Source: Lentibacillus amyloliquefaciens
GTDB lineage: Bacteria > Bacillota > Bacilli > Bacillales > Amphibacillaceae
Direction of reading: 5' to 3'
NCBI RefSeq assembly: GCF_001307805.1
Contig: NZ_CP013862.1
Coordinates: 1,860,001-1,924,000, forward strand
DNA: 64,000 nt
Positions within the stretch are counted from its first letter, which is position 1; every line of letters begins with the position of its first letter. A program made the translations under genes and the position numbers. The notes below the pieces were generated by a model. The model was not told the origin of the DNA and did no database searches. It worked only from the letters and a program-made list of their open reading frames with translations. Below, piece by piece: positions 1 to 64,000 of the stretch.

Positions 1-7
1 CTTTACG

Positions 8-1917
8 GTAGATTGATTTCTCCCCCCTCACAGAACCGTGCGTGCACTATTAATGCACACGGCTCCTCCTAGTTATCATTCACAAAATGTAGCTAATTTC
101 CTTTCTTAAATCGTATATATTAACCTTAACTCTCCCATAAGGTAGCGGATATTTGGTAAGAAAGAGTCTGAATTTATCCCAAGTAAAAGATTTTCTTTGA
201 CTTCTTCTGTTGAGCCACTTAAATAATAAGTACCCGATTTTGTCTCTGAATTCATTAATACTTTGACTATTATCTGTAATGCCATAATAGTTGTAATAAC
301 CTATAAGAGAGCGTCTGAATCTATCCATAATGACATGAATGTTCTTGTTCCTATTAGCCTTCAACCATTCTTTAGATTCTTTGAGCTTGCCTTGGAATTT
401 CTTCCCGCTAGTTTTCCGTTTCACTCGGAATTTCCCTTTTTGACTTTTCCCACAGTAATGTGTAAAGCCCAGAAAATCGAAGGTTGCCGGTTTCCTATTT
501 CCCTTTCGTTTTGCATCTTTCTCTGCAAATTTTCCGAAAGGAATAATTTTAGTTTTATCCTCGGCTATCTCCAAGTTAAATTTCTTTAATCTCCATTTCA
601 ATGATTGAAAGAATTGTTGAGCTTCGCTCTTAGATTGAAAACAACAGACAAAATCATCTGCGTACCTCACGATGAATGCTTGTCCTTTGCACTGTTTTCT
701 AACCCTCTTTTCAAACCAAAGATCAAGGACATAGTGAAGGTATATATTGGCTAATACTGGAGAAATCACTCCACCTTGCGGTGTACCATATGATGTTTTG
801 TATTTCTTGCCTTCTTCCATATATCCACCTTTAAGAAACCTGCCAATAATCCTTAATAAGTTGGGATCAGCTATTCGCAGCTTTAAGAACTCCAACATCC
901 ATGTGTGGTCAACATTGTCAAAGAATCCTTTAATATCTACATCTACTACATAGTTTATTGACCGCTTTTCAATATAGTGGTTCAATATTTTCAATGCATC
1001 ATGGCAGTTACGATTTGGACGAAATCCAAAAGAGCAGTCTAGGAAATCATTCTCATAGATAGTATTTAGTATTTTCGTAATTCCTCTTTGAACAATTTTG
1101 TCTTCATGTTCCGGTATACCCAGTGGTCTTTTCTTATTTGAATTAAGCTTTGGTATATACATTCTTCTTACTGGAACGGGACGATAACTTTTACTTTTGA
1201 GACTATTTACTAATTCCTCTATGTTTCCTTTTAGACTTTCACCGTATTGCTCTTTCGTCGTGCCGTTAATCCCAGTTGCCTTTCTGTTTGGTGATTCATG
1301 ATGGCACTTGACTAGTGATTGCTCATTTAATAAATGTGCAAGAGATGTAAATTTAATTTTAGGATTAGATTTTGCTAATTCTGCTATCCTTCGTAGTTTT
1401 GTTTCCATTTAATGTAACCTACCTCTGCGTGTAGTAAATGTGTCCCTAGTAAGGTTGATAACTGGTAGCTAGCCTTTCCTCCATCGGCATTACCCGACTT
1501 CATTGGTACTACGCTGCTATCCGACTCCCTGCACGGCATTTGGCTTCCTTGCTTTTTATCGCTTGTACACCATACTCTTCTAAAATAAGAAAAGACCGGC
1601 AGGGTCTCCTGAGTTGCCGCATCAAATCAATGTATGACGTGCCAAGGTCTATGACTCCAGAGAGGTTTTATCCTTCTTGCCTTTAACGTAAGATAAAATG
1701 TAGCTTTCTGCAGCGCTTAAAGCATCAGCCCTCTCGATTTACAAACATTATGGAGCTCAATCCCTTCAGCCAGTTGGCTTTCGGCCCATCACCTAACTGT
1801 CTACGCTTAAAGACTAAAGTTACCTTTAGCCCTCCAAGACTCGCTACGAGTGAATGGCTAGTTCTTACTCGACGGGAATCCCACCCGTTATATGATACGA
1901 CCTATGCTCAGCCGCAC
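8..1917 (-). mobile_element. Group II intron (complete ribozyme plus maturase ORF)
   Basis: A self-splicing retroelement on the minus strand. The 5' end is the motif GTGCGGC at 1917-1911. The catalytic domain V hairpin lies at 65-33, reading GAGCCGTGTGC...GCACGGTTC, and domain VI follows at about 31-8. The 3' boundary is uncertain by a few bases because the window starts there. Domains I-IV fill about 1409-1917 and hold no other gene. The intron sits about 45 bp past the stop codon of the neighbouring DinB-like gene, so it interrupts no visible reading frame. The target site beyond base 1 is not visible. Confidence 0.88.
80..1408 (-). CDS. ltrA: Group II intron reverse transcriptase/maturase
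   Basis: A 442-aa intron-encoded protein that would bind the intron RNA, help it splice and copy it at the target. The reverse transcriptase fingers/palm carry GTPQGGVISPVLANIYL and the catalytic RYADDF motif near residue 250. A maturase X domain follows (FLGFTHYCG, then RRSLIGYYNYYG). The protein ends without an HNH endonuclease domain, so retrohoming would not rely on its own second-strand nuclease. The frame is open throughout and the YADD residues are intact, so the element may be active. The intron class was not assigned. Confidence 0.93.
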   Translation of the reverse strand: METKLRRIAELAKSNPKIKFTSLAHLLNEQSLVKCHHESPNRKATGINGTTKEQYGESLKGNIEELVNSLKSKSYRPVPVRRMYIPKLNSNKKRPLGIPEHEDKIVQRGITKILNTIYENDFLDCSFGFRPNRNCHDALKILNHYIEKRSINYVVDVDIKGFFDNVDHTWMLEFLKLRIADPNLLRIIGRFLKGGYMEEGKKYKTSYGTPQGGVISPVLANIYLHYVLDLWFEKRVRKQCKGQAFIVRYADDFVCCFQSKSEAQQFFQSLKWRLKKFNLEIAEDKTKIIPFGKFAEKDAKRKGNRKPATFDFLGFTHYCGKSQKGKFRVKRKTSGKKFQGKLKESKEWLKANRNKNIHVIMDRFRRSLIGYYNYYGITDNSQSINEFRDKIGYLLFKWLNRRSQRKSFTWDKFRLFLTKYPLPYGRVKVNIYDLRKEISYIL

Positions 1918-1962
1918 AAGCGCCCTATAATGGAATAACTGTCAAGCTAGTGATGAAGCTTT

Positions 1963-2457
1963 TTAAAGGCTTCGTTTCCCTGGCCAAGCTCCTTGCATTT
2001 TACTAAGGGATACAATTTGCCCAATATGATATGCGTCGTGCATTGCTAAACTCTTCAGTTCAAGCACTAATGAATTATCTTCTCCTGGGATCTGTCTATA
2101 CAAATCTTCATGTTCTGATCTTGCTAGTATTTTTCCAAGCTCACGATGAACATAAAAATATTCTTGTTTTGTTTTCTTCCAATTTTCTAACGTCTCAGTT
2201 GGTAATCGAAATGTATTTTCATTAACTTCTGCCTGAGGTTCATTCGCTGGTTCACCAAGAAATCGCATCAGATATCTCTTTTCATAGAAAAGTAAATGAC
2301 AAACTAATTCCCAAATGGAATTCATTTCCCCGTCAGCTGGTTTCCAAATGGCCTGTTCAAAAGTAACATCCTCTAGCACTTTTTCAAGTGGTGGAAACCA
2401 GTCTTGTTCATCTAAGCAGCTTGCCCATTGTTGTAACAAAAGTGTCTTTACATCCAT
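1963..2457 (-). CDS. DinB-like domain protein
   Basis: A 164-aa protein of the DinB/YfiT four-helix-bundle superfamily. A likely metal-binding histidine sits in CHLLFYEKRYLMRF near residue 55, and two more lie in MHDAYHIGQI near residue 140, the usual three-His site. Family members are often damage-inducible or thiol-transferase-like metalloenzymes, and the substrate cannot be named here. A second member follows directly upstream (2516-2971) and keeps the same H-D-x-Y-H-I-G-Q-I motif, so the pair looks like an old tandem duplication. The two are separated by 58 bp and are probably co-transcribed. Confidence 0.85.
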   Translation of the reverse strand: MDVKTLLLQQWASCLDEQDWFPPLEKVLEDVTFEQAIWKPADGEMNSIWELVCHLLFYEKRYLMRFLGEPANEPQAEVNENTFRLPTETLENWKKTKQEYFYVHRELGKILARSEHEDLYRQIPGEDNSLVLELKSLAMHDAYHIGQIVSLSKMQGAWPGKRSL

Positions 2458-2515
2458 TTTCTATTCCCTCCAATTTAATCCCTTTAATAGATAATCCCCA
2501 ATGATCTTCGATCAG

Positions 2516-2971
2516 TTACCTTGTGATCCCCTGAAGCTTCCGAATGTATAGGATTTGTCCGATATGATATGAATCATGCATTACTATATCCTCACCTAGA
2601 ACTACCTTAAGTGGGGTTCTTTCATCACCTGCTGGTTCATCAAACCGGGAATCATCTAATTGTGAGACAGTCTCCTGCATTTCCCTAAAAACCGAATAAA
2701 TTTGTTCAATCGTTTTCTGCCAAACTGCATCACTCGTTTCTTCGGGCATTTCAAAGGTAGCATTATTATCAACATTTGTTTCAGATTGAGCTTTTCCTTG
2801 GAATTGATTAAGCATGCGTGAATTCCAAAAAATCAGATGGTTTACTATTTGCCAGATGGAATATCCCTCTTTCGATGGTTGCCAGGATGCTTGTTCAGCT
2901 GTCAAACCTTGAATGGCATCCATTTCTTGAAATCGACGGTCAAATAACGAAAGGATCATCTCTTTTGTCAT
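2516..2971 (-). CDS. DinB-like domain protein (tandem paralogue)
   Basis: A 151-aa DinB-superfamily protein with the same layout as its downstream neighbour. A His lies in NHLIFWNSRML near residue 48 and the C-terminal motif is MHDSYHIGQILYIRKLQG. The starts of the two proteins also align (SIWQIVNHL against SIWELVCHL). The role is unknown beyond a probable metal-dependent function in the cytoplasm. The gene begins just downstream of the 19-bp inverted repeat at 3037-3084. Confidence 0.84.
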   Translation of the reverse strand: MTKEMILSLFDRRFQEMDAIQGLTAEQASWQPSKEGYSIWQIVNHLIFWNSRMLNQFQGKAQSETNVDNNATFEMPEETSDAVWQKTIEQIYSVFREMQETVSQLDDSRFDEPAGDERTPLKVVLGEDIVMHDSYHIGQILYIRKLQGITR

Positions 2972-3036
2972 CTAATCACTCCTCAATTTTAAGTCAATGT
3001 TTCCTATTTTAATTAATTCTACTTGATCTTTTATAA

Positions 3037-3084
3037 ATCCTAGATTCCCGCCTACTCATAACGAGGTAGGCGGGAATCTAGGAT
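3037..3084. repeat. Perfect 19-bp inverted repeat with 10-nt loop
   Basis: The arms at 3037-3055 and 3066-3084 match base for base and enclose the loop TCATAACGAG. There is no run of T on either side, so a classic intrinsic terminator is not supported. The left arm of its minus-strand transcript supplies the final stop codon of the decayed DUF4177 frame read past its premature stop. The dyad may be a terminator of another kind, an operator, or the footprint of a small mobile element. Confidence 0.7.
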
Positions 3085-3116
3085 ACAAAAGGTAAAGGGA
3101 TAAAGATGTGTAAGCA

Positions 3117-3218
3117 TCATCCGTCTTTTGCGTTTTTCTTTATTACCTCCTCATATTTTTCCTTCGGTTTAGCATTCAGATCGCCAATTTGAACGTTCAC
3201 AAATTTATACCTGTACAT
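3117..3218 (-). pseudogene. DUF4177-like small protein, truncated by a premature TGA
   Basis: Behind a strong AGGAGG site (start ATG at 3218-3216) lie 33 codons beginning MYRYKFVNVQIGDLNAK. This resembles the N-terminal half of DUF4177 proteins, which start MYEYKFV and continue ...EGWRL.QIF.P. Here the codon after KDG is TGA where the family has Trp. The frame then continues CLHIFIPLPFVS before running into the inverted repeat. Both a Trp-to-stop change and loss of the C-terminal half are therefore likely. The gene follows the ABC permease by 13 bp and would have been the last gene of that operon. Confidence 0.55.
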
Positions 3219-3231
3219 TTTTGATTACCTC

Positions 3232-4176
3232 CTAAGTCGTGTTAATATCCCGTTTTTGAAAGACAACCCATGTAATAAGCAAGAAAAGGAGCCAATAAAT
3301 CATGTTGACAATTAACGAAAATGGCAGGGACATCCCTGGCATTAATCCTTCTGGTGATTGAAGATAATATGTGAGATTCAGGTTCGTAAACAATAGGTAC
3401 TTCGCCCATGTGAAGTTCGCCAGGATACTGCCCAAAACTCCCATAGAAAACCATAAAAATACACTGATCCCAATCGCCAATATGTTGCTTTTGAATAAAG
3501 TAGAGATCATAAAAGCAATTGTGATAAACAACAATATTGTGATCATTTGTAACCCGGCCGCTTTGAGCGTATAACTCAACGTGGATTGGCTCACCATCTT
3601 ACCTTCTTCAGTAAACGACAGGATAGGGTGGGACATACCCCCTGCTCCAAATATAATTGAACCAAATATCCAAGCAACAATCAGCATGAATAAGATTAAT
3701 CCGACGGCAAAAAGAACGCTGGTTATATACTTTGCCAAAAGAAAGCTCCAACGCGGGTAAGGTCGGATCATTAACATTTTTATCGAGCCCCATGCAAATT
3801 CGCTTGCGACGATATCTCCTGCGATGATAACTGCAAATAAGACAATAAGTGGAGTGATTTGGTTCACCGCATTTTTAACCAGCATCCAGCTTTCACGAGG
3901 GTACGGCGAGATATCGTTATTCAAATAATAAGTAAGCTTTCTTGTCTCTTGTTGCAGTTGAGGAGTAGCCCCGCCATTTTCGATTTTTTGCTGATTACTG
4001 TCAATTTGTGATTGAACGCTTTGCTTCCATTCACCCTCCGGAAAGTCTTCAGATATTTCTTTATTAATAAAGGCTGTTGCTGCGATGATAAAAACTACGA
4101 ATAAGAGGAAAATCCATGTCCGGGGGCGTGTGTATATTTTTATCATTTCATTTTGCAACAGTTTTACAAAATCCAT
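3232..4176 (-). CDS. ABC transporter permease (PmtD/BcrB-like)
   Basis: A 314-aa ABC-2 type permease with one N-terminal membrane segment (WIFLLFVVFIIAATAFI), an extracellular loop of about 80 residues and five further hydrophobic segments. It overlaps the upstream ATPase gene by 13 bp and should form a transporter with it. The position, last of GntR-ABC-permease-ABC-permease, equals that of PmtD in the staphylococcal exporter of phenol-soluble modulins. Export of, or self-protection against, amphipathic peptides is plausible next to a lantibiotic cluster, but this is inferred from layout. Confidence 0.85.
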   Translation of the reverse strand: MDFVKLLQNEMIKIYTRPRTWIFLLFVVFIIAATAFINKEISEDFPEGEWKQSVQSQIDSNQQKIENGGATPQLQQETRKLTYYLNNDISPYPRESWMLVKNAVNQITPLIVLFAVIIAGDIVASEFAWGSIKMLMIRPYPRWSFLLAKYITSVLFAVGLILFMLIVAWIFGSIIFGAGGMSHPILSFTEEGKMVSQSTLSYTLKAAGLQMITILLFITIAFMISTLFKSNILAIGISVFLWFSMGVLGSILANFTWAKYLLFTNLNLTYYLQSPEGLMPGMSLPFSLIVNMIYWLLFLLITWVVFQKRDINTT

Positions 4177-5111
4177 ACATTAAGTCCCCCTTTAACTGAT
4201 TTAGTCATTTCAAGGAACGCTTCCTCAAGTGTTTGTTTTTTATTGTAAATTTCATAGACTTCTATACCCTCTATTGATAATGTCTTATTTACTTTAGAAA
4301 TTAATTTTTTTGGGATTTCTAAATGAAGGGTGTTGTTTTCCAAAGAAACCCGGTAGTGAGGATAAGTTGTTTCAAGTAAAGTTTTCGCTTTCTGCGGGTC
4401 ATCTACCTTCACAATAACCAGTCTCTTATCTCCATCACCACCAGTCATTTCATTAACGGTTTTAATACCAACAAGTTTCCCCTGTTGAATGATAGCGACG
4501 CGGTCACACATTAACTGCATTTCAGACAGTAAATGGCTCGAAACAAGTACTGAAGTGCCTTGCCGGGCTAACCGATTTAAAAACTCCCGAAATTGATAGA
4601 TGCCTTCGGGATCAAGTCCATTCGTAGGTTCATCCAAAATCAACAGGGGCGGTTTGTGAATAATCGCCTGTGCTAATCCTAAGCGCTGACGCATACCCAA
4701 GGAATAGGTCTTCACCTTTTTATGAATAGCATGTTGTAAATCCACAAGTTCTATTACTTCCTGGATCCGCTGCTTTGATATCTTTGTTCGTGCGATACGG
4801 GAAAACTGCATAAGATTTTGATAGCCTGTTAAAAACGTATACATTTCTGGATTTTCAACAATGGCTCCAACATTTTTCATTGCTTTGATTGGTTCTTTAT
4901 TAGTATTGATATTGTTGATTACGACACTCCCCTCTGTTTTTGATGCCAAGCCGACAATCATACGTATCACTGTTGTTTTACCTGTACCATTCGGCCCCAA
5001 CAGTCCAAAGATTTCACCTTTATTCACTGTTATGGATAAATCCTGCACAACTTCTGATTGTCCGAATTTCTTTGTTAAATGTTCAATTTTTAATACCTCG
5101 TGCTCTCTCAA
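4164..5111 (-). CDS. ABC transporter ATP-binding protein (PmtC/BcrA-like)
   Basis: A 315-aa ATPase with Walker A GPNGTGKTT, signature YSLGMRQRLGLAQA and Walker B LLILDEPTNGLDPEG, followed by a C-terminal extension of about 100 residues as in BcrA/NatA-type subunits. The start is a TTG at 5111-5109 behind GAAGGTGGTG. It overlaps the permease at 3232-4176 by 13 bp. BcrA-type pumps expel bacitracin, lantibiotics or host peptides. Here the neighbouring lan genes make peptide immunity a reasonable but unproven guess. Confidence 0.87.
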   Translation of the reverse strand: MREHEVLKIEHLTKKFGQSEVVQDLSITVNKGEIFGLLGPNGTGKTTVIRMIVGLASKTEGSVVINNINTNKEPIKAMKNVGAIVENPEMYTFLTGYQNLMQFSRIARTKISKQRIQEVIELVDLQHAIHKKVKTYSLGMRQRLGLAQAIIHKPPLLILDEPTNGLDPEGIYQFREFLNRLARQGTSVLVSSHLLSEMQLMCDRVAIIQQGKLVGIKTVNEMTGGDGDKRLVIVKVDDPQKAKTLLETTYPHYRVSLENNTLHLEIPKKLISKVNKTLSIEGIEVYEIYNKKQTLEEAFLEMTKSVKGGLNVWIL

Positions 5112-5129
5112 TTTCTCACACCACCTTCA

Positions 5130-5720
5130 TTAAAGGTCTTTTTTTGCATAAATGGAATTTGCCATACTGTAGGACAAAACATAGAAAGCCATACAAATGA
5201 TCAGAACGATTGAAAATACGACTTGATTTGGGGTAGAAAGCATATAAATAAATGGCCTCAGAAACATTAATACAACAACAAAAGCAAAGGTGGAAACATA
5301 TGTAGCAACCATACCAAATGCAAAATAAACAGGATAAAAAATCGCTAACATAAATAATACAGTCATCATACTAACTAATACTATAAAAACGGAAAATGAT
5401 ACTGTGTTTTCGGTTATTATCGTAAAGGGCAATTTCATAACAAAGGCTGCGGCGTAACCTATGACACCAAATATAAAGCCTTCTAGATATTTCACCTTCA
5501 CGATATCAATTCGCCTATTGGGTAAGCTGTTCAGAAATGTACGGCTTTCATTCTTATCTTCGTACTGGGCGATGTTTATCACCAAAAAAATCGCAATCAA
5601 AGCAGCCGCAAAAGAAATCGGTTGATCGCTTGTATTCATAATAAAACCAAACAATAAGACAATAACGAGAGGTTCGATTCTATATAACAAACGGAAGTCT
5701 TTTTTAATCAATTGACCCAT
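5130..5720 (-). CDS. ABC-2 type permease (PmtB-like)
   Basis: A 196-aa membrane protein with six predicted hydrophobic segments (for example IEPLVIVLLFGFIM and YVSTFAFVVVLMFL) and a basic N-terminus (MGQLIKKDFRLLYR). It resembles short ABC-2 permeases of the YtrC/PmtB kind. It overlaps the end of the ATPase gene at 5704-6579 by 17 bp and lies 18 bp before the second ATPase, so it is inside one operon. Two ATPase/permease pairs in one unit is the Pmt layout. Confidence 0.83.
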   Translation of the reverse strand: MGQLIKKDFRLLYRIEPLVIVLLFGFIMNTSDQPISFAAALIAIFLVINIAQYEDKNESRTFLNSLPNRRIDIVKVKYLEGFIFGVIGYAAAFVMKLPFTIITENTVSFSVFIVLVSMMTVLFMLAIFYPVYFAFGMVATYVSTFAFVVVLMFLRPFIYMLSTPNQVVFSIVLIICMAFYVLSYSMANSIYAKKDL

Positions 5721-6579
5721 GCTCTACCCCCCTTTTACCATAGTAAAACACAATATCTTCAAGCGTTGCGCTTTCAACCATAATCTGAGAATCCTGTATA
5801 TTTTTGAACTCATCAGCCTTATTTGTGAGCGCTTTAAAACCATAATTGGTTTTACGATTCCCAATGAGGTGTTCCCTAAGCTCAGATGACAAACTTTGTT
5901 TCGGTCCTTTGATCACTGCATAGGTATTTAATATCTCGTCTTTTGCATCGCTAAAGATAATTTCGCCCTGATTGATATACGTAATAAAATCGGCAATCTG
6001 ATCCAGCTCGGACGTAATGTGTGTTGAAAACAAAATCGTCTTCTCCCTGTCAATAATACCATCTAAAATTTCCAGTAATTCACGTCTAAAAAGTGGATCC
6101 AGCCCAGAGGTAGGTTCATCAAGAAGAATAAATTCCGCATTATGTGATAAGGCAACTGCTAACGAAAATTTCATTTTCATTCCTCTTGAGAGTTTTTGCA
6201 GCTGTTTATTGGCCGGCAATTCAAAAAGGTTTCGGTAAGATTGAAATTCTTGTTCATTCCATGATGGATAAAAAGGAGCAATAATATTTTTCATATTTTT
6301 TACGGTTTGGTCCTGGTAGAAGCCGGGGTTATCATATACAAATCCAATCTTTTTTTTAATGTCCTTCTCATATTGTTTGTATCCTTTTCCAAAAATTTTA
6401 ATGGAGCCAGAAGTTGGCAATGTTAAATTCATAATGCACTTAATAAGTGTTGTTTTCCCGGCACCATTAGGTCCAACTAGTCCCATGATGGAACCTTTTG
6501 GGATATCCAGCGAAATATTTCTCAATTGAAAGTCACGATAATGTTTCGTTACATTTCTCAGCTCTACAATACTTTCCAT
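5704..6579 (-). CDS. ABC transporter ATP-binding protein (PmtA/YtrB-like)
   Basis: A 291-aa ATPase with Walker A GPNGAGKTT (about residues 36-44), a degenerate signature LSRGMKMKFSLA and Walker B FILLDEPTSGLD. The altered signature is usual in the YtrB/PmtA branch. The gene starts immediately after the GntR regulator, one base separating stop and start, which means tight co-expression. It would power the PmtB-like permease with which it overlaps. The cargo is not shown by the sequence. Confidence 0.87.
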   Translation of the reverse strand: MESIVELRNVTKHYRDFQLRNISLDIPKGSIMGLVGPNGAGKTTLIKCIMNLTLPTSGSIKIFGKGYKQYEKDIKKKIGFVYDNPGFYQDQTVKNMKNIIAPFYPSWNEQEFQSYRNLFELPANKQLQKLSRGMKMKFSLAVALSHNAEFILLDEPTSGLDPLFRRELLEILDGIIDREKTILFSTHITSELDQIADFITYINQGEIIFSDAKDEILNTYAVIKGPKQSLSSELREHLIGNRKTNYGFKALTNKADEFKNIQDSQIMVESATLEDIVFYYGKRGVEHGSID

Positions 6580-6957
6580 CTATGATTCCTCCCCAACAAG
6601 CAGGTCAATCGTTTCTTGTATCTCTTTGGAGGACAACCCAGTCCATTTCCCTTCTCTAATCACTTCTCCCAATCTTCGCATAAACTTATTTATAATTTGA
6701 TCTCTTACCCAGTCTGCATCATGTTCTGCAATAAAAGACCCTTTTCCAATCCGAGACACAATAAACCCTTCTCCTTCTAACTCTTCGTATGCCCGCTTCA
6801 CCGTAATAACACTGATATCCAAATTCCCTGCCATATCCCGAATGGAAGGGAGAGCATCTTGAGGTTTTAGTTCCTGCTGAAAGACAGCCTGAATAATCTG
6901 TTTTTTGATCTGCAGGTAAATGGGTTCTTTGTTATTATCTATAATTAGAATATCCAT
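6580..6957 (-). CDS. GntR-family regulator (PmtR/YtrA-like)
   Basis: A 125-aa repressor of the short YtrA subfamily: a winged-helix domain at about residues 10-80 (EPIYLQIKKQI, LPSIRDMAGNLDISVITVKRAYEEL in pieces, GKGSFIAE) and a short C-terminal dimer helix region. The ATG at 6957 follows GGGAGG at 9 nt, so it is preferred over the TTG one codon upstream. In staphylococci PmtR represses its own ABC operon and is released by PSM peptides. YtrA in B. subtilis responds to cell-wall antibiotics. A similar autoregulation by lipid II-active peptides is expected here. Confidence 0.88.
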   Translation of the reverse strand: MDILIIDNNKEPIYLQIKKQIIQAVFQQELKPQDALPSIRDMAGNLDISVITVKRAYEELEGEGFIVSRIGKGSFIAEHDADWVRDQIINKFMRRLGEVIREGKWTGLSSKEIQETIDLLVGEES

Positions 6958-6978
6958 CAAAATGTCCTCCCTGATTCG

Positions 6979-7272
6979 TTATATGTTTCTTCTGATTATT
7001 AACCAATAAACCAATCCCACAACGATCGTAATAGACATTAATGTTGTAATAAAAACCCTTAATAAAACGTAATCGATTGATTGCCACCCTGTTATAAAGA
7101 CAATCAACGATAGCCCTATAAATAGCAAGGTAAATAAGAAACTATATAATTTGTACCCCATATACTGAGCTCTCTCGTCTTGGCCTTCTTTACTTACCAT
7201 AGCTACAAGGATAATAAAGGCAAGAAGAGCAACAACGGATAGTCCGTTTGTGAGGCTTATTAATGTTTGCAT
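6979..7272 (-). CDS. Small membrane protein paired with an XRE regulator
   Basis: A 97-aa protein with three hydrophobic segments (LSVVALLAFIILVAMV, SFLFTLLFIGLSLIVFIT, LMSITIVVGLVYWLII). Its start codon overlaps the stop of the XRE regulator (ATGA). Such XRE + 3-TM pairs are common in Firmicutes and occur beside lichenicidin-type clusters. The membrane partner may control the regulator or give immunity. No enzyme motif is visible. Confidence 0.7.
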   Translation of the reverse strand: MQTLISLTNGLSVVALLAFIILVAMVSKEGQDERAQYMGYKLYSFLFTLLFIGLSLIVFITGWQSIDYVLLRVFITTLMSITIVVGLVYWLIIRRNI

Positions 7273-7520
7273 TATGATTCTCCTCCTTCAGGTATGTGAT
7301 ATTGAAAGACTTCATCTATTCCTACACCAAAAACATTTGCAATTTCAAAAGCTAATGTTAAAGACGGGGTATATTTATTTTTCTCAATTGATAGGATTGT
7401 TTGTCTGCTAACTCCCGCCTTTTTGGCTAGATCCTTTTGAGTCATTTTTTTTTCTGCTCTTAAAACTGTAATTCGATTCGATAATTGACCATCTTGTTTG
7501 TTTTCCAATTTTTGAATCAC
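7272..7520 (-). CDS. XRE-family transcriptional regulator
   Basis: An 82-aa Cro/CI-type protein with a helix-turn-helix at about residues 18-70 (KKMTQKDLAKKAGVSRQTIL, SLTLAFEIANVFGV). The C-terminal tail GIDEVFQYHIPEGGES is typical of the YozG/YgzD-like group. It heads the unit XRE - membrane protein - GntR - ABC genes, with only 18 bp between the membrane protein and GntR. The upstream region carries repeated GTAAAR half-sites that could be its operator. It is a candidate regulator of the adjacent lan genes. Confidence 0.87.
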   Translation of the reverse strand: MIQKLENKQDGQLSNRITVLRAEKKMTQKDLAKKAGVSRQTILSIEKNKYTPSLTLAFEIANVFGVGIDEVFQYHIPEGGES

Positions 7521-7533
7521 CTCTACAAGTTAA

Positions 7534-7620
7534 GTAAAGCATATTTTATATTGTAAAACAAAGGCGACGAAAAGTAAAGTGTGTTTTACCTATTGTAAAA
7601 TAAATATTACTTTAAGTAAA
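7534..7620. promoter_or_regulatory. Clustered GTAAAR half-sites upstream of the XRE gene
   Basis: Within 90 bp before the XRE start there are repeats of GTAAAG/GTAAAA in both orientations. One is a clean dyad, GTAAAG-TGTG-TTTTAC at 7574-7589. The pattern suggests a multi-site operator for the small XRE protein, that is autoregulation. The AT-rich background weakens the case. Confidence 0.4.
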
Positions 7621-7700
7621 GTCCTTTTGTCATTTTTTAAAGATAAAAAAGCATAAATTGATGACTGCCACAGTACCTGTCGATGTGGTATTTTTAATCT

Positions 7701-7889
7701 ATGCGAGAAAACATCTTAAAACTGATTTTCTTTGATAAAAATTAGCATTGGGAGTCATTTAAAAAGCAAGATGTAGAGCGGATCCGTTCCATCGTCATCA
7801 AGGAGGTCGAAGGTTTCGTGAATGTAGGGTATGAAAAAGGATTTAAGCTCCTTGTTTGTGAAGACTGGCATGATGGGCTATTGGTATGA
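7701..7889 (+). pseudogene. IS91-family transposase remnant (N-terminus only)
   Basis: One frame reads MRENILKLIFFDKN, a TAG stop, then HWESFKKQDVERIRSIVIKE and ...GFKLLVCEDWHD before a final TGA. This follows the start of Firmicutes IS91-type transposases (HWE.F...H..RIRP.V..EVEKF, GFKLLVCEGCHD). The zinc-ribbon cysteine after CEG is lost (CEDWHD), and everything beyond about residue 60 is missing. It is a dead scrap between the XRE operon and lanM1, evidence of past transposition at the edge of the lan cluster. Confidence 0.6.
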
Positions 7890-7910
7890 AAGTATTTCTG
7901 CGGCGATACA

Positions 7911-7938
7911 AAAAGCCCGCCTCCTCAGTAGGCGAGCC
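7911..7938 (-). terminator. Rho-independent terminator after lanM1
   Basis: On the minus strand GCTCGCCT, a 6-nt loop and AGGCGGGC form a stem with one mismatch, followed by TTTTT. It lies 22 bp past the lanM1 stop and should end the lanA1-lanM1 transcript. Confidence 0.8.
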
Positions 7939-7960
7939 ATTATTGTGATATATAACTGCA

Positions 7961-10900
7961 TTAGGTGCCTGTTGACGCTTGAATGGACTCCGGGCTTTGT
8001 AATTTTGTCACCGAAGGAAGATATCTAGGTGCGTATTGATTAAGCATACCGTAACCGTATCCGGCAAGCCCGGTCATTAATCCAAACGTTTCGGCACCCC
8101 TGGAACTTCCTTTATCCCATCCCTTTTCATGAATAGTTTTGAAGACTTGTTGCGCTGCGGACTTAATCTTTCTTTTAACCGTTTCGTCATTAAGTATTTC
8201 AGCTGCTGATTCAAGAATTTCAATTTGTCCAAAATCACCATGACAAAGAGAATGATTGCTACCAAAGCCTTCATTCAGCGTGGTTTTCAACGCCCTTTTA
8301 ATTTCAAAATCGATTTCCGTATCGTGATAGCCGGCTTGTTGTAACATGAGGCGACTTAACAAGATTCCCGGAGCACCGTGACACCAGGCTACATTAAAGT
8401 CATCTTCGCCATATTTCTTGCGCCAGTTTTTTGCGCTCTCAACATAGTTGCCCCGTTCAAAGGCAAGCGCTTGTTGTATCGTAGTATGAAGTGATCGACG
8501 ACCTGTAATCGCATAGAGTCGCCCTAACATCGCGGCAATCCCTGAAGTTCCATGGGCAAACCCTGTATAGAGGTGATGAGTCATTGTAGAACGCCAGGCA
8601 ATTCCGTCCCCAATAGGCTCAGATTTTTCAATTATTTTTTCAGCACATTGTTCAGCACCTTGAAGTGCAATCGGGTCCCCATTTGTCTCATAAATAGACA
8701 GAAAGATACCTAGTGTACCGGCTAGACCACCCACGACATCTGACTCTTTTGTATCAGGGATGCGTGCAATGAGCTTTTCCATACCTTCGTTCACTTCCTT
8801 TCGAAGGCTGTTATCATCCCATAGATTGGCCAGGTGATTTAATGCGTAAATACACCCCCTACGCCCTCAAATGCTCCAATGTTAAAGTGTTCATCTGTAT
8901 TTAATTGATGAAACGCCTTTCGAACCGAAACCAATGTTGTATAAGCGGTTTGTTTAAAATCTTCACGGCCAGTCAGTTCGCTTAAATAGGCAAAGAACAA
9001 GGCAACACCGGCATTTCCGTTATACAAGTCAAGTCCCGCGGGAATAATCCGCCACCTCAGCTCATCAGACCCCTCTACCACTGTACTGATCCAGCAATAA
9101 TCGGTCTCTCCTTCATTGTTTCCAGCAATGACTTTGGAAAGAATATAATCCCCTATACGTTCAGCTTCCTTGAGAAAGTATGGATTGAAAAAATACGGAT
9201 CAGCAGGTTTTGATAGGTCGACTTCTGAATTTTCCATATCATGACGGGCATTTCCGGCCAGAACAGACATATGTATTACATTGATTTGAGCATCACAATC
9301 TTTATTTGAAAGCTGGTCAATTTTCTTCATTACACGTTCAAAAGCACTTTCCTCAAAGTAGTCAGCGATTAGACTGCCCTCACTGGAATAGAGATGAGGC
9401 TCTCCTATCTTAGTATAAAAGTAAGGGATGTCACCGAGCAGCATCTCGCTTTTTTCAAACTGAACTGCCCTCTCAAACTCTTTTTTATCCGGGGTATTGA
9501 TATTTAACCGATGTAAAAAAATGTCCCGAGCCAAACTATTCCTAAGAAAATCAGGATGATAGCTATGGTCCATTAAACGACCGTATTGATTGGTTGGCCG
9601 AAGGATGAAGCGGGCATTCACATCAAAAAAAGAGGTTAAATATTGCTTCACAGCGTCTTTGTTGTCAGCCATCCATCTATAACATTCATCAAAACCTGTT
9701 TTAATCTCGTCGAGATAATCTACAATATTTACATCTTCACCCTTTAATTTCGGGTTGTTTTTTTCAGAACTCATCTGAAAATAGTCTTTCTCTATCTTCA
9801 TCCGGTCTGACTGCTTCTGTACAATTTGTGAGACCTTAAATGGTGAAGATTGCTTATCCTTACCTCCTAACCCGCTAAGATCAACCCCCTTATTTTCATC
9901 GTTTCCTGCAAAATACAGTTGAACTGGCAAAATACCGGTTGACTTTACGGAACGCTCAAGTACTTGTGATGCTTTTTCTACAGCTGTAACAGCTTTCATC
10001 GATGGATGTACAGCCTGATGAAAAAGAGGCTCAAGATCAATCGGAATCGGGTATTCGTGATGAGCAATCAAGTTTTCATAATGAAAATCTACCGCATCTA
10101 ATACATATAAAAGCGCGAGTAAACCGCCCATTCTCACATAAAACCGTTGAAGAGCTTCAAGACTGTAACAATCACTATAACTAATAAATTCAGCCCACCC
10201 ATAGTTCCTTTTTTCTATTACTTTAAACTCGTAGAAATCGTATGTTGTGGCGTTCTGAAGATTCAACCAATGCACAAGCCTTTGATACCGGGTGTCGATG
10301 GCTAAAGAGCGGGGTTTGTAAACAATTTTGCCATGTTCGAATTCAATGAGAGCTACCCCTTTCCCCTTCTGGTGGGCATCTCCTAGGCCGAGGCCAATAT
10401 TAGTTATTTCGCCAAGATCACAACCATTGTTTAACTCGTTCGTTAAAGACTCCCGATCCTCATCCACACGTGTGAAAATTTCCCCTACATGGGTAGCCCA
10501 GTAGCCAACCTTCGTTAAGATCAGGCGAACGAGCGCCGGATATTCAGTATATAAGTTATTTAAATATTCGTTGTCCTTTAAGAGTGTTTCGGCGTAATAG
10601 GTATAACCTTCTTCGGATGTTTCACCCTGAAGTTGATTAGAAACCCTTGCCACGTTTAATTCAAGAATTAGTGTTTTGTGACTAATTTGAAATAATGTTT
10701 GCGTTAAATGATTCAGAGGATCTGTTAGAAGGGAAAGTTTCAGGTTTTTGTGGCCCAATGTTTGGGATAATTCTTTCATAGCGAGTTTTAAAAAAGGTTT
10801 AAAAAAATTAAAAAAAGGAACTTGTTTTTCATTCGATTTTACTAACGATTTCGGTAATATGACTGGCTTCCATGTTTGTTGGAAAAAATCACGGCTTAGT

Positions 10901-11130
10901 CTCCCCCATTCATCATTATGCATATCGATTGAAAAATCTTCTTCATAGAGTGAGTTAAGATAATGACTGTTGATATCAGACAAAGAGTGTAACGACTGAT
11001 TCAGTACCCTTCTATCTTGATTAAAGTACTTTTCCCAATAACCAACTAAATCAGAGTCAGGACATGCATCTAATTTCGAATATAATCGTTCGTTGATAAA
11101 TGCCGCATACTTCAATTCTTCAGGAATCAT
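7961..11130 (-). pseudogene. lanM1: Class II lanthipeptide synthetase LanM1, frameshifted
   Basis: LanM enzymes dehydrate Ser/Thr and then close thioether rings. Start ATG at 11130 follows GAGGGGGA. The N-terminal dehydratase part (DUF4135) runs to about residue 765 and shows GKIVYKPRSL and DFHYENLIAHH. The C-terminal LanC-like cyclase has zinc-ligand motifs AWCHGAPG and SLCHGDFG. The frame breaks at a run of five C (8855-8859, plus strand): the first part stops at 8839 and the second is open from about 8860 to 7961. Adding one G on the coding strand gives EGVGGCIYALNHLANLW and an uninterrupted 1056-aa protein, the normal LanM size. It should modify the alpha peptide encoded just upstream. 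Single-base loss may be real or a sequencing error. Confidence 0.85.
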
Positions 11131-11246
11131 GTCATTCCCCCTCTCCAAAACAAACTTCAGTTAAATTTAGGCATTCTATTTTACCATTGGTAAAAGGATA
11201 CACAAGAGAACTAACGAAGACTCTGATTCCACTTCGAGAACGAAGG

Positions 11247-11264
11247 GAAGCGAGCCTTCGCTTC
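11247..11264 (-). terminator. Intercistronic hairpin between lanA1 and lanM1
   Basis: A 7-bp perfect stem (GAAGCGA/TCGCTTC, 4-nt loop) lies 18 bp past the lanA1 stop, with no T run. Such weak hairpins after lanA genes commonly protect the precursor mRNA and reduce read-through into lanM. The rest of 11131-11281 has a second palindrome, TTTTACCATTGGTAAAA. Confidence 0.5.
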
Positions 11265-11281
11265 ATCCTAATTCAGATCAA

Positions 11282-11527
11282 TTAATTACAATTCGGTTGG
11301 CACTCAACGGTCGCTGTACATAAGTGGCCATCATTCCCCATCGCAGGACTGATCCAATGACAAGTGGAATATGTGAGTGCCGTTTGTGGATCTACATCGC
11401 CACCAGCAATGTAAAGTTCCTCCTCACTTACTTCATCCAGAACGTTACCCACCGGGCTGGTCACATCAGCCACTTTCTCACGATAGATCGGGTCCTTCCA
11501 AGAACGGACGATTTTATTTTTACTCAT
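11282..11527 (-). CDS. lanA1: Two-component lantibiotic alpha precursor (LanA1)
   Basis: An 81-aa class II precursor. The ATG at 11527 has GAAAGGGG at 7 nt, and MSKNKIVRSWKDPIYR resembles the lichenicidin alpha leader. The leader ends EEELYIAGG (double-Gly site after residue 43). Then DVDPQ precedes the ring region, which holds STCHWISPAMGNDGHL and CTATVECQPNCN. The CTxTxEC motif (residues 70-76) is the lipid II-binding ring of the mersacidin/haloduracin alpha family. Cys are at 56, 70, 76 and 80. LanM1 would modify it and LanT would cleave it after GG. The extra DVDPQT stretch is shared with the beta precursor, whereas the lichenicidin alpha core starts right after GG. Confidence 0.93.
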   Translation of the reverse strand: MSKNKIVRSWKDPIYREKVADVTSPVGNVLDEVSEEELYIAGGDVDPQTALTYSTCHWISPAMGNDGHLCTATVECQPNCN

Positions 11528-11584
11528 TTTCGTCACCCCTTTCGTGAAATTTGAAATCTAGCTGAAAACCTGTATACAAACTTA

Positions 11585-11613
11585 ACTCTAGTTAACCAGA
11601 GTAGAAAAGTCAA
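11585..11613 (-). promoter_or_regulatory. lanA1 promoter with overlapping dyad
   Basis: Minus-strand -35 TTGACT (11613-11608), 17-bp spacer and -10 TAGAGT (11590-11585). A near-perfect palindrome CTCTAGTTAACCAGAG (11586-11601, 14 of 16 bases symmetric) covers the -10 and part of the spacer, which is a good place for a repressor. Confidence 0.6.
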
Positions 11614-11693
11614 GAACATTTTTAAAATTTTTTTATATTTTTTTAAACTGAATGTTAAAAATGTAATAAATTGAAATACTTTTAAAAATACTA

Positions 11694-11723
11694 TTGATTT
11701 TCTGTATATTAATTGTTTATAAT
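11694..11723 (+). promoter_or_regulatory. lanA2 promoter
   Basis: Sigma-A-type hexamers TTGATT (11694-11699) and TATAAT (11718-11723) with an 18-bp spacer, 53 bp before the lanA2 start. The divergent lanA1 promoter lies 80 bp to the left in very AT-rich DNA. Confidence 0.7.
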
Positions 11724-11776
11724 GTACCTGTTCAATCGATCGATTGGAAAATAATAGTTTTGAAAGGGGGAATATT

Positions 11777-11995
11777 ATGTCCTCTGATGAAAAAATTAGG
11801 TCATTGAGAGATTCAGAATTGCGTCAAAGCATTGATGAGTTTGATCACCCGGCAGGCTTGGTTGAAGAAGATGAACTTAAACAAATGGCAGGTGCAGGAG
11901 ACGTGGATCCTCAAACGACACCGTCTTCCGTAGCCTGTGGAATCGCAGTATCAGCCCTTTTTTGCCCAACAACGAAGTGTACAAGCCAGTGCTAA
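11777..11995 (+). CDS. lanA2: Two-component lantibiotic beta precursor (LanA2)
   Basis: A 72-aa class II precursor. The ATG at 11777 follows AAAGGGGG, so an upstream in-frame TTG is rejected. The leader ends KQMAGAG (GAG/GG-type site near residue 41), then DVDPQ, then the core TTPSSVACGIAVSALF and CPTTKCTSQC with Cys at 54, 63, 68 and 72. The CPTTKCTS.C tail is diagnostic of haloduracin/lichenicidin beta peptides, which lose a short N-terminal oligopeptide after LanT cleavage (DVHAQ or NDVNPE in those systems). DVDPQ is the obvious counterpart. LanM2 should install the rings. The beta peptide would bind the alpha-lipid II complex and open pores. Confidence 0.94.
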   Translation: MSSDEKIRSLRDSELRQSIDEFDHPAGLVEEDELKQMAGAGDVDPQTTPSSVACGIAVSALFCPTTKCTSQC

Positions 11996-12033
11996 TCATA
12001 CTTTAGTAATGACAATTAAGAACACGACATAGG

Positions 12034-12090
12034 AAATGCTCTCTAACAATTAACATATATTATCAATTGTCATATTGTTAGAGAGCATTT
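12034..12090 (+). terminator. Attenuator hairpin between lanA2 and lanM2
   Basis: A perfect 17-bp stem (12034-12050 with 12074-12090) followed by TTTACTCTTT. It lies 38 bp after lanA2 and 31 bp before lanM2. It would let most transcripts stop after the precursor while a minority reads on into lanM2-lanT. Confidence 0.8.
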
Positions 12091-12121
12091 TACTCTTTGA
12101 CTAAGTACAAGGGGGACAAAA

Positions 12122-15100
12122 ATGGAAAAGATGTTACACCAACATTGCTCATTTTCAAAGGGGACATATTTACATGAAAGACAACCTCAAAGAACCAACT
12201 GGGATAACCCTCCACTACAAATATATGAAAATTGGCGAGAGTCGGGGGGTTTACGTATGAAGCACTTGCATTTCGATTATCTAGCAGTAAACTAACAATT
12301 GATGCATTTAAACAACTTCTTCGAGAAAAAGATAATCCGCTGTTACAGCAAAAACTTGATTGGATGGGGACATTACAAACTATTCTTAATCAACCGGGAC
12401 ATACATTAACTACTGAAGAAATCAATAATTTACTCGGGGAATCAGTGTTTGGTTATTTTTATTTACCTTTTTTAGACTATGCTAATAGCCTTATTATTGA
12501 TTTTAACGAGAAATTTGCTAAAGACACTGAAACGCCTCGTATAGATTATTCTTCTATTCGCTTATCTATTTTATCCACGTTGGTTCAGCAACTTAGTATG
12601 TTGGGCGGCCGATCCCTGATTCAAGAACTGCATATTGCAAAATTGAGTAATCAGTTAGAAGGAGAAACGCCTGAGGCACGTTATCGTTTCTTTAACGAGC
12701 AAAAATTAACGGATAATATCTTTATAAATGAGATTCTTTCAACTTATCCCGTCTTAGCGCGCCTTCTTGTTGAGGGAACAAAGAAGTGTATCCGTTCTCA
12801 TACAGAGGCCCTAGAGCGTTTTATAAAGGATGCTTACATCATTGAAAATGTCTTTTTCTCAAAAAAGCCTTTAACACTTAAAAGTTTACAGTCTGGTGTA
12901 GGAGATTTGCACCAAGAGGGGCGAAGCGTGATCATTTTTTCTTTTGAAGATGAAAAAAAGTTAGTGTATAAGCCACGCTCATTACATATCGATCAACATT
13001 TCAGCGATTTACTGACTTGGGTTAATGAAAAAGATCCAATCTTTTCACTTAAAGCACCACAAACAGTTGCCCGTAGTCATTATGGTTGGCAAGAGTTTAT
13101 TCCGCAAACGCCGTGTAGCAGTCAAAAAGATATCAAGCGCTTTTATTTTCGGCAAGGAGGTTACGTTGCATTATTATATTTGTTGGGATCAAAAGACTTT
13201 CATCATGAGAATATTATAGCTGCTGGTTCCCACCCGATCATCATCGATTTAGAAACACTATTTAACAACCACGATGAAATGCACTCTGGTAGTGCAATTG
13301 TAGAAGAATTTAGCCAATCAGTATTAGGCTCCTTAATGTTACCAGCCAGTGTATCGGTAAAAGGAAATATTGACTTTGATTTAAGTGCATTGGGTGGATC
13401 AGGCGGTCAAAAATCAAAGACCCTCACTTCATGGAAACTTGAACATCCCGAAACGGATGATATGCGGCTTGTAAAAGCCCCTGTGTTTTCCATTGAAAGT
13501 CAAAATCGTCCCAGTATTCAGGGTAACCCTGTTAATGCCGCTGATTACACAAGAAATGTTGAAGCCGGTTTCCGCCGAATGTACGCACTTTTACTTCGTC
13601 ACAGAAAAAAACTAATACACCCCTCCGGGCCTCTTTATCGGTTTTCGAAAGTTCAAGTTCGGCATGTTGTACGACCAACGCAAACTTATGCAAATTTTTT
13701 AGAGGCAAGTATACATCCAGATTATTTAAAGGATGGTTTGAAACGTGAACAGCTTTTTGATTTCCTATGGCAGATTATCAAATCCTTTCCAAAGTACAAA
13801 CGAATCATTCACAGTGAATGCCAAGATTTATTAAAACATGACATCCCCTATTTTACGTTTCAATTTAACAGCCGAGATATTGTCAACAGTAAGGGTGAAA
13901 TTATTCATGATTTTTATGAAAGGTCCAGTTTGGAATTGGTACTAGAACGCTGCAAAAAATTGAGTTTAGAGGACTGTGAAAAACAACAACGCTATATTCG
14001 TATGTCTCTGTCCACTCTTTTAGACGAATCCTGGGAATCTGAAAATAAGCCATTCCCAATGAAAACCAATGCTTATACAGATCAATTAACTTTTTTAGAA
14101 GTAGCCAAAAAAATTGGTAATTATATAGCTAAAGATGTGATATGCACAGATGATGATGAAAATATAAATTGGCTTAGTGTAACTTTAGATGGAGAGGACA
14201 AACTGACTTTTGCGCCTTTAAAGGAGGATCTCTACAGCGGCCTCTCTGGATTTGCACTTTTTTTCGGTCAATTAGCTCATGAAACTGAGGAACCAAAGTA
14301 TAAAAGTCTGGCACAAGGGATTTTGAACAGCGCTTTAAATATTGCAGATAACAGGACAGAGTCTATGAGCCTTTCCGCTTTTTATGGTTTCGGTGCTATT
14401 ACCTATACAACGGCTTATCTAGGTAGTCTATGGGAACGGGATGACCTAATTGATAAAGCCTTAAATTATCTTAAACGAATTGAAAAAAAAATCGGAAAGA
14501 CTTCTAAAAATGACTTTTTAGGAGGTGAAGCCGGCGCCATTATTGTATGTTTACGAATTCATGAAATTATCCCTGACAGTCATGCATTGAACATAGCAAT
14601 AAAATGTGGGGATTACCTAGAAAAAATGCTTTTATCGCCTGATAACAAGGAACAAATGTGGGCGGGTCTTTCACATGGTGCCTCCGGCTATGCTTGGCCA
14701 ATGATCGAATTAGGTATTACAGTAAATGAAGATCGATTTCTAAATGCGGGCTTTAACTTATTAAACTATGAACGAACCTTGTATATTCCCGAGAAGAAAA
14801 ATTGGAGCGACCTTCGAAAGAAAAATACAAAGGAACCAAGTCCGGCTTACTGGTGTCACGGAGCTCCCGGCATAGCATTGGCTCGTCTTAATATTTTGAA
14901 AGTGATGGAAAATGAACAAGCAAATCAAGAACTTGCAACCGCAATTGAAACGACTTTTAACTATGGATTTAACACAAGTCATTCTCTCTGTCATGGTGAT
15001 TTCGGCAACCTTGATATCTTATTGTCTATTGCTTCCTATAAACAAGATGATGAACTCACAGAACGAATTATGCAATTAAGCACAAGTGTTTTACAACAGG

Positions 15101-15270
15101 GGCTGAACTTGGGCTGGAGGCATGGTCTGCACCCAAAAGCCGAAGTTCATGGGTTTATGCTGGGCGCTTCCGGTATTGGTTATGCCCTGCTTCGTCTATG
15201 GAATCACAACGTGCCTTCTGTGTTAAATCTTGAATTACCATGTAATTCCAAAAGGACTGATAATGTATGA
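12122..15270 (+). CDS. lanM2: Class II lanthipeptide synthetase LanM2 (5' frameshift)
   Basis: A LanM enzyme for the beta peptide. The natural start is the ATG at 12122 behind AAGGGGG. That frame (MEKMLHQHCSFSKG...) meets a run of six G at 12244-12249 and is thrown off after NWRESGG. Adding one G joins it to the long frame that continues FTYEALAFRLSSSK and gives 1049 aa. As it stands, the long frame could only start at a TTG at 12232 without a ribosome site. The dehydratase domain shows KLVYKPRSLHID and DFHHENIIAAG. The cyclase zinc motifs are YWCHGAPG and SLCHGDFG. It overlaps lanT by 4 bp. LanM1 and LanM2 are divergent paralogues. Confidence 0.92.
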
Positions 15271-17449
15271 AACCTCATGAAGCGAAACATCGCCGAAGGG
15301 TTCCATTTATTGAACAAATGCAACAAACAGAGTGTGGACTGTGTTGCATGGCTATGCTTATGTCTTATTATAAAAGTTCAATCTCCCTCTACGACATGCG
15401 TGAAATTGCAGGAAGCGGTCGTGACGGAACCACACTAAAACAATTATCTAACCTGGCCAATCACCTTAATTTTGGTGCCAACTGGTATAAAGTTGCACAC
15501 GACCGCTTACACGAATTAGACAATCCCTCTATTTTATTTTGGGACGACAGACATTATGTTGTCTTAGAGAAGGTTACGAAGTCTGCTTTTATTATCGTGG
15601 ATCCCGCCATGGGTCGACAAAAATTGCGTAACGATCAATTCATTGAGTCTTACACCGGATATTTATTAGCCATTACTCCAAATGAAAACTTCAAGCGTAA
15701 AAAAGCTAAAAGTGTTTGGATGCCCTTTATAAAAATCTTATGGGAAAAACCAAAATTATTGGCAAGTGTGCTTGCCGTAACGATTGTCTTACAGATTCTG
15801 ACACTTGGTGTACCTATGCTTATTCAACGCATCATTGATGGTGTAATCATGCCCGCTCGTGAAAACTTACTGGATATCTTTTTGATAGGAATTATCCTAC
15901 TGGTTTTGTTCCAGACAAGTTTTAATTTTATAAAGGGAAAGTTGTTGATAACTTTGCACAACTTTCTAGACCACCAGATGATGACACGATTTTTCAAGCA
16001 CATATTGAGTTTGCCCTTTCAATTCTTCCAACTTCGTTCATTCGGAGACTTGTTGTTTCGGGCAAGCAGCTTACGTACAATCCGTAATTTATTGGCGGAC
16101 CAGTTGATTAAAGGTATACTGGATATCGGACTCTTATTGATTATACTAGTTTATATGTTCAGCAAATCAGTTTTGATGACGACCTGGGTTGTATTAATCA
16201 GCTCACTAAGTGCCTTACTCGTCGTTTTAAGCAGGCGTCTAATGACCGAGGTGAACCAGGAGGAAATTACCAGGCACACCAACCTTCAAGGATTACAAAC
16301 TGAGGTTTTCTACGGCATTTTCGGCATTAAAACAGCAGGTACCGAAAAGGCCACTTATCACAAGTGGAATCAAATGTTCAAAGAGTTACTAGCCGCTTAT
16401 CGTAAGAAGGAAACAGTATTGAACTACGTAAATACAGCAGACAGTGCATTGAAACTATTAGCCCCCCTTGTTGTTCTTTGGTTAGGGGCCAAGCTCGTTT
16501 TCGGTGGCTCAATCACATTAGGGGTCTGGTTGCTTTTCATGCGCTGGCGAATCAATTCTTTTCTCTCACTAGTTCAATTGTGCAAACAGGTAACTCGTTC
16601 ATCTTAACAGATTCTTATTTACGCAGGGTTCAAGACGTTTTGGATGCCCCCCAGGAGCATGAGCCGGAAAAACCTGTTAAACTCCGGGAATTAAAAGGAG
16701 ACATTGAATTAAAACAGGTCAGTTTAGCCTACACCAAATACAGTGATTCTGTCATCAAGAATATCTCACTAAAAGTTAAACCTGGTCAAAAGGTAGCGGT
16801 AATCGGCAAATCTGGAGCTGGTAAAAGTACGCTGGCCCGGTTAATATTAGGCCTCTATCAACCATCAGAAGGAGAGATTTATTATGACGGGTACAACCTG
16901 ATGGATTTAGACAAACCGACGTTCCGAAAACAAATAGGGGTTGTGCCGCAGGATGTAAGTTTATTTAACCGCTCCGTTAAGGAAAATATCACGACTCATA
17001 AACCCGATGCAACAATGGATGAAATTATCGAGGCAGCTAAGGTTACACAAATTCATGAAGAAATTATGAAAATGCCGATGCAGTATCATACGATCATTTC
17101 TGAAATGGGGATGAATATTTCCGGAGGTCAGCGTCAAAGATTAGCTCTAGCACGCGCGTTAGTTCACAAACCATCTATCCTTGTTTTGGATGAAGCTACT
17201 AGTTCGCTTGATCATGTGAACGAACAAAAAATCGATACATACCTTTCAAGTATAAACTGTACCCGTGTCGTGATTTCGCATCGTTTAACTTCTCTGGTCA
17301 ATTCAGATTTGATTCTCGTTCTGGATAAAGGGAAAATTATCGAACATGGTACTCATGAAGGATTGCTTAGCTCCGAAGGCTTCTATAGTGAGTATTATCG
17401 AAAACAAGTTGAATATGAAAAGCAACATTCGTTAGAAATCGCATATTGA
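15267..17449 (+). pseudogene. lanT: Lantibiotic ABC transporter/protease LanT, frameshifted
   Basis: LanT removes the leader after GG and exports the peptides. The N-terminal C39 peptidase has QQTECGLCC (Cys23), DDRHYVVLE and DPAMGR, its Cys-His-Asp triad. A six-helix membrane core follows. The ATPase carries GKSGAGKST, ISGGQRQRLALARAL and ILVLDEATSSLD. The frame breaks at GGGG (16521-16524): one part ends at 16607, and the other is open through 17449. Adding one G gives SITLGGLVAFHALANQFF and an exact 727-aa protein of normal LanT size. The start ATG overlaps the lanM2 stop. No separate leader-trimming protease gene is next to it. Confidence 0.86.
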
Positions 17450-17460
17450 GGAGGGATTAT

Positions 17461-17496
17461 ATGGCATTTTTATTATTTGTCACCATTACAATATGA
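17461..17496 (+). other. Very short ORF with strong ribosome site after lanT
   Basis: GAGGAGGGATTAT is followed by ATG and eleven codons (MAFLLFVTITI) ending in TGA. Read through the TGA, the frame continues KNIYSAAKDNCLKEL and stops at TAG just before the palindrome at 17548. It may be a tiny membrane peptide, or the start of a lost immunity or accessory gene. The ribosome site is the best evidence that something is translated here. Confidence 0.35.
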
Positions 17497-17547
17497 AAAA
17501 ATATATATTCAGCAGCTAAAGACAACTGCTTAAAGGAACTTTAGTAC

Positions 17548-17593
17548 CCTCTCAAGTAATGAATGGGTAATTACCCATTCATTACTTGAGAGG
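17548..17593. repeat. Perfect 46-nt palindrome downstream of lanT
   Basis: Bases 17548-17570 are the exact reverse complement of 17571-17593, with no loop. There is no T run after it. It probably ends or protects the lanA2-lanM2-lanT message, or marks a recombination or insertion boundary of the cluster. Confidence 0.75.
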
Positions 17594-17639
17594 CGCAAGC
17601 GAAGCGCGGTAGAGTATGTAGGGATATTTAACATTTTAT

Positions 17640-18068
17640 GCGTCCAATTTCTTGACATAGATCCAAGTTGGACCTATCAAGAAATCGGTCACTTTTAACA
17701 TTACTTTTAAAATATCTTGTTCAACAATCTGGCCCGATTGTTGAACAAAGTTTGAAACCCAAAATGTTCAATTTAAGACCATTTTATTACAATCTTTAGA
17801 TTTATTTTAACATAAATATCCAGATTCCTGGTTAAATTTTCAAAATTCACCTCCCTTTGCATAATATACGCTAAATAGCATTTAAATTAAAAGGTATCTT
17901 AGCAAAGAAATTATGACCCGTATTAGCAGTACTTTTAGGGCAATCACAATATTTATTGTCATTTAGTTATTTATGGTGTAATAAGGTTGATAAAATGTTG
18001 AGTAATTTATCAAAATATTGTCATACCTAAAAAATAGCGTACTAAATGTTATGTGATTTAGTACGCTA
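17640..18068. repeat. Three further inverted repeats in a gene-free stretch
   Basis: The 640 bp between the lan cluster and the hydrolase hold no convincing gene. There are dyads at 17647-17655/17677-17685 (ATTTCTTGA), 17717-17729/17736-17748 (TTGTTCAACAATC, perfect 13 bp) and 18035-18047/18056-18068 (TAGCGTACTAAAT, perfect 13 bp). The last could be a terminator for the minus-strand side or a mobile-element end. The region is unusually AT-rich. Confidence 0.55.
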
Positions 18069-18140
18069 AATGTATTGTGTTTTTATTTTTTCTCCACCGT
18101 AAGTGAACTGCTTACTCTCACATTGAGGGCATCCCTTTTA

Positions 18141-19100
18141 TTACCAGTCCGTGTGATCATTTAAAAAGGCATTAACTTTATCAATATATGTTTCTTTCGC
18201 GACAACATAGGGCTCGCCATGATTGGCGCCGTCGACTGTCATGAGTTCCGCTTCACTCTTGGTATTTTCATATAATTCTTCCGACATGCGTGTGGGTACA
18301 AATGTATCAGCATTGCCATGAATATACAAAATCGGAATCTCTGCTTTTTTAACCTGATCCAAAGCAGAGGCTTCTGAAAGTGAATAGCCTGCGCGAATAT
18401 TTGTCACAACACTGGTGGACGGTAGAAACGGAAATGATGGCAGATTAAACATCCGATCCATCTGATAGGAAAATAGATCATACACGCTCGTATATGGACT
18501 GTCTGCAATCACAGCCTTTACATTATCAGGCAGGTCTTCCCCGGCTGTCATAAGCATCGTCGCCGCCCCCATTGAAACACCATGCAAAATAATCTCCGTA
18601 TCTTCACCATATGTTTCAATTATCCGGTCAATCCAGGCGGTATAATCATGGCGATCATGCCAGCCAAAGCCAATATAATCGCCGCCGCTTGCCCCATGAC
18701 CGCGTGCATCGGCCGTGAAAATATTGTAACCCTTCTGTTCATGATAATACTCGCCATATAAGCCCATATCCATTGCATTACCCAGATAACCATGGGCCAT
18801 TACAACGACTTTATTCGATGGTTTTTCCGCTTCCAGAAAATACCCTTTCAGCTCCAGGTTATCCTCCGATTCCATGGTCCATTCCTCAAACTCCTGCTCA
18901 TCAACCCACTTTCGCCAATCACCTTCCAGAAGAACATCCATTGTTTCCGCGGATACTTCCAGATCCTCATTCCCATTCAGAAAATCTTTTTCACCGCGTT
19001 CAATCGCCAAGCTATAAAAATAAAAACTTGCAATAATATTTATAATTAACAGGAGACTTAAAATCCCGATTCCTATGCGTATCCAAGTCTTGCGTTTCAC
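18141..19100 (-). CDS. Membrane-anchored alpha/beta hydrolase (YqkD-like)
   Basis: A 319-aa protein with an N-terminal membrane anchor (IGIGILSLLLIINIIASFYF) and an extracytoplasmic alpha/beta-hydrolase domain. It shows the oxyanion region VVVMAHGYLGN, nucleophile elbow GVSMGA, an Asp in HGNADTFVP and a His in DGANHGE. The GTG at 19100 follows AGAGAGGAGA and is preferred to the longer frame. It resembles B. subtilis YqkD/YitV-type serine hydrolases. The natural substrate is unknown. It stands alone on the minus strand. Confidence 0.85.
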   Translation of the reverse strand: MKRKTWIRIGIGILSLLLIINIIASFYFYSLAIERGEKDFLNGNEDLEVSAETMDVLLEGDWRKWVDEQEFEEWTMESEDNLELKGYFLEAEKPSNKVVVMAHGYLGNAMDMGLYGEYYHEQKGYNIFTADARGHGASGGDYIGFGWHDRHDYTAWIDRIIETYGEDTEIILHGVSMGAATMLMTAGEDLPDNVKAVIADSPYTSVYDLFSYQMDRMFNLPSFPFLPSTSVVTNIRAGYSLSEASALDQVKKAEIPILYIHGNADTFVPTRMSEELYENTKSEAELMTVDGANHGEPYVVAKETYIDKVNAFLNDHTDW

Positions 19101-19301
19101 GTTCCATCTCCTCTCTCTAATCTTTGAGTCTATCTTTATTATACAAAAAATCACGACCAATTTGGCAATTCATCGCATGGTACTTCTTAGGAAATGACGA
19201 AAAAATAAGAAAAATTGTTCTTTCAAGTTATCTTCTATGCATAAATGATCTATAATATAGTCAGAATCGTCATTTAAATACTTTTCATAAAGGAGAAAGA
19301 C

Positions 19302-20402
19302 ATGAAGCACACTTATCTATTGACAGGCTATCCCGGATTTCTCGCAACAAATCTCATAAAACAACTCGTTCATGATCACGGCCAAAAAATAAGCCACATT
19401 TATGTACTGGTTCTGCCGGACCTCCAGAGAAAAGCAGCCGATGAAATCCGGCTTCTTGCGGGAACCAGCGGAATCAGCCCTGATACCTTTTCGATTGTGC
19501 CGGGGGATATTACAAAAGAGGAGCTCGGAATAGCCAGTGACACAAATCGTCAGCTTAAAAAATCGATTACACACGTCTTTCACCTGGCTGCCATTTATGA
19601 CCTAGCTGTCTCAAAAGAACTGGCATATAAGGTGAATGTTACAGGAACCCGAAACATGAACAACTGGGTCAAAAAACTGGATAGCCTTATGCGATATGTT
19701 TATTTCAGTACTGCGTATGTCTCGGGTACGCGTGAAGGGAAAATTTTTGAAACTGAACTTTCAGAAGGGCAATCTTTCAAAAATCATTACGAAGAAACAA
19801 AATATGATGCAGAAATACTCGTAGAGGATCTTAAACCGGATATTCCGACTACGATCCTAAGACCTGGTATTGTCAGAGGACATTCACAAACCGGTGACAC
19901 ACTCAAGTTCGACGGCATTTACTTCCTTTTGAACATGTTCGAGGCTTTATCACGTCTACCGATTATACCATATATCGGCGAAGGGCAGCCAGAAGGTAAT
20001 TTCGTGCCATACGATTACGTACTGAAGGCTTCAAGTTATCTGACGATGCACCCAGCCGGAGAAGGGAAGACATACCATCTGACGGACCCGAACCCCTATA
20101 CGATGCATGACATATACACGATAATAGCTCAGAAATATCTTGGAAAAACACCAAAAGGAATCATTCCACTCGCATGGTCCAAAAAGTCGTTAACTGCCAC
20201 TCCACTCAGGAACTGGCTCAGAGTGGAACAGGAAGCAATGAATTATTTTACAATTAATGCAAGTTTTGACAGCTCAATGGCGACATCGGATTTAGCAGGA
20301 TCAGGCATTGTCTGTCCCGACTTCATAGACACCCTTGACCCTATGATTCAATTCTACCGGAAATATAAACATGACAGGCGTAAACACATAGCAGTCTTAT
20401 AA
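19302..20402 (+). CDS. NAD(P)-dependent SDR, thioester-reductase/epimerase-like
   Basis: A 366-aa extended short-chain dehydrogenase. The nucleotide site is TGYPGFLATN (residues 8-17), HLAAIYDLAV is the family's second loop motif, and the catalytic pair lies in YFSTAYVSG and YEETK. The layout fits NAD_binding_4 (reductases of acyl thioesters, male-sterility-like) rather than sugar epimerases. ATG follows AAAGGAG. A single gene with its own terminator at 20424-20455. The substrate is not evident. Confidence 0.82.
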   Translation: MKHTYLLTGYPGFLATNLIKQLVHDHGQKISHIYVLVLPDLQRKAADEIRLLAGTSGISPDTFSIVPGDITKEELGIASDTNRQLKKSITHVFHLAAIYDLAVSKELAYKVNVTGTRNMNNWVKKLDSLMRYVYFSTAYVSGTREGKIFETELSEGQSFKNHYEETKYDAEILVEDLKPDIPTTILRPGIVRGHSQTGDTLKFDGIYFLLNMFEALSRLPIIPYIGEGQPEGNFVPYDYVLKASSYLTMHPAGEGKTYHLTDPNPYTMHDIYTIIAQKYLGKTPKGIIPLAWSKKSLTATPLRNWLRVEQEAMNYFTINASFDSSMATSDLAGSGIVCPDFIDTLDPMIQFYRKYKHDRRKHIAVL

Positions 20403-20423
20403 TGTCTCCTTGCAGTTGAAGGA

Positions 20424-20455
20424 AAAGCCGCCCGTAAGCAAAAGCGTGCGGCTTT
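20424..20455 (+). terminator. Intrinsic terminator after the SDR gene
   Basis: AAAGCCGC and GCGGCTTT pair around a 16-nt loop, 21 bp past the stop codon. The A/T flanks would let it work in both directions. Confidence 0.7.
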
Positions 20456-20526
20456 AAAATTCTCTGATCCTGCGATGTGGTATAAGGCCATTCATACCTC
20501 GAAAGATGTCCTGTTTAACTAAAAGA

Positions 20527-21540
20527 TTACACCTCTCCGCTACCTTTACCAGTATTATCCAGCTCGCGCAAATCCTCATCACCAAGCCGGTCGGTCCTCA
20601 ACTGGCCGATAAACAGCATTAATGAACGCTTGTTAATCCAGTTTGTTCCCCACACATCATTATTGTTAAGCATGGTCCCCATCAGCCAAATGCGCCTTGC
20701 TGTAATAAACAGGGGCAAGCTTTTCATCTCAGCTCCGGAAAGGTTACGTTCTGCCAAATATCCTTGCAGAAATGCATCCCAACATTCTTCTTCCAAGCTC
20801 CGGTAATTATTTTTTAAATTCCACCAGGAGACAGCGATATCATAACCTCGATACCCAACCGCACAGCTATCGAAATCAAAAACTGAAATAGTGTCATCAT
20901 GAATATGCATATTATGGTTATGAAAATCCCCGTGGCAAAAGCCTTTTTCAAGGTCAAGTTCCGCTAAATCAGCTTTCGTATTTTCCACAACCGTTTTAAA
21001 AATCCGAAGAGCATCAGCATCCATATACTTTTCGATCACGGGTGAAATAACTGCTTCCGGTTCATCAAGCAAATGGTTTGTGTCAAGTTCAAATCCCCGT
21101 TCATGCTCCGGAGATAAATCGGATGACAAGCGGTGCAACCGACCAAGAGTCCCGCCAATAACTTCCGAATTAGCAGCATTGATCTCTGGCCGATCGCCTT
21201 CAGTATAGGAAAACAGCACACCATAACGTTTTCCTTCAGGCGCTTCGAGTTCATTGATCAACTGCCCATTCTTCTTCTGAATCGGATAAGAGACAGCAAA
21301 ATCCTGCTCATGCAAATGAAGAAGCGCCTGCAATTCGAATGAAATGGCACTATAATCGCGCCAGCCCGCACGATAAAGCCTGAAAATGTACATCTCTTTC
21401 TTTTCATCCATAACGAAATATGTATCATTTAAACCCTTCGCCAAATATTCACAATGGATATCGCCCGAAAGATCATAATTCGTAAGAATATGCTTGATTG
21501 TTTCCGGATCGACTAATGAGTGCTTGATAGTGATTTGCAA
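20527..21540 (-). CDS. Aminoglycoside phosphotransferase-family kinase
   Basis: A 337-aa protein of the APH/homoserine kinase type II/choline kinase fold. The catalytic loop is FCHGDFHNHNMHIHDD and the metal-binding motif is ISVFDFDSCAVGYRGYD. The N-lobe has MYIFRLYRAGWRD with a likely ATP-contacting region. Relatives phosphorylate small hydroxyl compounds such as homoserine, or confer drug resistance. Nothing nearby fixes the substrate. The start ATG at 21540 has GGAGGAAT before it. Confidence 0.8.
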   Translation of the reverse strand: MQITIKHSLVDPETIKHILTNYDLSGDIHCEYLAKGLNDTYFVMDEKKEMYIFRLYRAGWRDYSAISFELQALLHLHEQDFAVSYPIQKKNGQLINELEAPEGKRYGVLFSYTEGDRPEINAANSEVIGGTLGRLHRLSSDLSPEHERGFELDTNHLLDEPEAVISPVIEKYMDADALRIFKTVVENTKADLAELDLEKGFCHGDFHNHNMHIHDDTISVFDFDSCAVGYRGYDIAVSWWNLKNNYRSLEEECWDAFLQGYLAERNLSGAEMKSLPLFITARRIWLMGTMLNNNDVWGTNWINKRSLMLFIGQLRTDRLGDEDLRELDNTGKGSGEV

Positions 21541-21628
21541 AATACGATTCCTCCAACAGATTACAATTCTTGCATCCTGCTTAACTTAAGGCTGTTTTCT
21601 AAAATATTGTTGTTTTTGACATAAATCC

Positions 21629-21745
21629 ATAAAGTGAAACTCCATTCAGCGGAGCGTACTTTTCCGCTGAATGTTAGTTGAACAAAATCGGGCATTTAGG
21701 GTCAGTTAGCCGCCATAATTTGGCGGTTTTACTGACCCTTAGATC
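21629..21745 (+). repeat. Two-hairpin dispersed element, copy A
   Basis: Begins ATAAAGTGAAAC. Hairpin 1 is CATTCAGCGGA/TCCGCTGAATG (21643-21653, 21663-21673). The linker is TTAGTTGAACAAAATCGGGC. Hairpin 2 has outer stem GGGTCAGT/ACTGACCC (21699-21706, 21731-21738) and inner stem CCGCC/GGCGG. Five other copies lie in this window. It sits between a kinase-like gene and a GNAT gene. Confidence 0.8.
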
Positions 21746-21753
21746 AAAAGGCC

Positions 21754-22263
21754 CTAACTTATTCGCATAATCATATACTCTTCATCATAATACTTGCCGC
21801 CTAATTTGACAGCTCGTCTATGCCTGCCCAGGGGCACAAATCCCATCGCGTAAAAAAGACTTTCTGATGTGGTGCGCTTAATGATGACAGACAGAAAAAT
21901 TTGCTCCACACCCTCCAGCGATTTCGCATAATCAATAGCTGTGTGCATCAGTTTTTTGCCAGTTCCGCTTTCACGGTTATAAGGGGTGACATAAAGCCCC
22001 CATATGATCGTACGGTGAGCCGTTTTCTTTTTGGTTTCCTGTTCAAGTGTTACAACACCCACCAAATCATCCGCTTCAAAAGCACCGAATGTATGAATGT
22101 TTTCCGATTGAAATCTTACTTTATACTTTTCAGTGGCATCAGCCTGCACTTCATCATAACTTGCCGGAAATGCTGCAGGACTGTTGAGCAAGGCCTCGAG
22201 TCGCAAGTTCTTATATGTCGCTGCGTCATCAGCTTCCAGCAATCGTATGTCGATCATCATCAT
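21754..22263 (-). CDS. GNAT-family N-acetyltransferase
   Basis: A 169-aa acetyltransferase. Strand 4 and the CoA loop are IIWGLYVTPYNRESGTGKKL (R-x-x-G-x-G/A variant), followed by the helix MHTAIDYAKS and the C-terminal LFYAMGFVPLGRH with the usual Tyr. The acceptor is unknown and could be a small molecule or a protein N-terminus. Three Met codons follow GGATAAGGGG, so the exact start is uncertain by up to two codons. The gene is monocistronic. Confidence 0.83.
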   Translation of the reverse strand: MMMIDIRLLEADDAATYKNLRLEALLNSPAAFPASYDEVQADATEKYKVRFQSENIHTFGAFEADDLVGVVTLEQETKKKTAHRTIIWGLYVTPYNRESGTGKKLMHTAIDYAKSLEGVEQIFLSVIIKRTTSESLFYAMGFVPLGRHRRAVKLGGKYYDEEYMIMRIS

Positions 22264-22349
22264 CCCCTTATCCGATCATATTATTTAAGCTTGGACTTGC
22301 TATGATTATATGACCGACATGCCGGAATTCATGAATGAACATATGACGC

Positions 22350-22384
22350 AAAAACTGCTCCTTCCCTGAAGAATAGCAGTTTTT
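22350..22384 (-). terminator. Terminator downstream of the AI-2E family gene
   Basis: AAAAACTGCT and AGCAGTTTTT form a 10-bp stem around a 15-nt loop, 17 bp past the stop on the minus strand. Confidence 0.8.
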
Positions 22385-22400
22385 AAGCTAAGCCGAAATT

Positions 22401-23546
22401 TTATTTTTCTTCATAAGCCCCATATTCTTCGCCATAATAGCGGTTATAGCGCGTCTTAAACTTCTGAAAAAGAAATACGGTTATAACCTTCAGGATGGCA
22501 TAGCCCGGGATACCTAAAATAACACCGATGACACCGAACAAGTTCCCCGCAACCAACAGGACAATGATGATGGTAAGCGGATGAACCTGCATTGTTTTGC
22601 CCATGACGTTAGGTGATACAAAATTCCCTTCCAGAAACTGTACCGCGGCCCAGACAATCCCTAGCTTAAGGAGCATAACCGGTGAATCAACAATCGCAAT
22701 GATAATCGCCGGCGTAATCGCAATCGTCGGCCCGATATACGGCACGACACTGGTTACGGCAGCTATAATAGCAAGCGTAATCGCATAATCCAGACCGATG
22801 ATCAAGTAACCGATATACAACAGAATACCGATACACGAAGCAACGATGATCTGTCCCTGAATATAGGAACCGACCTGAACATCCATATTATGCAAGATTT
22901 GATTGACTTCTCCCCGATATTTAGGCGGCAGCAATTTCAGGCAAAATTGTTTAAAACGAACCCCGTCCTTTAACATAAAGAATAAAATAAACGGAAATGT
23001 GATGATGGCAACGACCGCACTTGTAATAGTACTGGCAACGTTTTGAACCCCTTCCATTGCACCTCCAAGACGTTCGGTAATCATGGTGGTCAAGTCGCTC
23101 AAATTCGAGGTGAACCAGACATAACCCTGTTCATAATAAGGGGCAAGAAAGGAATTTTGGATCCAATTCTCAATTCCTTCGCCCATTTGCTGCAAGTAAG
23201 TCGGAAATCGGGATGCCAAATCTTTCACCTGTGTCTCAATTGCCGGGGCCATCAGCAAAATCAGTCCGGTCAGCAGTCCGCTAATCCCCAGAATGATTAT
23301 AATAATGCCCCAGATGCGATGAATATGTAAACGTTCCAACAGATCAACAATCGGGTTCAATAAATAGAAGGCAACAAACGCCATAATAATTGGTGCTATT
23401 ACAGTAGAAATGAAAGTCAGAATCGGATTGAAGATGAATGATATTTGTGTATAAATAAAAATGGTAATTCCGATCAAAATTAATAGGATGAGACCGTAAA
23501 ACAGATCACGGCCGCCTAAAAATCTCATGAACCGGCTTATTTTCAT
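22401..23546 (-). CDS. AI-2E family transporter
   Basis: A 381-aa integral membrane protein of the PerM/AI-2E exporter family (PF01594), with paired helices at the N-terminus (LFYGLILLILIGITIFIYTQ) and the long conserved second half (GQIIVASCIGILLYIGYLII, TSVVPYIGPTIAITPAIIIA, QFLEGNFVSPNVMGKTMQVH). Family members export autoinducer-2 or act as Na+/H+ antiporters. In halotolerant Bacillaceae the latter is plausible. It is transcribed alone, with a terminator at 22350-22384. Confidence 0.88.
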   Translation of the reverse strand: MKISRFMRFLGGRDLFYGLILLILIGITIFIYTQISFIFNPILTFISTVIAPIIMAFVAFYLLNPIVDLLERLHIHRIWGIIIIILGISGLLTGLILLMAPAIETQVKDLASRFPTYLQQMGEGIENWIQNSFLAPYYEQGYVWFTSNLSDLTTMITERLGGAMEGVQNVASTITSAVVAIITFPFILFFMLKDGVRFKQFCLKLLPPKYRGEVNQILHNMDVQVGSYIQGQIIVASCIGILLYIGYLIIGLDYAITLAIIAAVTSVVPYIGPTIAITPAIIIAIVDSPVMLLKLGIVWAAVQFLEGNFVSPNVMGKTMQVHPLTIIIVLLVAGNLFGVIGVILGIPGYAILKVITVFLFQKFKTRYNRYYGEEYGAYEEK

Positions 23547-23648
23547 ATTACACGCGCCTCCTTGTTATACAAATTATAGATGATATCATGAAAAAATTCC
23601 ATAACGTTCTAAATAATTGTATGTACACCAGAAGCTTTCAACACAAAA

Positions 23649-23676
23649 AAACCAGTTCCCACAAGGAAACTGGTTT
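23649..23676 (-). terminator. Terminator of the 6S RNA gene
   Basis: Minus strand AAACCAGTT...AACTGGTTTTTTT. It lies just past the closing stem of the RNA at 23690-23876 and upstream of the transporter gene, so it ends the RNA rather than a protein-coding message. Confidence 0.8.
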
Positions 23677-23689
23677 ATCACTTTAAGAG

Positions 23690-23876
23690 TCAGCAGCCAC
23701 AAGTGCCGTATTTTTAAAATAAAAAGTTTTAAAACCACCACTTAGCCAAGTGGGTGTTTGCAGGAACCTTCCTGTCTTCCACTCAATGGAGGCACGACAT
23801 TTGAGTCCCGATGTAAAACTCCCTATTCATCTGTTAGAGGTTAAAACTTAATTTAAATACGAACATCGCAGCTTGT
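23690..23876 (-). ncRNA. ssrS: 6S RNA (SsrS) candidate
   Basis: A stretch of about 185 nt without a reading frame but with a complete RNA gene layout: promoter at 23883-23911, terminator at 23649-23676. The 5' part contains GATGTTCGT, the hallmark of 6S RNA 5' ends. The 5' segment ACAAG...CGTATTT pairs with the 3' segment AAATACG...CTTGT to close a long rod, and AAGTTTTAACC pairs with TTAAAACTT inside it. A small hairpin CCACTTGGCTAAGTGG lies on the 3' side of the central region. 6S RNA mimics an open promoter and holds sigma-A RNA polymerase in stationary phase. Assignment is by layout and recalled motifs, not by a covariance search. Confidence 0.75.
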
Positions 23877-23882
23877 ATTTTT

Positions 23883-23911
23883 ATAATACACCTTGACGTT
23901 ATGAAAATCAA
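23883..23911 (-). promoter_or_regulatory. Sigma-A promoter of the 6S RNA gene
   Basis: Minus strand TTGATT (23911-23906), 17-bp spacer and TATTAT (23888-23883), placing the transcription start near 23876. Confidence 0.7.
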
Positions 23912-23928
23912 TGGAAATATTTAACTTT

Positions 23929-24069
23929 TTAAGTTTTTGTATTTTTCTTTTTCGCCCGTTGCTCCAGCTGACTGTCAGGCTGCTGATCGGCTACATCTTC
24001 ACTGAGCCCCTGCTTATTAACACTGGATCTGGTTTGATTTTTTCGCCAGGTATTATTCTTATCAGCCAT
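23929..24069 (-). CDS. Small hydrophilic protein, 46 aa
   Basis: ATG at 24069 follows TATGGAGGTGTATCT, a strong ribosome site. The product starts MADKNNTWRKNQTRSSVNKQ and ends AKKKNTKT. It is highly charged, Gln/Asn-rich and without hydrophobic segments, in the style of small spore-associated or YuzL-like proteins of Bacillaceae. No family can be assigned with confidence. It lies between the 6S RNA and the acyl-CoA ligase gene. Confidence 0.6.
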   Translation of the reverse strand: MADKNNTWRKNQTRSSVNKQGLSEDVADQQPDSQLEQRAKKKNTKT

Positions 24070-24191
24070 AGATACACCTCCATAACCTAGTATTTAATGG
24101 ATGGAGATGTTTTATGCCAAATCCTTTTTGTAACCTTAACGAATTCCGTTCTGGCCCCAAACATCTTTCTACCCAAGATGAAAATCTGCTG

Positions 24192-25796
24192 TTAAGCTTC
24201 ATTCAGTGATTCATATTTATCGCGCAGTGTACGCTTCAGCACTTTACCGCTGGGGTTTTTCGGCATTTCGTCAGTGAAGTCGACATATTTTGGCACTTTA
24301 AATTTGGACAAACGTTCATCGCAAAATTCCATCACAGATTCTTTGGTCAGTTTGGCTCCTTCTTTCGGTACAATAATCGCCGTAACAGCTTCAATCCAAT
24401 AAGCATCCGGAATGCCAATGACAGCCACTTCAGCAACTCCGTCAATTTGATAAATGGTTTCCTCGACTTCACGGCTTGATACGTTCACCCCGCCTGTGTT
24501 GATCATATCCTTTTTGCGGTCAATAATCGTAACATATCCTTCTTCATCCATAACACCTAAGTCACCGCTATGGAACCACCCGTTTCTGAATACTTCTGCT
24601 GTTTTATCCGGATCATGCAAATAACCCTTCATCGTATGCGGAGTCCGGTGAACAATTTCTCCAACCTCACCACGCTCAACCTCATTGCTGTCATCATCCA
24701 CAATCTTAGTTTGCACATTAAGCGTCGGCACACCGGCAGAGCCAAGTTTACGAAGCTGATCTTCAGGCTGAAGTGCTGTTGCCAGCGGTGCCACTTCTGT
24801 CTGTCCGTAGAAATTCCAGAATTGTGCATTCGGCAGACGTTCTGCAAGCTCTTTTAAAACTTCACGCGGCATGATCGCCGCCCCGTAATAACATTTTTTC
24901 AGCGTCGATAAATCCCGCTTATCAAAATCCGGATGCCGCAGCAGGGCAATCCATACTGTAGGCGGAGCAAACAATTGAGTAGCGCCTTCTTTTTCAATCG
25001 TTTCCAAAATAACTTCCGGACTTGCAGCACCCAGAATAATTCCGCTCGCACCAAGATATATGCTCGGTCCCAAAAACACATGCAGCTGTGCACTGTGATA
25101 AAACGGCAAAGCATGGACAAGTACATCGCCCGCTGCCATTTTTCCATCCACAATACAGCTCACATATTCACTGACCAGACTTTTATGGGAAAGCATCACA
25201 CCTTTTGGCCGTGATTCCGTCCCGCTTGTATATAAAACGTGTGCGAGATCGTCATCATCAATTGACACCTCCACAGGATCAGCCGACCGCTCTTCACTTG
25301 CTGTAGACAGTGATATCCACTCCGCAAGCTCACCATCGTACGTGCCCAGTGTATCCATTAAATAACGCTGCCGAATCTCGAGGTTCTCTGCTGAATTATC
25401 CAAAGTCGCTGCATATTCCTCTGAGGCGATAAAAGCACTGACTTCCGCATGCTCGAGAATATACTGAACATCTTCAGTGGACAGCATATAATTAATCGGA
25501 ATCATGACTGCACCGATTCGTGCCAGTGCAAAATTAACAACGACAAAATCCAGGCTGTTCCTGGACATAACCGTTACCATGTCCCCTTTTTTCATGCCAT
25601 CTTGCAGAAATGTTCGTGCTGTCTGATTAACCACGTCATCAAGCTCCGCATAATTCAGCCGCTGCCCGTTGTATGCAAATGCAAATTTCTCAGGCATTCT
25701 GTCACGTGTCCGCGCAAGCAGATCCCCGAGTGTATTCCGTCTTGCCCTTTCCAGCTTCTTGCCAAGGTCATCCGATTCATTTGATTTGGTACGCAT
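24192..25796 (-). CDS. AMP-dependent acyl-CoA synthetase/ligase
   Basis: A 534-aa adenylate-forming enzyme that activates a carboxylic acid to acyl-AMP and then acyl-CoA. P-loop LYTSGTESRPKGVMLSHKS, A5-type YGQTEVAP, FHSGDLGVMDEEGYVTIIDR with the hinge DRKKDMI, and the C-terminal catalytic Lys in NPSGKVLKRTLRD. The ATG at 25796 follows GGGGAG and is chosen over an upstream TTG. The class is long- or medium-chain fatty-acyl-CoA ligase, and the chain length cannot be told. Single gene, no beta-oxidation partners nearby. Confidence 0.88.
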   Translation of the reverse strand: MRTKSNESDDLGKKLERARRNTLGDLLARTRDRMPEKFAFAYNGQRLNYAELDDVVNQTARTFLQDGMKKGDMVTVMSRNSLDFVVVNFALARIGAVMIPINYMLSTEDVQYILEHAEVSAFIASEEYAATLDNSAENLEIRQRYLMDTLGTYDGELAEWISLSTASEERSADPVEVSIDDDDLAHVLYTSGTESRPKGVMLSHKSLVSEYVSCIVDGKMAAGDVLVHALPFYHSAQLHVFLGPSIYLGASGIILGAASPEVILETIEKEGATQLFAPPTVWIALLRHPDFDKRDLSTLKKCYYGAAIMPREVLKELAERLPNAQFWNFYGQTEVAPLATALQPEDQLRKLGSAGVPTLNVQTKIVDDDSNEVERGEVGEIVHRTPHTMKGYLHDPDKTAEVFRNGWFHSGDLGVMDEEGYVTIIDRKKDMINTGGVNVSSREVEETIYQIDGVAEVAVIGIPDAYWIEAVTAIIVPKEGAKLTKESVMEFCDERLSKFKVPKYVDFTDEMPKNPSGKVLKRTLRDKYESLNEA

Positions 25797-25904
25797 AGCG
25801 CCACTCCCCGTCAAATTTTTTGATGACTTTTATACTGAATATTCTTTAGTTTAGTTTAATTCAGATAATATAATATAGCAAGTACAAATTAAGTCTTTTA
25901 AATC

Positions 25905-25945
25905 AAAAAAAGATGACGCTAAAAAAATAGCGCCACCCCTTTTTA
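25905..25945 (-). terminator. Terminator after sppA-yteJ
   Basis: GGCGCTA and TAGCGTC pair around AAAAAAA-rich loop sequence with A/T tracts on both sides. It touches the stop codon of the RDD gene. Confidence 0.65.
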
Positions 25946-26395
25946 TCTGTCAAACACAACCCGTGTGCTGCCAAATATATCATGGAGTCCTTGTTTTTGA
26001 CTTCCGAAAGCTGCAAACAAATAAAGTAAATTTGTGAACCAGAAGACACGGTGAATGAACCGTCCGACCACTTCCCTGAATATCAGGTCACTCCACTCCA
26101 GCGGTTTCATGTCTTCACGTACGACCCGCAAGCCGAAAATCATTTTGCCCAATGTCTTTCCGAAGAATTTTGTCATCAGCAAAAAGTACAGATACAACAC
26201 AATCGCTCCAACAATGCCAGCCAGCGTCCAAAATCCGATATCAATCGGGTCGAAAAAATTAAATGGACTGAGAAGGATGCCGTTGATACTGAACACAATG
26301 ATTAAATCGACCAGGTATGCCCAAAAACGCATCCAAAATCCGGCATAACGTTGTGGCATCGTATTTTCAGAATAGGTTTCCAGATTTTCATTCAT
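25943..26395 (-). CDS. yteJ: RDD-family membrane protein (YteJ-like)
   Basis: A 150-aa protein with the RDD domain: YAGFWMRFWAYLVDLIIVFS at the N-terminus holds the family Arg and Asp-Asp positions, followed by two more membrane segments and MIFGLRVVRED. It follows sppA by 12 bp, exactly the sppA-yteJ order of B. subtilis, where YteJ is reported to modulate SppA in lantibiotic resistance. That link is of interest with a lan cluster 10 kb away. Confidence 0.87.
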   Translation of the reverse strand: MNENLETYSENTMPQRYAGFWMRFWAYLVDLIIVFSINGILLSPFNFFDPIDIGFWTLAGIVGAIVLYLYFLLMTKFFGKTLGKMIFGLRVVREDMKPLEWSDLIFREVVGRFIHRVFWFTNLLYLFAAFGSQKQGLHDIFGSTRVVFDR

Positions 26396-26407
26396 GACGG
26401 CACCCCC

Positions 26408-27403
26408 TTATTTCGAATATAAATACATGGCACGCGGTCCATCAGATTGCTGAATCAGCTCCTGAATCGCCGTCAGTTTAGCATCTTCACCCTGGAACAT
26501 GGTTTGCACCTTGCCGTTAATATATGTGTTCCAACCGTAACCATTGTTATATTTCACAACACGCGCGTTAGACCAATCTAAGTCTTCCTGCATCATGGCA
26601 GCTGTATCTTCCAGGTCACCCAAGCCATCAACGAGTCCATTATCTGCTGCTTGTTGCCCGGTGTACACACGCCCATCACCCAGTTCACGAACTGTGGACT
26701 CAGACATGTCACGGCCTTCGACAATCACTTGCACGAAATCATCATACATACCATCAATCATCGTCTGTAGAATATCACGCTCTTCATCCGTCATTTCTCT
26801 TGTTGCAGACATGATATCTTTAAACTCGCCGCTTTTAATCGTATTCACATCTACCCCAAGCTGATCGGCAAGTTCTGTGACGTTATAACTTTGCATAATA
26901 ACACCGATTGAACCGGTCAATGTTGCCTGATGAGCTACGATTTTATCTGCAGGGGCTGCAACGTAATAGCCGCCGGAAGCTGCTGTGTTGCCCATTGAAA
27001 CATAAACTGGTTTATTATGTTCTTCTTGTATTTCGACAATTTTATCGTGAATTTCATCGCTTTCCACAACACCCCCGCCAGGTGTATTCACACGCAAAAT
27101 AATACCGGAGACAGAACGATCTTCACCAACATGCTCTAACTTTTTTAAAAAACGGTCATGGTTGTAACCGCCGGAATTCAATAACGACGATGTCGAAACG
27201 TCCTGAATCATGCCATCGAGTTCCACAACGGCGATTTTATTCCCGGTGCCCTCCTGAATAACTTCTTGCTGATATTGCTGGTCTGACATGGCAAACAATG
27301 ATTCCAAGTCAGTCGAAAACACGCTGCTCATGAATCTGAAGCCGAGTGAGGCGACCAGTAAGAAAACTGCAATTCCTAATGCGAGCCAACGTTTCTTATT
27401 CAA
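26408..27403 (-). CDS. sppA: Signal peptide peptidase SppA
   Basis: A 331-aa membrane-anchored serine protease that degrades cleaved signal peptides. N-terminal anchor RWLALGIAVFLLVASLGFRF. The catalytic Ser is in NTAASGGYYVAAPADKIVA and the Lys in GEFKDIMSATREMT, giving the Ser-Lys dyad of the Bacillus enzyme. A TTG at 27403 with GGAGG 9 nt upstream gives LNKKRW, matching the usual SppA start, and the longer frame has no ribosome site. Co-transcribed with yteJ. In B. subtilis SppA also contributes to lantibiotic tolerance. Confidence 0.92.
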   Translation of the reverse strand: MNKKRWLALGIAVFLLVASLGFRFMSSVFSTDLESLFAMSDQQYQQEVIQEGTGNKIAVVELDGMIQDVSTSSLLNSGGYNHDRFLKKLEHVGEDRSVSGIILRVNTPGGGVVESDEIHDKIVEIQEEHNKPVYVSMGNTAASGGYYVAAPADKIVAHQATLTGSIGVIMQSYNVTELADQLGVDVNTIKSGEFKDIMSATREMTDEERDILQTMIDGMYDDFVQVIVEGRDMSESTVRELGDGRVYTGQQAADNGLVDGLGDLEDTAAMMQEDLDWSNARVVKYNNGYGWNTYINGKVQTMFQGEDAKLTAIQELIQQSDGPRAMYLYSK

Positions 27404-27497
27404 TCCGATGTCCTCCATTCTGTTGCAAATTATGTATATAGTCATGATACTACATTTTTTGTCAAAACTTAATTAGAAAGTGATTCAAAACCCTATA

Positions 27498-27720
27498 TTA
27501 AAGGTCCAGCTTATTCAAAACTTCCTTTAAACTGGTCAGATCAGCCTCTGTCAGGGTTACGCCTTTCCCCATTTTTTCCTTGTCAGGCGCCCAATCCCTA
27601 ATGTCATATTTAGGATCTCGATCATTCCAGCTAATCAGATTCAATTCTTTTGTCCATCCTTTAGGTGATTCGGGATAATACTGCAACATGTTCAATGATG
27701 TTGTACTTAATATCAGCCAT
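27498..27720 (-). pseudogene. ydbC: YdbC/PC4-like ssDNA-binding protein, frameshifted
   Basis: The proper start is ATG at 27720 behind GGAGGAATTGAC, giving MADIKYNIIEHVAVLS. A run GGG at 27672-27674 (CCC on the coding strand) has one base too many. Without it the frame joins ESPKGWTKELNLISWN and ends at 27498 as a clean 73-aa protein. GWTKE.N..S(W/F)N, KYDIRDWAPDKEKMGKGVTL matches YdbC, the bacterial PC4-fold protein that binds single-stranded DNA. A longer frame through the region misreads the first 20 codons. Confidence 0.75.
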
Positions 27721-27821
27721 GTCAATTCCTCCATCCCTTAAGTTTTAGATCGATTTAGTCAAGTTTTATGTCTTATAGGGCGCAACCCCTCTAACACTAA
27801 AAAAATTTGCAAAAACGCCAA

Positions 27822-28421
27822 TTAATAAACTTCATAATTTTTCCCGGTTTGTGCACCTTCCACACTTTTAACATAAGCTCTGGCGACACGGTCTGCCGGT
27901 ACGGGATTGAAGCCGGCAAATAAATCACCCAATCTGTCCCAGGATTCCTGAACAACATTTGGACTGACACAATTAATCCGGATTCCCCGCGGCATTTCAA
28001 TCGAAGAAGCTTTAACGAATGCTTTGACACCGCCATTTGCCATCGCAGCAGACGCTCCAAGCGGAATTGGGTCATCCATCATAATGCCAGTCGTCAATGT
28101 GAAACTGCCGCCATCCTTCACATATCCCTGACCCAGAAGCACCAAATTGATTTGTCCTTTCAATTTGCTCGCGATTCCTTTTTCGTTCAGTTCCGGCGTC
28201 AAATCAGGAACAGCTTTAAAATTAGCCCCTCCTGAAGCATTAATAACGGCATCTATATAGCCGATTTTTTCATACATTTCAGTGATACTTTCATGCGATG
28301 TTGTATCAACTGACACATCCGCCCCGTTCCTTCCTGCACGGATCACCTCATGATTTGGCTCCAGTGCTACTGCAACTCTCTTTCCGATGGTTCCGCTCGC
28401 ACCCACAATAAGTATGCGCAT
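27822..28421 (-). CDS. Short-chain dehydrogenase
   Basis: A 199-aa SDR. The cofactor motif is LIVGASGTIGKRVA (GxxGxxG, residues 4-17), the NAG-like motif VINASGGA, and the later LTTGIMMDD with no clear YxxxK (the Tyr-Lys pair appears replaced by GASAAMANGGVKAFVK). This variant is shared by short atypical SDRs of the YwnB type. The substrate is unknown. Monocistronic on the minus strand. Confidence 0.82.
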   Translation of the reverse strand: MRILIVGASGTIGKRVAVALEPNHEVIRAGRNGADVSVDTTSHESITEMYEKIGYIDAVINASGGANFKAVPDLTPELNEKGIASKLKGQINLVLLGQGYVKDGGSFTLTTGIMMDDPIPLGASAAMANGGVKAFVKASSIEMPRGIRINCVSPNVVQESWDRLGDLFAGFNPVPADRVARAYVKSVEGAQTGKNYEVY

Positions 28422-28479
28422 GCCCCCATCTCCCTTCGTTTATTGATGTTTAAAAACCGAATCAAATAAACAGTCAGAA

Positions 28480-29091
28480 CTAAAAATATATTTTTCTGCT
28501 TCGCTTCGCCCGTTTTGATTTCGGCGGAAAATAACCGTGATTATAAATTCGCCCCTTTGATATACGGCACTTCCTTAAAAATATATCCAATTCATCCGTG
28601 TCATATGTCTGAAAAGCTTGTATTAATATTTCGGCAGCCACACGAGCATCTTCTAAAGCATGGTGGTGTTTGAACTGGATACCATGATGTGAAGCGACTG
28701 TATTCAATTTGTGGTTGGCGAGCTCCGGCCAGACACGTCTTGAAATATTAGCTGTGCAAAGATAATCCATCTCCGGATAGGTCAGATTAAATTGATCTAG
28801 CGTATGCCGAATAACACTCATATCAAAACTGGCATTATGAGCAACAACTAACTTGTTCGATAAATAACTTTCAAGCGTTTCCCAAAGTTCCGCAAACGTT
28901 GGCGCATCTGCAGTATCGTCTTCTGTGATGCCGTGGATGCGTTGGTTAAACGGACTGAAATGCGTCATCGGATTAATCAGGCTATAATATTCATCAACGA
29001 TTTGTCCTCCGTCAACAACAGCAATTCCTATTGCACAAGGACTACTCCGTTTTTCATTTGCTGTTTCAAAGTCAATCGATACAAATTGCAT
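28480..29091 (-). CDS. DnaQ-family 3'-5' exonuclease
   Basis: A 203-aa DEDDh exonuclease, similar to the epsilon proofreading subunit of DNA polymerase III but free-standing. ExoI FVSIDFETAN, ExoII VVAHNASFDMSVIRH and ExoIII HHALEDARVAAEIL supply the four acidic residues and the His. A basic tail KSKRAKRSRK may bind nucleic acid. The ATG at 29091 follows GGGGGAGG and removes 38 spurious upstream residues. Confidence 0.87.
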   Translation of the reverse strand: MQFVSIDFETANEKRSSPCAIGIAVVDGGQIVDEYYSLINPMTHFSPFNQRIHGITEDDTADAPTFAELWETLESYLSNKLVVAHNASFDMSVIRHTLDQFNLTYPEMDYLCTANISRRVWPELANHKLNTVASHHGIQFKHHHALEDARVAAEILIQAFQTYDTDELDIFLRKCRISKGRIYNHGYFPPKSKRAKRSRKIYF

Positions 29092-29224
29092 GCGGCCTCC
29101 CCCATTCCAAATAGTAATACGGAAAAATGATGCGCAATGTTTCACTTTTTTCATATCTGCGGCTTTAATATGGGCTCGAGTGCAGAAACATCGGCCTGAG
29201 AACAAAAATATCAGCCCGAAAACA

Positions 29225-29275
29225 GAGGCTCACCAGCCGCCCGCGGGAAGCGTAGTGTATTTCCGGAGCGGTTCA
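29225..29275. repeat. Fragment of the Bacillaceae CCCGCGG repeat
   Basis: CCGCCCGCGGGAAGCG followed by TATTTCCGGAGCGG matches the right end of a GC-rich dispersed element, a better copy of which lies at 54572-54691. The rest of 29092-29437 shows no gene. Confidence 0.4.
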
Positions 29276-29437
29276 TAGCACTCACACATTTTTCATAATA
29301 CGCCGCAGTTTATTAACTCCAGCAGTAAAAGAGCAGCAAAGTATACGAGGAGAACCTTATAGAAGAAACAATCCAGCCTGTTGATATAAAAAAGAGGCCA
29401 GCGCCAGCCGAACTGACGAAAGCCTTCCTCTTTTATG

Positions 29438-30856
29438 CTAAACTGTGTTTCTATTATGCCGCGGATTTTTTACGAAAAAGGCCAGAATAATGCCGATAAC
29501 CGCTGCAATACCAGCCACAACAAATGACATGTTGGAACCATGGACGAGACCCTGCTGGCCTTGTTCCGGAATGGCGGCATTGGACATAACCGTTACAAGC
29601 AAAGCGGTACCTACTGCTCCGGCTACCTGCCGCATGGTGTTGTTCATAGCCGTGCCATGCGGCATCATTTTATTCGGCAATTCATTCAAACCGGCTGTTG
29701 TGATTGGCATCATGACCATGGCCACACCAAACATCCGGACAGCGTTCACCGTCGCAATATAAGTGAATGTTGTTTCTGTCGTCAATACAGCCAGCATAAA
29801 TGTTGTTACAGCGACGATTGTCAGTCCGATAATCGCCAGGTATCTGGCACCGAACCTATCGAATAATCTTCCTGTTATCGGACTCATAATCCCCATGATA
29901 GCTGCACCAGGCATCAGTGCCAAACCTGATTCAAGCGCAGTGAAGCCCAGATAATCCTGCATTAAAATTGGTAGAACGGTCGCTGCGCCAATCATGGCTA
30001 CAAAAACGACCATCCCTAAAGCTGTCGCCAGTGTAAACATTTTATACTTGAAAATCCGGAATTCCAGAATCGGCTGTTCAAGCCTCAGCTGTCTAAGGAT
30101 AAAGAACGTCAGGGACACAGCACCGACAACCATGGAAATCATTACTTGACTGCTTCCCCAGCCATTCGCAGCCGAGCCGGCAACGCTAAATCCATACAAG
30201 AGACCGCCAAACCCGAATGTTGATAAAATGATTGACGCGACATCCACTTTCGGGAACGTGCGCTCAGTAACATTCCGCAGCAAAAAGTATGCAATGGTGA
30301 TATCGATGACAATGATTGGAAAAACGACATAAAACAAGCTTCTCCAAGGGAAATGCTCAACCAGGTAGCCCGATAATGTCGGTCCAATTGCCGGGGCAAA
30401 GGCAATGACAAGGCCAAACATACCCATGGCAGAACCGCGCTTTTCGATTGGATAAACGAGCATCAATATTGTTTGCATCAGCGGCATGATAATCCCTGCA
30501 CCGGAAGCCTGGATGACTCTCCCCGTCATCAGCAGCGGAAAAGTCGGTGCGAATGCACAAATGACAGTCCCAGCTCCAAACAACCCCATCGCGGTGAGGA
30601 ATAATCCTCTGGTTGTAAAACGATTAATCAGCAAGGCGGTTATCGGTATCATGATTCCGTTAACCAGCATAAAAATGGACGTCAGCCACTGAGCCGTACT
30701 TTCTCCAAGATCCATATCTGCCATAATTTTCGGCAGGGCAGTTGCCAGTAATGTTTGATTCAATATCGCGACAAACGCCCCTGATATCAATACGAGCATG
30801 AGCGTTGTCCGTCTAGCTTTATTTTCTGTTTGTTGATATTCGTGATTCTCAGTCAT
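29438..30856 (-). CDS. MFS multidrug efflux transporter, DHA2 (14-helix) family
   Basis: A 472-aa drug:H+ antiporter of the EmrB/QacA type. Motif A region LLINRFTTRGLFL and motif C AIGPTLSGYLVEHFPWR are clear, with the N-terminal ISGAFVAILNQTLLATALPKI typical of Firmicutes LmrB/YhcA relatives. Length is at the short end of the 14-helix group. It would expel amphiphilic drugs. No regulator gene is adjacent. A hairpin AGCCC/GGGCT lies just upstream at about 30890-30912. Confidence 0.9.
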   Translation of the reverse strand: MTENHEYQQTENKARRTTLMLVLISGAFVAILNQTLLATALPKIMADMDLGESTAQWLTSIFMLVNGIMIPITALLINRFTTRGLFLTAMGLFGAGTVICAFAPTFPLLMTGRVIQASGAGIIMPLMQTILMLVYPIEKRGSAMGMFGLVIAFAPAIGPTLSGYLVEHFPWRSLFYVVFPIIVIDITIAYFLLRNVTERTFPKVDVASIILSTFGFGGLLYGFSVAGSAANGWGSSQVMISMVVGAVSLTFFILRQLRLEQPILEFRIFKYKMFTLATALGMVVFVAMIGAATVLPILMQDYLGFTALESGLALMPGAAIMGIMSPITGRLFDRFGARYLAIIGLTIVAVTTFMLAVLTTETTFTYIATVNAVRMFGVAMVMMPITTAGLNELPNKMMPHGTAMNNTMRQVAGAVGTALLVTVMSNAAIPEQGQQGLVHGSNMSFVVAGIAAVIGIILAFFVKNPRHNRNTV

Positions 30857-31103
30857 CTAATGTTCCTTCTTTCCATATAATGAAAAAGAGCCCTGTAACA
30901 TGAAGGGGGCTATCTTTTTTTGAGCATAATACCATAGTTTAGCATAAATTATTTACCGATGGAATCATTTTGCAAGATTTTTTTCATGCCTTATTTGCTT
31001 GATTAACAACACCCCTATCACAGCGGTACTTAGCCTATCATCCAATCGACTTTTTCTCCCCCAATAGTCGACTAATATTAACTCTGCAAGCATAATTTTT
31101 CAT

Positions 31104-31128
31104 GTTTCAGATTATATTCAAAGGGAAA
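31104..31128 (+). promoter_or_regulatory. Sigma-B-like promoter
   Basis: GTTTCA (31104-31109), 13-bp spacer and GGGAAA (31123-31128), close to the sigma-B consensus GTTTAA-N13-15-GGGTAT. It lies 37 bp before the start of a general stress protein gene, which is typically sigma-B controlled. Nothing else of note is seen in 30857-31165. Confidence 0.6.
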
Positions 31129-31165
31129 AGAAAATTAGATAAATTTTATTATGGAGGTGCTTTAA

Positions 31166-31585
31166 TTGGCAGAAGAAGTTTATGGACCATTTGCCTCAGT
31201 TGAAGAAACAGTAAAGGCGGTCGATGTCCTTGAATTGGAAGGCTACAGCAATGCGTCGATAACAATTTTCTCACATGGCGAATATGCAGATGACATAAAT
31301 AAAAGAACAGATGCCAGTGTCACAAGTACAGAAACATCCCGGAAACGCGAGGGGACAATCCGTGATAAAATCTCGACAGTCATTTTCAATGGTGTTGAAG
31401 AAACATCAAACCTTTCTGAACGATTGCAAGAAAAAGGACTGTCAGAAAAACAGGCAGCTAAATATGCTGAAAAAATAAAATCAGGCCATCTCCTTGTAAC
31501 AGTAAGCAAGGGATTGAAAATGGGCAATGATGCTGCAGAAGATTCAGATACCTTTGGTGAACGCGTTAACCGCATGAACTATTAA
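31166..31585 (+). CDS. General stress protein 17M-like (YflT domain)
   Basis: A 139-aa cytoplasmic protein starting at a TTG (31166) 8 nt after GGAGG. The N-terminal domain (EEVYGPFASVEETVKAVDVL, GYSNASITIFSH) is the YflT/GSP17M fold, followed by a helical segment with LQEKGLSEKQAAKYAEKIKS and the strand GHLLVTVS. In B. subtilis such proteins are induced by heat, salt and ethanol through sigma-B. Their biochemical role is unknown. The upstream promoter agrees with this. Confidence 0.87.
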   Translation: MAEEVYGPFASVEETVKAVDVLELEGYSNASITIFSHGEYADDINKRTDASVTSTETSRKREGTIRDKISTVIFNGVEETSNLSERLQEKGLSEKQAAKYAEKIKSGHLLVTVSKGLKMGNDAAEDSDTFGERVNRMNY

Positions 31586-31727
31586 AAAAACGAATACGCC
31601 ATTGAGGGTAATCGGCAATCATGTCGGTTACTTTATTATTTACAAGGTCATGTTTCCTTTTTCCTCTCCTCATTTCCCTATCTCTTCGAAAGCGATTACT
31701 CTCTGGCTGCCTCCCCCGTCAATTCAT

Positions 31728-31882
31728 ATAAAGTGAATCTTCAATCAGTGGGGGTTTTCTCTCTCCCCACTGATTGTTAGATGAACGAATCGGACATTTA
31801 CTGGCAGCCATCCCCCCACCTATTCTTCATCGTATACGCGAACATTTGAGGTGGGGGTCTTACTGCCAGTTACATGCGGGAT
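31728..31882 (+). repeat. Two-hairpin dispersed element, copy B
   Basis: Hairpin 1 is CAATCAGTGGGG/CCCCACTGATTG (31742-31753, 31765-31776). The linker is TTAGATGAACGAATCGGACA. Hairpin 2 has outer stem ACTGGCAG/CTGCCAGT (31800-31807, 31863-31870) and an inner stem CCCCCACCT/AGGTGGGGG that differs from all other copies. The tail is TTACATGCGGGAT. It fills most of the gap between the stress protein and the NRDE gene. Confidence 0.8.
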
Positions 31883-31949
31883 CAAACAAGTCACTTGATT
31901 GGAAGCTGACACCTTTGCAAGCTATAATGAAGAAAAAGGACTGAAAATC

Positions 31950-32717
31950 ATGTGTCTGATCAACTTTCATTTATATAATCACCCAAATTACAAATTAATC
32001 ATCGCCGCCAACCGGGATGAATTTTATAAACGCCCGAGTGCCCCCGCCGGGTTTTGGAATGACAATCCTGACATCCTTGCAGGCAGGGACCTGGTGGGAA
32101 TGGGTACATGGCTCGGCATTACTAAAAGCGGCCGTATTGCAGCTTTGACGAACTACCGGGACCCGGAGGAAGACAGCAGCAATAAACAATCCCGCGGTCA
32201 TATTGTGAAAGATTTCCTGGAATCTGAACTGCCAGCAGAAGACTTTTTCAACCAGCTGAAGAACAAAAAAGGTGCCTATTCCGGCTTCAATTTCATCGCC
32301 GGGACTCCGGAAGAGTTATATTATTACAGCAATATCCAGGACAACATTACTAATGTCTCCATGGGCACGCATGGGTTAAGCAACGAATTCCTGGACACTC
32401 CATGGCCGAAAGTGGTCAAAGGTAAACAACGCTTAGCTGCTTATGTCCGTCAAAACACCACCATAGAGACCGATCCGCTTTTCGATATCATCACAGATGC
32501 GGAAGAAGCACCGGATGAGGAGCTGCCTGACACCGGGGTTGGCCTGAATTTTGAACGGAAACTGTCACCCCTTTTCATCAAAACACCTGAATACGGCACC
32601 CGCTGCTCCACCGTTCTTCTGGTAGATCGGCATGACCAGGTGACATTCGTGGAACGGCGGTTTAATAAAGGTAAGTTTGAAGATGAAAACCATTTTTCGT
32701 TTAAAATTGATTGCTAA
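31950..32717 (+). CDS. NRDE/TANGO2-family protein
   Basis: A 255-aa protein of the DUF833 family (bacterial relatives of eukaryotic TANGO2). It starts with MCLINFHLYNHPNYKLIIAA and contains the eponymous NRDE motif in IAANRDEFYKRP. The N-terminal Cys2 after Met resembles Ntn-hydrolases. Further conserved parts are GRDLVGMGTWLGITKSG and GTRCSTVLLVD. The function is unsettled, and heme handling has been proposed for the family. The ATG at 31950 follows AAAAAGGA. Single gene. Confidence 0.86.
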   Translation: MCLINFHLYNHPNYKLIIAANRDEFYKRPSAPAGFWNDNPDILAGRDLVGMGTWLGITKSGRIAALTNYRDPEEDSSNKQSRGHIVKDFLESELPAEDFFNQLKNKKGAYSGFNFIAGTPEELYYYSNIQDNITNVSMGTHGLSNEFLDTPWPKVVKGKQRLAAYVRQNTTIETDPLFDIITDAEEAPDEELPDTGVGLNFERKLSPLFIKTPEYGTRCSTVLLVDRHDQVTFVERRFNKGKFEDENHFSFKIDC

Positions 32718-32760
32718 AAAAGTGACCGACACCCTTCATAGGGGTGCCAGTCGCTTTTAA
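32717..32760 (+). terminator. Bidirectional terminator between convergent genes
   Basis: AAAAGTGACCGACACCC and GGGGTGCCAGTCGCTTTT pair with two mismatches around a 6-nt loop. It separates the NRDE gene from the convergent nagE remnant and can serve both. Confidence 0.8.
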
Positions 32761-34076
32761 TTTCTTTAATCATCTTTGATATGCATCTTTCGCATTTCGT
32801 CAGCTACAAACTGAACCTGTGTTCCAACAACAACTTGGATATTATGCTTTCCAACGACGTTTATCCCCGGTACACCGGTAGCTTTAATTTTATCCTGGTC
32901 TACTTTATCCATGTCGTCCACTTCAAGCCTTAGGCGAGACACACAATTATCGACTGTCAGGACGTTTTCATTACCGCCAAGACCCTGATAAATTTCTTCA
33001 GCCATTACAGCTGTCTCATCTTTTTCAGAAGCAAGTGTGCCTTCTTCAACACTGTAGCTTTCATCTACTTCTCCTTCTCCCGGATCCTCGTCTTCCCGTC
33101 CCGGTGTTTTCAAGTCGAATTTCACGATCAGGAAACGGAAGACAAAGTAATAGATTACCGCAAACACAAGACCTTGCAGGAGGAGCATATATGGCTGATT
33201 GGCAATTGGCACGCCCAGACTTAGTGTGTAGTCAACCAAGCCGGCACTGAAACTGAAACCGGCGGTCCATTCGAACATTGCCGCAATAGCTAGTGAAAGC
33301 CCGGTCAATGCAGCGTGTACAACATACAATAGCGGTGCAACAAACATGAATGAGAATTCCAATGCTTCCGTAACACCTGTAAAGAATGACGCAAAAGCCG
33401 CTGCCATTAGCAAGGATGCAGCTTGCTTCTTCCGTTTCGTTTTGGCTGTATGATACATAGCCAATGCCGCTGCAGGAAGTCCGAACATCATGATAGGGAA
33501 GAAACCTGCCAGATAGCGGCCGGTAACACCTTTCTCGCCTTCACTTGCCCAGAAATTGGCAATGTCATTAATGCCGGCAAGATCAAACCAGAAAACATTG
33601 TTAAGCGCATGATGCAGTCCGGTTGGAATAAGCAAACGGTTAAAGAATCCATACAACCCGGCACCGACTGCTTCCAGACTGATAATCGCTTCACCGAACG
33701 ACACAAGCGCATTATAGACAACAGGCCAAACGAATAACAGTACAACAGAAACGATCATCATGGCTGCTGCACTCATGATTGGCACCAGCCGTTTTCCGCT
33801 AAAGAAAGCCAATGCATCAGGTAATTTCACGTGACTGAACCGGTTATACATAATTGATGCCACAATACCTGAAAGAATACCAATAAAGACGTTTTCAATA
33901 TTTCCAAACGCGGAATCAACCGCGCTTTCCTCAATGCCTTGAAGTCCTGCGACCCCGCTAATACTTAATACAGTTGTGGCAACCAGCCAGGCAACTAGCC
34001 CGCTTAAACCGGCAGCACCATCCTGTTCTTTTGACATCCCAATCGCAACACCAACCGCAAAAAGTACACCGAGGTT

Positions 34077-35469
34077 CACTAGCGTTGCATTAATATAAAT
34101 TGAATATTCTGTAATCAATTTAGCTCTATTTTTCGCCAAAAAGACAAACCTTAATGAAAAAGTGGCATTGTCCATTTGGTAAATTTATACATTTATTCCG
34201 GGAGAGACAGCGACAACACTTATAATTATGGTATGCCGCTAATGCGACGAAGCCAGTGACGGCAGTTCTTCCACAGTTTCGCTTTTAATAAACGGCTAAT
34301 CTGCAATATGGTTTTCCTGGACTCTGTTTCTAGTTGAATGAGCACATGCAGGCAATAAACAATCAGCGCTAAAAAGATTTGGTTCATCACAGCTGTTTCA
34401 CTATGGCCATAAAAATGTTTGATTTTAACGTGCTGTTTCAGCCATTTGAAAAATAATTCAATCGTCCAGCGTGAACGATACATGTCACTGATTTCACTGG
34501 CTTTTAGATCAAACCGATTTGTGATGAGACGCAGTCGATTGCCTTTTGTATCATCGACTTCAATTAAGCGAAATAGATTATCCATGCGCTTTGTTGGACC
34601 ACCGACAGCTACCATTTGATCCGTAACGATCGTGGAACCCTGTTCCACCTCAAAGGACTTGATCGTCCGTGTAATCGAGTTTTTCTTCAACCGGGAGACG
34701 AAGAAATAACCGTCGTCCGTCATGCGGTCAAAACGCTCATAATCTATGTAACCACGATCAAATACGTAGGTTGCTTCCTTGTCGTCCACCAAAACTTCTA
34801 ATTGGCTACGATCGTGTTCGTTGGCCGTCGTGATGTTGGCGTACTCCGGATAAGAAGAACCATTTTCCATGAACATTAACCGCAAGTGCAGTTTGACGCC
34901 GCCTTTCGTTTTACGGAAGGTAGCCCATGGATGATTCGTCAGGTTGAGTGGTATCGTGCTCGAATCAATGATTTTTACCGGCATAACTGTTCGACCCGGT
35001 TGAGAATGGCGTATCTGATCAACTAATTGATAAAAGATGACTGCCAACAAATTGGGATCCACAGTACGGTGTTTTCGCGACAATTGGGAAACGCTAATTG
35101 AACCCAGCCCCAATTCCTGTTGAACCTCGTCATCAAAAAGTGTATCACTCATCGCATGTAAGCTTTCCACCTCTTCCAGGTGGGACAATAATAACAGTTT
35201 GATGTAGGAATAAGTCGTAAACTTTTTCGTGTAGCGATCTTGCCCGGTCTGCGTAATTTGTTCTGTAAGTTTTTCAATATTAATGGGTGCAACCCATTTA
35301 CCAAATGATGATAATAGTGTATGATTGTCCATATTCTGAGTTCCTTTATATTGGATTTGGACAACAACCACCAATTCCATTATAAAGGATTTTTTTATAC
35401 CCGGAAACCTATATTTTGGATAATTAACAAGATTATCAATTTTCTTTTATTATTTATGCAACGCTAGTG
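34077..35469 (-). mobile_element. IS4-family insertion sequence inside nagE
   Basis: A complete 1393-bp element. The terminal repeats are CACTAGCGTTGCATTAATAT at the left and CACTAGCGTTGCATAAATAA at the right (read inward). The target is duplicated as ACCGAGGTT at 34068-34076 and 35470-35478. It carries one transposase gene. The identical 9-bp repeats and intact transposase indicate a recent insertion. Confidence 0.93.
34226..35332 (-). CDS. IS4-family DDE transposase
   Basis: A 368-aa transposase from the ATG at 35332 (AAAGGAA upstream). The catalytic residues are Asp in VKIIDSSTIPL, Asp in YVFDRGYIDYERF and Glu in YRSRWTIELFFKWLKQH, the last being the IS4 Y-R-E signature. An N-terminal DUF4372-type domain (SSFGKWVAPINIEKLTEQI) precedes them. 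The frame is intact, so the element could still move. Confidence 0.92.
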   Translation of the reverse strand: MDNHTLLSSFGKWVAPINIEKLTEQITQTGQDRYTKKFTTYSYIKLLLLSHLEEVESLHAMSDTLFDDEVQQELGLGSISVSQLSRKHRTVDPNLLAVIFYQLVDQIRHSQPGRTVMPVKIIDSSTIPLNLTNHPWATFRKTKGGVKLHLRLMFMENGSSYPEYANITTANEHDRSQLEVLVDDKEATYVFDRGYIDYERFDRMTDDGYFFVSRLKKNSITRTIKSFEVEQGSTIVTDQMVAVGGPTKRMDNLFRLIEVDDTKGNRLRLITNRFDLKASEISDMYRSRWTIELFFKWLKQHVKIKHFYGHSETAVMNQIFLALIVYCLHVLIQLETESRKTILQISRLLKAKLWKNCRHWLRRISGIP

Positions 35470-35752
35470 ACCGAGGTTAGAAAGAATGGCATCACCACCA
35501 CTTGTTAGAAAATTGGCGATGACATTGTCCTCATCCGCATTAAGAATCCAGTTGCCGATCCCCATCAGAATCGCCGCAGCCGGTAAAACCGCTACCGGAA
35601 GCATTAAGGAACGGCCAAGATTCTGCAAATATTTCATCATATTTTCCCCTCCAAATCTCTATCGTATTATTAATCCATCACTTGCTCGATGCTCCCAAAC
35701 AATTGAATTCGCTTACAAAATAAGTTCTCATAACTAATCAGAACCTGCCTAA

Positions 35753-36571
35753 TTACTGTGTCCGAAGTCGTTCGATGTGTAGGGTAATGTATCCGAGCTC
35801 TTCCTCCGGCAAATAAATACCGTATGAAGCAGACGCTTCCTCTGCCACCTTTCTGGCACAATGATAAGAAATAGCGTATTTCTCCCTGATCATTTTAAAC
35901 ATATCTTCATCCATAATGTGACTGTTCTGATGCTTTGCGCGTGTTAAAGTAAATTGAAGATGGGTGATGAGTCGTTCATAGGATATATCATTCATATCAA
36001 TGGAGATATTCAGATACTCTCTGATTTGTTTCACCATTGATTGCACCATCGTCGTCTGCCGTACCGTTTCGTGGATATCACCCCCTTGAATTTTCATCGT
36101 ATGAACATACAGCGCAATAAACGCTGCTTCATCCACCGGCATTTCAACTCTGATTTCATTTTTTATATGGTCAATAGCCCACAATCCGATATCAAACTCT
36201 TGCCGGTACAACACTTTAATTTCGCTCAGTAATGCGTTTTTCAACTGGATGCCATTTTGTTCACGTTCAATAGCAAACGAAATATGATCGGCCAGCTGTA
36301 CCCGAATATGTTCATTCAGCTCAGTATTCAGCTGCTTCTCGGCATGCGTGATGATTTCCTCAGACAAGTTAAAATGCTCTTCCGGGACTCGGAGCAAAAG
36401 CTGCTGCAGTTTTTCGTTTTCCTTTAAGACGAATAGTTTTTCAACCTTTTGCGGGTTAATGACATCATTTTTTTGCTTATCAAAACCTAAACTTGAACCA
36501 ATTGCTATTTTTTCTTCGCCTTCATCCATTACAATGACCGCATTATTGTTCAATATCTTCCTGATTTTCAT
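35753..36571 (-). CDS. BglG/GlcT-family transcription antiterminator
   Basis: A 272-aa RNA-binding antiterminator. The CAT domain spans residues 1-55 (MKIRKILNNNAVIVMDEGEE, IGSSLGFDKQKNDVI), followed by PRD1 with HISFAIER and MPVDEAAFIALYVHTMK and PRD2 with DISYERLITHLQFTLTRA and LGYITLHIERL. The PRD histidines are phosphorylated by PTS proteins to tune activity. It lies between the IIA and IIBC genes, and a matching RAT/terminator is present in the operon leader at 37163-37240. The sugar signal would come from the NagE-like permease that is now disrupted. Confidence 0.88.
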   Translation of the reverse strand: MKIRKILNNNAVIVMDEGEEKIAIGSSLGFDKQKNDVINPQKVEKLFVLKENEKLQQLLLRVPEEHFNLSEEIITHAEKQLNTELNEHIRVQLADHISFAIEREQNGIQLKNALLSEIKVLYRQEFDIGLWAIDHIKNEIRVEMPVDEAAFIALYVHTMKIQGGDIHETVRQTTMVQSMVKQIREYLNISIDMNDISYERLITHLQFTLTRAKHQNSHIMDEDMFKMIREKYAISYHCARKVAEEASASYGIYLPEEELGYITLHIERLRTQ

Positions 36572-36598
36572 CAGAAAGCACTCCTTTCACACTGGAAA

Positions 36599-37093
36599 TC
36601 ATTTACCTGAAGCAGTGATAATGACGGTTTCACCGGCCTTCCCTTCTTTTTCATCCGTCATCATGTATTGCTTTCCTGTTTCCTGTGCATTTGTAATAAC
36701 AATTGGTGTCATATCGCTTGAAGCATTCTCCCTGATATATTCCAGGTCAAATTCCATCAGCACCTGGCCGGCCGATACGTTATCACCAGTTCTGACAGAT
36801 ACGATAAAACCTTTTCCTTCCAGTGAGACTGTCTCAAGACCGATGTGGACCAGTACTTCGGTTCCGTCCTTAGCACGCAGACCAATCGCATGCTTTGTAT
36901 CAGGGATTTGGATGACTTCTCCGTCAACCGGGGCACAAATTTTTCCTTCAACGGGTTTAACCGCAACGCCATCCCCCATCATTTTTTGACTGAAGACCGG
37001 ATCAGGCACTTCTTCAAGTTGTACGATTTCCCCATTAACCGGTGTGTATATCTTTATATCGGAATCGCCCTTTTTAAACAAATTTTTAAACAT
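36599..37093 (-). CDS. PTS glucose/GlcNAc-type IIA component
   Basis: A 164-aa soluble IIA(Glc) domain that passes phosphate from HPr to IIB. The active His is in EVLVHIGLETVSLEG, and a supporting His in DTKHAIGLRAKDG. It starts MFKNLFKKG at the ATG 37093 with GAAAGGAAG upstream, and an earlier in-frame start would run through the leader. First gene of the IIA-antiterminator-IIBC operon. With nagE broken it might still serve other IIBC permeases lacking their own IIA. Confidence 0.9.
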   Translation of the reverse strand: MFKNLFKKGDSDIKIYTPVNGEIVQLEEVPDPVFSQKMMGDGVAVKPVEGKICAPVDGEVIQIPDTKHAIGLRAKDGTEVLVHIGLETVSLEGKGFIVSVRTGDNVSAGQVLMEFDLEYIRENASSDMTPIVITNAQETGKQYMMTDEKEGKAGETVIITASGK

Positions 37094-37162
37094 AGTGCTG
37101 TACTTCCTTTCGATGATTTCTTTTTCGCATGCATTAGTATGCTTCAAACATTGCCCAATAAA

Positions 37163-37240
37163 AAAGCATGGCGGTATCAGGGAAAGTCGTGTCCTCCCGT
37201 GAAAATACCACCATGCCTAATCAAGTCAGTAACATGTGAT
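37163..37240 (-). promoter_or_regulatory. RAT element overlapping a leader terminator
   Basis: The minus-strand leader contains CACATGTTACTGACTTGATT then AGGCATG (RAT, 37240-37208), close to the recalled B. subtilis ptsG RAT. Its 3' side is also the 5' arm of a terminator stem, GCATGGTGGTAT/ATACCGCCATGC (37216-37205, 37177-37166), followed by TTTTTT. The two folds exclude each other. Binding of the antiterminator to RAT would let transcription pass into the IIA gene 70 bp downstream. Confidence 0.82.
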
Positions 37241-37453
37241 CGCTATTCATTCATCTATTTTTATCCTATCATCTCATATGCTGAAAAACAACACGTACAT
37301 ATACAGCCGTTCAATACGTGACTTTCTGCCGGGTTAAATTTGGACCGATTTACCCGTTTTTTTAGGCAATTTGGTCCGTTTTGCAGTGAAGATGTTCGGG
37401 AATTACCATAATTAAACTATAATAGATGTAACTACTTTTAGGGAGGGAGATTT

Positions 37454-38416
37454 ATGGCAAAAATGCATTTGATTCCTTATCAGGTGGAAGAGATTAAGGA
37501 TACAGCTCAAGAAATTCCCCAGGGCATCCAGATGATTCAAGCTCCGGACGTGTGGGAGCAAGCTGATGAAGGGAGCGACAATGTCATTGCTATCATTGAC
37601 ACAGGCTGTGACACAAGCCATCCCGATTTAGAAGGGAAAGTAATTGATGGCAAAAACTTCACAGATGCTAGTGATGAGACCGAGTACGCCGATGGCAACG
37701 GTCATGGCACTCATGTTGCGGGCACAGCAGCAGCCGCTGCAGGCGAAGAAGGGATTGCAGGAGTCGCACCAAACGCCAAACTGCTGATTGTCAAAGTGCT
37801 TGACGAAAATGGCAGTGGTGACTATCAATGGATCATTGATGGCATCAATTATGCAACTGACTGGGAAGGTCCGAATGGTGAAAAAGTGCGTGCGATCTCC
37901 ATGTCTCTCGGAGGCCCGGAAGACGTTCCGGAATTATATGAAGCAGTCAAACGGGCGATTGACTCCGGTATCCCTGTTGTTTGCGCTGCCGGAAATGAAG
38001 GGGATGACCGGCCGGAGACGGATGAATATGCCTATCCCGGCGCTTATAATGAAGTCATTCAAGTTGGCGCTATCAATTTTGACCGTGAAATCGCTCCATT
38101 CAGCAACACAAATGATGAAATCGATATCGTCGCCCCCGGCGTGGATATCCTGTCGACCTACACTGACCAACAATACGCGCGACTCTCCGGAACATCAATG
38201 GCCGCACCACACGTATCAGGAGCACTTGCACTGGTCACAAGCATAGCCGAGTCGCAATTTGACCGGAAACTGACAGAAACAGAACTCTATGCACAACTGG
38301 TCAGGCGCACCGTTCCATTAGGCTACCCAAAATCAGCAGAAGGCAACGGCCTGCTAGCACTTGATATTCTGAATCGATTTGAAGATTTGTTCCAGACATT
38401 TAATACGGCTTTTTAA
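37454..38416 (+). CDS. isp: Intracellular serine protease (subtilisin family)
   Basis: A 320-aa cytoplasmic subtilase. There is no signal peptide. Instead the short N-terminal extension contains LIPYQV, the motif that blocks the active site until it is cut. The triad is Asp in IIDTGCDTSHPD, His in NGHGTHVAGTAAA and Ser in LSGTSMAAPHVSG, with the oxyanion Asn in CAAGNEGD. These enzymes turn over cytoplasmic protein in stationary phase and sporulation. ATG at 37454 follows GGGAGGGAG. It is not a secreted LicP-type protease, so it is unlikely to trim the lantibiotic. Confidence 0.93.
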   Translation: MAKMHLIPYQVEEIKDTAQEIPQGIQMIQAPDVWEQADEGSDNVIAIIDTGCDTSHPDLEGKVIDGKNFTDASDETEYADGNGHGTHVAGTAAAAAGEEGIAGVAPNAKLLIVKVLDENGSGDYQWIIDGINYATDWEGPNGEKVRAISMSLGGPEDVPELYEAVKRAIDSGIPVVCAAGNEGDDRPETDEYAYPGAYNEVIQVGAINFDREIAPFSNTNDEIDIVAPGVDILSTYTDQQYARLSGTSMAAPHVSGALALVTSIAESQFDRKLTETELYAQLVRRTVPLGYPKSAEGNGLLALDILNRFEDLFQTFNTAF

Positions 38417-38427
38417 TCATAGAACTG

Positions 38428-38470
38428 GAAGCGGGATCCGTACTGATGACAAAGATCCCGCTTCGTTTTG
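38428..38470 (+). terminator. Terminator after isp
   Basis: GAAGCGGGATC (38428-38438) and GATCCCGCTTC (38454-38464) form a perfect 11-bp stem followed by GTTTTG. Confidence 0.85.
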
Positions 38471-38507
38471 TGGTTGCTTTCGAACAGGTTTTAACCATAG
38501 CTGTTGA

Positions 38508-38552
38508 ATATAATGAGGGTTAGCTCTTAAAACTGACCCTCATTATATATTT
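38508..38552. terminator. Second hairpin in the isp-prpD gap
   Basis: ATATAATGAGGGT and ACCCTCATTATAT form a perfect 13-bp stem around a 15-nt loop, followed on the plus strand by ATATTTTC. It may back up the isp terminator or end the prp operon from the other side. Confidence 0.55.
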
Positions 38553-38664
38553 TCAAAAATCCAAATCCGTTGAACAAACGAATTGCCGACAGAGATCAAT
38601 AAGATTGTTACTTTTGGTATACCCTTCCGGCGTTCCTCCCAGGCTTGTATTTCACATTCATATT

Positions 38665-40083
38665 TTATCTTTTCCAATTATCCATAAACTCATCGACGTC
38701 CATGTTAAACAATTCTTTCTTTTTAAGAAACATTGATTTTAAATTAGCGGTATGTTCTTTGGAAAATTGGGTTGAAACATTCTCTTCAAACTTTTTATAA
38801 AGTAGTGGCCGCCCTTCTTCCCTTCGAAAGCGATGACCAATAGGGTAATGCTTTTCAATTTTGTCCGTAGAAGTGCCATCTTTAAATTTTATTTGAACAG
38901 CATTTGCAATTGAACGTTTCGCTGGATCCAAATAATCTTGAGAGTAACTTTGATCTTCCCTGACAATCATTTTATTACGCAATTCGTCGACAATTGGATT
39001 ATTAGCGATATTGTCCTCGTAATGATCTGCGGTTATATTTCCATAAATAAGTGCTATTGCGGTAATATACTGTAAACAGTGATCCCTGTCAGCCGGATTC
39101 ACGAGCGGTCCTTTCTTGTCGATGATCCGGGTTGCCGACTCATGCGTGTTTATTACAATCTCTTCTACCTCTTCCAGTTTGTCTGCTACTTCTTTATGCA
39201 GTTCGAATGCGCATTCTGCTGCAGTTTGGGCATGATATTCAGCGGGAAAAGAAATCTTAAATAAAATATGCTTCATCACGTAGTCATTCAGCTCTTGAGC
39301 CAAAGTCAGGGGTTTACCATCCATCATGACATCCTCAAACCCCCATTGTGATGCACTTAATGCAGTGGGATACCCCATCTCTCCTCTTAGCGATAAAAAG
39401 GATAGCCAGACGCCTCTGCTGGTTGCATCCCCCGCAGCCCATGATTTTCTTGAACCGGCATTTGGGAAATGTCGATAAGTCCTCAGGCTTCCGTTATCGA
39501 TCCAGGCATTGGAAATAGCATTGACAACTTCTTCTTTAGTACCGCCAAGCATAGAAACAGTAACAGCCGTGGTCGCTACTTTTACAAAAAGCACATGATC
39601 AAGACCTTCACGATTAAGACTGTTATCCAATGCCAGAATTCCTTGTATTTCATGGGCTTTAATAGCGGTCTTAAGCACATCTTCCACTTTTAATGTTTGC
39701 TTGCCTTCTCGTCTATTCTTTCTGCTCAAATAATCAGCAGTAGTGAGTATCCCGCCTAAATTATCGGACGGATGCCCCCACTCTTGAGCAAGCCAGCAAT
39801 CATTATAATCAAGCCACCGAATCATAGTTCCGAGGTTAAAAGCCGCTTGAACCGGATCCAAATAAAAATCTGTTCCGGGTACGTAGCTTCCTTCACTAGG
39901 CTGTCCCGGAACTATTGGACCCAAAACTTTTGTGCACGCTGGATAATTTAAAGAAAGCATTGCACAGCCCAGGCTATCCATTAAAACTTCGGCTGCCACA
40001 CTAAGCGATTCATCATCACCTATGTTATCGTTAAGAGCATAATCTGCAATCTGATTCAATACTTCGTCGACTTTGTGTTCCAT
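38665..40083 (-). CDS. prpD: 2-methylcitrate dehydratase (MmgE/PrpD family)
   Basis: A 472-aa enzyme that dehydrates 2-methylcitrate to 2-methylaconitate in propionate catabolism. Family features are [20 protein letters not shown] with likely active-site residues, [15 protein letters not shown] helices, and [13 protein letters not shown] near the C-terminus. Length equals B. subtilis MmgE. ATG at 40083 with GGAAAGGGGTGG upstream. It follows prpB with a 21-bp gap in the same operon as tricarboxylate transport genes, which suggests an imported substrate. Confidence 0.88.
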
Positions 40084-40103
40084 CAATACCACCCCTTTCC
40101 TTT

Positions 40104-41012
40104 TCAATCTTGATCCGGAATTACCGTTTCAGCTATATTGTTATCAAGGTTTTCATATTCATGCAGTTTTATTATCTCGTAAAGTTCCTCCCGTGTTTGC
40201 ATATCCCCTAAAATATTCTCCTGTGTCCCTTTCTCAGCTATCTCATTAAATGCTCTCTCATATGCCTTTGCAGCCACTCTTAAAGAGGTAACAGGGTAAA
40301 TCACCATTGCGTACCCCATTTTCCGAAAGTCCGTCGCATTAATATACGGCGTTTTTCCAAATTCGGTCATATTTGCCAGTAAAGGAGCATTGATTTGATC
40401 AGAAACTTTGATAAACTCTGTTTCGCTTGTCATAGCCTCAGGAAATATTGCATCTGCTCCAGCTTCGGCGTATGCTTTAGCTCTTTCCAGCGCTTTATCC
40501 ATTCCTTCAACACCGCGGGCATCTGTTCTTGCTACAAGAATTAAGGAAGGGGCAATCTTTTTAACCATTTTTATCTTCTCGACCATTTCTTCAGTAGATA
40601 TTAATTGTTTTCCATTCAAATGACCGCATTTCTTAGGTATACTCTGATCTTCAAGCTGAATTGCAGCAACTCTTGCTTCCAGCAGCTCCTTCACTGTTCT
40701 TGCAATATTTAGAGGACCTCCAAAACCGTTATCTACATCTACCAAAAGCGGCAGATTGGTCGCCCTTACAATCTCATTTGCTTTTTCAGCAACTTCACTT
40801 GAATTTAACAGCCCGATATCTGGTATGCCTTTACTGGCTGTTAGAGCAGCACCCGACAAATATAAGGCCTCAAACCCTGCCTTCTTTCCAACTAGCCCTG
40901 CCATGCCATCATGAGCGCCTGCTATTTTTAATATTCTTTTGTTTTCCATTAACTCTTTAAAGTTATTTGCTAATGTTTCTTGTGATTTTTGATTGGAGAT
41001 TAACCAGGTCAT
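40104..41012 (-). CDS. prpB: Methylisocitrate lyase
   Basis: A 302-aa PEP mutase/isocitrate lyase-family TIM barrel that splits 2-methylisocitrate into pyruvate and succinate. The active-site loop is [13 protein letters not shown] with the catalytic Cys, the metal-binding stretch [16 protein letters not shown], and [13 protein letters not shown]. Length equals B. subtilis YqiQ. No prpC (2-methylcitrate synthase) is in this operon, so either it is elsewhere or methylcitrate-like acids are taken up. Lies between the DASS transporter and prpD. Confidence 0.9.
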
Positions 41013-41025
41013 TATGAGTACCTCC

Positions 41026-42396
41026 TCATATTATTAAATTCCAATAAACAAAAATACTGATAAAAACAATAATCAGCCACGCTGACATGGTCACAATACC
41101 TACCCGCAGCAGATCCCGTTGGGTGAAATAACCATAAGAATAACTTATCAAATGTACGGGCGATTGTGTTATTAATAAAAATCCCGGTATTCCCACTAAA
41201 TAGACACTCATTGCTACTTCAAGGGAACTGAACATTGCTATTTTTTCACCCAGTATGAGCGCCAATGGCAGCACAATTGTCAAGAACCCCAATACATTTA
41301 CGAATAACACTCGTGCCGCTGCGATCAACAGACATAAAACAATCACAACTATTACTGGATGAAGATTCTCAAATGCATTAACCAGCCAACCTGCAAAGCT
41401 ATCCATTGCACCCGTATCAATTAATATATTGGATAACATCAACGTAGCAGCAAAAAAAATCATCATATCCCAGTCAACACTTGATCTTGCTTCTTTCCAA
41501 TCCAACACTCCAACATAAGGGAACACAACAATAGCGGCCCCAAGCATGCCAATTAAAGGGATAGAATAGCCGTGCCATGTTTGCGTAAGCCATAAAATCA
41601 GTATACCAGCTATGATAAAAGCCATTTTTATTTCTTGTGGTTGCCACTTTCCCAATTCCTTTTTCCGGGAAGATAATAAGTCCTTCACCATTTCCCGGTT
41701 GACACTTTCGGTAGGGAAAACGATCTGGAGTATTAACCATAATGACAATACAAACGTAAACATTGGGAAACTAAAATATATCAGCCAATTAATATAACTC
41801 ATTTCGTCTGAAACTGAAGAAAACATACCAAATGCATAAATAGTAGAACTGGCACCGGTAGGAACAAAGGCCGCCGAGATCGCACTGACATATGCCACTC
41901 CAATAAAAAAAGACTTCCCAAGGTTCGTTGTTGATTGAATTGCCTGTAATTTGTTAATTAAATTATCCAATATATCACTAATTAACTTGCCTTTGCCAAT
42001 ATTGGAAGGTATGAATATGGTTAAAACAAACATCATAATGTAAGAAAGCAAAAGTAATAATTTCCCCGACCCATTTGCCAGGTTCAATATAGAAAGGGCC
42101 ACCCTGCTGGCCAAACCTGTTTTGACAAAAGCATGTGCCAATATAAAAGTTGAAAATAATAACCAAACCAGACTGGAGCCTAAATAACTTAAGACCTCGT
42201 CATAAGAAGTAATGTGAAAAGAAAGGATTAATATAAGGACTACTGAGCTATAAGCAAGTGGAAACACTCTTCCTATCCATAATACCTGGATAATCAGCAG
42301 TGTCCCGCCTGCCTTTACCTCAGGTGCCCAGTCCCCTATCCAAAAAAACAGAATATAAAGACTTGCAGAAACACCAAGTAATATTTTATTCTTCAT
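41026..42396 (-). CDS. DASS-family (SLC13-type) anion:Na+ symporter
   Basis: A 456-aa transporter with about eleven hydrophobic segments. Conserved pieces are SNIGKGKLISDILD, a Na+/carboxylate site variant in FVPTGASSTIYAFGMFSS, and VLFVNVLGFLTIVLPLALIL near the end. DASS proteins import di- and tricarboxylates with Na+. It is embedded between tctA and prpB, so it is a second uptake route for the same acid, or an exporter of the succinate produced. Confidence 0.87.
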   Translation of the reverse strand: MKNKILLGVSASLYILFFWIGDWAPEVKAGGTLLIIQVLWIGRVFPLAYSSVVLILILSFHITSYDEVLSYLGSSLVWLLFSTFILAHAFVKTGLASRVALSILNLANGSGKLLLLLSYIMMFVLTIFIPSNIGKGKLISDILDNLINKLQAIQSTTNLGKSFFIGVAYVSAISAAFVPTGASSTIYAFGMFSSVSDEMSYINWLIYFSFPMFTFVLSLWLILQIVFPTESVNREMVKDLLSSRKKELGKWQPQEIKMAFIIAGILILWLTQTWHGYSIPLIGMLGAAIVVFPYVGVLDWKEARSSVDWDMMIFFAATLMLSNILIDTGAMDSFAGWLVNAFENLHPVIVVIVLCLLIAAARVLFVNVLGFLTIVLPLALILGEKIAMFSSLEVAMSVYLVGIPGFLLITQSPVHLISYSYGYFTQRDLLRVGIVTMSAWLIIVFISIFVYWNLII

Positions 42397-42428
42397 TCGT
42401 TGTCCCTCCCATAAAAGGAGAGGTCCTA

Positions 42429-43928
42429 TTACGCTCTTCCTTGTTTAAACTTCTTTACCCACTCAACTATAAATGGATAAGCAATGGACAATACAGTCAT
42501 AATCAACAAGGTTATCGTTATTGGAGAAGCAAATAGAACATTCATGAAATTATCATGTGCTACTATACTTTTTCTGAAATTCTGCTCCATATCAGATCCC
42601 ACAATGACAGCAAGAATCAATGGTGCAATAGGGAACTTGAGAAGTTTCATGATCACGCCGATCACACCAAAAATCACCAGTATATAGAAATCTATTATGC
42701 TATAACTTAATGTGTATGTCCCAATAAATGCCAGCACTAATATGAGTGGATAAAGAATTTTTGGCGGTGTATCCAGTATTCTGACCAATAGTCCGATCAG
42801 TAGAATATTAATGACGACCAAGAATAAATTTCCTATAAACATACTATTTACTAATGTCCATACTGTTTCAGGGTTATCTTCAAACAGAAGTGGTCCAGGC
42901 TGCAATCCCAGCATTATTAAAGCACCTAGAATAACGGCTGTCGTTCCTGAACCAGGAATCCCCATTGTAAGCAAGGGAATAAATGCACCAACAGATGCAG
43001 CATTGTTGGATGATTCTGGAGCAGCAACACCTTCAATTGTCCCTTTCCCGAATTTGTCAGGATGCTTGGAAATCTGTTGTTCCGTGGTATAGCTCAGCAT
43101 GGAAGCAATCGATCCTCCTGCACCCGGAAGAATACCAATGAGAAAACCAATAGGCCCTTGACGAATCATCGGCCACTTTGAACGTTTCCATTGTTCTCTT
43201 GTAATACCTTTCTTGCCTACTTTACTCTTTTTATTTTTTATATCATCAATACTCAAAAAGTTGTATAAAACTTCACCTACTGCATATACACCTATGATGA
43301 CTACCAGAAAATCAATACCTTCACTTAATTGCGGAATATCAAAAGTAAACCGGTAAACCCCGGTTTGAAGGTCAACCCCAACCGTACTTAACATTAGACC
43401 AATACTCATTGATATGAAGCCTTTTATCATGTTTCCTTTTGATAAGGACACAATAGCCGATAATGTAAACACCAGCAGCAGGAAATACTCGGCCGGTCCA
43501 AAATCCAACGCAAAGGACGCCAAAGGTTTGGCAAGCAGGGTAAATCCTATAATCGCTGCAGTCCCCCCGATTAATGAGGCAATCGCTGAAATCGTCAATG
43601 CCTGCCCAGCCTGCCCTTTTTGTGTCATCGGATAGCCATCGAATGTAGCTGCAATAGCTGATCCATCACCCGGTGTATTAAGTAAAATTGAACTTCGTGA
43701 TCCACCGTACATTGCCCCATAGTAAATGGCCGCCATAAGAACCAATGCACTGGTAGAATCCATTCCAAACGTAACTGGTATCAGCACCGCAACGGCGGTT
43801 GCCGGTCCAAGTCCCGGCAGCATTCCAACTACCGTTCCAAGAAATCCTCCAATTAGAACCCACAATAAATTCATCGGTTGAATTGCCGTTGTCAGACCTT
43901 CTATAAAACTCTGAAAATCCACCCCCAT
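42429..43928 (-). CDS. tctA: Tripartite tricarboxylate transporter large permease TctA
   Basis: A 499-aa permease with twelve or so membrane segments. The TctA signature GMLPGLGPATAVAVLIPVTF and YYGAMYGGSRSSILLNTPGD is near the N-terminus, and GILPGAGGSIASMLSYTTEQ repeats it in the second half. It forms the membrane channel of a binding-protein-dependent secondary transporter with TctB and TctC, driven by the ion gradient. Confidence 0.93.
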   Translation of the reverse strand: MGVDFQSFIEGLTTAIQPMNLLWVLIGGFLGTVVGMLPGLGPATAVAVLIPVTFGMDSTSALVLMAAIYYGAMYGGSRSSILLNTPGDGSAIAATFDGYPMTQKGQAGQALTISAIASLIGGTAAIIGFTLLAKPLASFALDFGPAEYFLLLVFTLSAIVSLSKGNMIKGFISMSIGLMLSTVGVDLQTGVYRFTFDIPQLSEGIDFLVVIIGVYAVGEVLYNFLSIDDIKNKKSKVGKKGITREQWKRSKWPMIRQGPIGFLIGILPGAGGSIASMLSYTTEQQISKHPDKFGKGTIEGVAAPESSNNAASVGAFIPLLTMGIPGSGTTAVILGALIMLGLQPGPLLFEDNPETVWTLVNSMFIGNLFLVVINILLIGLLVRILDTPPKILYPLILVLAFIGTYTLSYSIIDFYILVIFGVIGVIMKLLKFPIAPLILAVIVGSDMEQNFRKSIVAHDNFMNVLFASPITITLLIMTVLSIAYPFIVEWVKKFKQGRA

Positions 43929-43943
43929 ATTTTTCTCTCCTTT

Positions 43944-44393
43944 CTATGGCAGACTTACGCTTAATAGTTCGGAAAATGCATACCAAAAAACTACCGAAAA
44001 TAAAACTGATATTAATATATTTTTTATCCAAGGCTTTCTTCCATTTACGATAAATAACAAGGCTGTTAAAAAAATGATTGTTGAAAACAAAAATCCTATC
44101 CGCTCAAACAGGAATGTATATACAAAAATCATAATTAGCGTAGATACGATAATAAAAGGTGCCCTGCCGACAAAGAGTGCTTTAAACGCTTCAAATTTCT
44201 CATCCCGCTTTCGCCATTCCTGTACGAAATAAATAATACTGAACAGTAATAATACGCTTCCTATGATAAGGGGAAAGTAAAGCGGCGCAGTTGGATCCCC
44301 CGTACGTGACCGGGGTAAATTGACGGTTAAAACCAAATAAACAATTCCGATTGTTATGAAAAATGAGGGCACAATTAATCGAGCCATCATCAC
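43944..44393 (-). CDS. tctB: Tripartite tricarboxylate transporter small permease TctB
   Basis: A 149-aa protein with four membrane segments (LIVPSFFITIGIVYLVLTV, LYFPLIIGSVLLLFSIIYFV, FIIVSTLIMIFVYTFLF, ILISVLFSVVFWYAFS). It ends 15 bp before tctA, the standard TctCBA order. TctB is poorly conserved, and the assignment rests on size, topology and position. Confidence 0.88.
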   Translation of the reverse strand: MMMARLIVPSFFITIGIVYLVLTVNLPRSRTGDPTAPLYFPLIIGSVLLLFSIIYFVQEWRKRDEKFEAFKALFVGRAPFIIVSTLIMIFVYTFLFERIGFLFSTIIFLTALLFIVNGRKPWIKNILISVLFSVVFWYAFSELLSVSLP

Positions 44394-44447
44394 CCCTCCT
44401 AACTAATGTAGGTGGGGGCACCTTCTTAGATACCCCCTTGTGCTTCT

Positions 44448-45431
44448 TTATTCTGTTAAACCTGCTTGTTGCAGTAATTCTTTATAATCTTTTGTTTGTT
44501 TTTCTAAAAATTCCTTTGATTCCTGGCTATTATGGTAATATGGCTCCCACTCGTTATTCTTCATAACCTCTTGCCAAGCTTCTGTCTCAACCATTTTGCT
44601 TATTTTTTTATCCCAATATGCAATTTCTTCTTCGGTCATATCCGGAGGTCCCATGATACCCCTCCAATGTGGAAACACCATATCCAAGCCTTGCTCTTTC
44701 CATGTTTTTACTTCTTCCAGTCCCTCGATTCTTTCTTCCGAGCTTACTGCAACAATATTAAGCTCACCAGCCAAGTGCTGCTCTTTTGATTCGGATACTG
44801 ACATAGATGCGACATCAACGTGACCACCTAATAATGCAGTCAGTACATCGCCACCGCTTTCATAAACCATAAACTCAAGTTTGGAAACATCCACGCCATA
44901 TTCCTTGGCTGCCTGTACAAAGGACAAATGGTCGTTATTTCCCAGGCTCGGTGCGACACCAATTTTAAGAGATTTCGGATCCTGTTTTAACTGTTCCATG
45001 ACCTCTTTGCCTGTTCCAAAAGAAGAATCGGGAGGTACAGCAACAGAAATCCACTCCGTACTCAAAATGCCCAAAGGTGTAAAATCTTCATACGTTAAGT
45101 CACTTTGTCCCAGCAAATTATTCGTGATAACGAGACTGGAATTGATCGAAATTGTATGAGCATCCTGGTTTTTTAAATATTGCCAGCCTACTTCGCCGCC
45201 GCCACCAGGTTTATTCGACACTTTTATATTTTTTTCAATAAGTCCTTCATCATCATAGATTTTCTGCATTGCCCTGGCTGTTGCGTCCCAACCGCCACCG
45301 GGAGTAGCCGGTGCTATAATTTCTATGTTCTTATTGGGAAAATTCTGTGCAGATCCACTGTTTCCACCAGAACATCCAGCAATAAATACTGCTAGCACAA
45401 CTAACATGGCTCCTATATATTTTTTCATCAT
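44448..45431 (-). CDS. tctC: Tripartite tricarboxylate transporter binding protein TctC
   Basis: A 327-aa lipoprotein: signal peptide MMKKYIGAMLVVLAVFIAGC with the lipobox Cys at residue 20. The mature part has the TctC/Bug fold: IEIIAPATPGGGWDATARAM, the carboxylate-binding region, and KVSNKPGGGGEVGWQYLKNQ. It captures the substrate outside the membrane and hands it to TctAB. First gene of the transport operon, 54 bp downstream of a cre-like site. Confidence 0.93.
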   Translation of the reverse strand: MMKKYIGAMLVVLAVFIAGCSGGNSGSAQNFPNKNIEIIAPATPGGGWDATARAMQKIYDDEGLIEKNIKVSNKPGGGGEVGWQYLKNQDAHTISINSSLVITNNLLGQSDLTYEDFTPLGILSTEWISVAVPPDSSFGTGKEVMEQLKQDPKSLKIGVAPSLGNNDHLSFVQAAKEYGVDVSKLEFMVYESGGDVLTALLGGHVDVASMSVSESKEQHLAGELNIVAVSSEERIEGLEEVKTWKEQGLDMVFPHWRGIMGPPDMTEEEIAYWDKKISKMVETEAWQEVMKNNEWEPYYHNSQESKEFLEKQTKDYKELLQQAGLTE

Positions 45432-45484
45432 TTCTCCCCCTTTAAGTAAGATTTAATTAAGATAATATACTGAATTTTACCTTA

Positions 45485-45498
45485 TGTATACGTTTTCA
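45485..45498. promoter_or_regulatory. cre-like catabolite repression site
   Basis: TGTATACGTTTTCA matches TGWAARCGYTWNCW at all but one constrained position (T for A at position 5). It lies between the citT-like gene and tctC, where CcpA binding would block the tct-prp operon in the presence of preferred sugars. Confidence 0.55.
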
Positions 45499-45512
45499 AA
45501 AAAAGTGAAATA

Positions 45513-45556
45513 AAGTAAAAAAAACACTTTGTGTTCATTTTGTTCACAAAGTGTTA
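45513..45556 (-). terminator. Terminator of the two-component operon
   Basis: AACACTTTGTG and CACAAAGTGTT form a perfect 11-bp stem, followed by TTTTTTT on the minus strand. The stem starts in the response regulator stop codon. It insulates the regulators from the transport operon. Confidence 0.9.
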
Positions 45557-46231
45557 ATTAGAATAATATCTGCGTTCAGGTCTCCCTACAATCCCATAAT
45601 CCTGTTCCACCTTTACATCCTCTATTTGAACCAAATACTCTAAATAACGGCGGGCAGTTGTTCTCGAAGAGCCTATCTGGTTTCCCATTTCTTCTGCAGA
45701 CCATGATTTATTATCTTGTTCCATATAGTATTGAACTTTTGATAAAGTAACACTATCTATACCCTTTGGTAATGATTCTTCTTTTGATTGTTTTTTTCTT
45801 GGAGAAGAAAAGAGCAATTCGTCAACAATTTCCTGATCTAAGTAATCTTTTTCTTTCAATAAGCCTCTCTGCCGCATATATTCATTTATCACTGTGTTAA
45901 ACTTTTCCAAACTAACCGGTTTAATCAAATAATTGAAAATCCCCTGACGGATACTCTTTTCAAGCAGCTTTTTTTCCGTCGCGGCCGTTATGATAATGAC
46001 ATCAAGTTCAGGGTGTATTTCCCGTGCCATTTGAATTAAATCCGTTCCAAGGTGATCAGGCAAATAAATGTCCAACAGTAATAAATCCGGTTTCCATTCT
46101 TTAATTAAAGATAAGGTCTCCTCACCGTTAATCGCCTTACCGACTATTTTTGCATCTTCCATTTTTATCAGAAATTCTTCATGGATATTCGCTATTCTAA
46201 AATCATCCTCTGCGATTGCGATGTTAATCAT
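45554..46231 (-). CDS. CitT/DctR-like response regulator
   Basis: A 225-aa regulator. Receiver domain 1-120 with Asp8/Asp9, phospho-acceptor Asp54 in LLLDIYLPDH and Lys in NYLIKPVSLEKF. The C-terminal helix-turn-helix is SWSAEEMGNQIGSSRTTARR. Size and layout match B. subtilis CitT, which activates citrate uptake. It overlaps its sensor gene by 4 bp and should activate tctC-prpD. Confidence 0.9.
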   Translation of the reverse strand: MINIAIAEDDFRIANIHEEFLIKMEDAKIVGKAINGEETLSLIKEWKPDLLLLDIYLPDHLGTDLIQMAREIHPELDVIIITAATEKKLLEKSIRQGIFNYLIKPVSLEKFNTVINEYMRQRGLLKEKDYLDQEIVDELLFSSPRKKQSKEESLPKGIDSVTLSKVQYYMEQDNKSWSAEEMGNQIGSSRTTARRYLEYLVQIEDVKVEQDYGIVGRPERRYYSN

Positions 46232-47841
46232 TCTGCAACCTCCTCATCTGTTTTAGGGATATACACCGTAACGATTGTTCCGTCTGGTGTCGCTGCTACT
46301 TCTATTACGCCATTTAATTTATCTACAGTTGATTTAACGTTTGCCAAACCAAAACCTTTCTTGCCTTCAAGACCTTCCTTCTTCATTGAGTACCCAGGCT
46401 GAAAAATCTGCTCTAGGACTTCTTTTTCAATTCCCCTTCCATTATCTGTTACTTCAAAGATAATGTCATTCCCCAAGTCAATGGTTGAGAAAGATACACC
46501 GGGATTAGGATCGGATGATACTTCATCTACAGCATTATCAATTAAATTACCGATTATAATCATCAAGTCACTTGCTTCAATGTGTGAAGGTAATGGGCTT
46601 AAATAACTGTTTTCATCTATATTAAAATCTACTTTCTTTTCAGATGCTTTACCGAATTTACCTATTAGAATAGCTTGCACATTTGTATCTTCTATTTGAT
46701 CAAAAATATGACGGTTTATTTTATCGTGATGATTAATTTCCTGACCAACCATCTCCAACACTTCATCGTACTTCCCTAATTGCAGCATACCATGCAAAAG
46801 GTGCATTTGATTTGAATACTCATGTGTTTGAGCACGCAAGTCATCCGAGTACTGTTTTACCTCGGATAACATATTCAACATTTCGGTAACTTCTGTTTTA
46901 TCTCTGAATGTTGCTACTAACCCTGTAACTTTATCGTTTGTAAGTATCGGAAGTAAATTAACAATCAGTGTCTTATTATTTATAAAAAGCTCCTGATTTA
47001 ATTTACCTTTCTTAGTTTCATATACATTTTGGTAATCAAGATTTGGTAATAAAGAACTAATTGGCTTATTAACATAGGAATGTCCAACATCAAGTAATTT
47101 TTTTGCTGATTCGTTAATGAGCGTCACCATACTATCTCTACTGGTTGCGACGACACCTTCATTCAAAGAAGATAGTAATGTATCTCTATTCCGATACAAT
47201 TCAGCTATTTCCCGTGGTTCATACCCAAAAATTTCTTTCCTGATATGACGAGCAAGTAAATAACCTAAAAGAATCCCAATAACAATCACAGCAATCGAAA
47301 CATATAAAATAATCTCAACTCTATCATAAATAAGAGACCATAGATTTGCCTTTAAGTACCCAACTGTAACAACCCCCTGGACGCTTCCAGTCGATGACAT
47401 AATAGGAGCAATGCCGACTATTGAAGGACCTATAAATTCTTCTGTTTCCATATTATAATAACCGCCAAACACTCGAGCTCTATAACCGGATTTGAATTGC
47501 TGAATTCTGCCAAGGTACTCATCTTTAGGATGCGTTAAGATACGCCCATCTTTATCTTGTACGATTATAAAGTCTGCATCATTTTCCATACTGAATTGAT
47601 CTGTAAGAAATTGTAATGACTGTCTGGATTGCGTTTCCGTCAGCCCTTCAGTAACTGAGGGAAGCAACGATACCGTTCGTGCGGTTTGCATACTCAAATT
47701 ATATTTATTTGAAATAATTTGCTCAATTTTGGAATAGGCAAAAAAGCCAGAGAGAAGAAGTATCAAACCTACAATAACCGCTAAAAGTAAACCAGTGATC
47801 TTGGTTTGCAAAGATACATTAGTTATATTTTTGAACAACAA
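46228..47841 (-). CDS. CitS/DcuS-like sensor histidine kinase
   Basis: A 537-aa kinase. An N-terminal helix (ITGLLLAVIVGLILLLSGFF), an extracellular PAS-like sensor of about 130 residues (FIIVQDKDGRILTHPKDEYL), a second helix (VSIAVIVIGILLGYLLA), a cytoplasmic PAS and the CitA-type kinase. His is in RAQTHEYSNQMHLLHG, with NLIDNAVDEV and EVTDNGRGIEKE for ATP binding. Extracellular PAS domains of this family bind citrate, malate or fumarate. The neighbours suggest a tricarboxylate. Confidence 0.91.
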   Translation of the reverse strand: MLFKNITNVSLQTKITGLLLAVIVGLILLLSGFFAYSKIEQIISNKYNLSMQTARTVSLLPSVTEGLTETQSRQSLQFLTDQFSMENDADFIIVQDKDGRILTHPKDEYLGRIQQFKSGYRARVFGGYYNMETEEFIGPSIVGIAPIMSSTGSVQGVVTVGYLKANLWSLIYDRVEIILYVSIAVIVIGILLGYLLARHIRKEIFGYEPREIAELYRNRDTLLSSLNEGVVATSRDSMVTLINESAKKLLDVGHSYVNKPISSLLPNLDYQNVYETKKGKLNQELFINNKTLIVNLLPILTNDKVTGLVATFRDKTEVTEMLNMLSEVKQYSDDLRAQTHEYSNQMHLLHGMLQLGKYDEVLEMVGQEINHHDKINRHIFDQIEDTNVQAILIGKFGKASEKKVDFNIDENSYLSPLPSHIEASDLMIIIGNLIDNAVDEVSSDPNPGVSFSTIDLGNDIIFEVTDNGRGIEKEVLEQIFQPGYSMKKEGLEGKKGFGLANVKSTVDKLNGVIEVAATPDGTIVTVYIPKTDEEVAE

Positions 47842-48109
47842 ATCTATGCCCCCCTTTTAACAAAAATAAAATACTATATAAAAAGAACCCTTCACATTTA
47901 TACTCTTCAGATTCTATCATAGTTTAAGAGGCTTAAGAATAATTGGTTAAACAATGTCTTTCTGCTATGCTAGAGGTAAAAATATTCTTACAATAGGTGC
48001 GCCCAATATAATAATCCCCGCCTGATTTCAGATATGGTTATCATGGGTTTATGCCCTTATTCTTTTATCTTCCTACTCTCACTTGAACGACTGGCCAACT
48101 ATGAATTCT

Positions 48110-48718
48110 TCACCCTTCCAATCGATAAATCAGAAACCGGTCGTATGGATCGCCATTAAATATGTGTGATAAGTTAATTTCACTTTGCAGTTCAAAAGCG
48201 GTGTTTGTTTTTAAATAGTTCATATACTCGTCCGATCCATAATAGAGTATCAATTCGATAGCCCGTTTATGTTGTTCCGCCGAATGCTCGATATTCTGAA
48301 TCACTTGCTGAAAGATCTCGACAGAAAATGGATTGAAAAAATAGAACCTGTTATCAGCCGGTTCAATTCGATAATCCTCGGCGAAACAGCAATGAAAATG
48401 AATCTTGTCCGAACTTTCCTGTGTCCGGTTCACATAACAATCGCGATTTCTCAGCGCCTCATCATAAAGCATGCTGTTCATTTCGATTCCGGTGACTGTT
48501 ACATTATAAAAATAATAGATAAAAAAGTTCAGTCTTCCTTTTCCGCAGCCGAAATCAACGACGTGATCACTGCTCTTCAATTGATAATTCTGAAACAATT
48601 CCTCCAGGGCATTGTAGGGCGTCGGCTGATAAGGATTATGATACGTGGAATCGGGATAGCCCCTCTGAGTTCCCCTGGTTTTAATATTAAAAAGCTTATC
48701 ATAGTAATATTCTTTCAT
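48110..48718 (-). CDS. Class I SAM-dependent methyltransferase
   Basis: A 202-aa protein with the SAM motif I HVVDFGCGKGRLNFFI (about residues 55-70), an acidic loop VTGIEMNSMLYDEAL and FYFFNPFSVEIFQ where motif IV lies. The acceptor is unknown. It stands alone in the 1.3 kb between the CitS-like gene and the heme module. The 268 bp after the kinase gene start (47842-48109) show no feature. Confidence 0.82.
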   Translation of the reverse strand: MKEYYYDKLFNIKTRGTQRGYPDSTYHNPYQPTPYNALEELFQNYQLKSSDHVVDFGCGKGRLNFFIYYFYNVTVTGIEMNSMLYDEALRNRDCYVNRTQESSDKIHFHCCFAEDYRIEPADNRFYFFNPFSVEIFQQVIQNIEHSAEQHKRAIELILYYGSDEYMNYLKTNTAFELQSEINLSHIFNGDPYDRFLIYRLEG

Positions 48719-48739
48719 GTCTTTGCTCCTTAAAGAGGT

Positions 48740-48883
48740 TGTTCAAAAAGTCCGGTAAAAATGACACGTCGAATTTTTCGTTGGCTTGCTTTTCCATTCC
48801 TCACGTATTAACTGCATATGTTCCGGTACCGGGAGCTTCGCCGCCTCGAACTTCTCGGTCCTTTTCATCCTCTTTTTTGAACA
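48740..48883. repeat. MITE-like dispersed repeat with inverted ends
   Basis: A 144-bp stretch bounded by TGTTCAAAAAG (48740-48750) and CTTTTTTGAACA (48872-48883), its near-perfect inverse. The interior, with TGACACGTCGAATTTTTCG and CTCACGTATTAACTGCATAT, resembles a non-coding repeat I recall from many Bacillaceae genomes. It has no gene. It lies just upstream of the methyltransferase gene. Confidence 0.6.
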
Positions 48884-49143
48884 CGCATTTAAACGGTCAA
48901 TCCGGCATCAAGGATACTATTCACCCTTCCAATTAAATTTTAGCAAAATTTGAAAGTTAATAAAGCCGTTCATTTAATTTTCTTTGCTTCTCTGTTAAAG
49001 ATCTTATATAAGAAGCATCCATGGAAAATCTTTACAACGAAAGCACAATTATGATTCACGTAAACTCCATAATCGCCCCTCCATCGGCTAAGGAGCTTAT
49101 ATATGGTACGATAAAAGGAATAAAGGAACAAAGGAGGTCTATC

Positions 49144-49821
49144 ATGCTTACCATTCTTATCGTTGATGATGATCCGCATATTCGTGAGCTGCTACGTTTT
49201 TATTTACAAAAAGAAAGCTATAAAACAATCGAAGCTGCAGATGGAGAAAAGGCGCAGCAGCTGTTAGAGCAGCATCACATTCATCTGGCGCTTGTTGATA
49301 TTATGATGCCGAATGTGGATGGCTATGAGCTTTGCAGGGAAATCCGGAGCTACTATGATATTCCTGTCCTTATGATAACAGCTAAGGGAGAAATGAAGGA
49401 TAAAGAAACGGCTTTTAAAGCAGGAACCGATGACTATATTACAAAGCCATTTGAACCGAAAGAAGTTCTTTTCCGAATCAAAGCATTGCTTCGGAGGTTT
49501 CGGATGATAAATGAAGAGAATATCCATATTGGAAGTACCACCATAAATCGAAAAAGCTATGAAGTCCAATCTAACGGCAAAACAATTATTTTACCATTAA
49601 AAGAGTTTGAATTACTGGCACAACTGGCTAGTTATCCAAACCGGATATTCTCCCGCGAACAGATAATTGAACTGGTCTGGGGCAATGACTTTGAAGGGAA
49701 TGACCGGACAGTGGACGTACATATTAAACGATTGCGTGAAAGATTCACAGAAGATAGCCATGGCTTTTCAATTCAGACCGTCAGAGGATTGGGATATAAG
49801 CTGACAGTCCACAGCGAATGA
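49144..49821 (+). CDS. hssR: Heme-response regulator HssR
   Basis: A 225-aa OmpR-type regulator. Receiver with DDD (8-10), phospho-acceptor Asp52 in LALVDIMMPNVDG and TDDYITKPFEPKEVLFRIKA, then a winged helix with FEGNDRTVDVHIKRLRERF. The match to HssR is detailed (TDDY.TKPFE, YEG.ERTVDVHIKRLR). ATG at 49144 follows GGAGG, so the longer upstream frame is discarded. The four-gene order hssR-hssS-hrtB-hrtA has the lengths of the staphylococcal genes. Confidence 0.87.
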   Translation: MLTILIVDDDPHIRELLRFYLQKESYKTIEAADGEKAQQLLEQHHIHLALVDIMMPNVDGYELCREIRSYYDIPVLMITAKGEMKDKETAFKAGTDDYITKPFEPKEVLFRIKALLRRFRMINEENIHIGSTTINRKSYEVQSNGKTIILPLKEFELLAQLASYPNRIFSREQIIELVWGNDFEGNDRTVDVHIKRLRERFTEDSHGFSIQTVRGLGYKLTVHSE

Positions 49822-49847
49822 GGAATGATTCGTTCATTTGCTGTTCA

Positions 49848-49974
49848 TTAAATGAATCTTCAATCAGTGGGGGGGTTCTTTCTCCCCCACTGATTGTTAG
49901 ATGAACGAATCGGACATTTAGGGACAGTTAACCGCCGTCCCTGGGCGGATTACTGTCCCTTACATGCGGGATAA
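49848..49974 (+). repeat. Two-hairpin dispersed element, copy C
   Basis: Hairpin 1 is CAATCAGTGGGGG/CCCCCACTGATTG (49861-49873, 49884-49896). The linker TTAGATGAACGAATCGGACA is identical to copy B. Hairpin 2 is GGGACAGT/ACTGTCCC (49921-49928, 49952-49959) with inner CCGCC/GGCGG. The tail is TTACATGCGGGATAAA. It lies between hssR and hssS, inside what should be an operon. Confidence 0.82.
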
Positions 49975-50019
49975 AACTTTTGTACAATGAGTCGGACTTA
50001 GACATTGGAGGCCACCACT

Positions 50020-51396
50020 ATGCGGACACTTTATGTAAGAATTATTGTCACAACAATGGCGATTATGATTGCAAGTGCCATCATCGCTTTTGCGGTGTCG
50101 AATATTTATTATCAGTTTTATTTAAAGCCTGAAAATGACCAAAAAGTGACACATATTACGGAAAACATCGTAGCTACCTATAAGCAAAACAATAATCAGT
50201 CAGTACCCAACTTTTTAACATCGATGGCTGATCTTGGCTATAAATTTCATTTGGTTGATCAACATGGACAAGCGCAGACATTTGGAGAATCGTTTACTTC
50301 AACGGATATGGAAGAAAGTGATGTCGAAGCCGTTTTAAGTGGTGAAACCTATCATGGTATTGCCAATTACCCCTGGAGGCCATTTATAACTGGATTTTTT
50401 GACAATGATTTGGCAAATACAATAGGGGTGCCAATCCAGGTAGATGGGCAGACGTATGCCTTATTTGTTCGTCCTGACACGACACAGCAATTTGGAGAAA
50501 TGCGGATATTCCTCGCAGTTCTGCTTGTATTAACATTGCTTTTCAGTTTTTTAATGGTATTAATCAGCACAAGATTTGTTGTCAAACCAATCAAAAAACT
50601 GACAGAGGCGACAAAGAAGATAGCTGCAGGTAATTATCACCTGAAACTCGATGTGAACAGGCATGATGAAATAGGCCGTCTTGCAAATGATTTTACAAAA
50701 ATGAGTGACAGCCTGGAAAGTACAGAGGAAAAGAGGCAGGAATTTGTCTCAAGTGTCTCCCATGAAATCCAGTCACCACTTACTTCGATTCAAGGATTCT
50801 CCCGAACACTAAGAGAGGAAGACCTGACCGAAGAAGAACGCTCACATTATTTGACGATTATTGAAAAGGAAAGTAAACGATTATCCCTATTAAGTAAACA
50901 ACTGCTTACCCTCTCTTCTTTGGACAGCGAAGCAGATGTGGAGATGGTTCCCTATGATGTGGCGGATCAGTTAAAAGAAGTCGTTCATGCAACTGAATGG
51001 CAATGGCATGAAAAGGAGATCGTCATTGAAATGAATTTATCCCCAACGACAATTGCAGGGGATCCGAAATTACTTCACCAGGTTTGGATGAATTTAGTGG
51101 AAAATGCCATTCGTTATACGGACCCCGGTGGAACAATTACGATTATAACCTTTCGTGATAAAACAGGGACACAGGTCATTGTAGAAGATACGGGAAACGG
51201 CATTGAAAAGGAAAATCTCTCCCAGCTATTTGACAGGTTTTATAAAGTGGATAAAGCAAGAACCGGAACGAAGAACAGTACAGGGCTCGGCCTTTCGATT
51301 GTGAAAAAAATCATCGAATTACATCACGGCACAATCATGGTGGACAGCGATCCTGGAAAAGGTTCAACTTTCACTGTCACCCTGCCAAATAAGTAA
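50020..51396 (+). CDS. hssS: Heme-sensing histidine kinase HssS
   Basis: A 458-aa sensor kinase. Two membrane helices (IIVTTMAIMIASAIIAFAVS and IFLAVLLVLTLLFSFLMVLI) frame an extracellular domain of about 130 residues. HAMP (RFVVKPIKKLTEATKKIAAG), then the H-box SSVSHEIQSPLTSIQGFSRT, N-box MNLVENAIRYTD and G-boxes DTGNGIEKE and GLGLSIVKKI. ATG at 50020 follows GGAGG. Length equals staphylococcal HssS. It should phosphorylate HssR upon heme stress. Confidence 0.87.
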   Translation: MRTLYVRIIVTTMAIMIASAIIAFAVSNIYYQFYLKPENDQKVTHITENIVATYKQNNNQSVPNFLTSMADLGYKFHLVDQHGQAQTFGESFTSTDMEESDVEAVLSGETYHGIANYPWRPFITGFFDNDLANTIGVPIQVDGQTYALFVRPDTTQQFGEMRIFLAVLLVLTLLFSFLMVLISTRFVVKPIKKLTEATKKIAAGNYHLKLDVNRHDEIGRLANDFTKMSDSLESTEEKRQEFVSSVSHEIQSPLTSIQGFSRTLREEDLTEEERSHYLTIIEKESKRLSLLSKQLLTLSSLDSEADVEMVPYDVADQLKEVVHATEWQWHEKEIVIEMNLSPTTIAGDPKLLHQVWMNLVENAIRYTDPGGTITIITFRDKTGTQVIVEDTGNGIEKENLSQLFDRFYKVDKARTGTKNSTGLGLSIVKKIIELHHGTIMVDSDPGKGSTFTVTLPNK

Positions 51397-51402
51397 TCAT
51401 TT

Positions 51403-51433
51403 ATTCATCTTCTGTTCATATTCCATTCGTATA
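51403..51433 (+). promoter_or_regulatory. HssR-type direct repeat, three half-sites
   Basis: ATTCATCTT-CT-GTTCATATT-CC-ATTCGTATA: three 9-nt half-sites spaced by 2 nt (period 11) just before hrtB. The known staphylococcal HssR box is GTTCATATT-N2-GTTCATATT. The central unit is identical, and the flanking ones keep the TTC/TAT core. Confidence 0.75.
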
Positions 51434-51465
51434 CTTAACATATGGAAAGAACAGGAGTGATAAAA

Positions 51466-52530
51466 ATGTTTCTTGCAATAAGGGAATTACTTTATGCGAA
51501 ATTCCGATATGTATTGATTGGCCTGATTATGGTCTTGATAACGTTGCTGATTTTTATTATTTCGGGACTTGCGCAGGGTTTGTCGGCAGATAATGCATCG
51601 GCCATTCAAGATTTAAAGGCCGATTATATCCTGATTGACCCGGATGCTGAGCTGGAGATGACTAAATCGTTTATCCCGCACGAAGCGCATGAAGAGGTGG
51701 CTGAAATAGATGGTGTAAAGGAAGCCGCTCCTTTGTCGATTCGAATGATGAATGCAGCTGTAAACAATACAGAACAAAATGAGGATGTCGCCTTATTTGT
51801 TACGGAAGCAGATGGGATGCTGATGCCATCTGTCAGTGAAGGAGAAAAAATTGAAAGTCAAAATGAAGTAATAGTCGATGATTCCTTGAAACGAGAAGGC
51901 GTAAAAATTGGAGATACATTGGAATTTGGCGAAAACAGTGTGTTTACAATTGCCGGTTTCACCGAGAATCAGCGGTACAGTCATACATCGGTCGTCTATA
52001 TGGATGGCGGTGAGTCAGAGAACATCAACGCTGTCACTATTCAGGCAGATGAAGCAAATATTGATGAAATTAGAAATAAATTAGGAAGCACCTATGATGT
52101 CGTTACCAAAGATGAAGCACTTCAGGGAATTCCCAGCTATTCCCAGGAACAAGGCTCACTGAACATGATGATTATCTTCATGTTTGTTATCGCAGCGTTT
52201 GTCCTTGCAGCATTTTTCTATGTGATCACATTACAAAAACGTGACCAATTTGGTGTATTAAAGGCATTAGGTGCTAAAACTTCCTACCTTTTAAAAAACT
52301 TAGTCAGCCAGGTTGTGCTCATTTCCTTCGTTTGCATTGTCGCCGCGATTGGGCTGACATTGGGAGTCGAAGCTCTGTTGCCTGAGGACATGCCGTTTCT
52401 GCTGACTGCTGATGAGATGCTGCAGACCTCTATATTGATTTTAATCGTATCAATTATTGGTGCGCTGGTATCACTTTTTCAAGTTGTAAAAATAGACCCG
52501 GTTGAAGCTATTGAGGGGGCAGGAAAATGA
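51466..52530 (+). CDS. hrtB: Heme efflux ABC permease HrtB
   Basis: A 354-aa MacB/FtsX-like permease. One N-terminal helix (YVLIGLIMVLITLLIFIISG), an extracellular domain of about 190 residues and three C-terminal helices. SGLAQGLSADNA and PLNMMI-like LNMMIIFMFVIAAFVLAAFF and KIDPVEAIEGA follow HrtB closely. ATG at 51466 after AGGAGTG. It removes toxic heme from the membrane with HrtA. The stop overlaps the hrtA start by 4 bp. Confidence 0.88.
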   Translation: MFLAIRELLYAKFRYVLIGLIMVLITLLIFIISGLAQGLSADNASAIQDLKADYILIDPDAELEMTKSFIPHEAHEEVAEIDGVKEAAPLSIRMMNAAVNNTEQNEDVALFVTEADGMLMPSVSEGEKIESQNEVIVDDSLKREGVKIGDTLEFGENSVFTIAGFTENQRYSHTSVVYMDGGESENINAVTIQADEANIDEIRNKLGSTYDVVTKDEALQGIPSYSQEQGSLNMMIIFMFVIAAFVLAAFFYVITLQKRDQFGVLKALGAKTSYLLKNLVSQVVLISFVCIVAAIGLTLGVEALLPEDMPFLLTADEMLQTSILILIVSIIGALVSLFQVVKIDPVEAIEGAGK

Positions 52531-53186
52531 CACTTGTAATGGAGAACGTATCAAAAGTATATAAAGACGGTCCTAAAGAATTCAAAGCAGTGGATCATGT
52601 ATCGCTGAAAGTGAAACAAGGCGAATTCATTGCGATAATCGGACCATCAGGTTCTGGAAAAAGCACCATGCTTTCAATTGCCGGAGCACTGTTGTCACCA
52701 ACAAACGGGAAAATTTTACTTGATGGCGAAAACATCGAAGAACTTTCACCTAAAAAAGTAACCAAACGAAGACTGGAGAAGATTGGCTTTGTCTTTCAAG
52801 CAGCTAATCTAATACCGTACCTCAAAGTGAAGGATCAGCTGAATGTCATTAATGTGATTGCAAAAAATAAGGGTCAGGCAAGAGGCAAAGATTTATTAAG
52901 GCATTTTGGTCTTGCCCACCGGACAAATAATTATCCGAGTGAACTTTCTGGTGGTGAACGTCAGCGGGTGGCCATCAGCCGCGCATTGATTAATGACCCG
53001 AAACTCATTCTTGCAGATGAACCAACCGCAAGTCTGGACTCCAAACGGGGCCGTGAAGTCGTCGAAATGCTTGCAGCTGAAATCAAAAATCGCGGCAAAG
53101 CAGGCATTATGGTCACACATGATGAACGTGTGCTGGATGTATGTGATCGGGTTGTTGAAATTCGTGATGGCCGGTTGGAAAACTGA
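52527..53186 (+). CDS. hrtA: Heme efflux ABC ATPase HrtA
   Basis: A 219-aa ATPase of the LolD/MacB group. Walker A GPSGSGKST, Q-loop FVFQAANLIPYLKV, signature LSGGERQRVAISRAL, Walker B LILADEPTASLDSKRG and H-loop MVTHDERV. PYLKV and ADEPTASLD agree with HrtA. Last gene of the heme-stress operon, with a hairpin at 53256-53287 behind it. Confidence 0.88.
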   Translation: MTLVMENVSKVYKDGPKEFKAVDHVSLKVKQGEFIAIIGPSGSGKSTMLSIAGALLSPTNGKILLDGENIEELSPKKVTKRRLEKIGFVFQAANLIPYLKVKDQLNVINVIAKNKGQARGKDLLRHFGLAHRTNNYPSELSGGERQRVAISRALINDPKLILADEPTASLDSKRGREVVEMLAAEIKNRGKAGIMVTHDERVLDVCDRVVEIRDGRLEN

Positions 53187-53255
53187 TTAACTTTGAATTT
53201 CAAGCTTCACCGCATTTATTGCACCTCTTTTTCTGAAATTTATGCTTAACTAATA

Positions 53256-53287
53256 AGACTGACCTCTTCATCTCCTGAGGTCAGTCT
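53256..53287 (+). terminator. Hairpin after hrtA
   Basis: AGACTGACCTC and GAGGTCAGTCT form a perfect 11-bp stem around a 10-nt loop, 70 bp past the stop, but without a clear T run. Confidence 0.6.
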
Positions 53288-53357
53288 CACTGGTTACATC
53301 TATTGAATATCACTGCACTTGCCTATAGAGTGATATCAGCTCGTATGAAACACTTAT

Positions 53358-54341
53358 TTACTCATATTCCTTTTCAGACGTCTTCGTGCTTCTCACCGTG
53401 TCAATCGGACGGACAAACTCTTCAATTTGCTCACGCTTCGGTTCCAGCTTTGGTGGCAATGCCAATTTTTCACCCAATGTTTCATAAGGTTCATCACCCA
53501 TAAATCCCGGTCCGTCTGTTGCAAATTCGAATAAAATTTGCGGAGCGACCGGCACATACAACGATTCGAAATAAAAACGGTTCACATAACCGGATGTTCG
53601 GAAACCGAATTCGTCCATCCGCTTAATCCATTCTTCCAGAACAGACCGGTCTTCAACACGGAACGCGGAGTGGTGTACCGTTCCATAGCCTTGTTGCGCA
53701 TTCGGCAGGACAGTATTATATTCAACCACTACACGTGCGCCATTACCGCCTTTACCAACTTCAAACAAGTGGTGGTCATCTTCCTGGTCAATCTCTTTAA
53801 ACTGAAGCACTTTTTCCATCATTTCTTTAAAATGGTCGAAATTAGCGATGCGCACATGGATCGGCCCGAGTCCGGTTATCGCATACTCCAGTGGAATCGG
53901 CCCGTTCTGCCATGGCGTTCCCGGTTCCACGCCTTCATTGTTTTCATCCGAAACCAGCTGATACTTCTGATCATCAAAGTCGGAAAATGAAAGTGTTTTG
54001 ACCCCAAATTCTTCTTTTATGCCGTCATGCTGCACGTCAAGACGGTCAAAACGTTTCACCCAGTAGTCCAGCGCCGCATCGCTCGGTACGCGAAATGCTG
54101 TTTTGGCTATCTCATTTGTGCCATGGGTCCCTTGTGGAATTCCCGGAAAATCAAAGAACGTCATATCTGTTCCCGGATTCCCTTTATCATCAGCAAAAAA
54201 TAGATGATAGGTCCGGATATCATCCTGATTAACCGTCTTCTTAACCAGACGCATGCCGAGTACATACGTAAAAAATTCGTAATTCTTTTCCGCACTGCTT
54301 GTAATGGCAGTAACGTGATGCATTCCTTTTATACCATTCAT
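53358..54341 (-). CDS. Ring-cleaving dioxygenase (MhqO-like glyoxalase fold)
   Basis: A 327-aa protein with two vicinal-oxygen-chelate modules. Metal-ligand candidates are His in KGMHHVTAITSSAEKNYEFF, His in GTVHHSAFRVEDR and Glu in QILFEFATDGPGF. Relatives in Bacillaceae (MhqO, MhqA, MhqE) are induced by hydroquinones and catechols and are thought to open such rings with Fe(II). Single gene, ATG at 54341 behind TATGGAGGTATTGTC. Confidence 0.87.
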   Translation of the reverse strand: MNGIKGMHHVTAITSSAEKNYEFFTYVLGMRLVKKTVNQDDIRTYHLFFADDKGNPGTDMTFFDFPGIPQGTHGTNEIAKTAFRVPSDAALDYWVKRFDRLDVQHDGIKEEFGVKTLSFSDFDDQKYQLVSDENNEGVEPGTPWQNGPIPLEYAITGLGPIHVRIANFDHFKEMMEKVLQFKEIDQEDDHHLFEVGKGGNGARVVVEYNTVLPNAQQGYGTVHHSAFRVEDRSVLEEWIKRMDEFGFRTSGYVNRFYFESLYVPVAPQILFEFATDGPGFMGDEPYETLGEKLALPPKLEPKREQIEEFVRPIDTVRSTKTSEKEYE

Positions 54342-54571
54342 GACAATACCTCCATATCATCAAATCAATAAGTTTGAATTCATTTATCTTTAATTCAAAC
54401 TAAATATAGTACATCACCCTGCCTTCTGTCAATTTATACGTTTTTAAGCCAGGTTCTTTTCGTAAATATTGCCACCCTTAATCTGGCATTGACGTTCTGC
54501 ATATTGAATGTTGAAACCCAAGATAAAAGAGTTTGGCGGGATTTTTTCACTATGGCAGAAAACGATACTAA

Positions 54572-54691
54572 GCTGCGGAAAAATGCGACACTCCTGCGGG
54601 AAAGGAGCAGTCTGAAGACCCCGCAGTGAGCGGTCTTTGCGAGCGAGGAGGCTGAAGCGTTCCCCGCGGAAAGGGAGTATTTTTCCGCAGC
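54572..54691. repeat. GC-rich Bacillaceae dispersed repeat
   Basis: Bounded by GCTGCGGAAAAAT (54572-54584) and its perfect inverse ATTTTTCCGCAGC (54679-54691). The interior ACTCCTGCGGGAAAGGAGC, GACCCCGCAGTGAGCGGTC and CCCCGCGGAAAGGGAGT is the known pattern of a non-coding element found in many copies in Bacillaceae. It shows no gene. An open frame of 107 codons through it is spurious. Confidence 0.75.
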
Positions 54692-54731
54692 GACGAACCT
54701 AGTACTCAACCCCCCTGGATTTTGTGTCAAA

Positions 54732-54785
54732 AACAAAAAACCGATGCTTCTCATCATTTAATCTAAAAATGAGATTCGCATCGGC
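54732..54785 (-). terminator. Terminator after the secreted protein gene
   Basis: Minus strand CCGATGC..TCTCAT and ATGAGA.GCATCGG pair, followed by TTTTTTG. It lies 17 bp past the stop of the gene at 54802-55194. Confidence 0.85.
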
Positions 54786-54801
54786 CAAACGCAAACGTTA
54801 G

Positions 54802-55194
54802 TCAGGCATCGATAACCCCTTTGAATATCATGCCCTGGTCAAGATCAATCACCTTAAGCATTTTACTGTCCTTTTCAAAAACACTTTTAAATTGTGCTTG
54901 ACCATACTCATCTTTTAAGATGATTATTCGTATGTCCGAATTGTTTTCCACAACCTGCATCTGGTAATCATCCGAGTCCACTTGCTCATCTAATATGTCA
55001 CTTTCTGGATACATGCCGACAGAAAAATCATCCCTCGGCACATGCGTGTCGCGTTTTTCTGTTTGTGCTATTTTGGTATTTGATTCTGATTCTTGTTCGT
55101 TTATTGCGCCGCCGGTCATATTCGCAGCATCAGTTCCAACTGCTGAAGCAATTAACAAAGCTCCTGCAGCTGAACTCATAAACAGTGATTTCAT
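54802..55194 (-). CDS. Secreted hypothetical protein, 130 aa
   Basis: Signal peptide MKSLFMSSAAGALLIASAVG with likely cleavage after TDA (DAANMT). The mature part is acidic, with an unstructured Glu/Ser/Lys-rich segment and a compact C-terminal part (DIRIIILKDEYGQAQFKSVF, MLKVIDLDQGMIFKGVI) that looks like a small beta domain. No family is recognised. Own ribosome site (AAAGGGG) and own terminator. Possibly an envelope or spore-related protein. Confidence 0.7.
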   Translation of the reverse strand: MKSLFMSSAAGALLIASAVGTDAANMTGGAINEQESESNTKIAQTEKRDTHVPRDDFSVGMYPESDILDEQVDSDDYQMQVVENNSDIRIIILKDEYGQAQFKSVFEKDSKMLKVIDLDQGMIFKGVIDA

Positions 55195-55345
55195 CCTAAT
55201 ACCCCTTTCCTTATGCGGGCTACAATCAGAATAACTATAGATTGTGATAAAAGGATTGGAGAATCATTAGAAATCACTGAGAAATTAGTGGAAAATTTAC
55301 GGCAGACTTGTAATCATTCTGTTATATCGTTGCGTCAGCCTAACC

Positions 55346-56356
55346 TCATCCTTTTTTCTTCGCCAGTTCATCACGATCCAATGCCCGCGGCGGTTCTTCC
55401 ATCCAGCCGTGCTTTATCATAATATTTGCTCCATCTTCTGCGTATTTCAGAATTTCATTCAAAAGTCGGTTATACATCGTGCCAAGATCTCTCCTTGGAC
55501 TCATGGACATGCCTGTTCCATAAAACCCAACACTCATGGCAATTAAGCCAGTACTATAATACATCAACAATTTGTCAGAAAATGTATAGGTTGTCGAGTC
55601 AGTTACGGAATCTTCCATCCTTGCTGACGCAGGAATATCATCTTCATGCAATACAGATCCAAAAATCTCACAATGTTTTTGAGCAATTTCCTTACCTCTG
55701 ACCAAATACTTGCGTACATCTGTATTCGTGGCGACTTGGCTGAATCCAATTAACGTAGCTGCCCCCAGTGCGTTCCGGAAATAATTACCAAATAAATTGT
55801 TAATTTCCGTCCCTGTCAATGGTCTTCTTTCGCCAAAGTAGCCTGTCAGAAAGTTCTGGTTCCGCACAAAATCGTAACTTTCCGGTTTCGGCAGAGTTGG
55901 GTACATCGTGTATAGACCTTTCGTTTGCAGAACGTTGTTGATCATTTTCACAAACTCTATATGTTCCTGTACACATCCTGAAAAAAAGTGATAAATATCT
56001 TCCCTGCCGGCTAATCCAAGACTGACGCTATGTGCCTGAATAGCTAATTGAGCGCCCTGCTGAAGGTAATAAAGCGTATAAGAATCAGAATATAATTTCG
56101 GAGCACTTACGTCGACATCTTCATTCAAATTAAAACCATATGGAATCGGATAAATTTCCTTGTTAAAGATTTCCTGTATTTTGGTTACATGGGACTGAGC
56201 CAGCTTCAAACCATGCATGACAAGCTGTTTAACCTCTTCATCTTCGGTATGTGCTGAGAAATACTCAAGTTGGCAGATTAAGCCGGTATCATTCATATAA
56301 GTTGTCCAAAGCTGAGTGATTTCTGCTGATGTAAGTGATTGATTCTCTGTGTTCAT
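55346..56356 (-). CDS. DUF3231-family protein
   Basis: A 336-aa protein of two similar halves, each a ferritin-like helical bundle (LTSAEITQLWTTYMNDTGLI against LTGTEINNLFGNYFRNALGA). This internal duplication is the hallmark of DUF3231, a Bacillaceae family related to CotF-type spore coat proteins. ATG at 56356 after GGAGGTGCC. Probably expressed in sporulation. No catalytic site is claimed. Confidence 0.87.
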   Translation of the reverse strand: MNTENQSLTSAEITQLWTTYMNDTGLICQLEYFSAHTEDEEVKQLVMHGLKLAQSHVTKIQEIFNKEIYPIPYGFNLNEDVDVSAPKLYSDSYTLYYLQQGAQLAIQAHSVSLGLAGREDIYHFFSGCVQEHIEFVKMINNVLQTKGLYTMYPTLPKPESYDFVRNQNFLTGYFGERRPLTGTEINNLFGNYFRNALGAATLIGFSQVATNTDVRKYLVRGKEIAQKHCEIFGSVLHEDDIPASARMEDSVTDSTTYTFSDKLLMYYSTGLIAMSVGFYGTGMSMSPRRDLGTMYNRLLNEILKYAEDGANIMIKHGWMEEPPRALDRDELAKKKG

Positions 56357-56417
56357 TCCCGGCACCTCCTAACTTCGATATCCATATTTTTCACCAAAAT
56401 ATTGAATTATATGCGAG

Positions 56418-56450
56418 AAAAAAGTCGATCCATGACGAACCGACTTTTTT
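56418..56450 (-). terminator. Terminator after the UspA gene
   Basis: AAAAAAGTCG and CGACTTTTTT form a 10-bp stem with T runs in both directions, 18 bp past the uspA stop on the minus strand. Confidence 0.85.
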
Positions 56451-56467
56451 CATTTATCGTTATTCTG

Positions 56468-56902
56468 TTATTTAATTACTAACACAGGACAAACTGCCTC
56501 CTGCACAACTCTGTTGCTGACACTGCCGAGAAATATTTTCTTGACACCGCCAAGCCCTCTGCTTCCAACAATGATTAAATCAATATCATGGTTCTCAGCG
56601 TATTCACATATTTTCGTTCCTTCATTCCGGTGGGTGTCTTCAATGATAATATCTGTCGTGACGTTTATCCCGTCACCTTCGAATTCTTTTTTGATTTCTT
56701 CCATGTCCGGCCGAAGATTTTCAGCAAGCTCCCACTGAATGTTTTTTGCTATCGTTATATTTGTGCTTGGCCCGTATTGGGACACAACCGATATTACGTG
56801 CACCTCTGTTTTCGGAACCCCGGACGCCTGTAACCTGGCCTCCTGAAGCGCTTCTTTACTCAAAACCGATCCATCATAAGCCACTAGAATTTTACGTTTC
56901 AT
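56468..56902 (-). CDS. Universal stress protein UspA
   Basis: A 144-aa alpha/beta protein that binds ATP in the UspA manner: ILVAYDGSVLSKEALQEA at the N-terminus and the phosphate loop GSRGLGGVKKIFLGSVSNRV (G-x2-G-x9-G-S) at the C-terminus. ATG at 56902 after GGGGAGTG. The role in stress survival is known only in general terms. Monocistronic. Confidence 0.92.
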   Translation of the reverse strand: MKRKILVAYDGSVLSKEALQEARLQASGVPKTEVHVISVVSQYGPSTNITIAKNIQWELAENLRPDMEEIKKEFEGDGINVTTDIIIEDTHRNEGTKICEYAENHDIDLIIVGSRGLGGVKKIFLGSVSNRVVQEAVCPVLVIK

Positions 56903-57122
56903 AATAGGCACTCCCCTTCCTGAGATTCAGGAAACAGTAAACCTTTCCCTATTTATATTATACCATTGTTCAGCATCGTATTGTGTCGTGTTTTCAAACT
57001 TTATGTGAATTTTTCTAAATATTGAAACGGATCGAATTGAATCTATAGCTGCTGTTTACACCGCTCAACAGTCGGGAATAATCAACATTAGCTTTTATAT
57101 TGAAAAGGAGAGGAGCAATAAC

Positions 57123-58526
57123 GTGACACCCAATCAAATAGGTTTCGCATTATTATATCTGGGATTATTTCTAATTATCGGCAAATCGATCAGAATACGC
57201 GTGAAATGGATGCAGAACTTGTTCCTGCCCTCATCTGTCATCGGCGGGTTTCTTGCTCTGATTTTGGGTCCGCAAGTACTCGGCAGCATCATGGAAAATG
57301 TCACAGGTGAGGATTCATTCTGGGCAACAGGGCTACTTACCCCTGAAATTATGAATGTATGGACCCCGCTTGCAGGATTAATGATCAATGTTGTCTTTGC
57401 CACACTATTTTTGGGAACCGTCCTCCCTAGTCTGAAAAAGGTCTGGAACATTGGCGGACCACAGCTTGCATTTGGCTGGACGCTTGGCTGGGGGCAATAT
57501 GTTTTTGGTCTGCTGCTGGCTATCCTGATTCTGGTACCGTTCTATGACATGCCGCCGTTTGTCGGGGCCCTGATTGAAATAGGCTTTGAAGGCGGGCACG
57601 GTACAGCAGCCGGACTTCAGGGAACATTTGAAGATCTTGGATTTGCCGAGGCATATGACCTGGCTATTGGCCTTGCGACTGTTGGTATTTTATCAGGTGT
57701 CATTATTGGGATTGCCGCCATCAACTGGGCGGTGCGAAAGAATCATGCAAAAACAATCAGCGATGTTAAGGATGCATCTGAACTGAAAAGAGCTGGCATT
57801 GTGGAGTTTGAAAATCGTGATGCAGCAGCGAAAATGACAGTGCGGCCGGAATCAATTGAACCGCTCTCTCTGCATTTTGCGATGATTGGAATCGCTATTC
57901 TGGTTGGTTATGTATTGCTTGAGGGCATAACCTGGCTGGAACAAGCGATCATCGGTTCTGATTTTATGACCTATGTCCCGCTGTTCCCGCTTGCCATGAT
58001 TGGCGGAATAATTGTGCAACTGATTGCCTCCAAGATTGATAAAGCGGATATACTTGACCGACAAATGATCATGCGGATACAAGGTTTTTCACTTGATGTA
58101 CTGATATTATCTGCGATTGCCACTGTTTCCCTTGATGTTATCGGACAGTACCTTGTGCCATTCCTGCTGCTTTCACTTGTTGGTATCATCTGGAACGTGC
58201 TTGGTCTCTTCTTCATTGGACCACGAATGATACCATCATATTGGTTTGAAAGAGGTATTGGTGATTTCGGCCAGTCAATGGGGATTACAGCAACGGGTCT
58301 GTTATTAATGCGTGTGGCCGATCCGGAAATGAAATCGCCGGCTTATGAAGGTTTCGGCTATAAACAGCTTGTCTTTGAACCATTTCTGGGCGGCGGTCTT
58401 GTCACCGCACTGTCTGCACCGCTAGTCTTTCAATTTGGCCCGATTCCCTTCCTTATCTTCGCAACCGTGATGCTGGCGATCGGCTTACTTGTCGGCTTGT
58501 TTTATTTCGGGAGGATGAAAAGCTGA
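57123..58526 (+). CDS. gltS: Sodium/glutamate symporter GltS
   Basis: A 467-aa member of the ESS family with ten or more hydrophobic segments. Two re-entrant-loop-like motifs are visible: GFEGGHGTAAGLQGTFEDLG in the first half and IGDFGQSMGITATGLLLMRV in the second. GTG start at 57123 behind AAAAGGAGAGGAG. It imports glutamate with Na+, useful as nutrient and osmolyte. Ends with a good terminator at 58543-58582. Confidence 0.88.
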   Translation: MTPNQIGFALLYLGLFLIIGKSIRIRVKWMQNLFLPSSVIGGFLALILGPQVLGSIMENVTGEDSFWATGLLTPEIMNVWTPLAGLMINVVFATLFLGTVLPSLKKVWNIGGPQLAFGWTLGWGQYVFGLLLAILILVPFYDMPPFVGALIEIGFEGGHGTAAGLQGTFEDLGFAEAYDLAIGLATVGILSGVIIGIAAINWAVRKNHAKTISDVKDASELKRAGIVEFENRDAAAKMTVRPESIEPLSLHFAMIGIAILVGYVLLEGITWLEQAIIGSDFMTYVPLFPLAMIGGIIVQLIASKIDKADILDRQMIMRIQGFSLDVLILSAIATVSLDVIGQYLVPFLLLSLVGIIWNVLGLFFIGPRMIPSYWFERGIGDFGQSMGITATGLLLMRVADPEMKSPAYEGFGYKQLVFEPFLGGGLVTALSAPLVFQFGPIPFLIFATVMLAIGLLVGLFYFGRMKS

Positions 58527-58542
58527 ATCATCAATCATTAAT

Positions 58543-58582
58543 AAAAGCATGGCACTTTAAGTTCAGTGCCATGCTTTTTTTC
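58543..58582 (+). terminator. Terminator after gltS
   Basis: AAAGCATGGCACT and AGTGCCATGCTTT form a 13-bp stem followed by TTTT. It abuts repeat copy D. Confidence 0.9.
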
Positions 58583-58717
58583 CCCGCATGTAATGGTCAG
58601 TAATCCGCCAAAAAACGGCGGCCAACTGACCTTAAATGTCCGATTCGGTTCAACTAACATTCTACAGGGAAGAACACCCTGTAGAATGAAGTTTCACTTT
58701 ACCCCGCATGTAATGGT
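58582..58717 (-). repeat. Two-hairpin dispersed element, copy D, with 16-bp end duplication
   Basis: On the minus strand: TAAAGTGAAAC, hairpin 1 CATTCTACAGGG/CCCTGTAGAATG, linker TTAGTTGAACCGAATCGGAC, hairpin 2 GGTCAG/CTGACC with inner CCGCC/GGCGG. The sequence CCCCGCATGTAATGGT occurs at 58582-58597 and again at 58702-58717, exactly 120 bp apart. Confidence 0.82.
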
Positions 58718-58725
58718 TAACTTTT

Positions 58726-60357
58726 CTATTTTCTCAGTTGTTTTCCCTTCTCTATTTTTTCCCTGATCTCTTTGCCCTGTTCTCTGCCTTTATTTTCTTG
58801 CTTGTCTGGTCGAACATTGTAGACGTATGCTCTATCGTTATCCATCATTTTCTTGGCAGCATAAATCAGCAGAAACTGTATAGCGATGATCGGTATGCCC
58901 ATAAGACCTGAAAGAACTTCCAACGGTGCCAGACCGCCTATTCGCATCAAAAGAAGTGCCAGGACTGTAATGATCGCCGCCACGATAATTCTCAACGCTC
59001 TTGATGGTTCTGCCTGACTCATGTTCTCAGTACCTGTGTAAGAAGCAATGGTATATGTTGTCGAATCCAATGTTGTTGTTAAGAAGATGGTTGCTATGAT
59101 GATAAAGAGGACCAGCACAATATTGGATAACGGTAATGAGCTTAAAATGGCCGGTATAGCTGCCATCGCGTCTTCTTGGACAATATCCAGCACAGGAACT
59201 TCCCCTGTGAGATACCTTTGTACGCCAAGACCGCCTAATACCCCGGTTGCGACCCAGGAAAGGAGTGTCGGTGCAAGTAAATACGTCAGAATCATTTCCT
59301 TGATCGTCCGGCCTTTTGATATTTTGGCGGCAAACACACTGTGCAGCATCGCCCATGTGGCACTGTAAGCGAACCAGAAGACGGTGTTGCTGACAATGTA
59401 TGTGGACCCTTCCATGTTGGTCGAATCCGTATAAATGGATATATCAATATAATTAGCCAGTAAGTGACCAACACTGTCGGTAAAAAAGTTCAAAATGAAA
59501 ATCCCGGGTCCGATAATCATGACGAACAAAGCAAACGCGGCAGCGAGATACATATTCAGGGTACTTAAACGTTTAATTCCCTTTTCAATGCCCAAATAGG
59601 CACTTATGGAGAATAAAAACACCCAAACGATCGTCACAATCAGGGTTAAGGTAAACGACTGTCCAATATTCAACAGTTCGGCCAGATTATAAGTGACAAT
59701 CGGAGCACCCAAACCTAACGTAACCGCTGCACCTGAAAGGATACTGACGAGAAAGACGATGTCCAGTACTTTACCGCCGAAGCCATCCACGAACTTATCG
59801 CCAAAAACATCGCGGCATGCTTCAGATATCCGCATGAACGGCTTTTTGCGAACGTGCAAAATATAACCCATGGCAGGCGCCGCCATAACAAAGATAGCAA
59901 ACACTTGAACACTCCACATAAACATGCTGTAGGCATTTCCCCACAGCAATGCTTCTGCAGATCCTGCTTCAGCGCCAAACGGCGGATTTACCGCCACGTT
60001 CCCCCACTCGGTCATACCGGTACGCATGATGGTTGAGCCAAGCCCCATGGCAATCAGGATCGAAGCATATTCAAACAAATTAAAGCGCGGTTTCTCATTC
60101 GGGTCGCCCAGGACGACATCGCCGTACTTGGAAAATGACAAGTATAACCCGGCCGCAACAAGAATGATTGCGTACCATATGTAACCCCAGGTAAACATGT
60201 TTACAATCTGATCAAAAATGGCGTTTAAGAGTTCCAGCGATTGTTCCTCATACATCGCAAAAGGAATACTAATAAGAATCATGATAATTAATGATGGAGC
60301 AAAAATACGATGGTCGATTAACCTTCTGCTAAGCCCCTTTTTGCTATTCCCTTTCAT
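58726..60357 (-). CDS. BCCT-family transporter (betaine/choline/carnitine type)
   Basis: A 543-aa secondary transporter with twelve hydrophobic segments. The membrane core matches BCCT proteins (FAPSLIIMILISIPFAMYEE, LSFSKYGDVVLGDPNEKPRF, GMGLGSTIMRTGMTEWG, FLTTTLDSTTYTIASYT). The aromatic WWxxW substrate motif of OpuD is replaced by FAYSATWAMLHSV, so the substrate may not be glycine betaine. Start ATG at 60357 after GGAGG. Uptake of compatible solutes fits a halotolerant host. Confidence 0.83.
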   Translation of the reverse strand: MKGNSKKGLSRRLIDHRIFAPSLIIMILISIPFAMYEEQSLELLNAIFDQIVNMFTWGYIWYAIILVAAGLYLSFSKYGDVVLGDPNEKPRFNLFEYASILIAMGLGSTIMRTGMTEWGNVAVNPPFGAEAGSAEALLWGNAYSMFMWSVQVFAIFVMAAPAMGYILHVRKKPFMRISEACRDVFGDKFVDGFGGKVLDIVFLVSILSGAAVTLGLGAPIVTYNLAELLNIGQSFTLTLIVTIVWVFLFSISAYLGIEKGIKRLSTLNMYLAAAFALFVMIIGPGIFILNFFTDSVGHLLANYIDISIYTDSTNMEGSTYIVSNTVFWFAYSATWAMLHSVFAAKISKGRTIKEMILTYLLAPTLLSWVATGVLGGLGVQRYLTGEVPVLDIVQEDAMAAIPAILSSLPLSNIVLVLFIIIATIFLTTTLDSTTYTIASYTGTENMSQAEPSRALRIIVAAIITVLALLLMRIGGLAPLEVLSGLMGIPIIAIQFLLIYAAKKMMDNDRAYVYNVRPDKQENKGREQGKEIREKIEKGKQLRK

Positions 60358-60742
60358 GATGAAACCTCCAATTCCCGGTTCAAAGTTAAGGTCAGATTTA
60401 TCTCTGAACCTGACCTTCAACCCTCCCTTAAAAATAGGTAAATAAGTATATTGTACCTATTACCACATGACTTTATTTATAAACTTCGGGACAAGAGGTA
60501 CGGAATCATTGTCCCCCGCAGCATCTAACATGCAATGCTATTTTTAAAAAAGTTTATGGCTATGCAGACCTCGAGCGAAAGATAAACTGGCCAGGTCCCG
60601 TACTTACGACAAGTATTTTTCAGCTTAAACCTTCATGATACACCGGCCTCAAATCTTCCATTATAACAAAACTGGGAAACATTGGGATTTTATTGCCGAC
60701 ATTCCGGCAGATTGCTAAAATGAAGTCAGTGAGGTGACGCAG

Positions 60743-61603
60743 ATGACTTTTCATACGCCAAACCAGCCGGTCGTTTTCATCACCGGTGCATCAGGTGGAT
60801 TCGGCTTGCTTACGAGTCTCGCATGTGCTGAAGCCGGGTATTTAGTGGTAGCATCGATGCGGGATTTATCAAAGAGTGAGAATCTGATGGAACAAGCACG
60901 GAAAAAAGGTGTAGAAGCAAGCATCGCCTGTATCAGGCTGGATGTAACCAACCAAGAGGACATTGATTCGGCAGTGCCGGAAGTCATTAACCGCTTTGAC
61001 GCCATTGATGTGCTAATCAACAATGCCGGCTATGCTGCGGGTGGGTTTACGGAAGAAGTACCGCTTGAAGCTTGGCGTGAGCAATTTGAAACGAATCTTT
61101 TTGGGTTGATTGCCGTAACGAAAGCCGTCCTTCCCCATATGAGAAAAAGACAGGACGGTACCATCATTAATCTTTCCAGCATCAGCGGAAGAATGGCCCT
61201 TCCCGGTCTCGGACCATATGCGGCATCAAAGTTTGCTGTTGAAGGATTTAGTGAAGCGCTGAGACTCGAAATGCTACCGCATGGTGTACATGTCGTGCTG
61301 GTTGAACCGGGTTCTTATCAAACAGATATCTGGTCAAAAGGGATGAGTGATTTCAATGTTGATTTAGAATCCCCATATAGCGAGGAAACCGAAACTTTAA
61401 TGAAAATGGTCAGCCACATCGCTAAAACAGCCGATGATCCGGAAGAAGTAACGCGGTTGATTGTCAAAGTCACTCAAGAAAATAATCCCAACCTTCGTTA
61501 TCCCGTTGGTAAAAACGTCAAAACCATGACCCGGTTGAAAACCCTGTTGCCATGGAGATGGCTGGAACATATGATTTTGAAAAAGATCAACCCGCGTAAA
61601 TAG
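60743..61603 (+). CDS. Short-chain dehydrogenase/reductase
   Basis: A 286-aa classical SDR. Cofactor motif VFITGASGGFGLLTSLA (TGxxxGxG), NAG motif VLINNAGYAAGG, Ser in NLSSISGRMALPG and the YxxxK pair in GPYAASKFAVEGFSEAL. ATG at 60743 follows GAGGTGACGCAG, favoured over the GTG three codons earlier. The substrate is open. C-terminal MTRLKTLLPWRWLEHMI is amphipathic. The 385 bp before the gene hold no other feature. Confidence 0.87.
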   Translation: MTFHTPNQPVVFITGASGGFGLLTSLACAEAGYLVVASMRDLSKSENLMEQARKKGVEASIACIRLDVTNQEDIDSAVPEVINRFDAIDVLINNAGYAAGGFTEEVPLEAWREQFETNLFGLIAVTKAVLPHMRKRQDGTIINLSSISGRMALPGLGPYAASKFAVEGFSEALRLEMLPHGVHVVLVEPGSYQTDIWSKGMSDFNVDLESPYSEETETLMKMVSHIAKTADDPEEVTRLIVKVTQENNPNLRYPVGKNVKTMTRLKTLLPWRWLEHMILKKINPRK

Positions 61604-61814
61604 AAAGCATTTTGTGCACATTATTCCAACCTTAATACAATCACATCAAAGATACGTGAGATCTGTTTTTCAAAACCGATTTTGATATATGGAACTAAAA
61701 GCTTTTGCAAGGAAGAAATGCAACAGCTAATTTTTAAATCGACCCAGACGCGGAGCCATTTTATGATGACTTTTCATTCCGCTTATGATTAGTTCACCAC
61801 ATCAGCAAGGGTTC

Positions 61815-61895
61815 TTATTTCTTTTGATTTGACATGACAGCAGCCACTAATGATCCAAACGTAATCATTATAACCAACGTTTCAAATACTGTCAT
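61815..61895 (-). CDS. Holin-like type I toxin peptide, 26 aa
   Basis: Encodes MTVFETLVIMITFGSLVAAV followed by MSNQKK. A short N-terminal polar start, one membrane helix and a basic tail are the signature of the TxpA/BsrG/Fst-like 'putative holin-like toxin' family (M.vfeal.lMi.F..li..l). AAGGATG lies upstream of the ATG at 61895. Such peptides depolarise or perturb the membrane and are silenced by an antisense RNA transcribed over the gene's 3' part, and that RNA is not identified here. Confidence 0.75.
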   Translation of the reverse strand: MTVFETLVIMITFGSLVAAVMSNQKK

Positions 61896-62165
61896 ATAAC
61901 GTCATCCTTCCCTTTTGAATCAGGAACTTATTCGACCCATCTCTGCAAACACGTTATTCCCATGAATTGAACTGCAACGTTCCGAGATGGAATATCGTTT
62001 GCCATTATTTCAAAATACCGGATTAAGCCGCCTAGTCTATATGCCATAATGTTTTCGATATGTTGTCTTCATTTTTGTTATGTTTAAGGATATGTGAAGC
62101 GAGGCTTGTCCTATGACACCTGATGACGCAAAATATTGGAAAAATTGACTTTTACCATTTGTTTT

Positions 62166-62292
62166 GGATAAAGTGAAACTTCATTCAGCGGAATGCTTTT
62201 CCCGCTGAATGTTAGTTGAACAGAATCGGACATTTAGGAACAGTTAACCGCCGTTTCTGGGCGGATTACTGTCCATTACATGTGGGATAAAG
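62166..62292 (+). repeat. Two-hairpin dispersed element, copy E
   Basis: Hairpin 1 CATTCAGCGG/CCGCTGAATG. Linker TTAGTTGAACAGAATCGGAC. Hairpin 2 GGAACAGT/ACTGTCC (one mismatch) with CCGCC/GGCGG. GGATAAAG starts the element (62166) and recurs at its end (62285), 119 bp apart. Nothing else is seen between the toxin gene and the HTH gene. Confidence 0.82.
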
Positions 62293-62334
62293 AAACCACA
62301 TTTTGACATCAATAAAAGAAGATTAAGCAACAAC

Positions 62335-62751
62335 TTAATCTCCTTCCAGATACAGACACTGATGCAGTGGCGGACTTCCAAGCACTATCCAAATTTTAAT
62401 AAACAATTCCAGTCTGGGCTGGGAAACGTTATTGAAAATTTTACTAATATTAGGCGGCTTCATGTCTAATTGATCGGCAATATCCTTGATATAAATATCT
62501 TTCTGTTTCGCTATCTCTTTAAACCGATTTTTTATAACAGGCTGACCGCCACTTTCGATCAGCGGGTTAATCGGCTTGAAATGATTGATTTGTTCCATTT
62601 TATCGATTATACAGCCAACCACAAAATCTTCAATCTGATAATTATCATCCCGATTTTTATCACGGTGGCGGTTAATTAAATTTTCAAGTTCAGTCAGTTC
62701 TTTCAACTGATTATAAGTATCCTCTTTAAGCCGAATGGTTAGTTCTTTCAT
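62335..62751 (-). CDS. HTH-domain protein, XRE-like
   Basis: A 138-aa protein. The N-terminus MKELTIRLKEDTYNQLKEL looks like a ribbon-helix-helix or coiled segment. The C-terminal half has a helix-turn-helix (IYIKDIADQLDMKPPNISKI, FNNVSQPRLELFIKIWIVLG). Probably a DNA-binding regulator of accessory DNA. GAGGTGAT precedes the ATG at 62751. No partner gene is evident, although a 30-codon frame is divergently placed. Confidence 0.72.
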   Translation of the reverse strand: MKELTIRLKEDTYNQLKELTELENLINRHRDKNRDDNYQIEDFVVGCIIDKMEQINHFKPINPLIESGGQPVIKNRFKEIAKQKDIYIKDIADQLDMKPPNISKIFNNVSQPRLELFIKIWIVLGSPPLHQCLYLEGD

Positions 62752-62801
62752 GTATAAATCACCTCAGAATTGGACAAGGTATAAGCGAAAGGATGATGAA
62801 A

Positions 62802-62894
62802 ATGATGAACGTTAACGCAGTAAACCATAACGATAAAGAAGAAGATGTCATCGAAACGCTGCACGAAACATTTGACAAAGGCAAAAATGGTTAA
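62802..62894 (+). CDS. Small hypothetical protein, 30 aa
   Basis: MMNVNAVNHNDKEEDVIETL followed by HETFDKGKNG, behind GCGAAAGGATG. It is acidic with one amphipathic helix (EEDVIETLHETFDKG). It starts 50 bp from the divergent HTH gene and could be its partner. No homologue is recognised. The call rests on ribosome site and composition only. Confidence 0.35.
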   Translation: MMNVNAVNHNDKEEDVIETLHETFDKGKNG

Positions 62895-62967
62895 TTTAAA
62901 CAAGTACAATGAGGTATACAACCCTGTCTCTTAAAGACATATTCAAGATATTAACTAAAAATACCTT

Positions 62968-63126
62968 TTAGATTTTTTGTATGCTTTGGTATAACTTCTT
63001 CTTTTTTGAAAAGGCGTGCGGTGTCGTCGCATAGACATGCTCTTCAATCAGCTCTGGGTAAGATAGTTTCAGCAACCATGGGGTATACAAAAAAGATGTA
63101 CCCTGATGGATACACCACTTCGGAAG
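62968..63126 (-). pseudogene. Unidentified gene remnant
   Basis: A frame reads PKWCIHQGTSFLYTPWLLKL and then SYPELIEEHVYATTPHAFSK to a stop at 62968. Its protein-like composition has no start of its own, and repeat copy F cuts into its 5' side. It may be the tail of a transposase or other lost gene. The family was not recognised. Confidence 0.3.
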
Positions 63127-63175
63127 ATAAAGTGAATCTTCAATCAGTGGGGGTCCTTTCTTTCCCCACTGATTG
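63127..63175 (-). repeat. Two-hairpin dispersed element, copy F (first hairpin only)
   Basis: ATAAAGTGAATCTTCAATCA then hairpin CAATCAGTGGGG/CCCCACTGATTG (63141-63152, 63164-63175), ending exactly at the stop codon of the reductase gene. The linker and hairpin 2 are absent. Here hairpin 1 would act as the 3' end of the reductase message. Confidence 0.75.
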
Positions 63176-64000
63176 CTATGATAGCTTGACCAATGTTCTG
63201 CCACGCACATTGCTGTCTATGATATCGTTTAAGACATTTGGAAGTTCGTCTAACGAAATCTCATTAACCAATTCTTCATGAATGACTGGTTTAAATTCTC
63301 CCGCCAAACGTTGCCAAATATTCACGCGTTCTTCCATCGGACATTTAACTGAGTCGATACCAAGCCAATTAATGCCTCTTGAAATAAAGGGAAGCACGGA
63401 TGCCGACACTTCTGTACCACCGGTTAAACCGCTTGTCGCAACAGACCCGCCATATTTTAACGTACTCAAAATGTATTGAAGTGTCCTCCCGCCGACAGGA
63501 TCGACAGCAGCGGCCCATTTTTTTCCGCGAACCGGCTTCTTCTCGGTATCCTCGACTTCGTGACGTTCAATGACATCTTTTGCTCCTATATTTTTAAGAT
63601 AATTCTGTTCATTTGATTTACCAGTGCTGGCTGTCACATGATAACCTAGCTTAGCCAGTATATTAACAGCAAGACTGCCCACACCACCTGTAGCGCCGGG
63701 CACCAGAACAGGCCCTTTGTCTGGTTCCAAGCCATTATCCTCTAGCCTTTGCACGGATAATCCTGCAGTAAAACCTGCTGTTCCAAGAATCATCGCTTCT
63801 TTTAGAGACAAGCCTTCTGGCAAATGAACCGCCCAATCAGCAGGTACACGTGCCACTTCACTAAACCCTCCGGAATGGCCAGTGCCTAATTGATAACTTG
63901 TCACAATGACCTCATCACCTTCATTAAACCGCTCATCCTGCGAATCAATAACTGTGCCGGCTAAGTCGATGCCCGGTATTAAAGGATAAGATTCGACAAG
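63176..64000 (-). CDS. Zinc-free alcohol dehydrogenase-like reductase, AcuI/YhfP type (5' end outside window)
   Basis: At least 275 residues of a medium-chain reductase. The frame is open to the window edge (LVESYPLIPGIDLAGTVIDS), so the true N-terminus lies beyond 64000. The NADPH site is VLVPGATGGVGSLAVNILAK, and the absence of zinc-ligand Cys plus GFSEVARVPADWAVHLPEG fits the YhdH/YhfP/AcuI group, which reduces acryloyl-CoA or quinones. C-terminus NVRGRTLVKLS is complete. Confidence 0.9.
   Translation of the reverse strand, partial: LVESYPLIPGIDLAGTVIDSQDERFNEGDEVIVTSYQLGTGHSGGFSEVARVPADWAVHLPEGLSLKEAMILGTAGFTAGLSVQRLEDNGLEPDKGPVLVPGATGGVGSLAVNILAKLGYHVTASTGKSNEQNYLKNIGAKDVIERHEVEDTEKKPVRGKKWAAAVDPVGGRTLQYILSTLKYGGSVATSGLTGGTEVSASVLPFISRGINWLGIDSVKCPMEERVNIWQRLAGEFKPVIHEELVNEISLDELPNVLNDIIDSNVRGRTLVKLS

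Follow-up and report, generated by a model that had tools for sequence, protein, structure and literature searches.

A dispersed two-hairpin repeat with ATAAA ends in Lentibacillus amyloliquefaciens and its relatives behaves as mobile DNA

A repeat made of two hairpins, whose stems change in both arms at once, recurs in the 64,000-nucleotide stretch of Lentibacillus amyloliquefaciens DNA that we analysed (the window; contig NZ_CP013862.1, positions 1,860,001 to 1,924,000). It raises the question of whether the hairpins belong to an RNA maintained by selection on its fold or to a mobile DNA element. The sequence-only reading had placed six copies in the window, and all six places were recovered, five as near-complete elements and one as a half element. 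The coordinates are those of matches to a covariance model derived from 54 of the copies in the L. amyloliquefaciens genome:

Copy 1, 21629..21749, forward strand: short subtype, with hairpin 2 formed by GGGTCAGT/ACTGACCC; the right tail is missing.
Copy 2, 31728..31885, forward strand: long subtype (CTGGCAG/CTGCCAG), complete, with termini ATAAA...ATCAA.
Copy 3, 49847..49975, forward strand: short subtype.
Copy 4, 58578..58702, reverse strand: stems diverged (CATTCTACAGGG; GGTCAGT), with convergent genes on either side.
Copy 5, 62168..62291, forward strand: short subtype.
Half copy, 63127..63193, forward strand: hairpin 1 and the left ATAAA end only.

Copy 3 sits between genes for a response regulator (49021-49821) and a histidine kinase (50005-51396), and the left end of copy 4 is adjoined by a tail remnant from another unit. 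The tail had been described as nearly constant, which does not hold for the copy at 21629, where TTACATGCGGGATAAA is absent. The elements had been placed correctly, but each unit also includes the ATAAA at either end. Four window copies (the copy at 21629 and the half copy left out) folded far more stably than dinucleotide shuffles, with z scores of -6.7, -6.6, -4.7, and -5.8.

The family was first described from its six copies in the window, and its total in the genome is far larger. We found at least 148 covariance-model matches at an E value of <0.01 in the whole genome, a lower bound because scoring covered 150 candidates. The linker pattern alone occurred exactly at 53 genome sites (0 for a reversed control) and with up to 3 mismatches at 73 (1 for the control). 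Two subtypes of hairpin 2 give element lengths of ∼125 bp and ∼160 bp. Among genomes sampled from the order, 104 of 299 contained the family, as did 58 of 116 genera; carriers include Pseudalkalibacillus and Cytobacillus, and half elements occur in Peribacillus. The element is gene-free and dispersed in multiple copies, and it is found in many relatives of Bacillus.

The ends of the element are fixed. In 63 copies picked for similar ends, ATAAA (TTTAT on the opposite strand) marked the exact left end in 56, the right end in 54, and both in 49, while the flanks beyond it showed no base preference (54 copies). Abutting units share one ATAAA, in seven pairs in this genome and in a tandem array of six units in G029. 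Two sites that are empty in relatives retain a single ATAAA: G002 lacks the element between purF and purM, and G008 lacks it at the L029 site. For the window copy at 49848, the intergenic DNA of G007 was too diverged for the junction to be placed. A subterminal hairpin is present at each end. Terminal inverted repeats are absent: the left tip reads GTGAAACTT or GTGAATCTT, and the right tip, read inward, CCCGC.

Copies are also biased with respect to replication. With replichores assigned from GC skew, the TTTAT strand was the lagging-strand template for 69 to 91% of counted copies in four genomes, counted as copies whose ATAAAGTGA strand is lagging-sense (102/148 in G000, 29/32 in G274, 45/58 in G113, and 31/44 in G008). 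In G000, every gene-orientation class leaned toward lagging-sense alike (38/59 in total). A weaker class of 220 bp in G113 had no strand bias (8/16).

The claim that stem changes are paired was borne out on a larger, cross-genus alignment of 33 elements. Changes on both sides were seen in 29 of 39 pairs (mean of 14.6 in shuffled and 12 to 23 in slid versions), and the covariation score was 0.333 (0.127 shuffled and at most 0.081 slid); the structure was derived from the same alignment, which tilts the comparison with slid versions in its favor. The further claim, that such pairing reflects an RNA under structural selection, was not supported: the fixed insertion target, the empty sites, the replication-strand bias, and the lack of a clear orientation to genes are all compatible with DNA hairpins of a mobile element. 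Moreover, some arm changes (L018 and L051) resemble arm-to-arm copying or hairpin inversion, which would give paired changes without RNA selection and could explain part of the pairing.

A structured RNA (a small RNA or a cis-acting part of an untranslated region), itself also a repeat and maintained by selection on its fold, would nevertheless suit the strong covariation, the stable folds, and the conserved internal loops (TTA/TTA and GA/GA). Wobbles lean toward the ATAAAGTGA strand and away from the TTTAT strand, which the single-strand reading below takes as active, with 69 G.T and 45 A.C over all 39 pairs, and the conserved GA/GA tandem adjoining hairpin 1 suits this strand better. A count over 27 pairs leans the same way (32 G.T and 18 A.C; P = 0.065) but omits the hairpin 2 upper stem, which is richer in wobbles (30 G.T and 24 A.C among 535 cells). 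The full 39-pair count leaves us somewhat less confident in a single-strand reading and slightly more so in the structured RNA and in the MITE-like or bcr1-like element discussed below. However, G.T cells are few (69/2,508; 2.8%), which is low for an RNA. Relative to flanking genes, the copies have no clear orientation (same/opposite, 35/27 upstream and 29/32 downstream), some relatives lack the element at each of the two sites that were resolved in them, and no match to any of 4,227 Rfam models was found at these places in the window. Copies of the bcr1-bcr18 repeats are transcribed in two Bacillus cereus strains, by the counts in one report (84/165 and 62/155; PMC3446304), a point in favor of an RNA; on balance, we regard this explanation as improbable. 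As a caution, hairpins that covary in intergenic repeats of bacteria can be a signature of DNA mobility and not of a functional RNA. With its dispersed copies, fixed ends, empty sites, covarying hairpins, and strand bias, the element behaves as mobile DNA and not as a conserved RNA.

We give roughly even odds (about 0.5) to a nonautonomous element that works like a miniature, PATE-like single-strand transposon of the IS200/IS605 type. In its favor are the fixed ends with no base preference beyond them, the ATAAA shared by tandem units, the empty sites, and the replication-strand bias; in 8 of the 63 copies, the TAA stop codon of an upstream open reading frame on the same strand falls within the ATAAA of the element. 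Against it weigh the missing Y1 match in this genome and some other carriers, the lack of an autonomous copy, the unbiased 220-bp class, and the wobbles and GA/GA tandem, which suit the opposite strand better. The active strand would then be ordered TTTAT / CCCGC..TAA, hairpin 2, linker, CTAA, hairpin 1, and ..CTTTAT. The element would be cut as folded single-stranded DNA, at times when this strand serves as exposed lagging-strand template, by an enzyme acting in trans; the same enzyme would insert it on the 3' side of a TTTAT, so that a TTTAT stands at either end. We infer the single-stranded intermediate and the kind of enzyme, and the TAA preceding each hairpin may serve as a guide, perhaps by pairing with TTTAT: on the TTTAT strand, hairpin 1 is preceded on its 5' side by CTAA in 66/66 elements and hairpin 2 by NTAA in 57/66. 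IS200/IS605 transposases act on the lagging-strand template, with a guide immediately 5' of the foot of the hairpin (PMC6006769). An IS605 survey in another bacterium reports no preference for the lagging strand (PMC7290912), so this bias is not constant across the IS605 family. PATEs and other ends-only IS200/IS605 derivatives resemble the element in having two subterminal hairpins and no inverted terminal repeats, in inserting beside a fixed pentanucleotide, in their lagging-strand bias, and perhaps in the guide-like bases 5' of the hairpins. In contrast to PATEs, the hairpins here are longer and composed of several parts, some carrier genomes gave no Y1 match, and no autonomous element with the same ends was found.

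The end pattern and the empty sites would be produced equally well by a 5-bp target duplication. In a double-strand alternative, a MITE-like or bcr1-like element moves by site-specific recombination or through a conventional transposase that duplicates the 5-bp ATAAA target, and the lack of a Y1 match in the L. amyloliquefaciens genome fits it as well. It lacks the expected terminal inverted repeats, however, and the covarying hairpins and the strand bias in four genomes are unexpected for a double-strand reaction; we hold it as a tentative alternative with a real chance of being correct. The bcr1 repeat itself is described in one account as ∼150 bp long, gene-free, foldable, present in tens to >100 copies, and mobile by a possibly recombination-like mechanism tied to at least one TTTAT motif (PMC6542083); elsewhere it is given sizes of 147 and 167 bp (PMC2267715) or is called a MITE (PMC3733652).

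The sequence-only reading had recognized no named RNA or MITE; this stands as far as Rfam families are concerned, but bcr1 is a described look-alike with the same TTTAT motif. By its description and this motif, rather than by sequence, bcr1 of the B. cereus group appears to be the closest known element, alike in size, copy number, lack of genes, and foldability. Reportedly (from the title of a 2004 paper by Okstad), bcr1 is specific to the B. cereus group, whereas the present family spans many genera. No B. cereus group record was found among the plasmid and phage matches. The stem-loop families Bhal-1 of B. halodurans and Bant-1 of B. anthracis, listed at 72 to 74 bp (PMC2267715), have the length of one half of the element; compared by size only, they may or may not be related family parts. 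In the passages of open-access text covered by a literature search, sequence words of the element occurred only in unrelated papers.

We searched for the enzyme with the Y1 transposase profile PF01797. It matched in 51 of 60 genomes, with L. amyloliquefaciens included in the search and giving no match, and in 20 of 22 chosen element-bearing genomes, some matches being weak or partial; the carriers G003, G025, G245, and G089 also gave none. Compared by eye, Y1 presence does not visibly follow element presence. When 48 Y1 loci, with up to 1.5 kb of flank, were scanned with R2, two matches came up, a deletion derivative and a weak match, neither of them resembling the ends of the Y1 element. A search for element tips around these loci found no convincing insertion sequence, and neither they nor the L. 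amyloliquefaciens genome yielded an autonomous copy with matching ends.

Many relatives have Y1 proteins of ∼180 to 310 amino acids that are RAYT-like by length and score, and hairpins in intergenic, high-copy repeats recall REP, BIME, and REPIN sequences. The copies might be palindromes of the REP type, propagated by RAYT (TnpA_REP) proteins, for which many relatives appear to have genes. REP sequences are defined by GT[AG]G at the foot (PMC6006769), whereas the foot here is CTAA or NTAA and not GTAG or GTGG, the ends are a fixed ATAAA, and each unit has two different hairpins. Further, the RAYT-like loci L279 and L280 bear a different repeated motif, GGTGCCTGTCAC, with only a truncated element near L280, and the L. 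amyloliquefaciens genome has no Y1 match, which makes this explanation very improbable.

A more speculative and rather doubtful proposal is that the family represents a distinct, Bacilli-wide class of single-strand mobile DNA, with hairpins recognized by structure and moved at TTTAT by a host enzyme, or the product of an unrecognized gene, that is not of the Y1/HUH type; bcr1 would then be its B. cereus branch. Integron attC sites may be a parallel, being folded single strands that are recognized by structure, with variable stem sequences and conserved unpaired bases. They differ in that the element has no gene cassette and its target is the 5-bp ATAAA. On how bcr1-type repeats move, the sources cited here suggest at most a recombination-like mechanism linked with TTTAT, or a MITE-like one. 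The family described here is widespread, resembles those repeats in anatomy, and has exact empty sites as well as a replication-strand bias, which makes the mobility question directly testable; under the single-strand transposon model, the task is to identify the enzyme that would cleave folded single-stranded DNA at TTTAT.

We inspected each of the six places in the window that the sequence-only reading had grouped as a two-hairpin family, and all six are copies of one element; the right tail is missing from the copy at 21629, and only the left end and hairpin 1 are present at 63127. The full unit reads ATAAA-GTGA-AACT/ATCT-T-[hairpin 1]-TT-AGTT/AGAT-GAAC-N-AATCGG..-TTTA-[hairpin 2]-TTA..GCGGG-ATAAA and comes in a short (~125 bp) and a long (~160 bp) subtype. 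We trained a covariance model (R1) on 54 copies from the same genome and scored 150 candidates; at E < 0.01, the 3.86-Mb chromosome yielded at least 148 matches, divided equally between the strands (74 each). Other features of the window are as follows:

80-1881 (-): group II intron, RT/maturase ORF (RVT_1, GIIM), from domain matches
1645-1881 (-): group II intron RNA, D1-D4-6, from an RNA family match
23690-23877 (-): 6S RNA gene (Rfam RF00013, 62 bits)
61816-61926 (-): BsrG RNA family, sub-threshold (28 bits versus a gathering score of 55)

The single copies chosen for folding had stability well above that of shuffled controls. The paired stem changes, which had been taken as a sign of RNA under structural selection, were borne out in a cross-genus alignment of 33 elements from many genera (A3): under a structure drawn by hand from that alignment itself, 29 of 39 pairs changed in both arms, versus 14.6 in shuffled and 12 to 23 in slid controls. 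In A3, 92.0% of cells paired, against 79.7% after shuffling and no more than 44.5% after sliding; the covariation score of 0.333 compares with 0.127 after shuffling and no more than 0.081 after sliding. For instance, the four-base outer helix of hairpin 1 alternates between AACT/AGTT and ATCT/AGAT, and the foot of hairpin 2 occurs as CGGGCAG, CTGGCAG, GCGTCCG, and CTGGCTG, among others, each with its matching partner. When 33 further elements were added to A3 by MAFFT (66 in all) and were not refitted to the structure, 2,274 of the 2,508 cells in all 39 pairs were Watson-Crick, 69 were G.T, and 45 were A.C; excluding the upper stem of hairpin 2 (27 pairs left), the counts were 1,666 of 1,775, 32, and 18. 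Wobble pairs this scarce are unusual in RNA under selection, and such wobble lean as is present favors the ATAAAGTGA strand.

Some copies may point to another source of paired changes. In L018, a copy of the same genome, the right arm is the exact complement of the left, which is not the case in its non-nested relatives; L048, picked as a second such case by automated comparison, was wrong by eye. Four copies (L020, L032 [the second copy, 4249 region], L033, and L040) carry a nested insert in the right arm of hairpin 2, while in L051 it occupies the left arm in the opposite orientation, which would fit an inversion of hairpin 2. The insert of these five copies is ~55 to 60 bp or longer (ATGAAAATCCA..TTTCATCCTAATTGGTGAATCTTTGATTCATGG). 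Together, L018 and the insert positions suggest arm-to-arm copying or hairpin inversion, which can by itself produce paired changes.

We favor, at a probability of roughly one half, a widespread mobile DNA element resembling a miniature single-strand transposon in the way it works. Three sites were compared with 17 loci of relatives, and two empty sites were found; at the third (window 49848, compared with G007), the intergenic region had diverged too far to place a junction. Between purF and purM, L. amyloliquefaciens has CTG-ATAAA-element-ATAAA and its relative G002 has CTG-ATAAA once; two others (G006 and G004) have an older, element-like stretch there or close by. For the L029 site, the G008 sequence is identical to the joined flanks through GGAAAATTT-ATAAA-TACTG. 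Among 63 parsed copies, which were picked for similarity of their ends, ATAAA was exact on the left in 56, on the right in 54, and on both sides in 49. Beyond it, the flanks of 54 copies (the 63 minus nested and tandem ones) had no strong base preference. Tandem units have one ATAAA in common, both in 7 abutting pairs among the 148 matches and in a six-unit array in G029. In 8 of the 63 copies, the left ATAAA contains the stop TAA of an upstream same-strand ORF (mechanically called), as expected if insertions persist where they are harmless.

Copies were also oriented with respect to replication. With replichores set from the GC skew of sampled stretches (origin, ~2.7 Mb; terminus, ~0.87 Mb), the ATAAAGTGA strand was lagging-sense in 102 of 148 copies, or 94 of 140 when each tandem is taken as one (P = 6e-5); the count was 91 to 95 after 150-kb shifts of the limits. 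Thus, the TTTAT strand is mostly the lagging-strand template. Among the matches listed for three relatives (150 of 233), the proportions were 29/32 (G274), 45/58 (G113), and 31/44 (G008). The G113 figure excludes 16 matches of a weaker 220-bp class (53/74 with them); that class (e.g., C1:571188-571409), which may be a separate family, had no such bias (8/16). In L. amyloliquefaciens, no clear orientation relative to neighboring genes was seen, and each of the four gene-orientation classes showed the lean (13:9, 10:2, 9:6, and 6:4; 59 copies together, P = 0.036).

Passages of PMC6006769 describe IS200/IS605 transposases as excising from and inserting into the lagging-strand template and as locating the cleavage site via a guide immediately 5' of a subterminal hairpin; one IS605 survey (PMC7290912) reported no lagging-strand preference, with 10 of 22 copies on the leading strand. 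On the TTTAT strand of our element, hairpin 1 is preceded on its 5' side by CTAA (66 of 66 elements) and hairpin 2 by NTAA (57 of 66), and by base complementarity TAA could pair with the TTA of TTTAT. The hairpin feet of the opposite strand have differing bases, mostly ACTT and TTTA. The IS200/IS605 transposase domain (Y1_Tnp) had no match in the L. amyloliquefaciens genome (E, 0.001), and none in G003, G025, G245, or G089, all of which carry the element. When 48 Y1 loci of relatives, with as much as 1.5 kb of flank, were scanned with a cross-genus model (R2), two gave a match, in one case to a deletion derivative and in the other a weak one; neither resembles the end of the Y1 element. Two RAYT-like genes (L279 and L280) have a repeated GGTGCCTGTCAC motif nearby, perhaps their own REP. 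The mover may have been lost from this genome or may be other than a Y1 enzyme, and because no partner was found, we do not class the element with IS200/IS605. Nor do we class it as bcr1, a B. cereus group repeat, since the comparison was by description only and bcr1 is reportedly specific to its group. As described in PMC6542083 and PMC2267715, bcr1 is alike in size, copy number, and TTTAT ends, and Bhal-1 and Bant-1, short Bacillus stem-loop families described in PMC2267715, could be related. Word searches of an open-access library found neither the element's own sequence nor such a family.

R1 matched 34 of 60 genomes, L. amyloliquefaciens included. With 10 candidates scored per genome, R2 matched at least 104 of 299 genomes and at least 58 of 116 genera in an order sample, and at least 41 of 299 genomes, 32 of them outside the order, in a class sample. 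Phage records gave no match, and one viral contig had an element fragment. Plasmids of Pseudalkalibacillus hwajinpoensis (100% query coverage) and Cytobacillus oceanisediminis (88%) carry the element; Peribacillus and one Klebsiella grimontii plasmid record gave partial matches. The last (pNY3A, ~2501-2593) has ATAAA at both ends and has lost most of hairpin 2; it could be Bacilli DNA within the plasmid or within the assembly.
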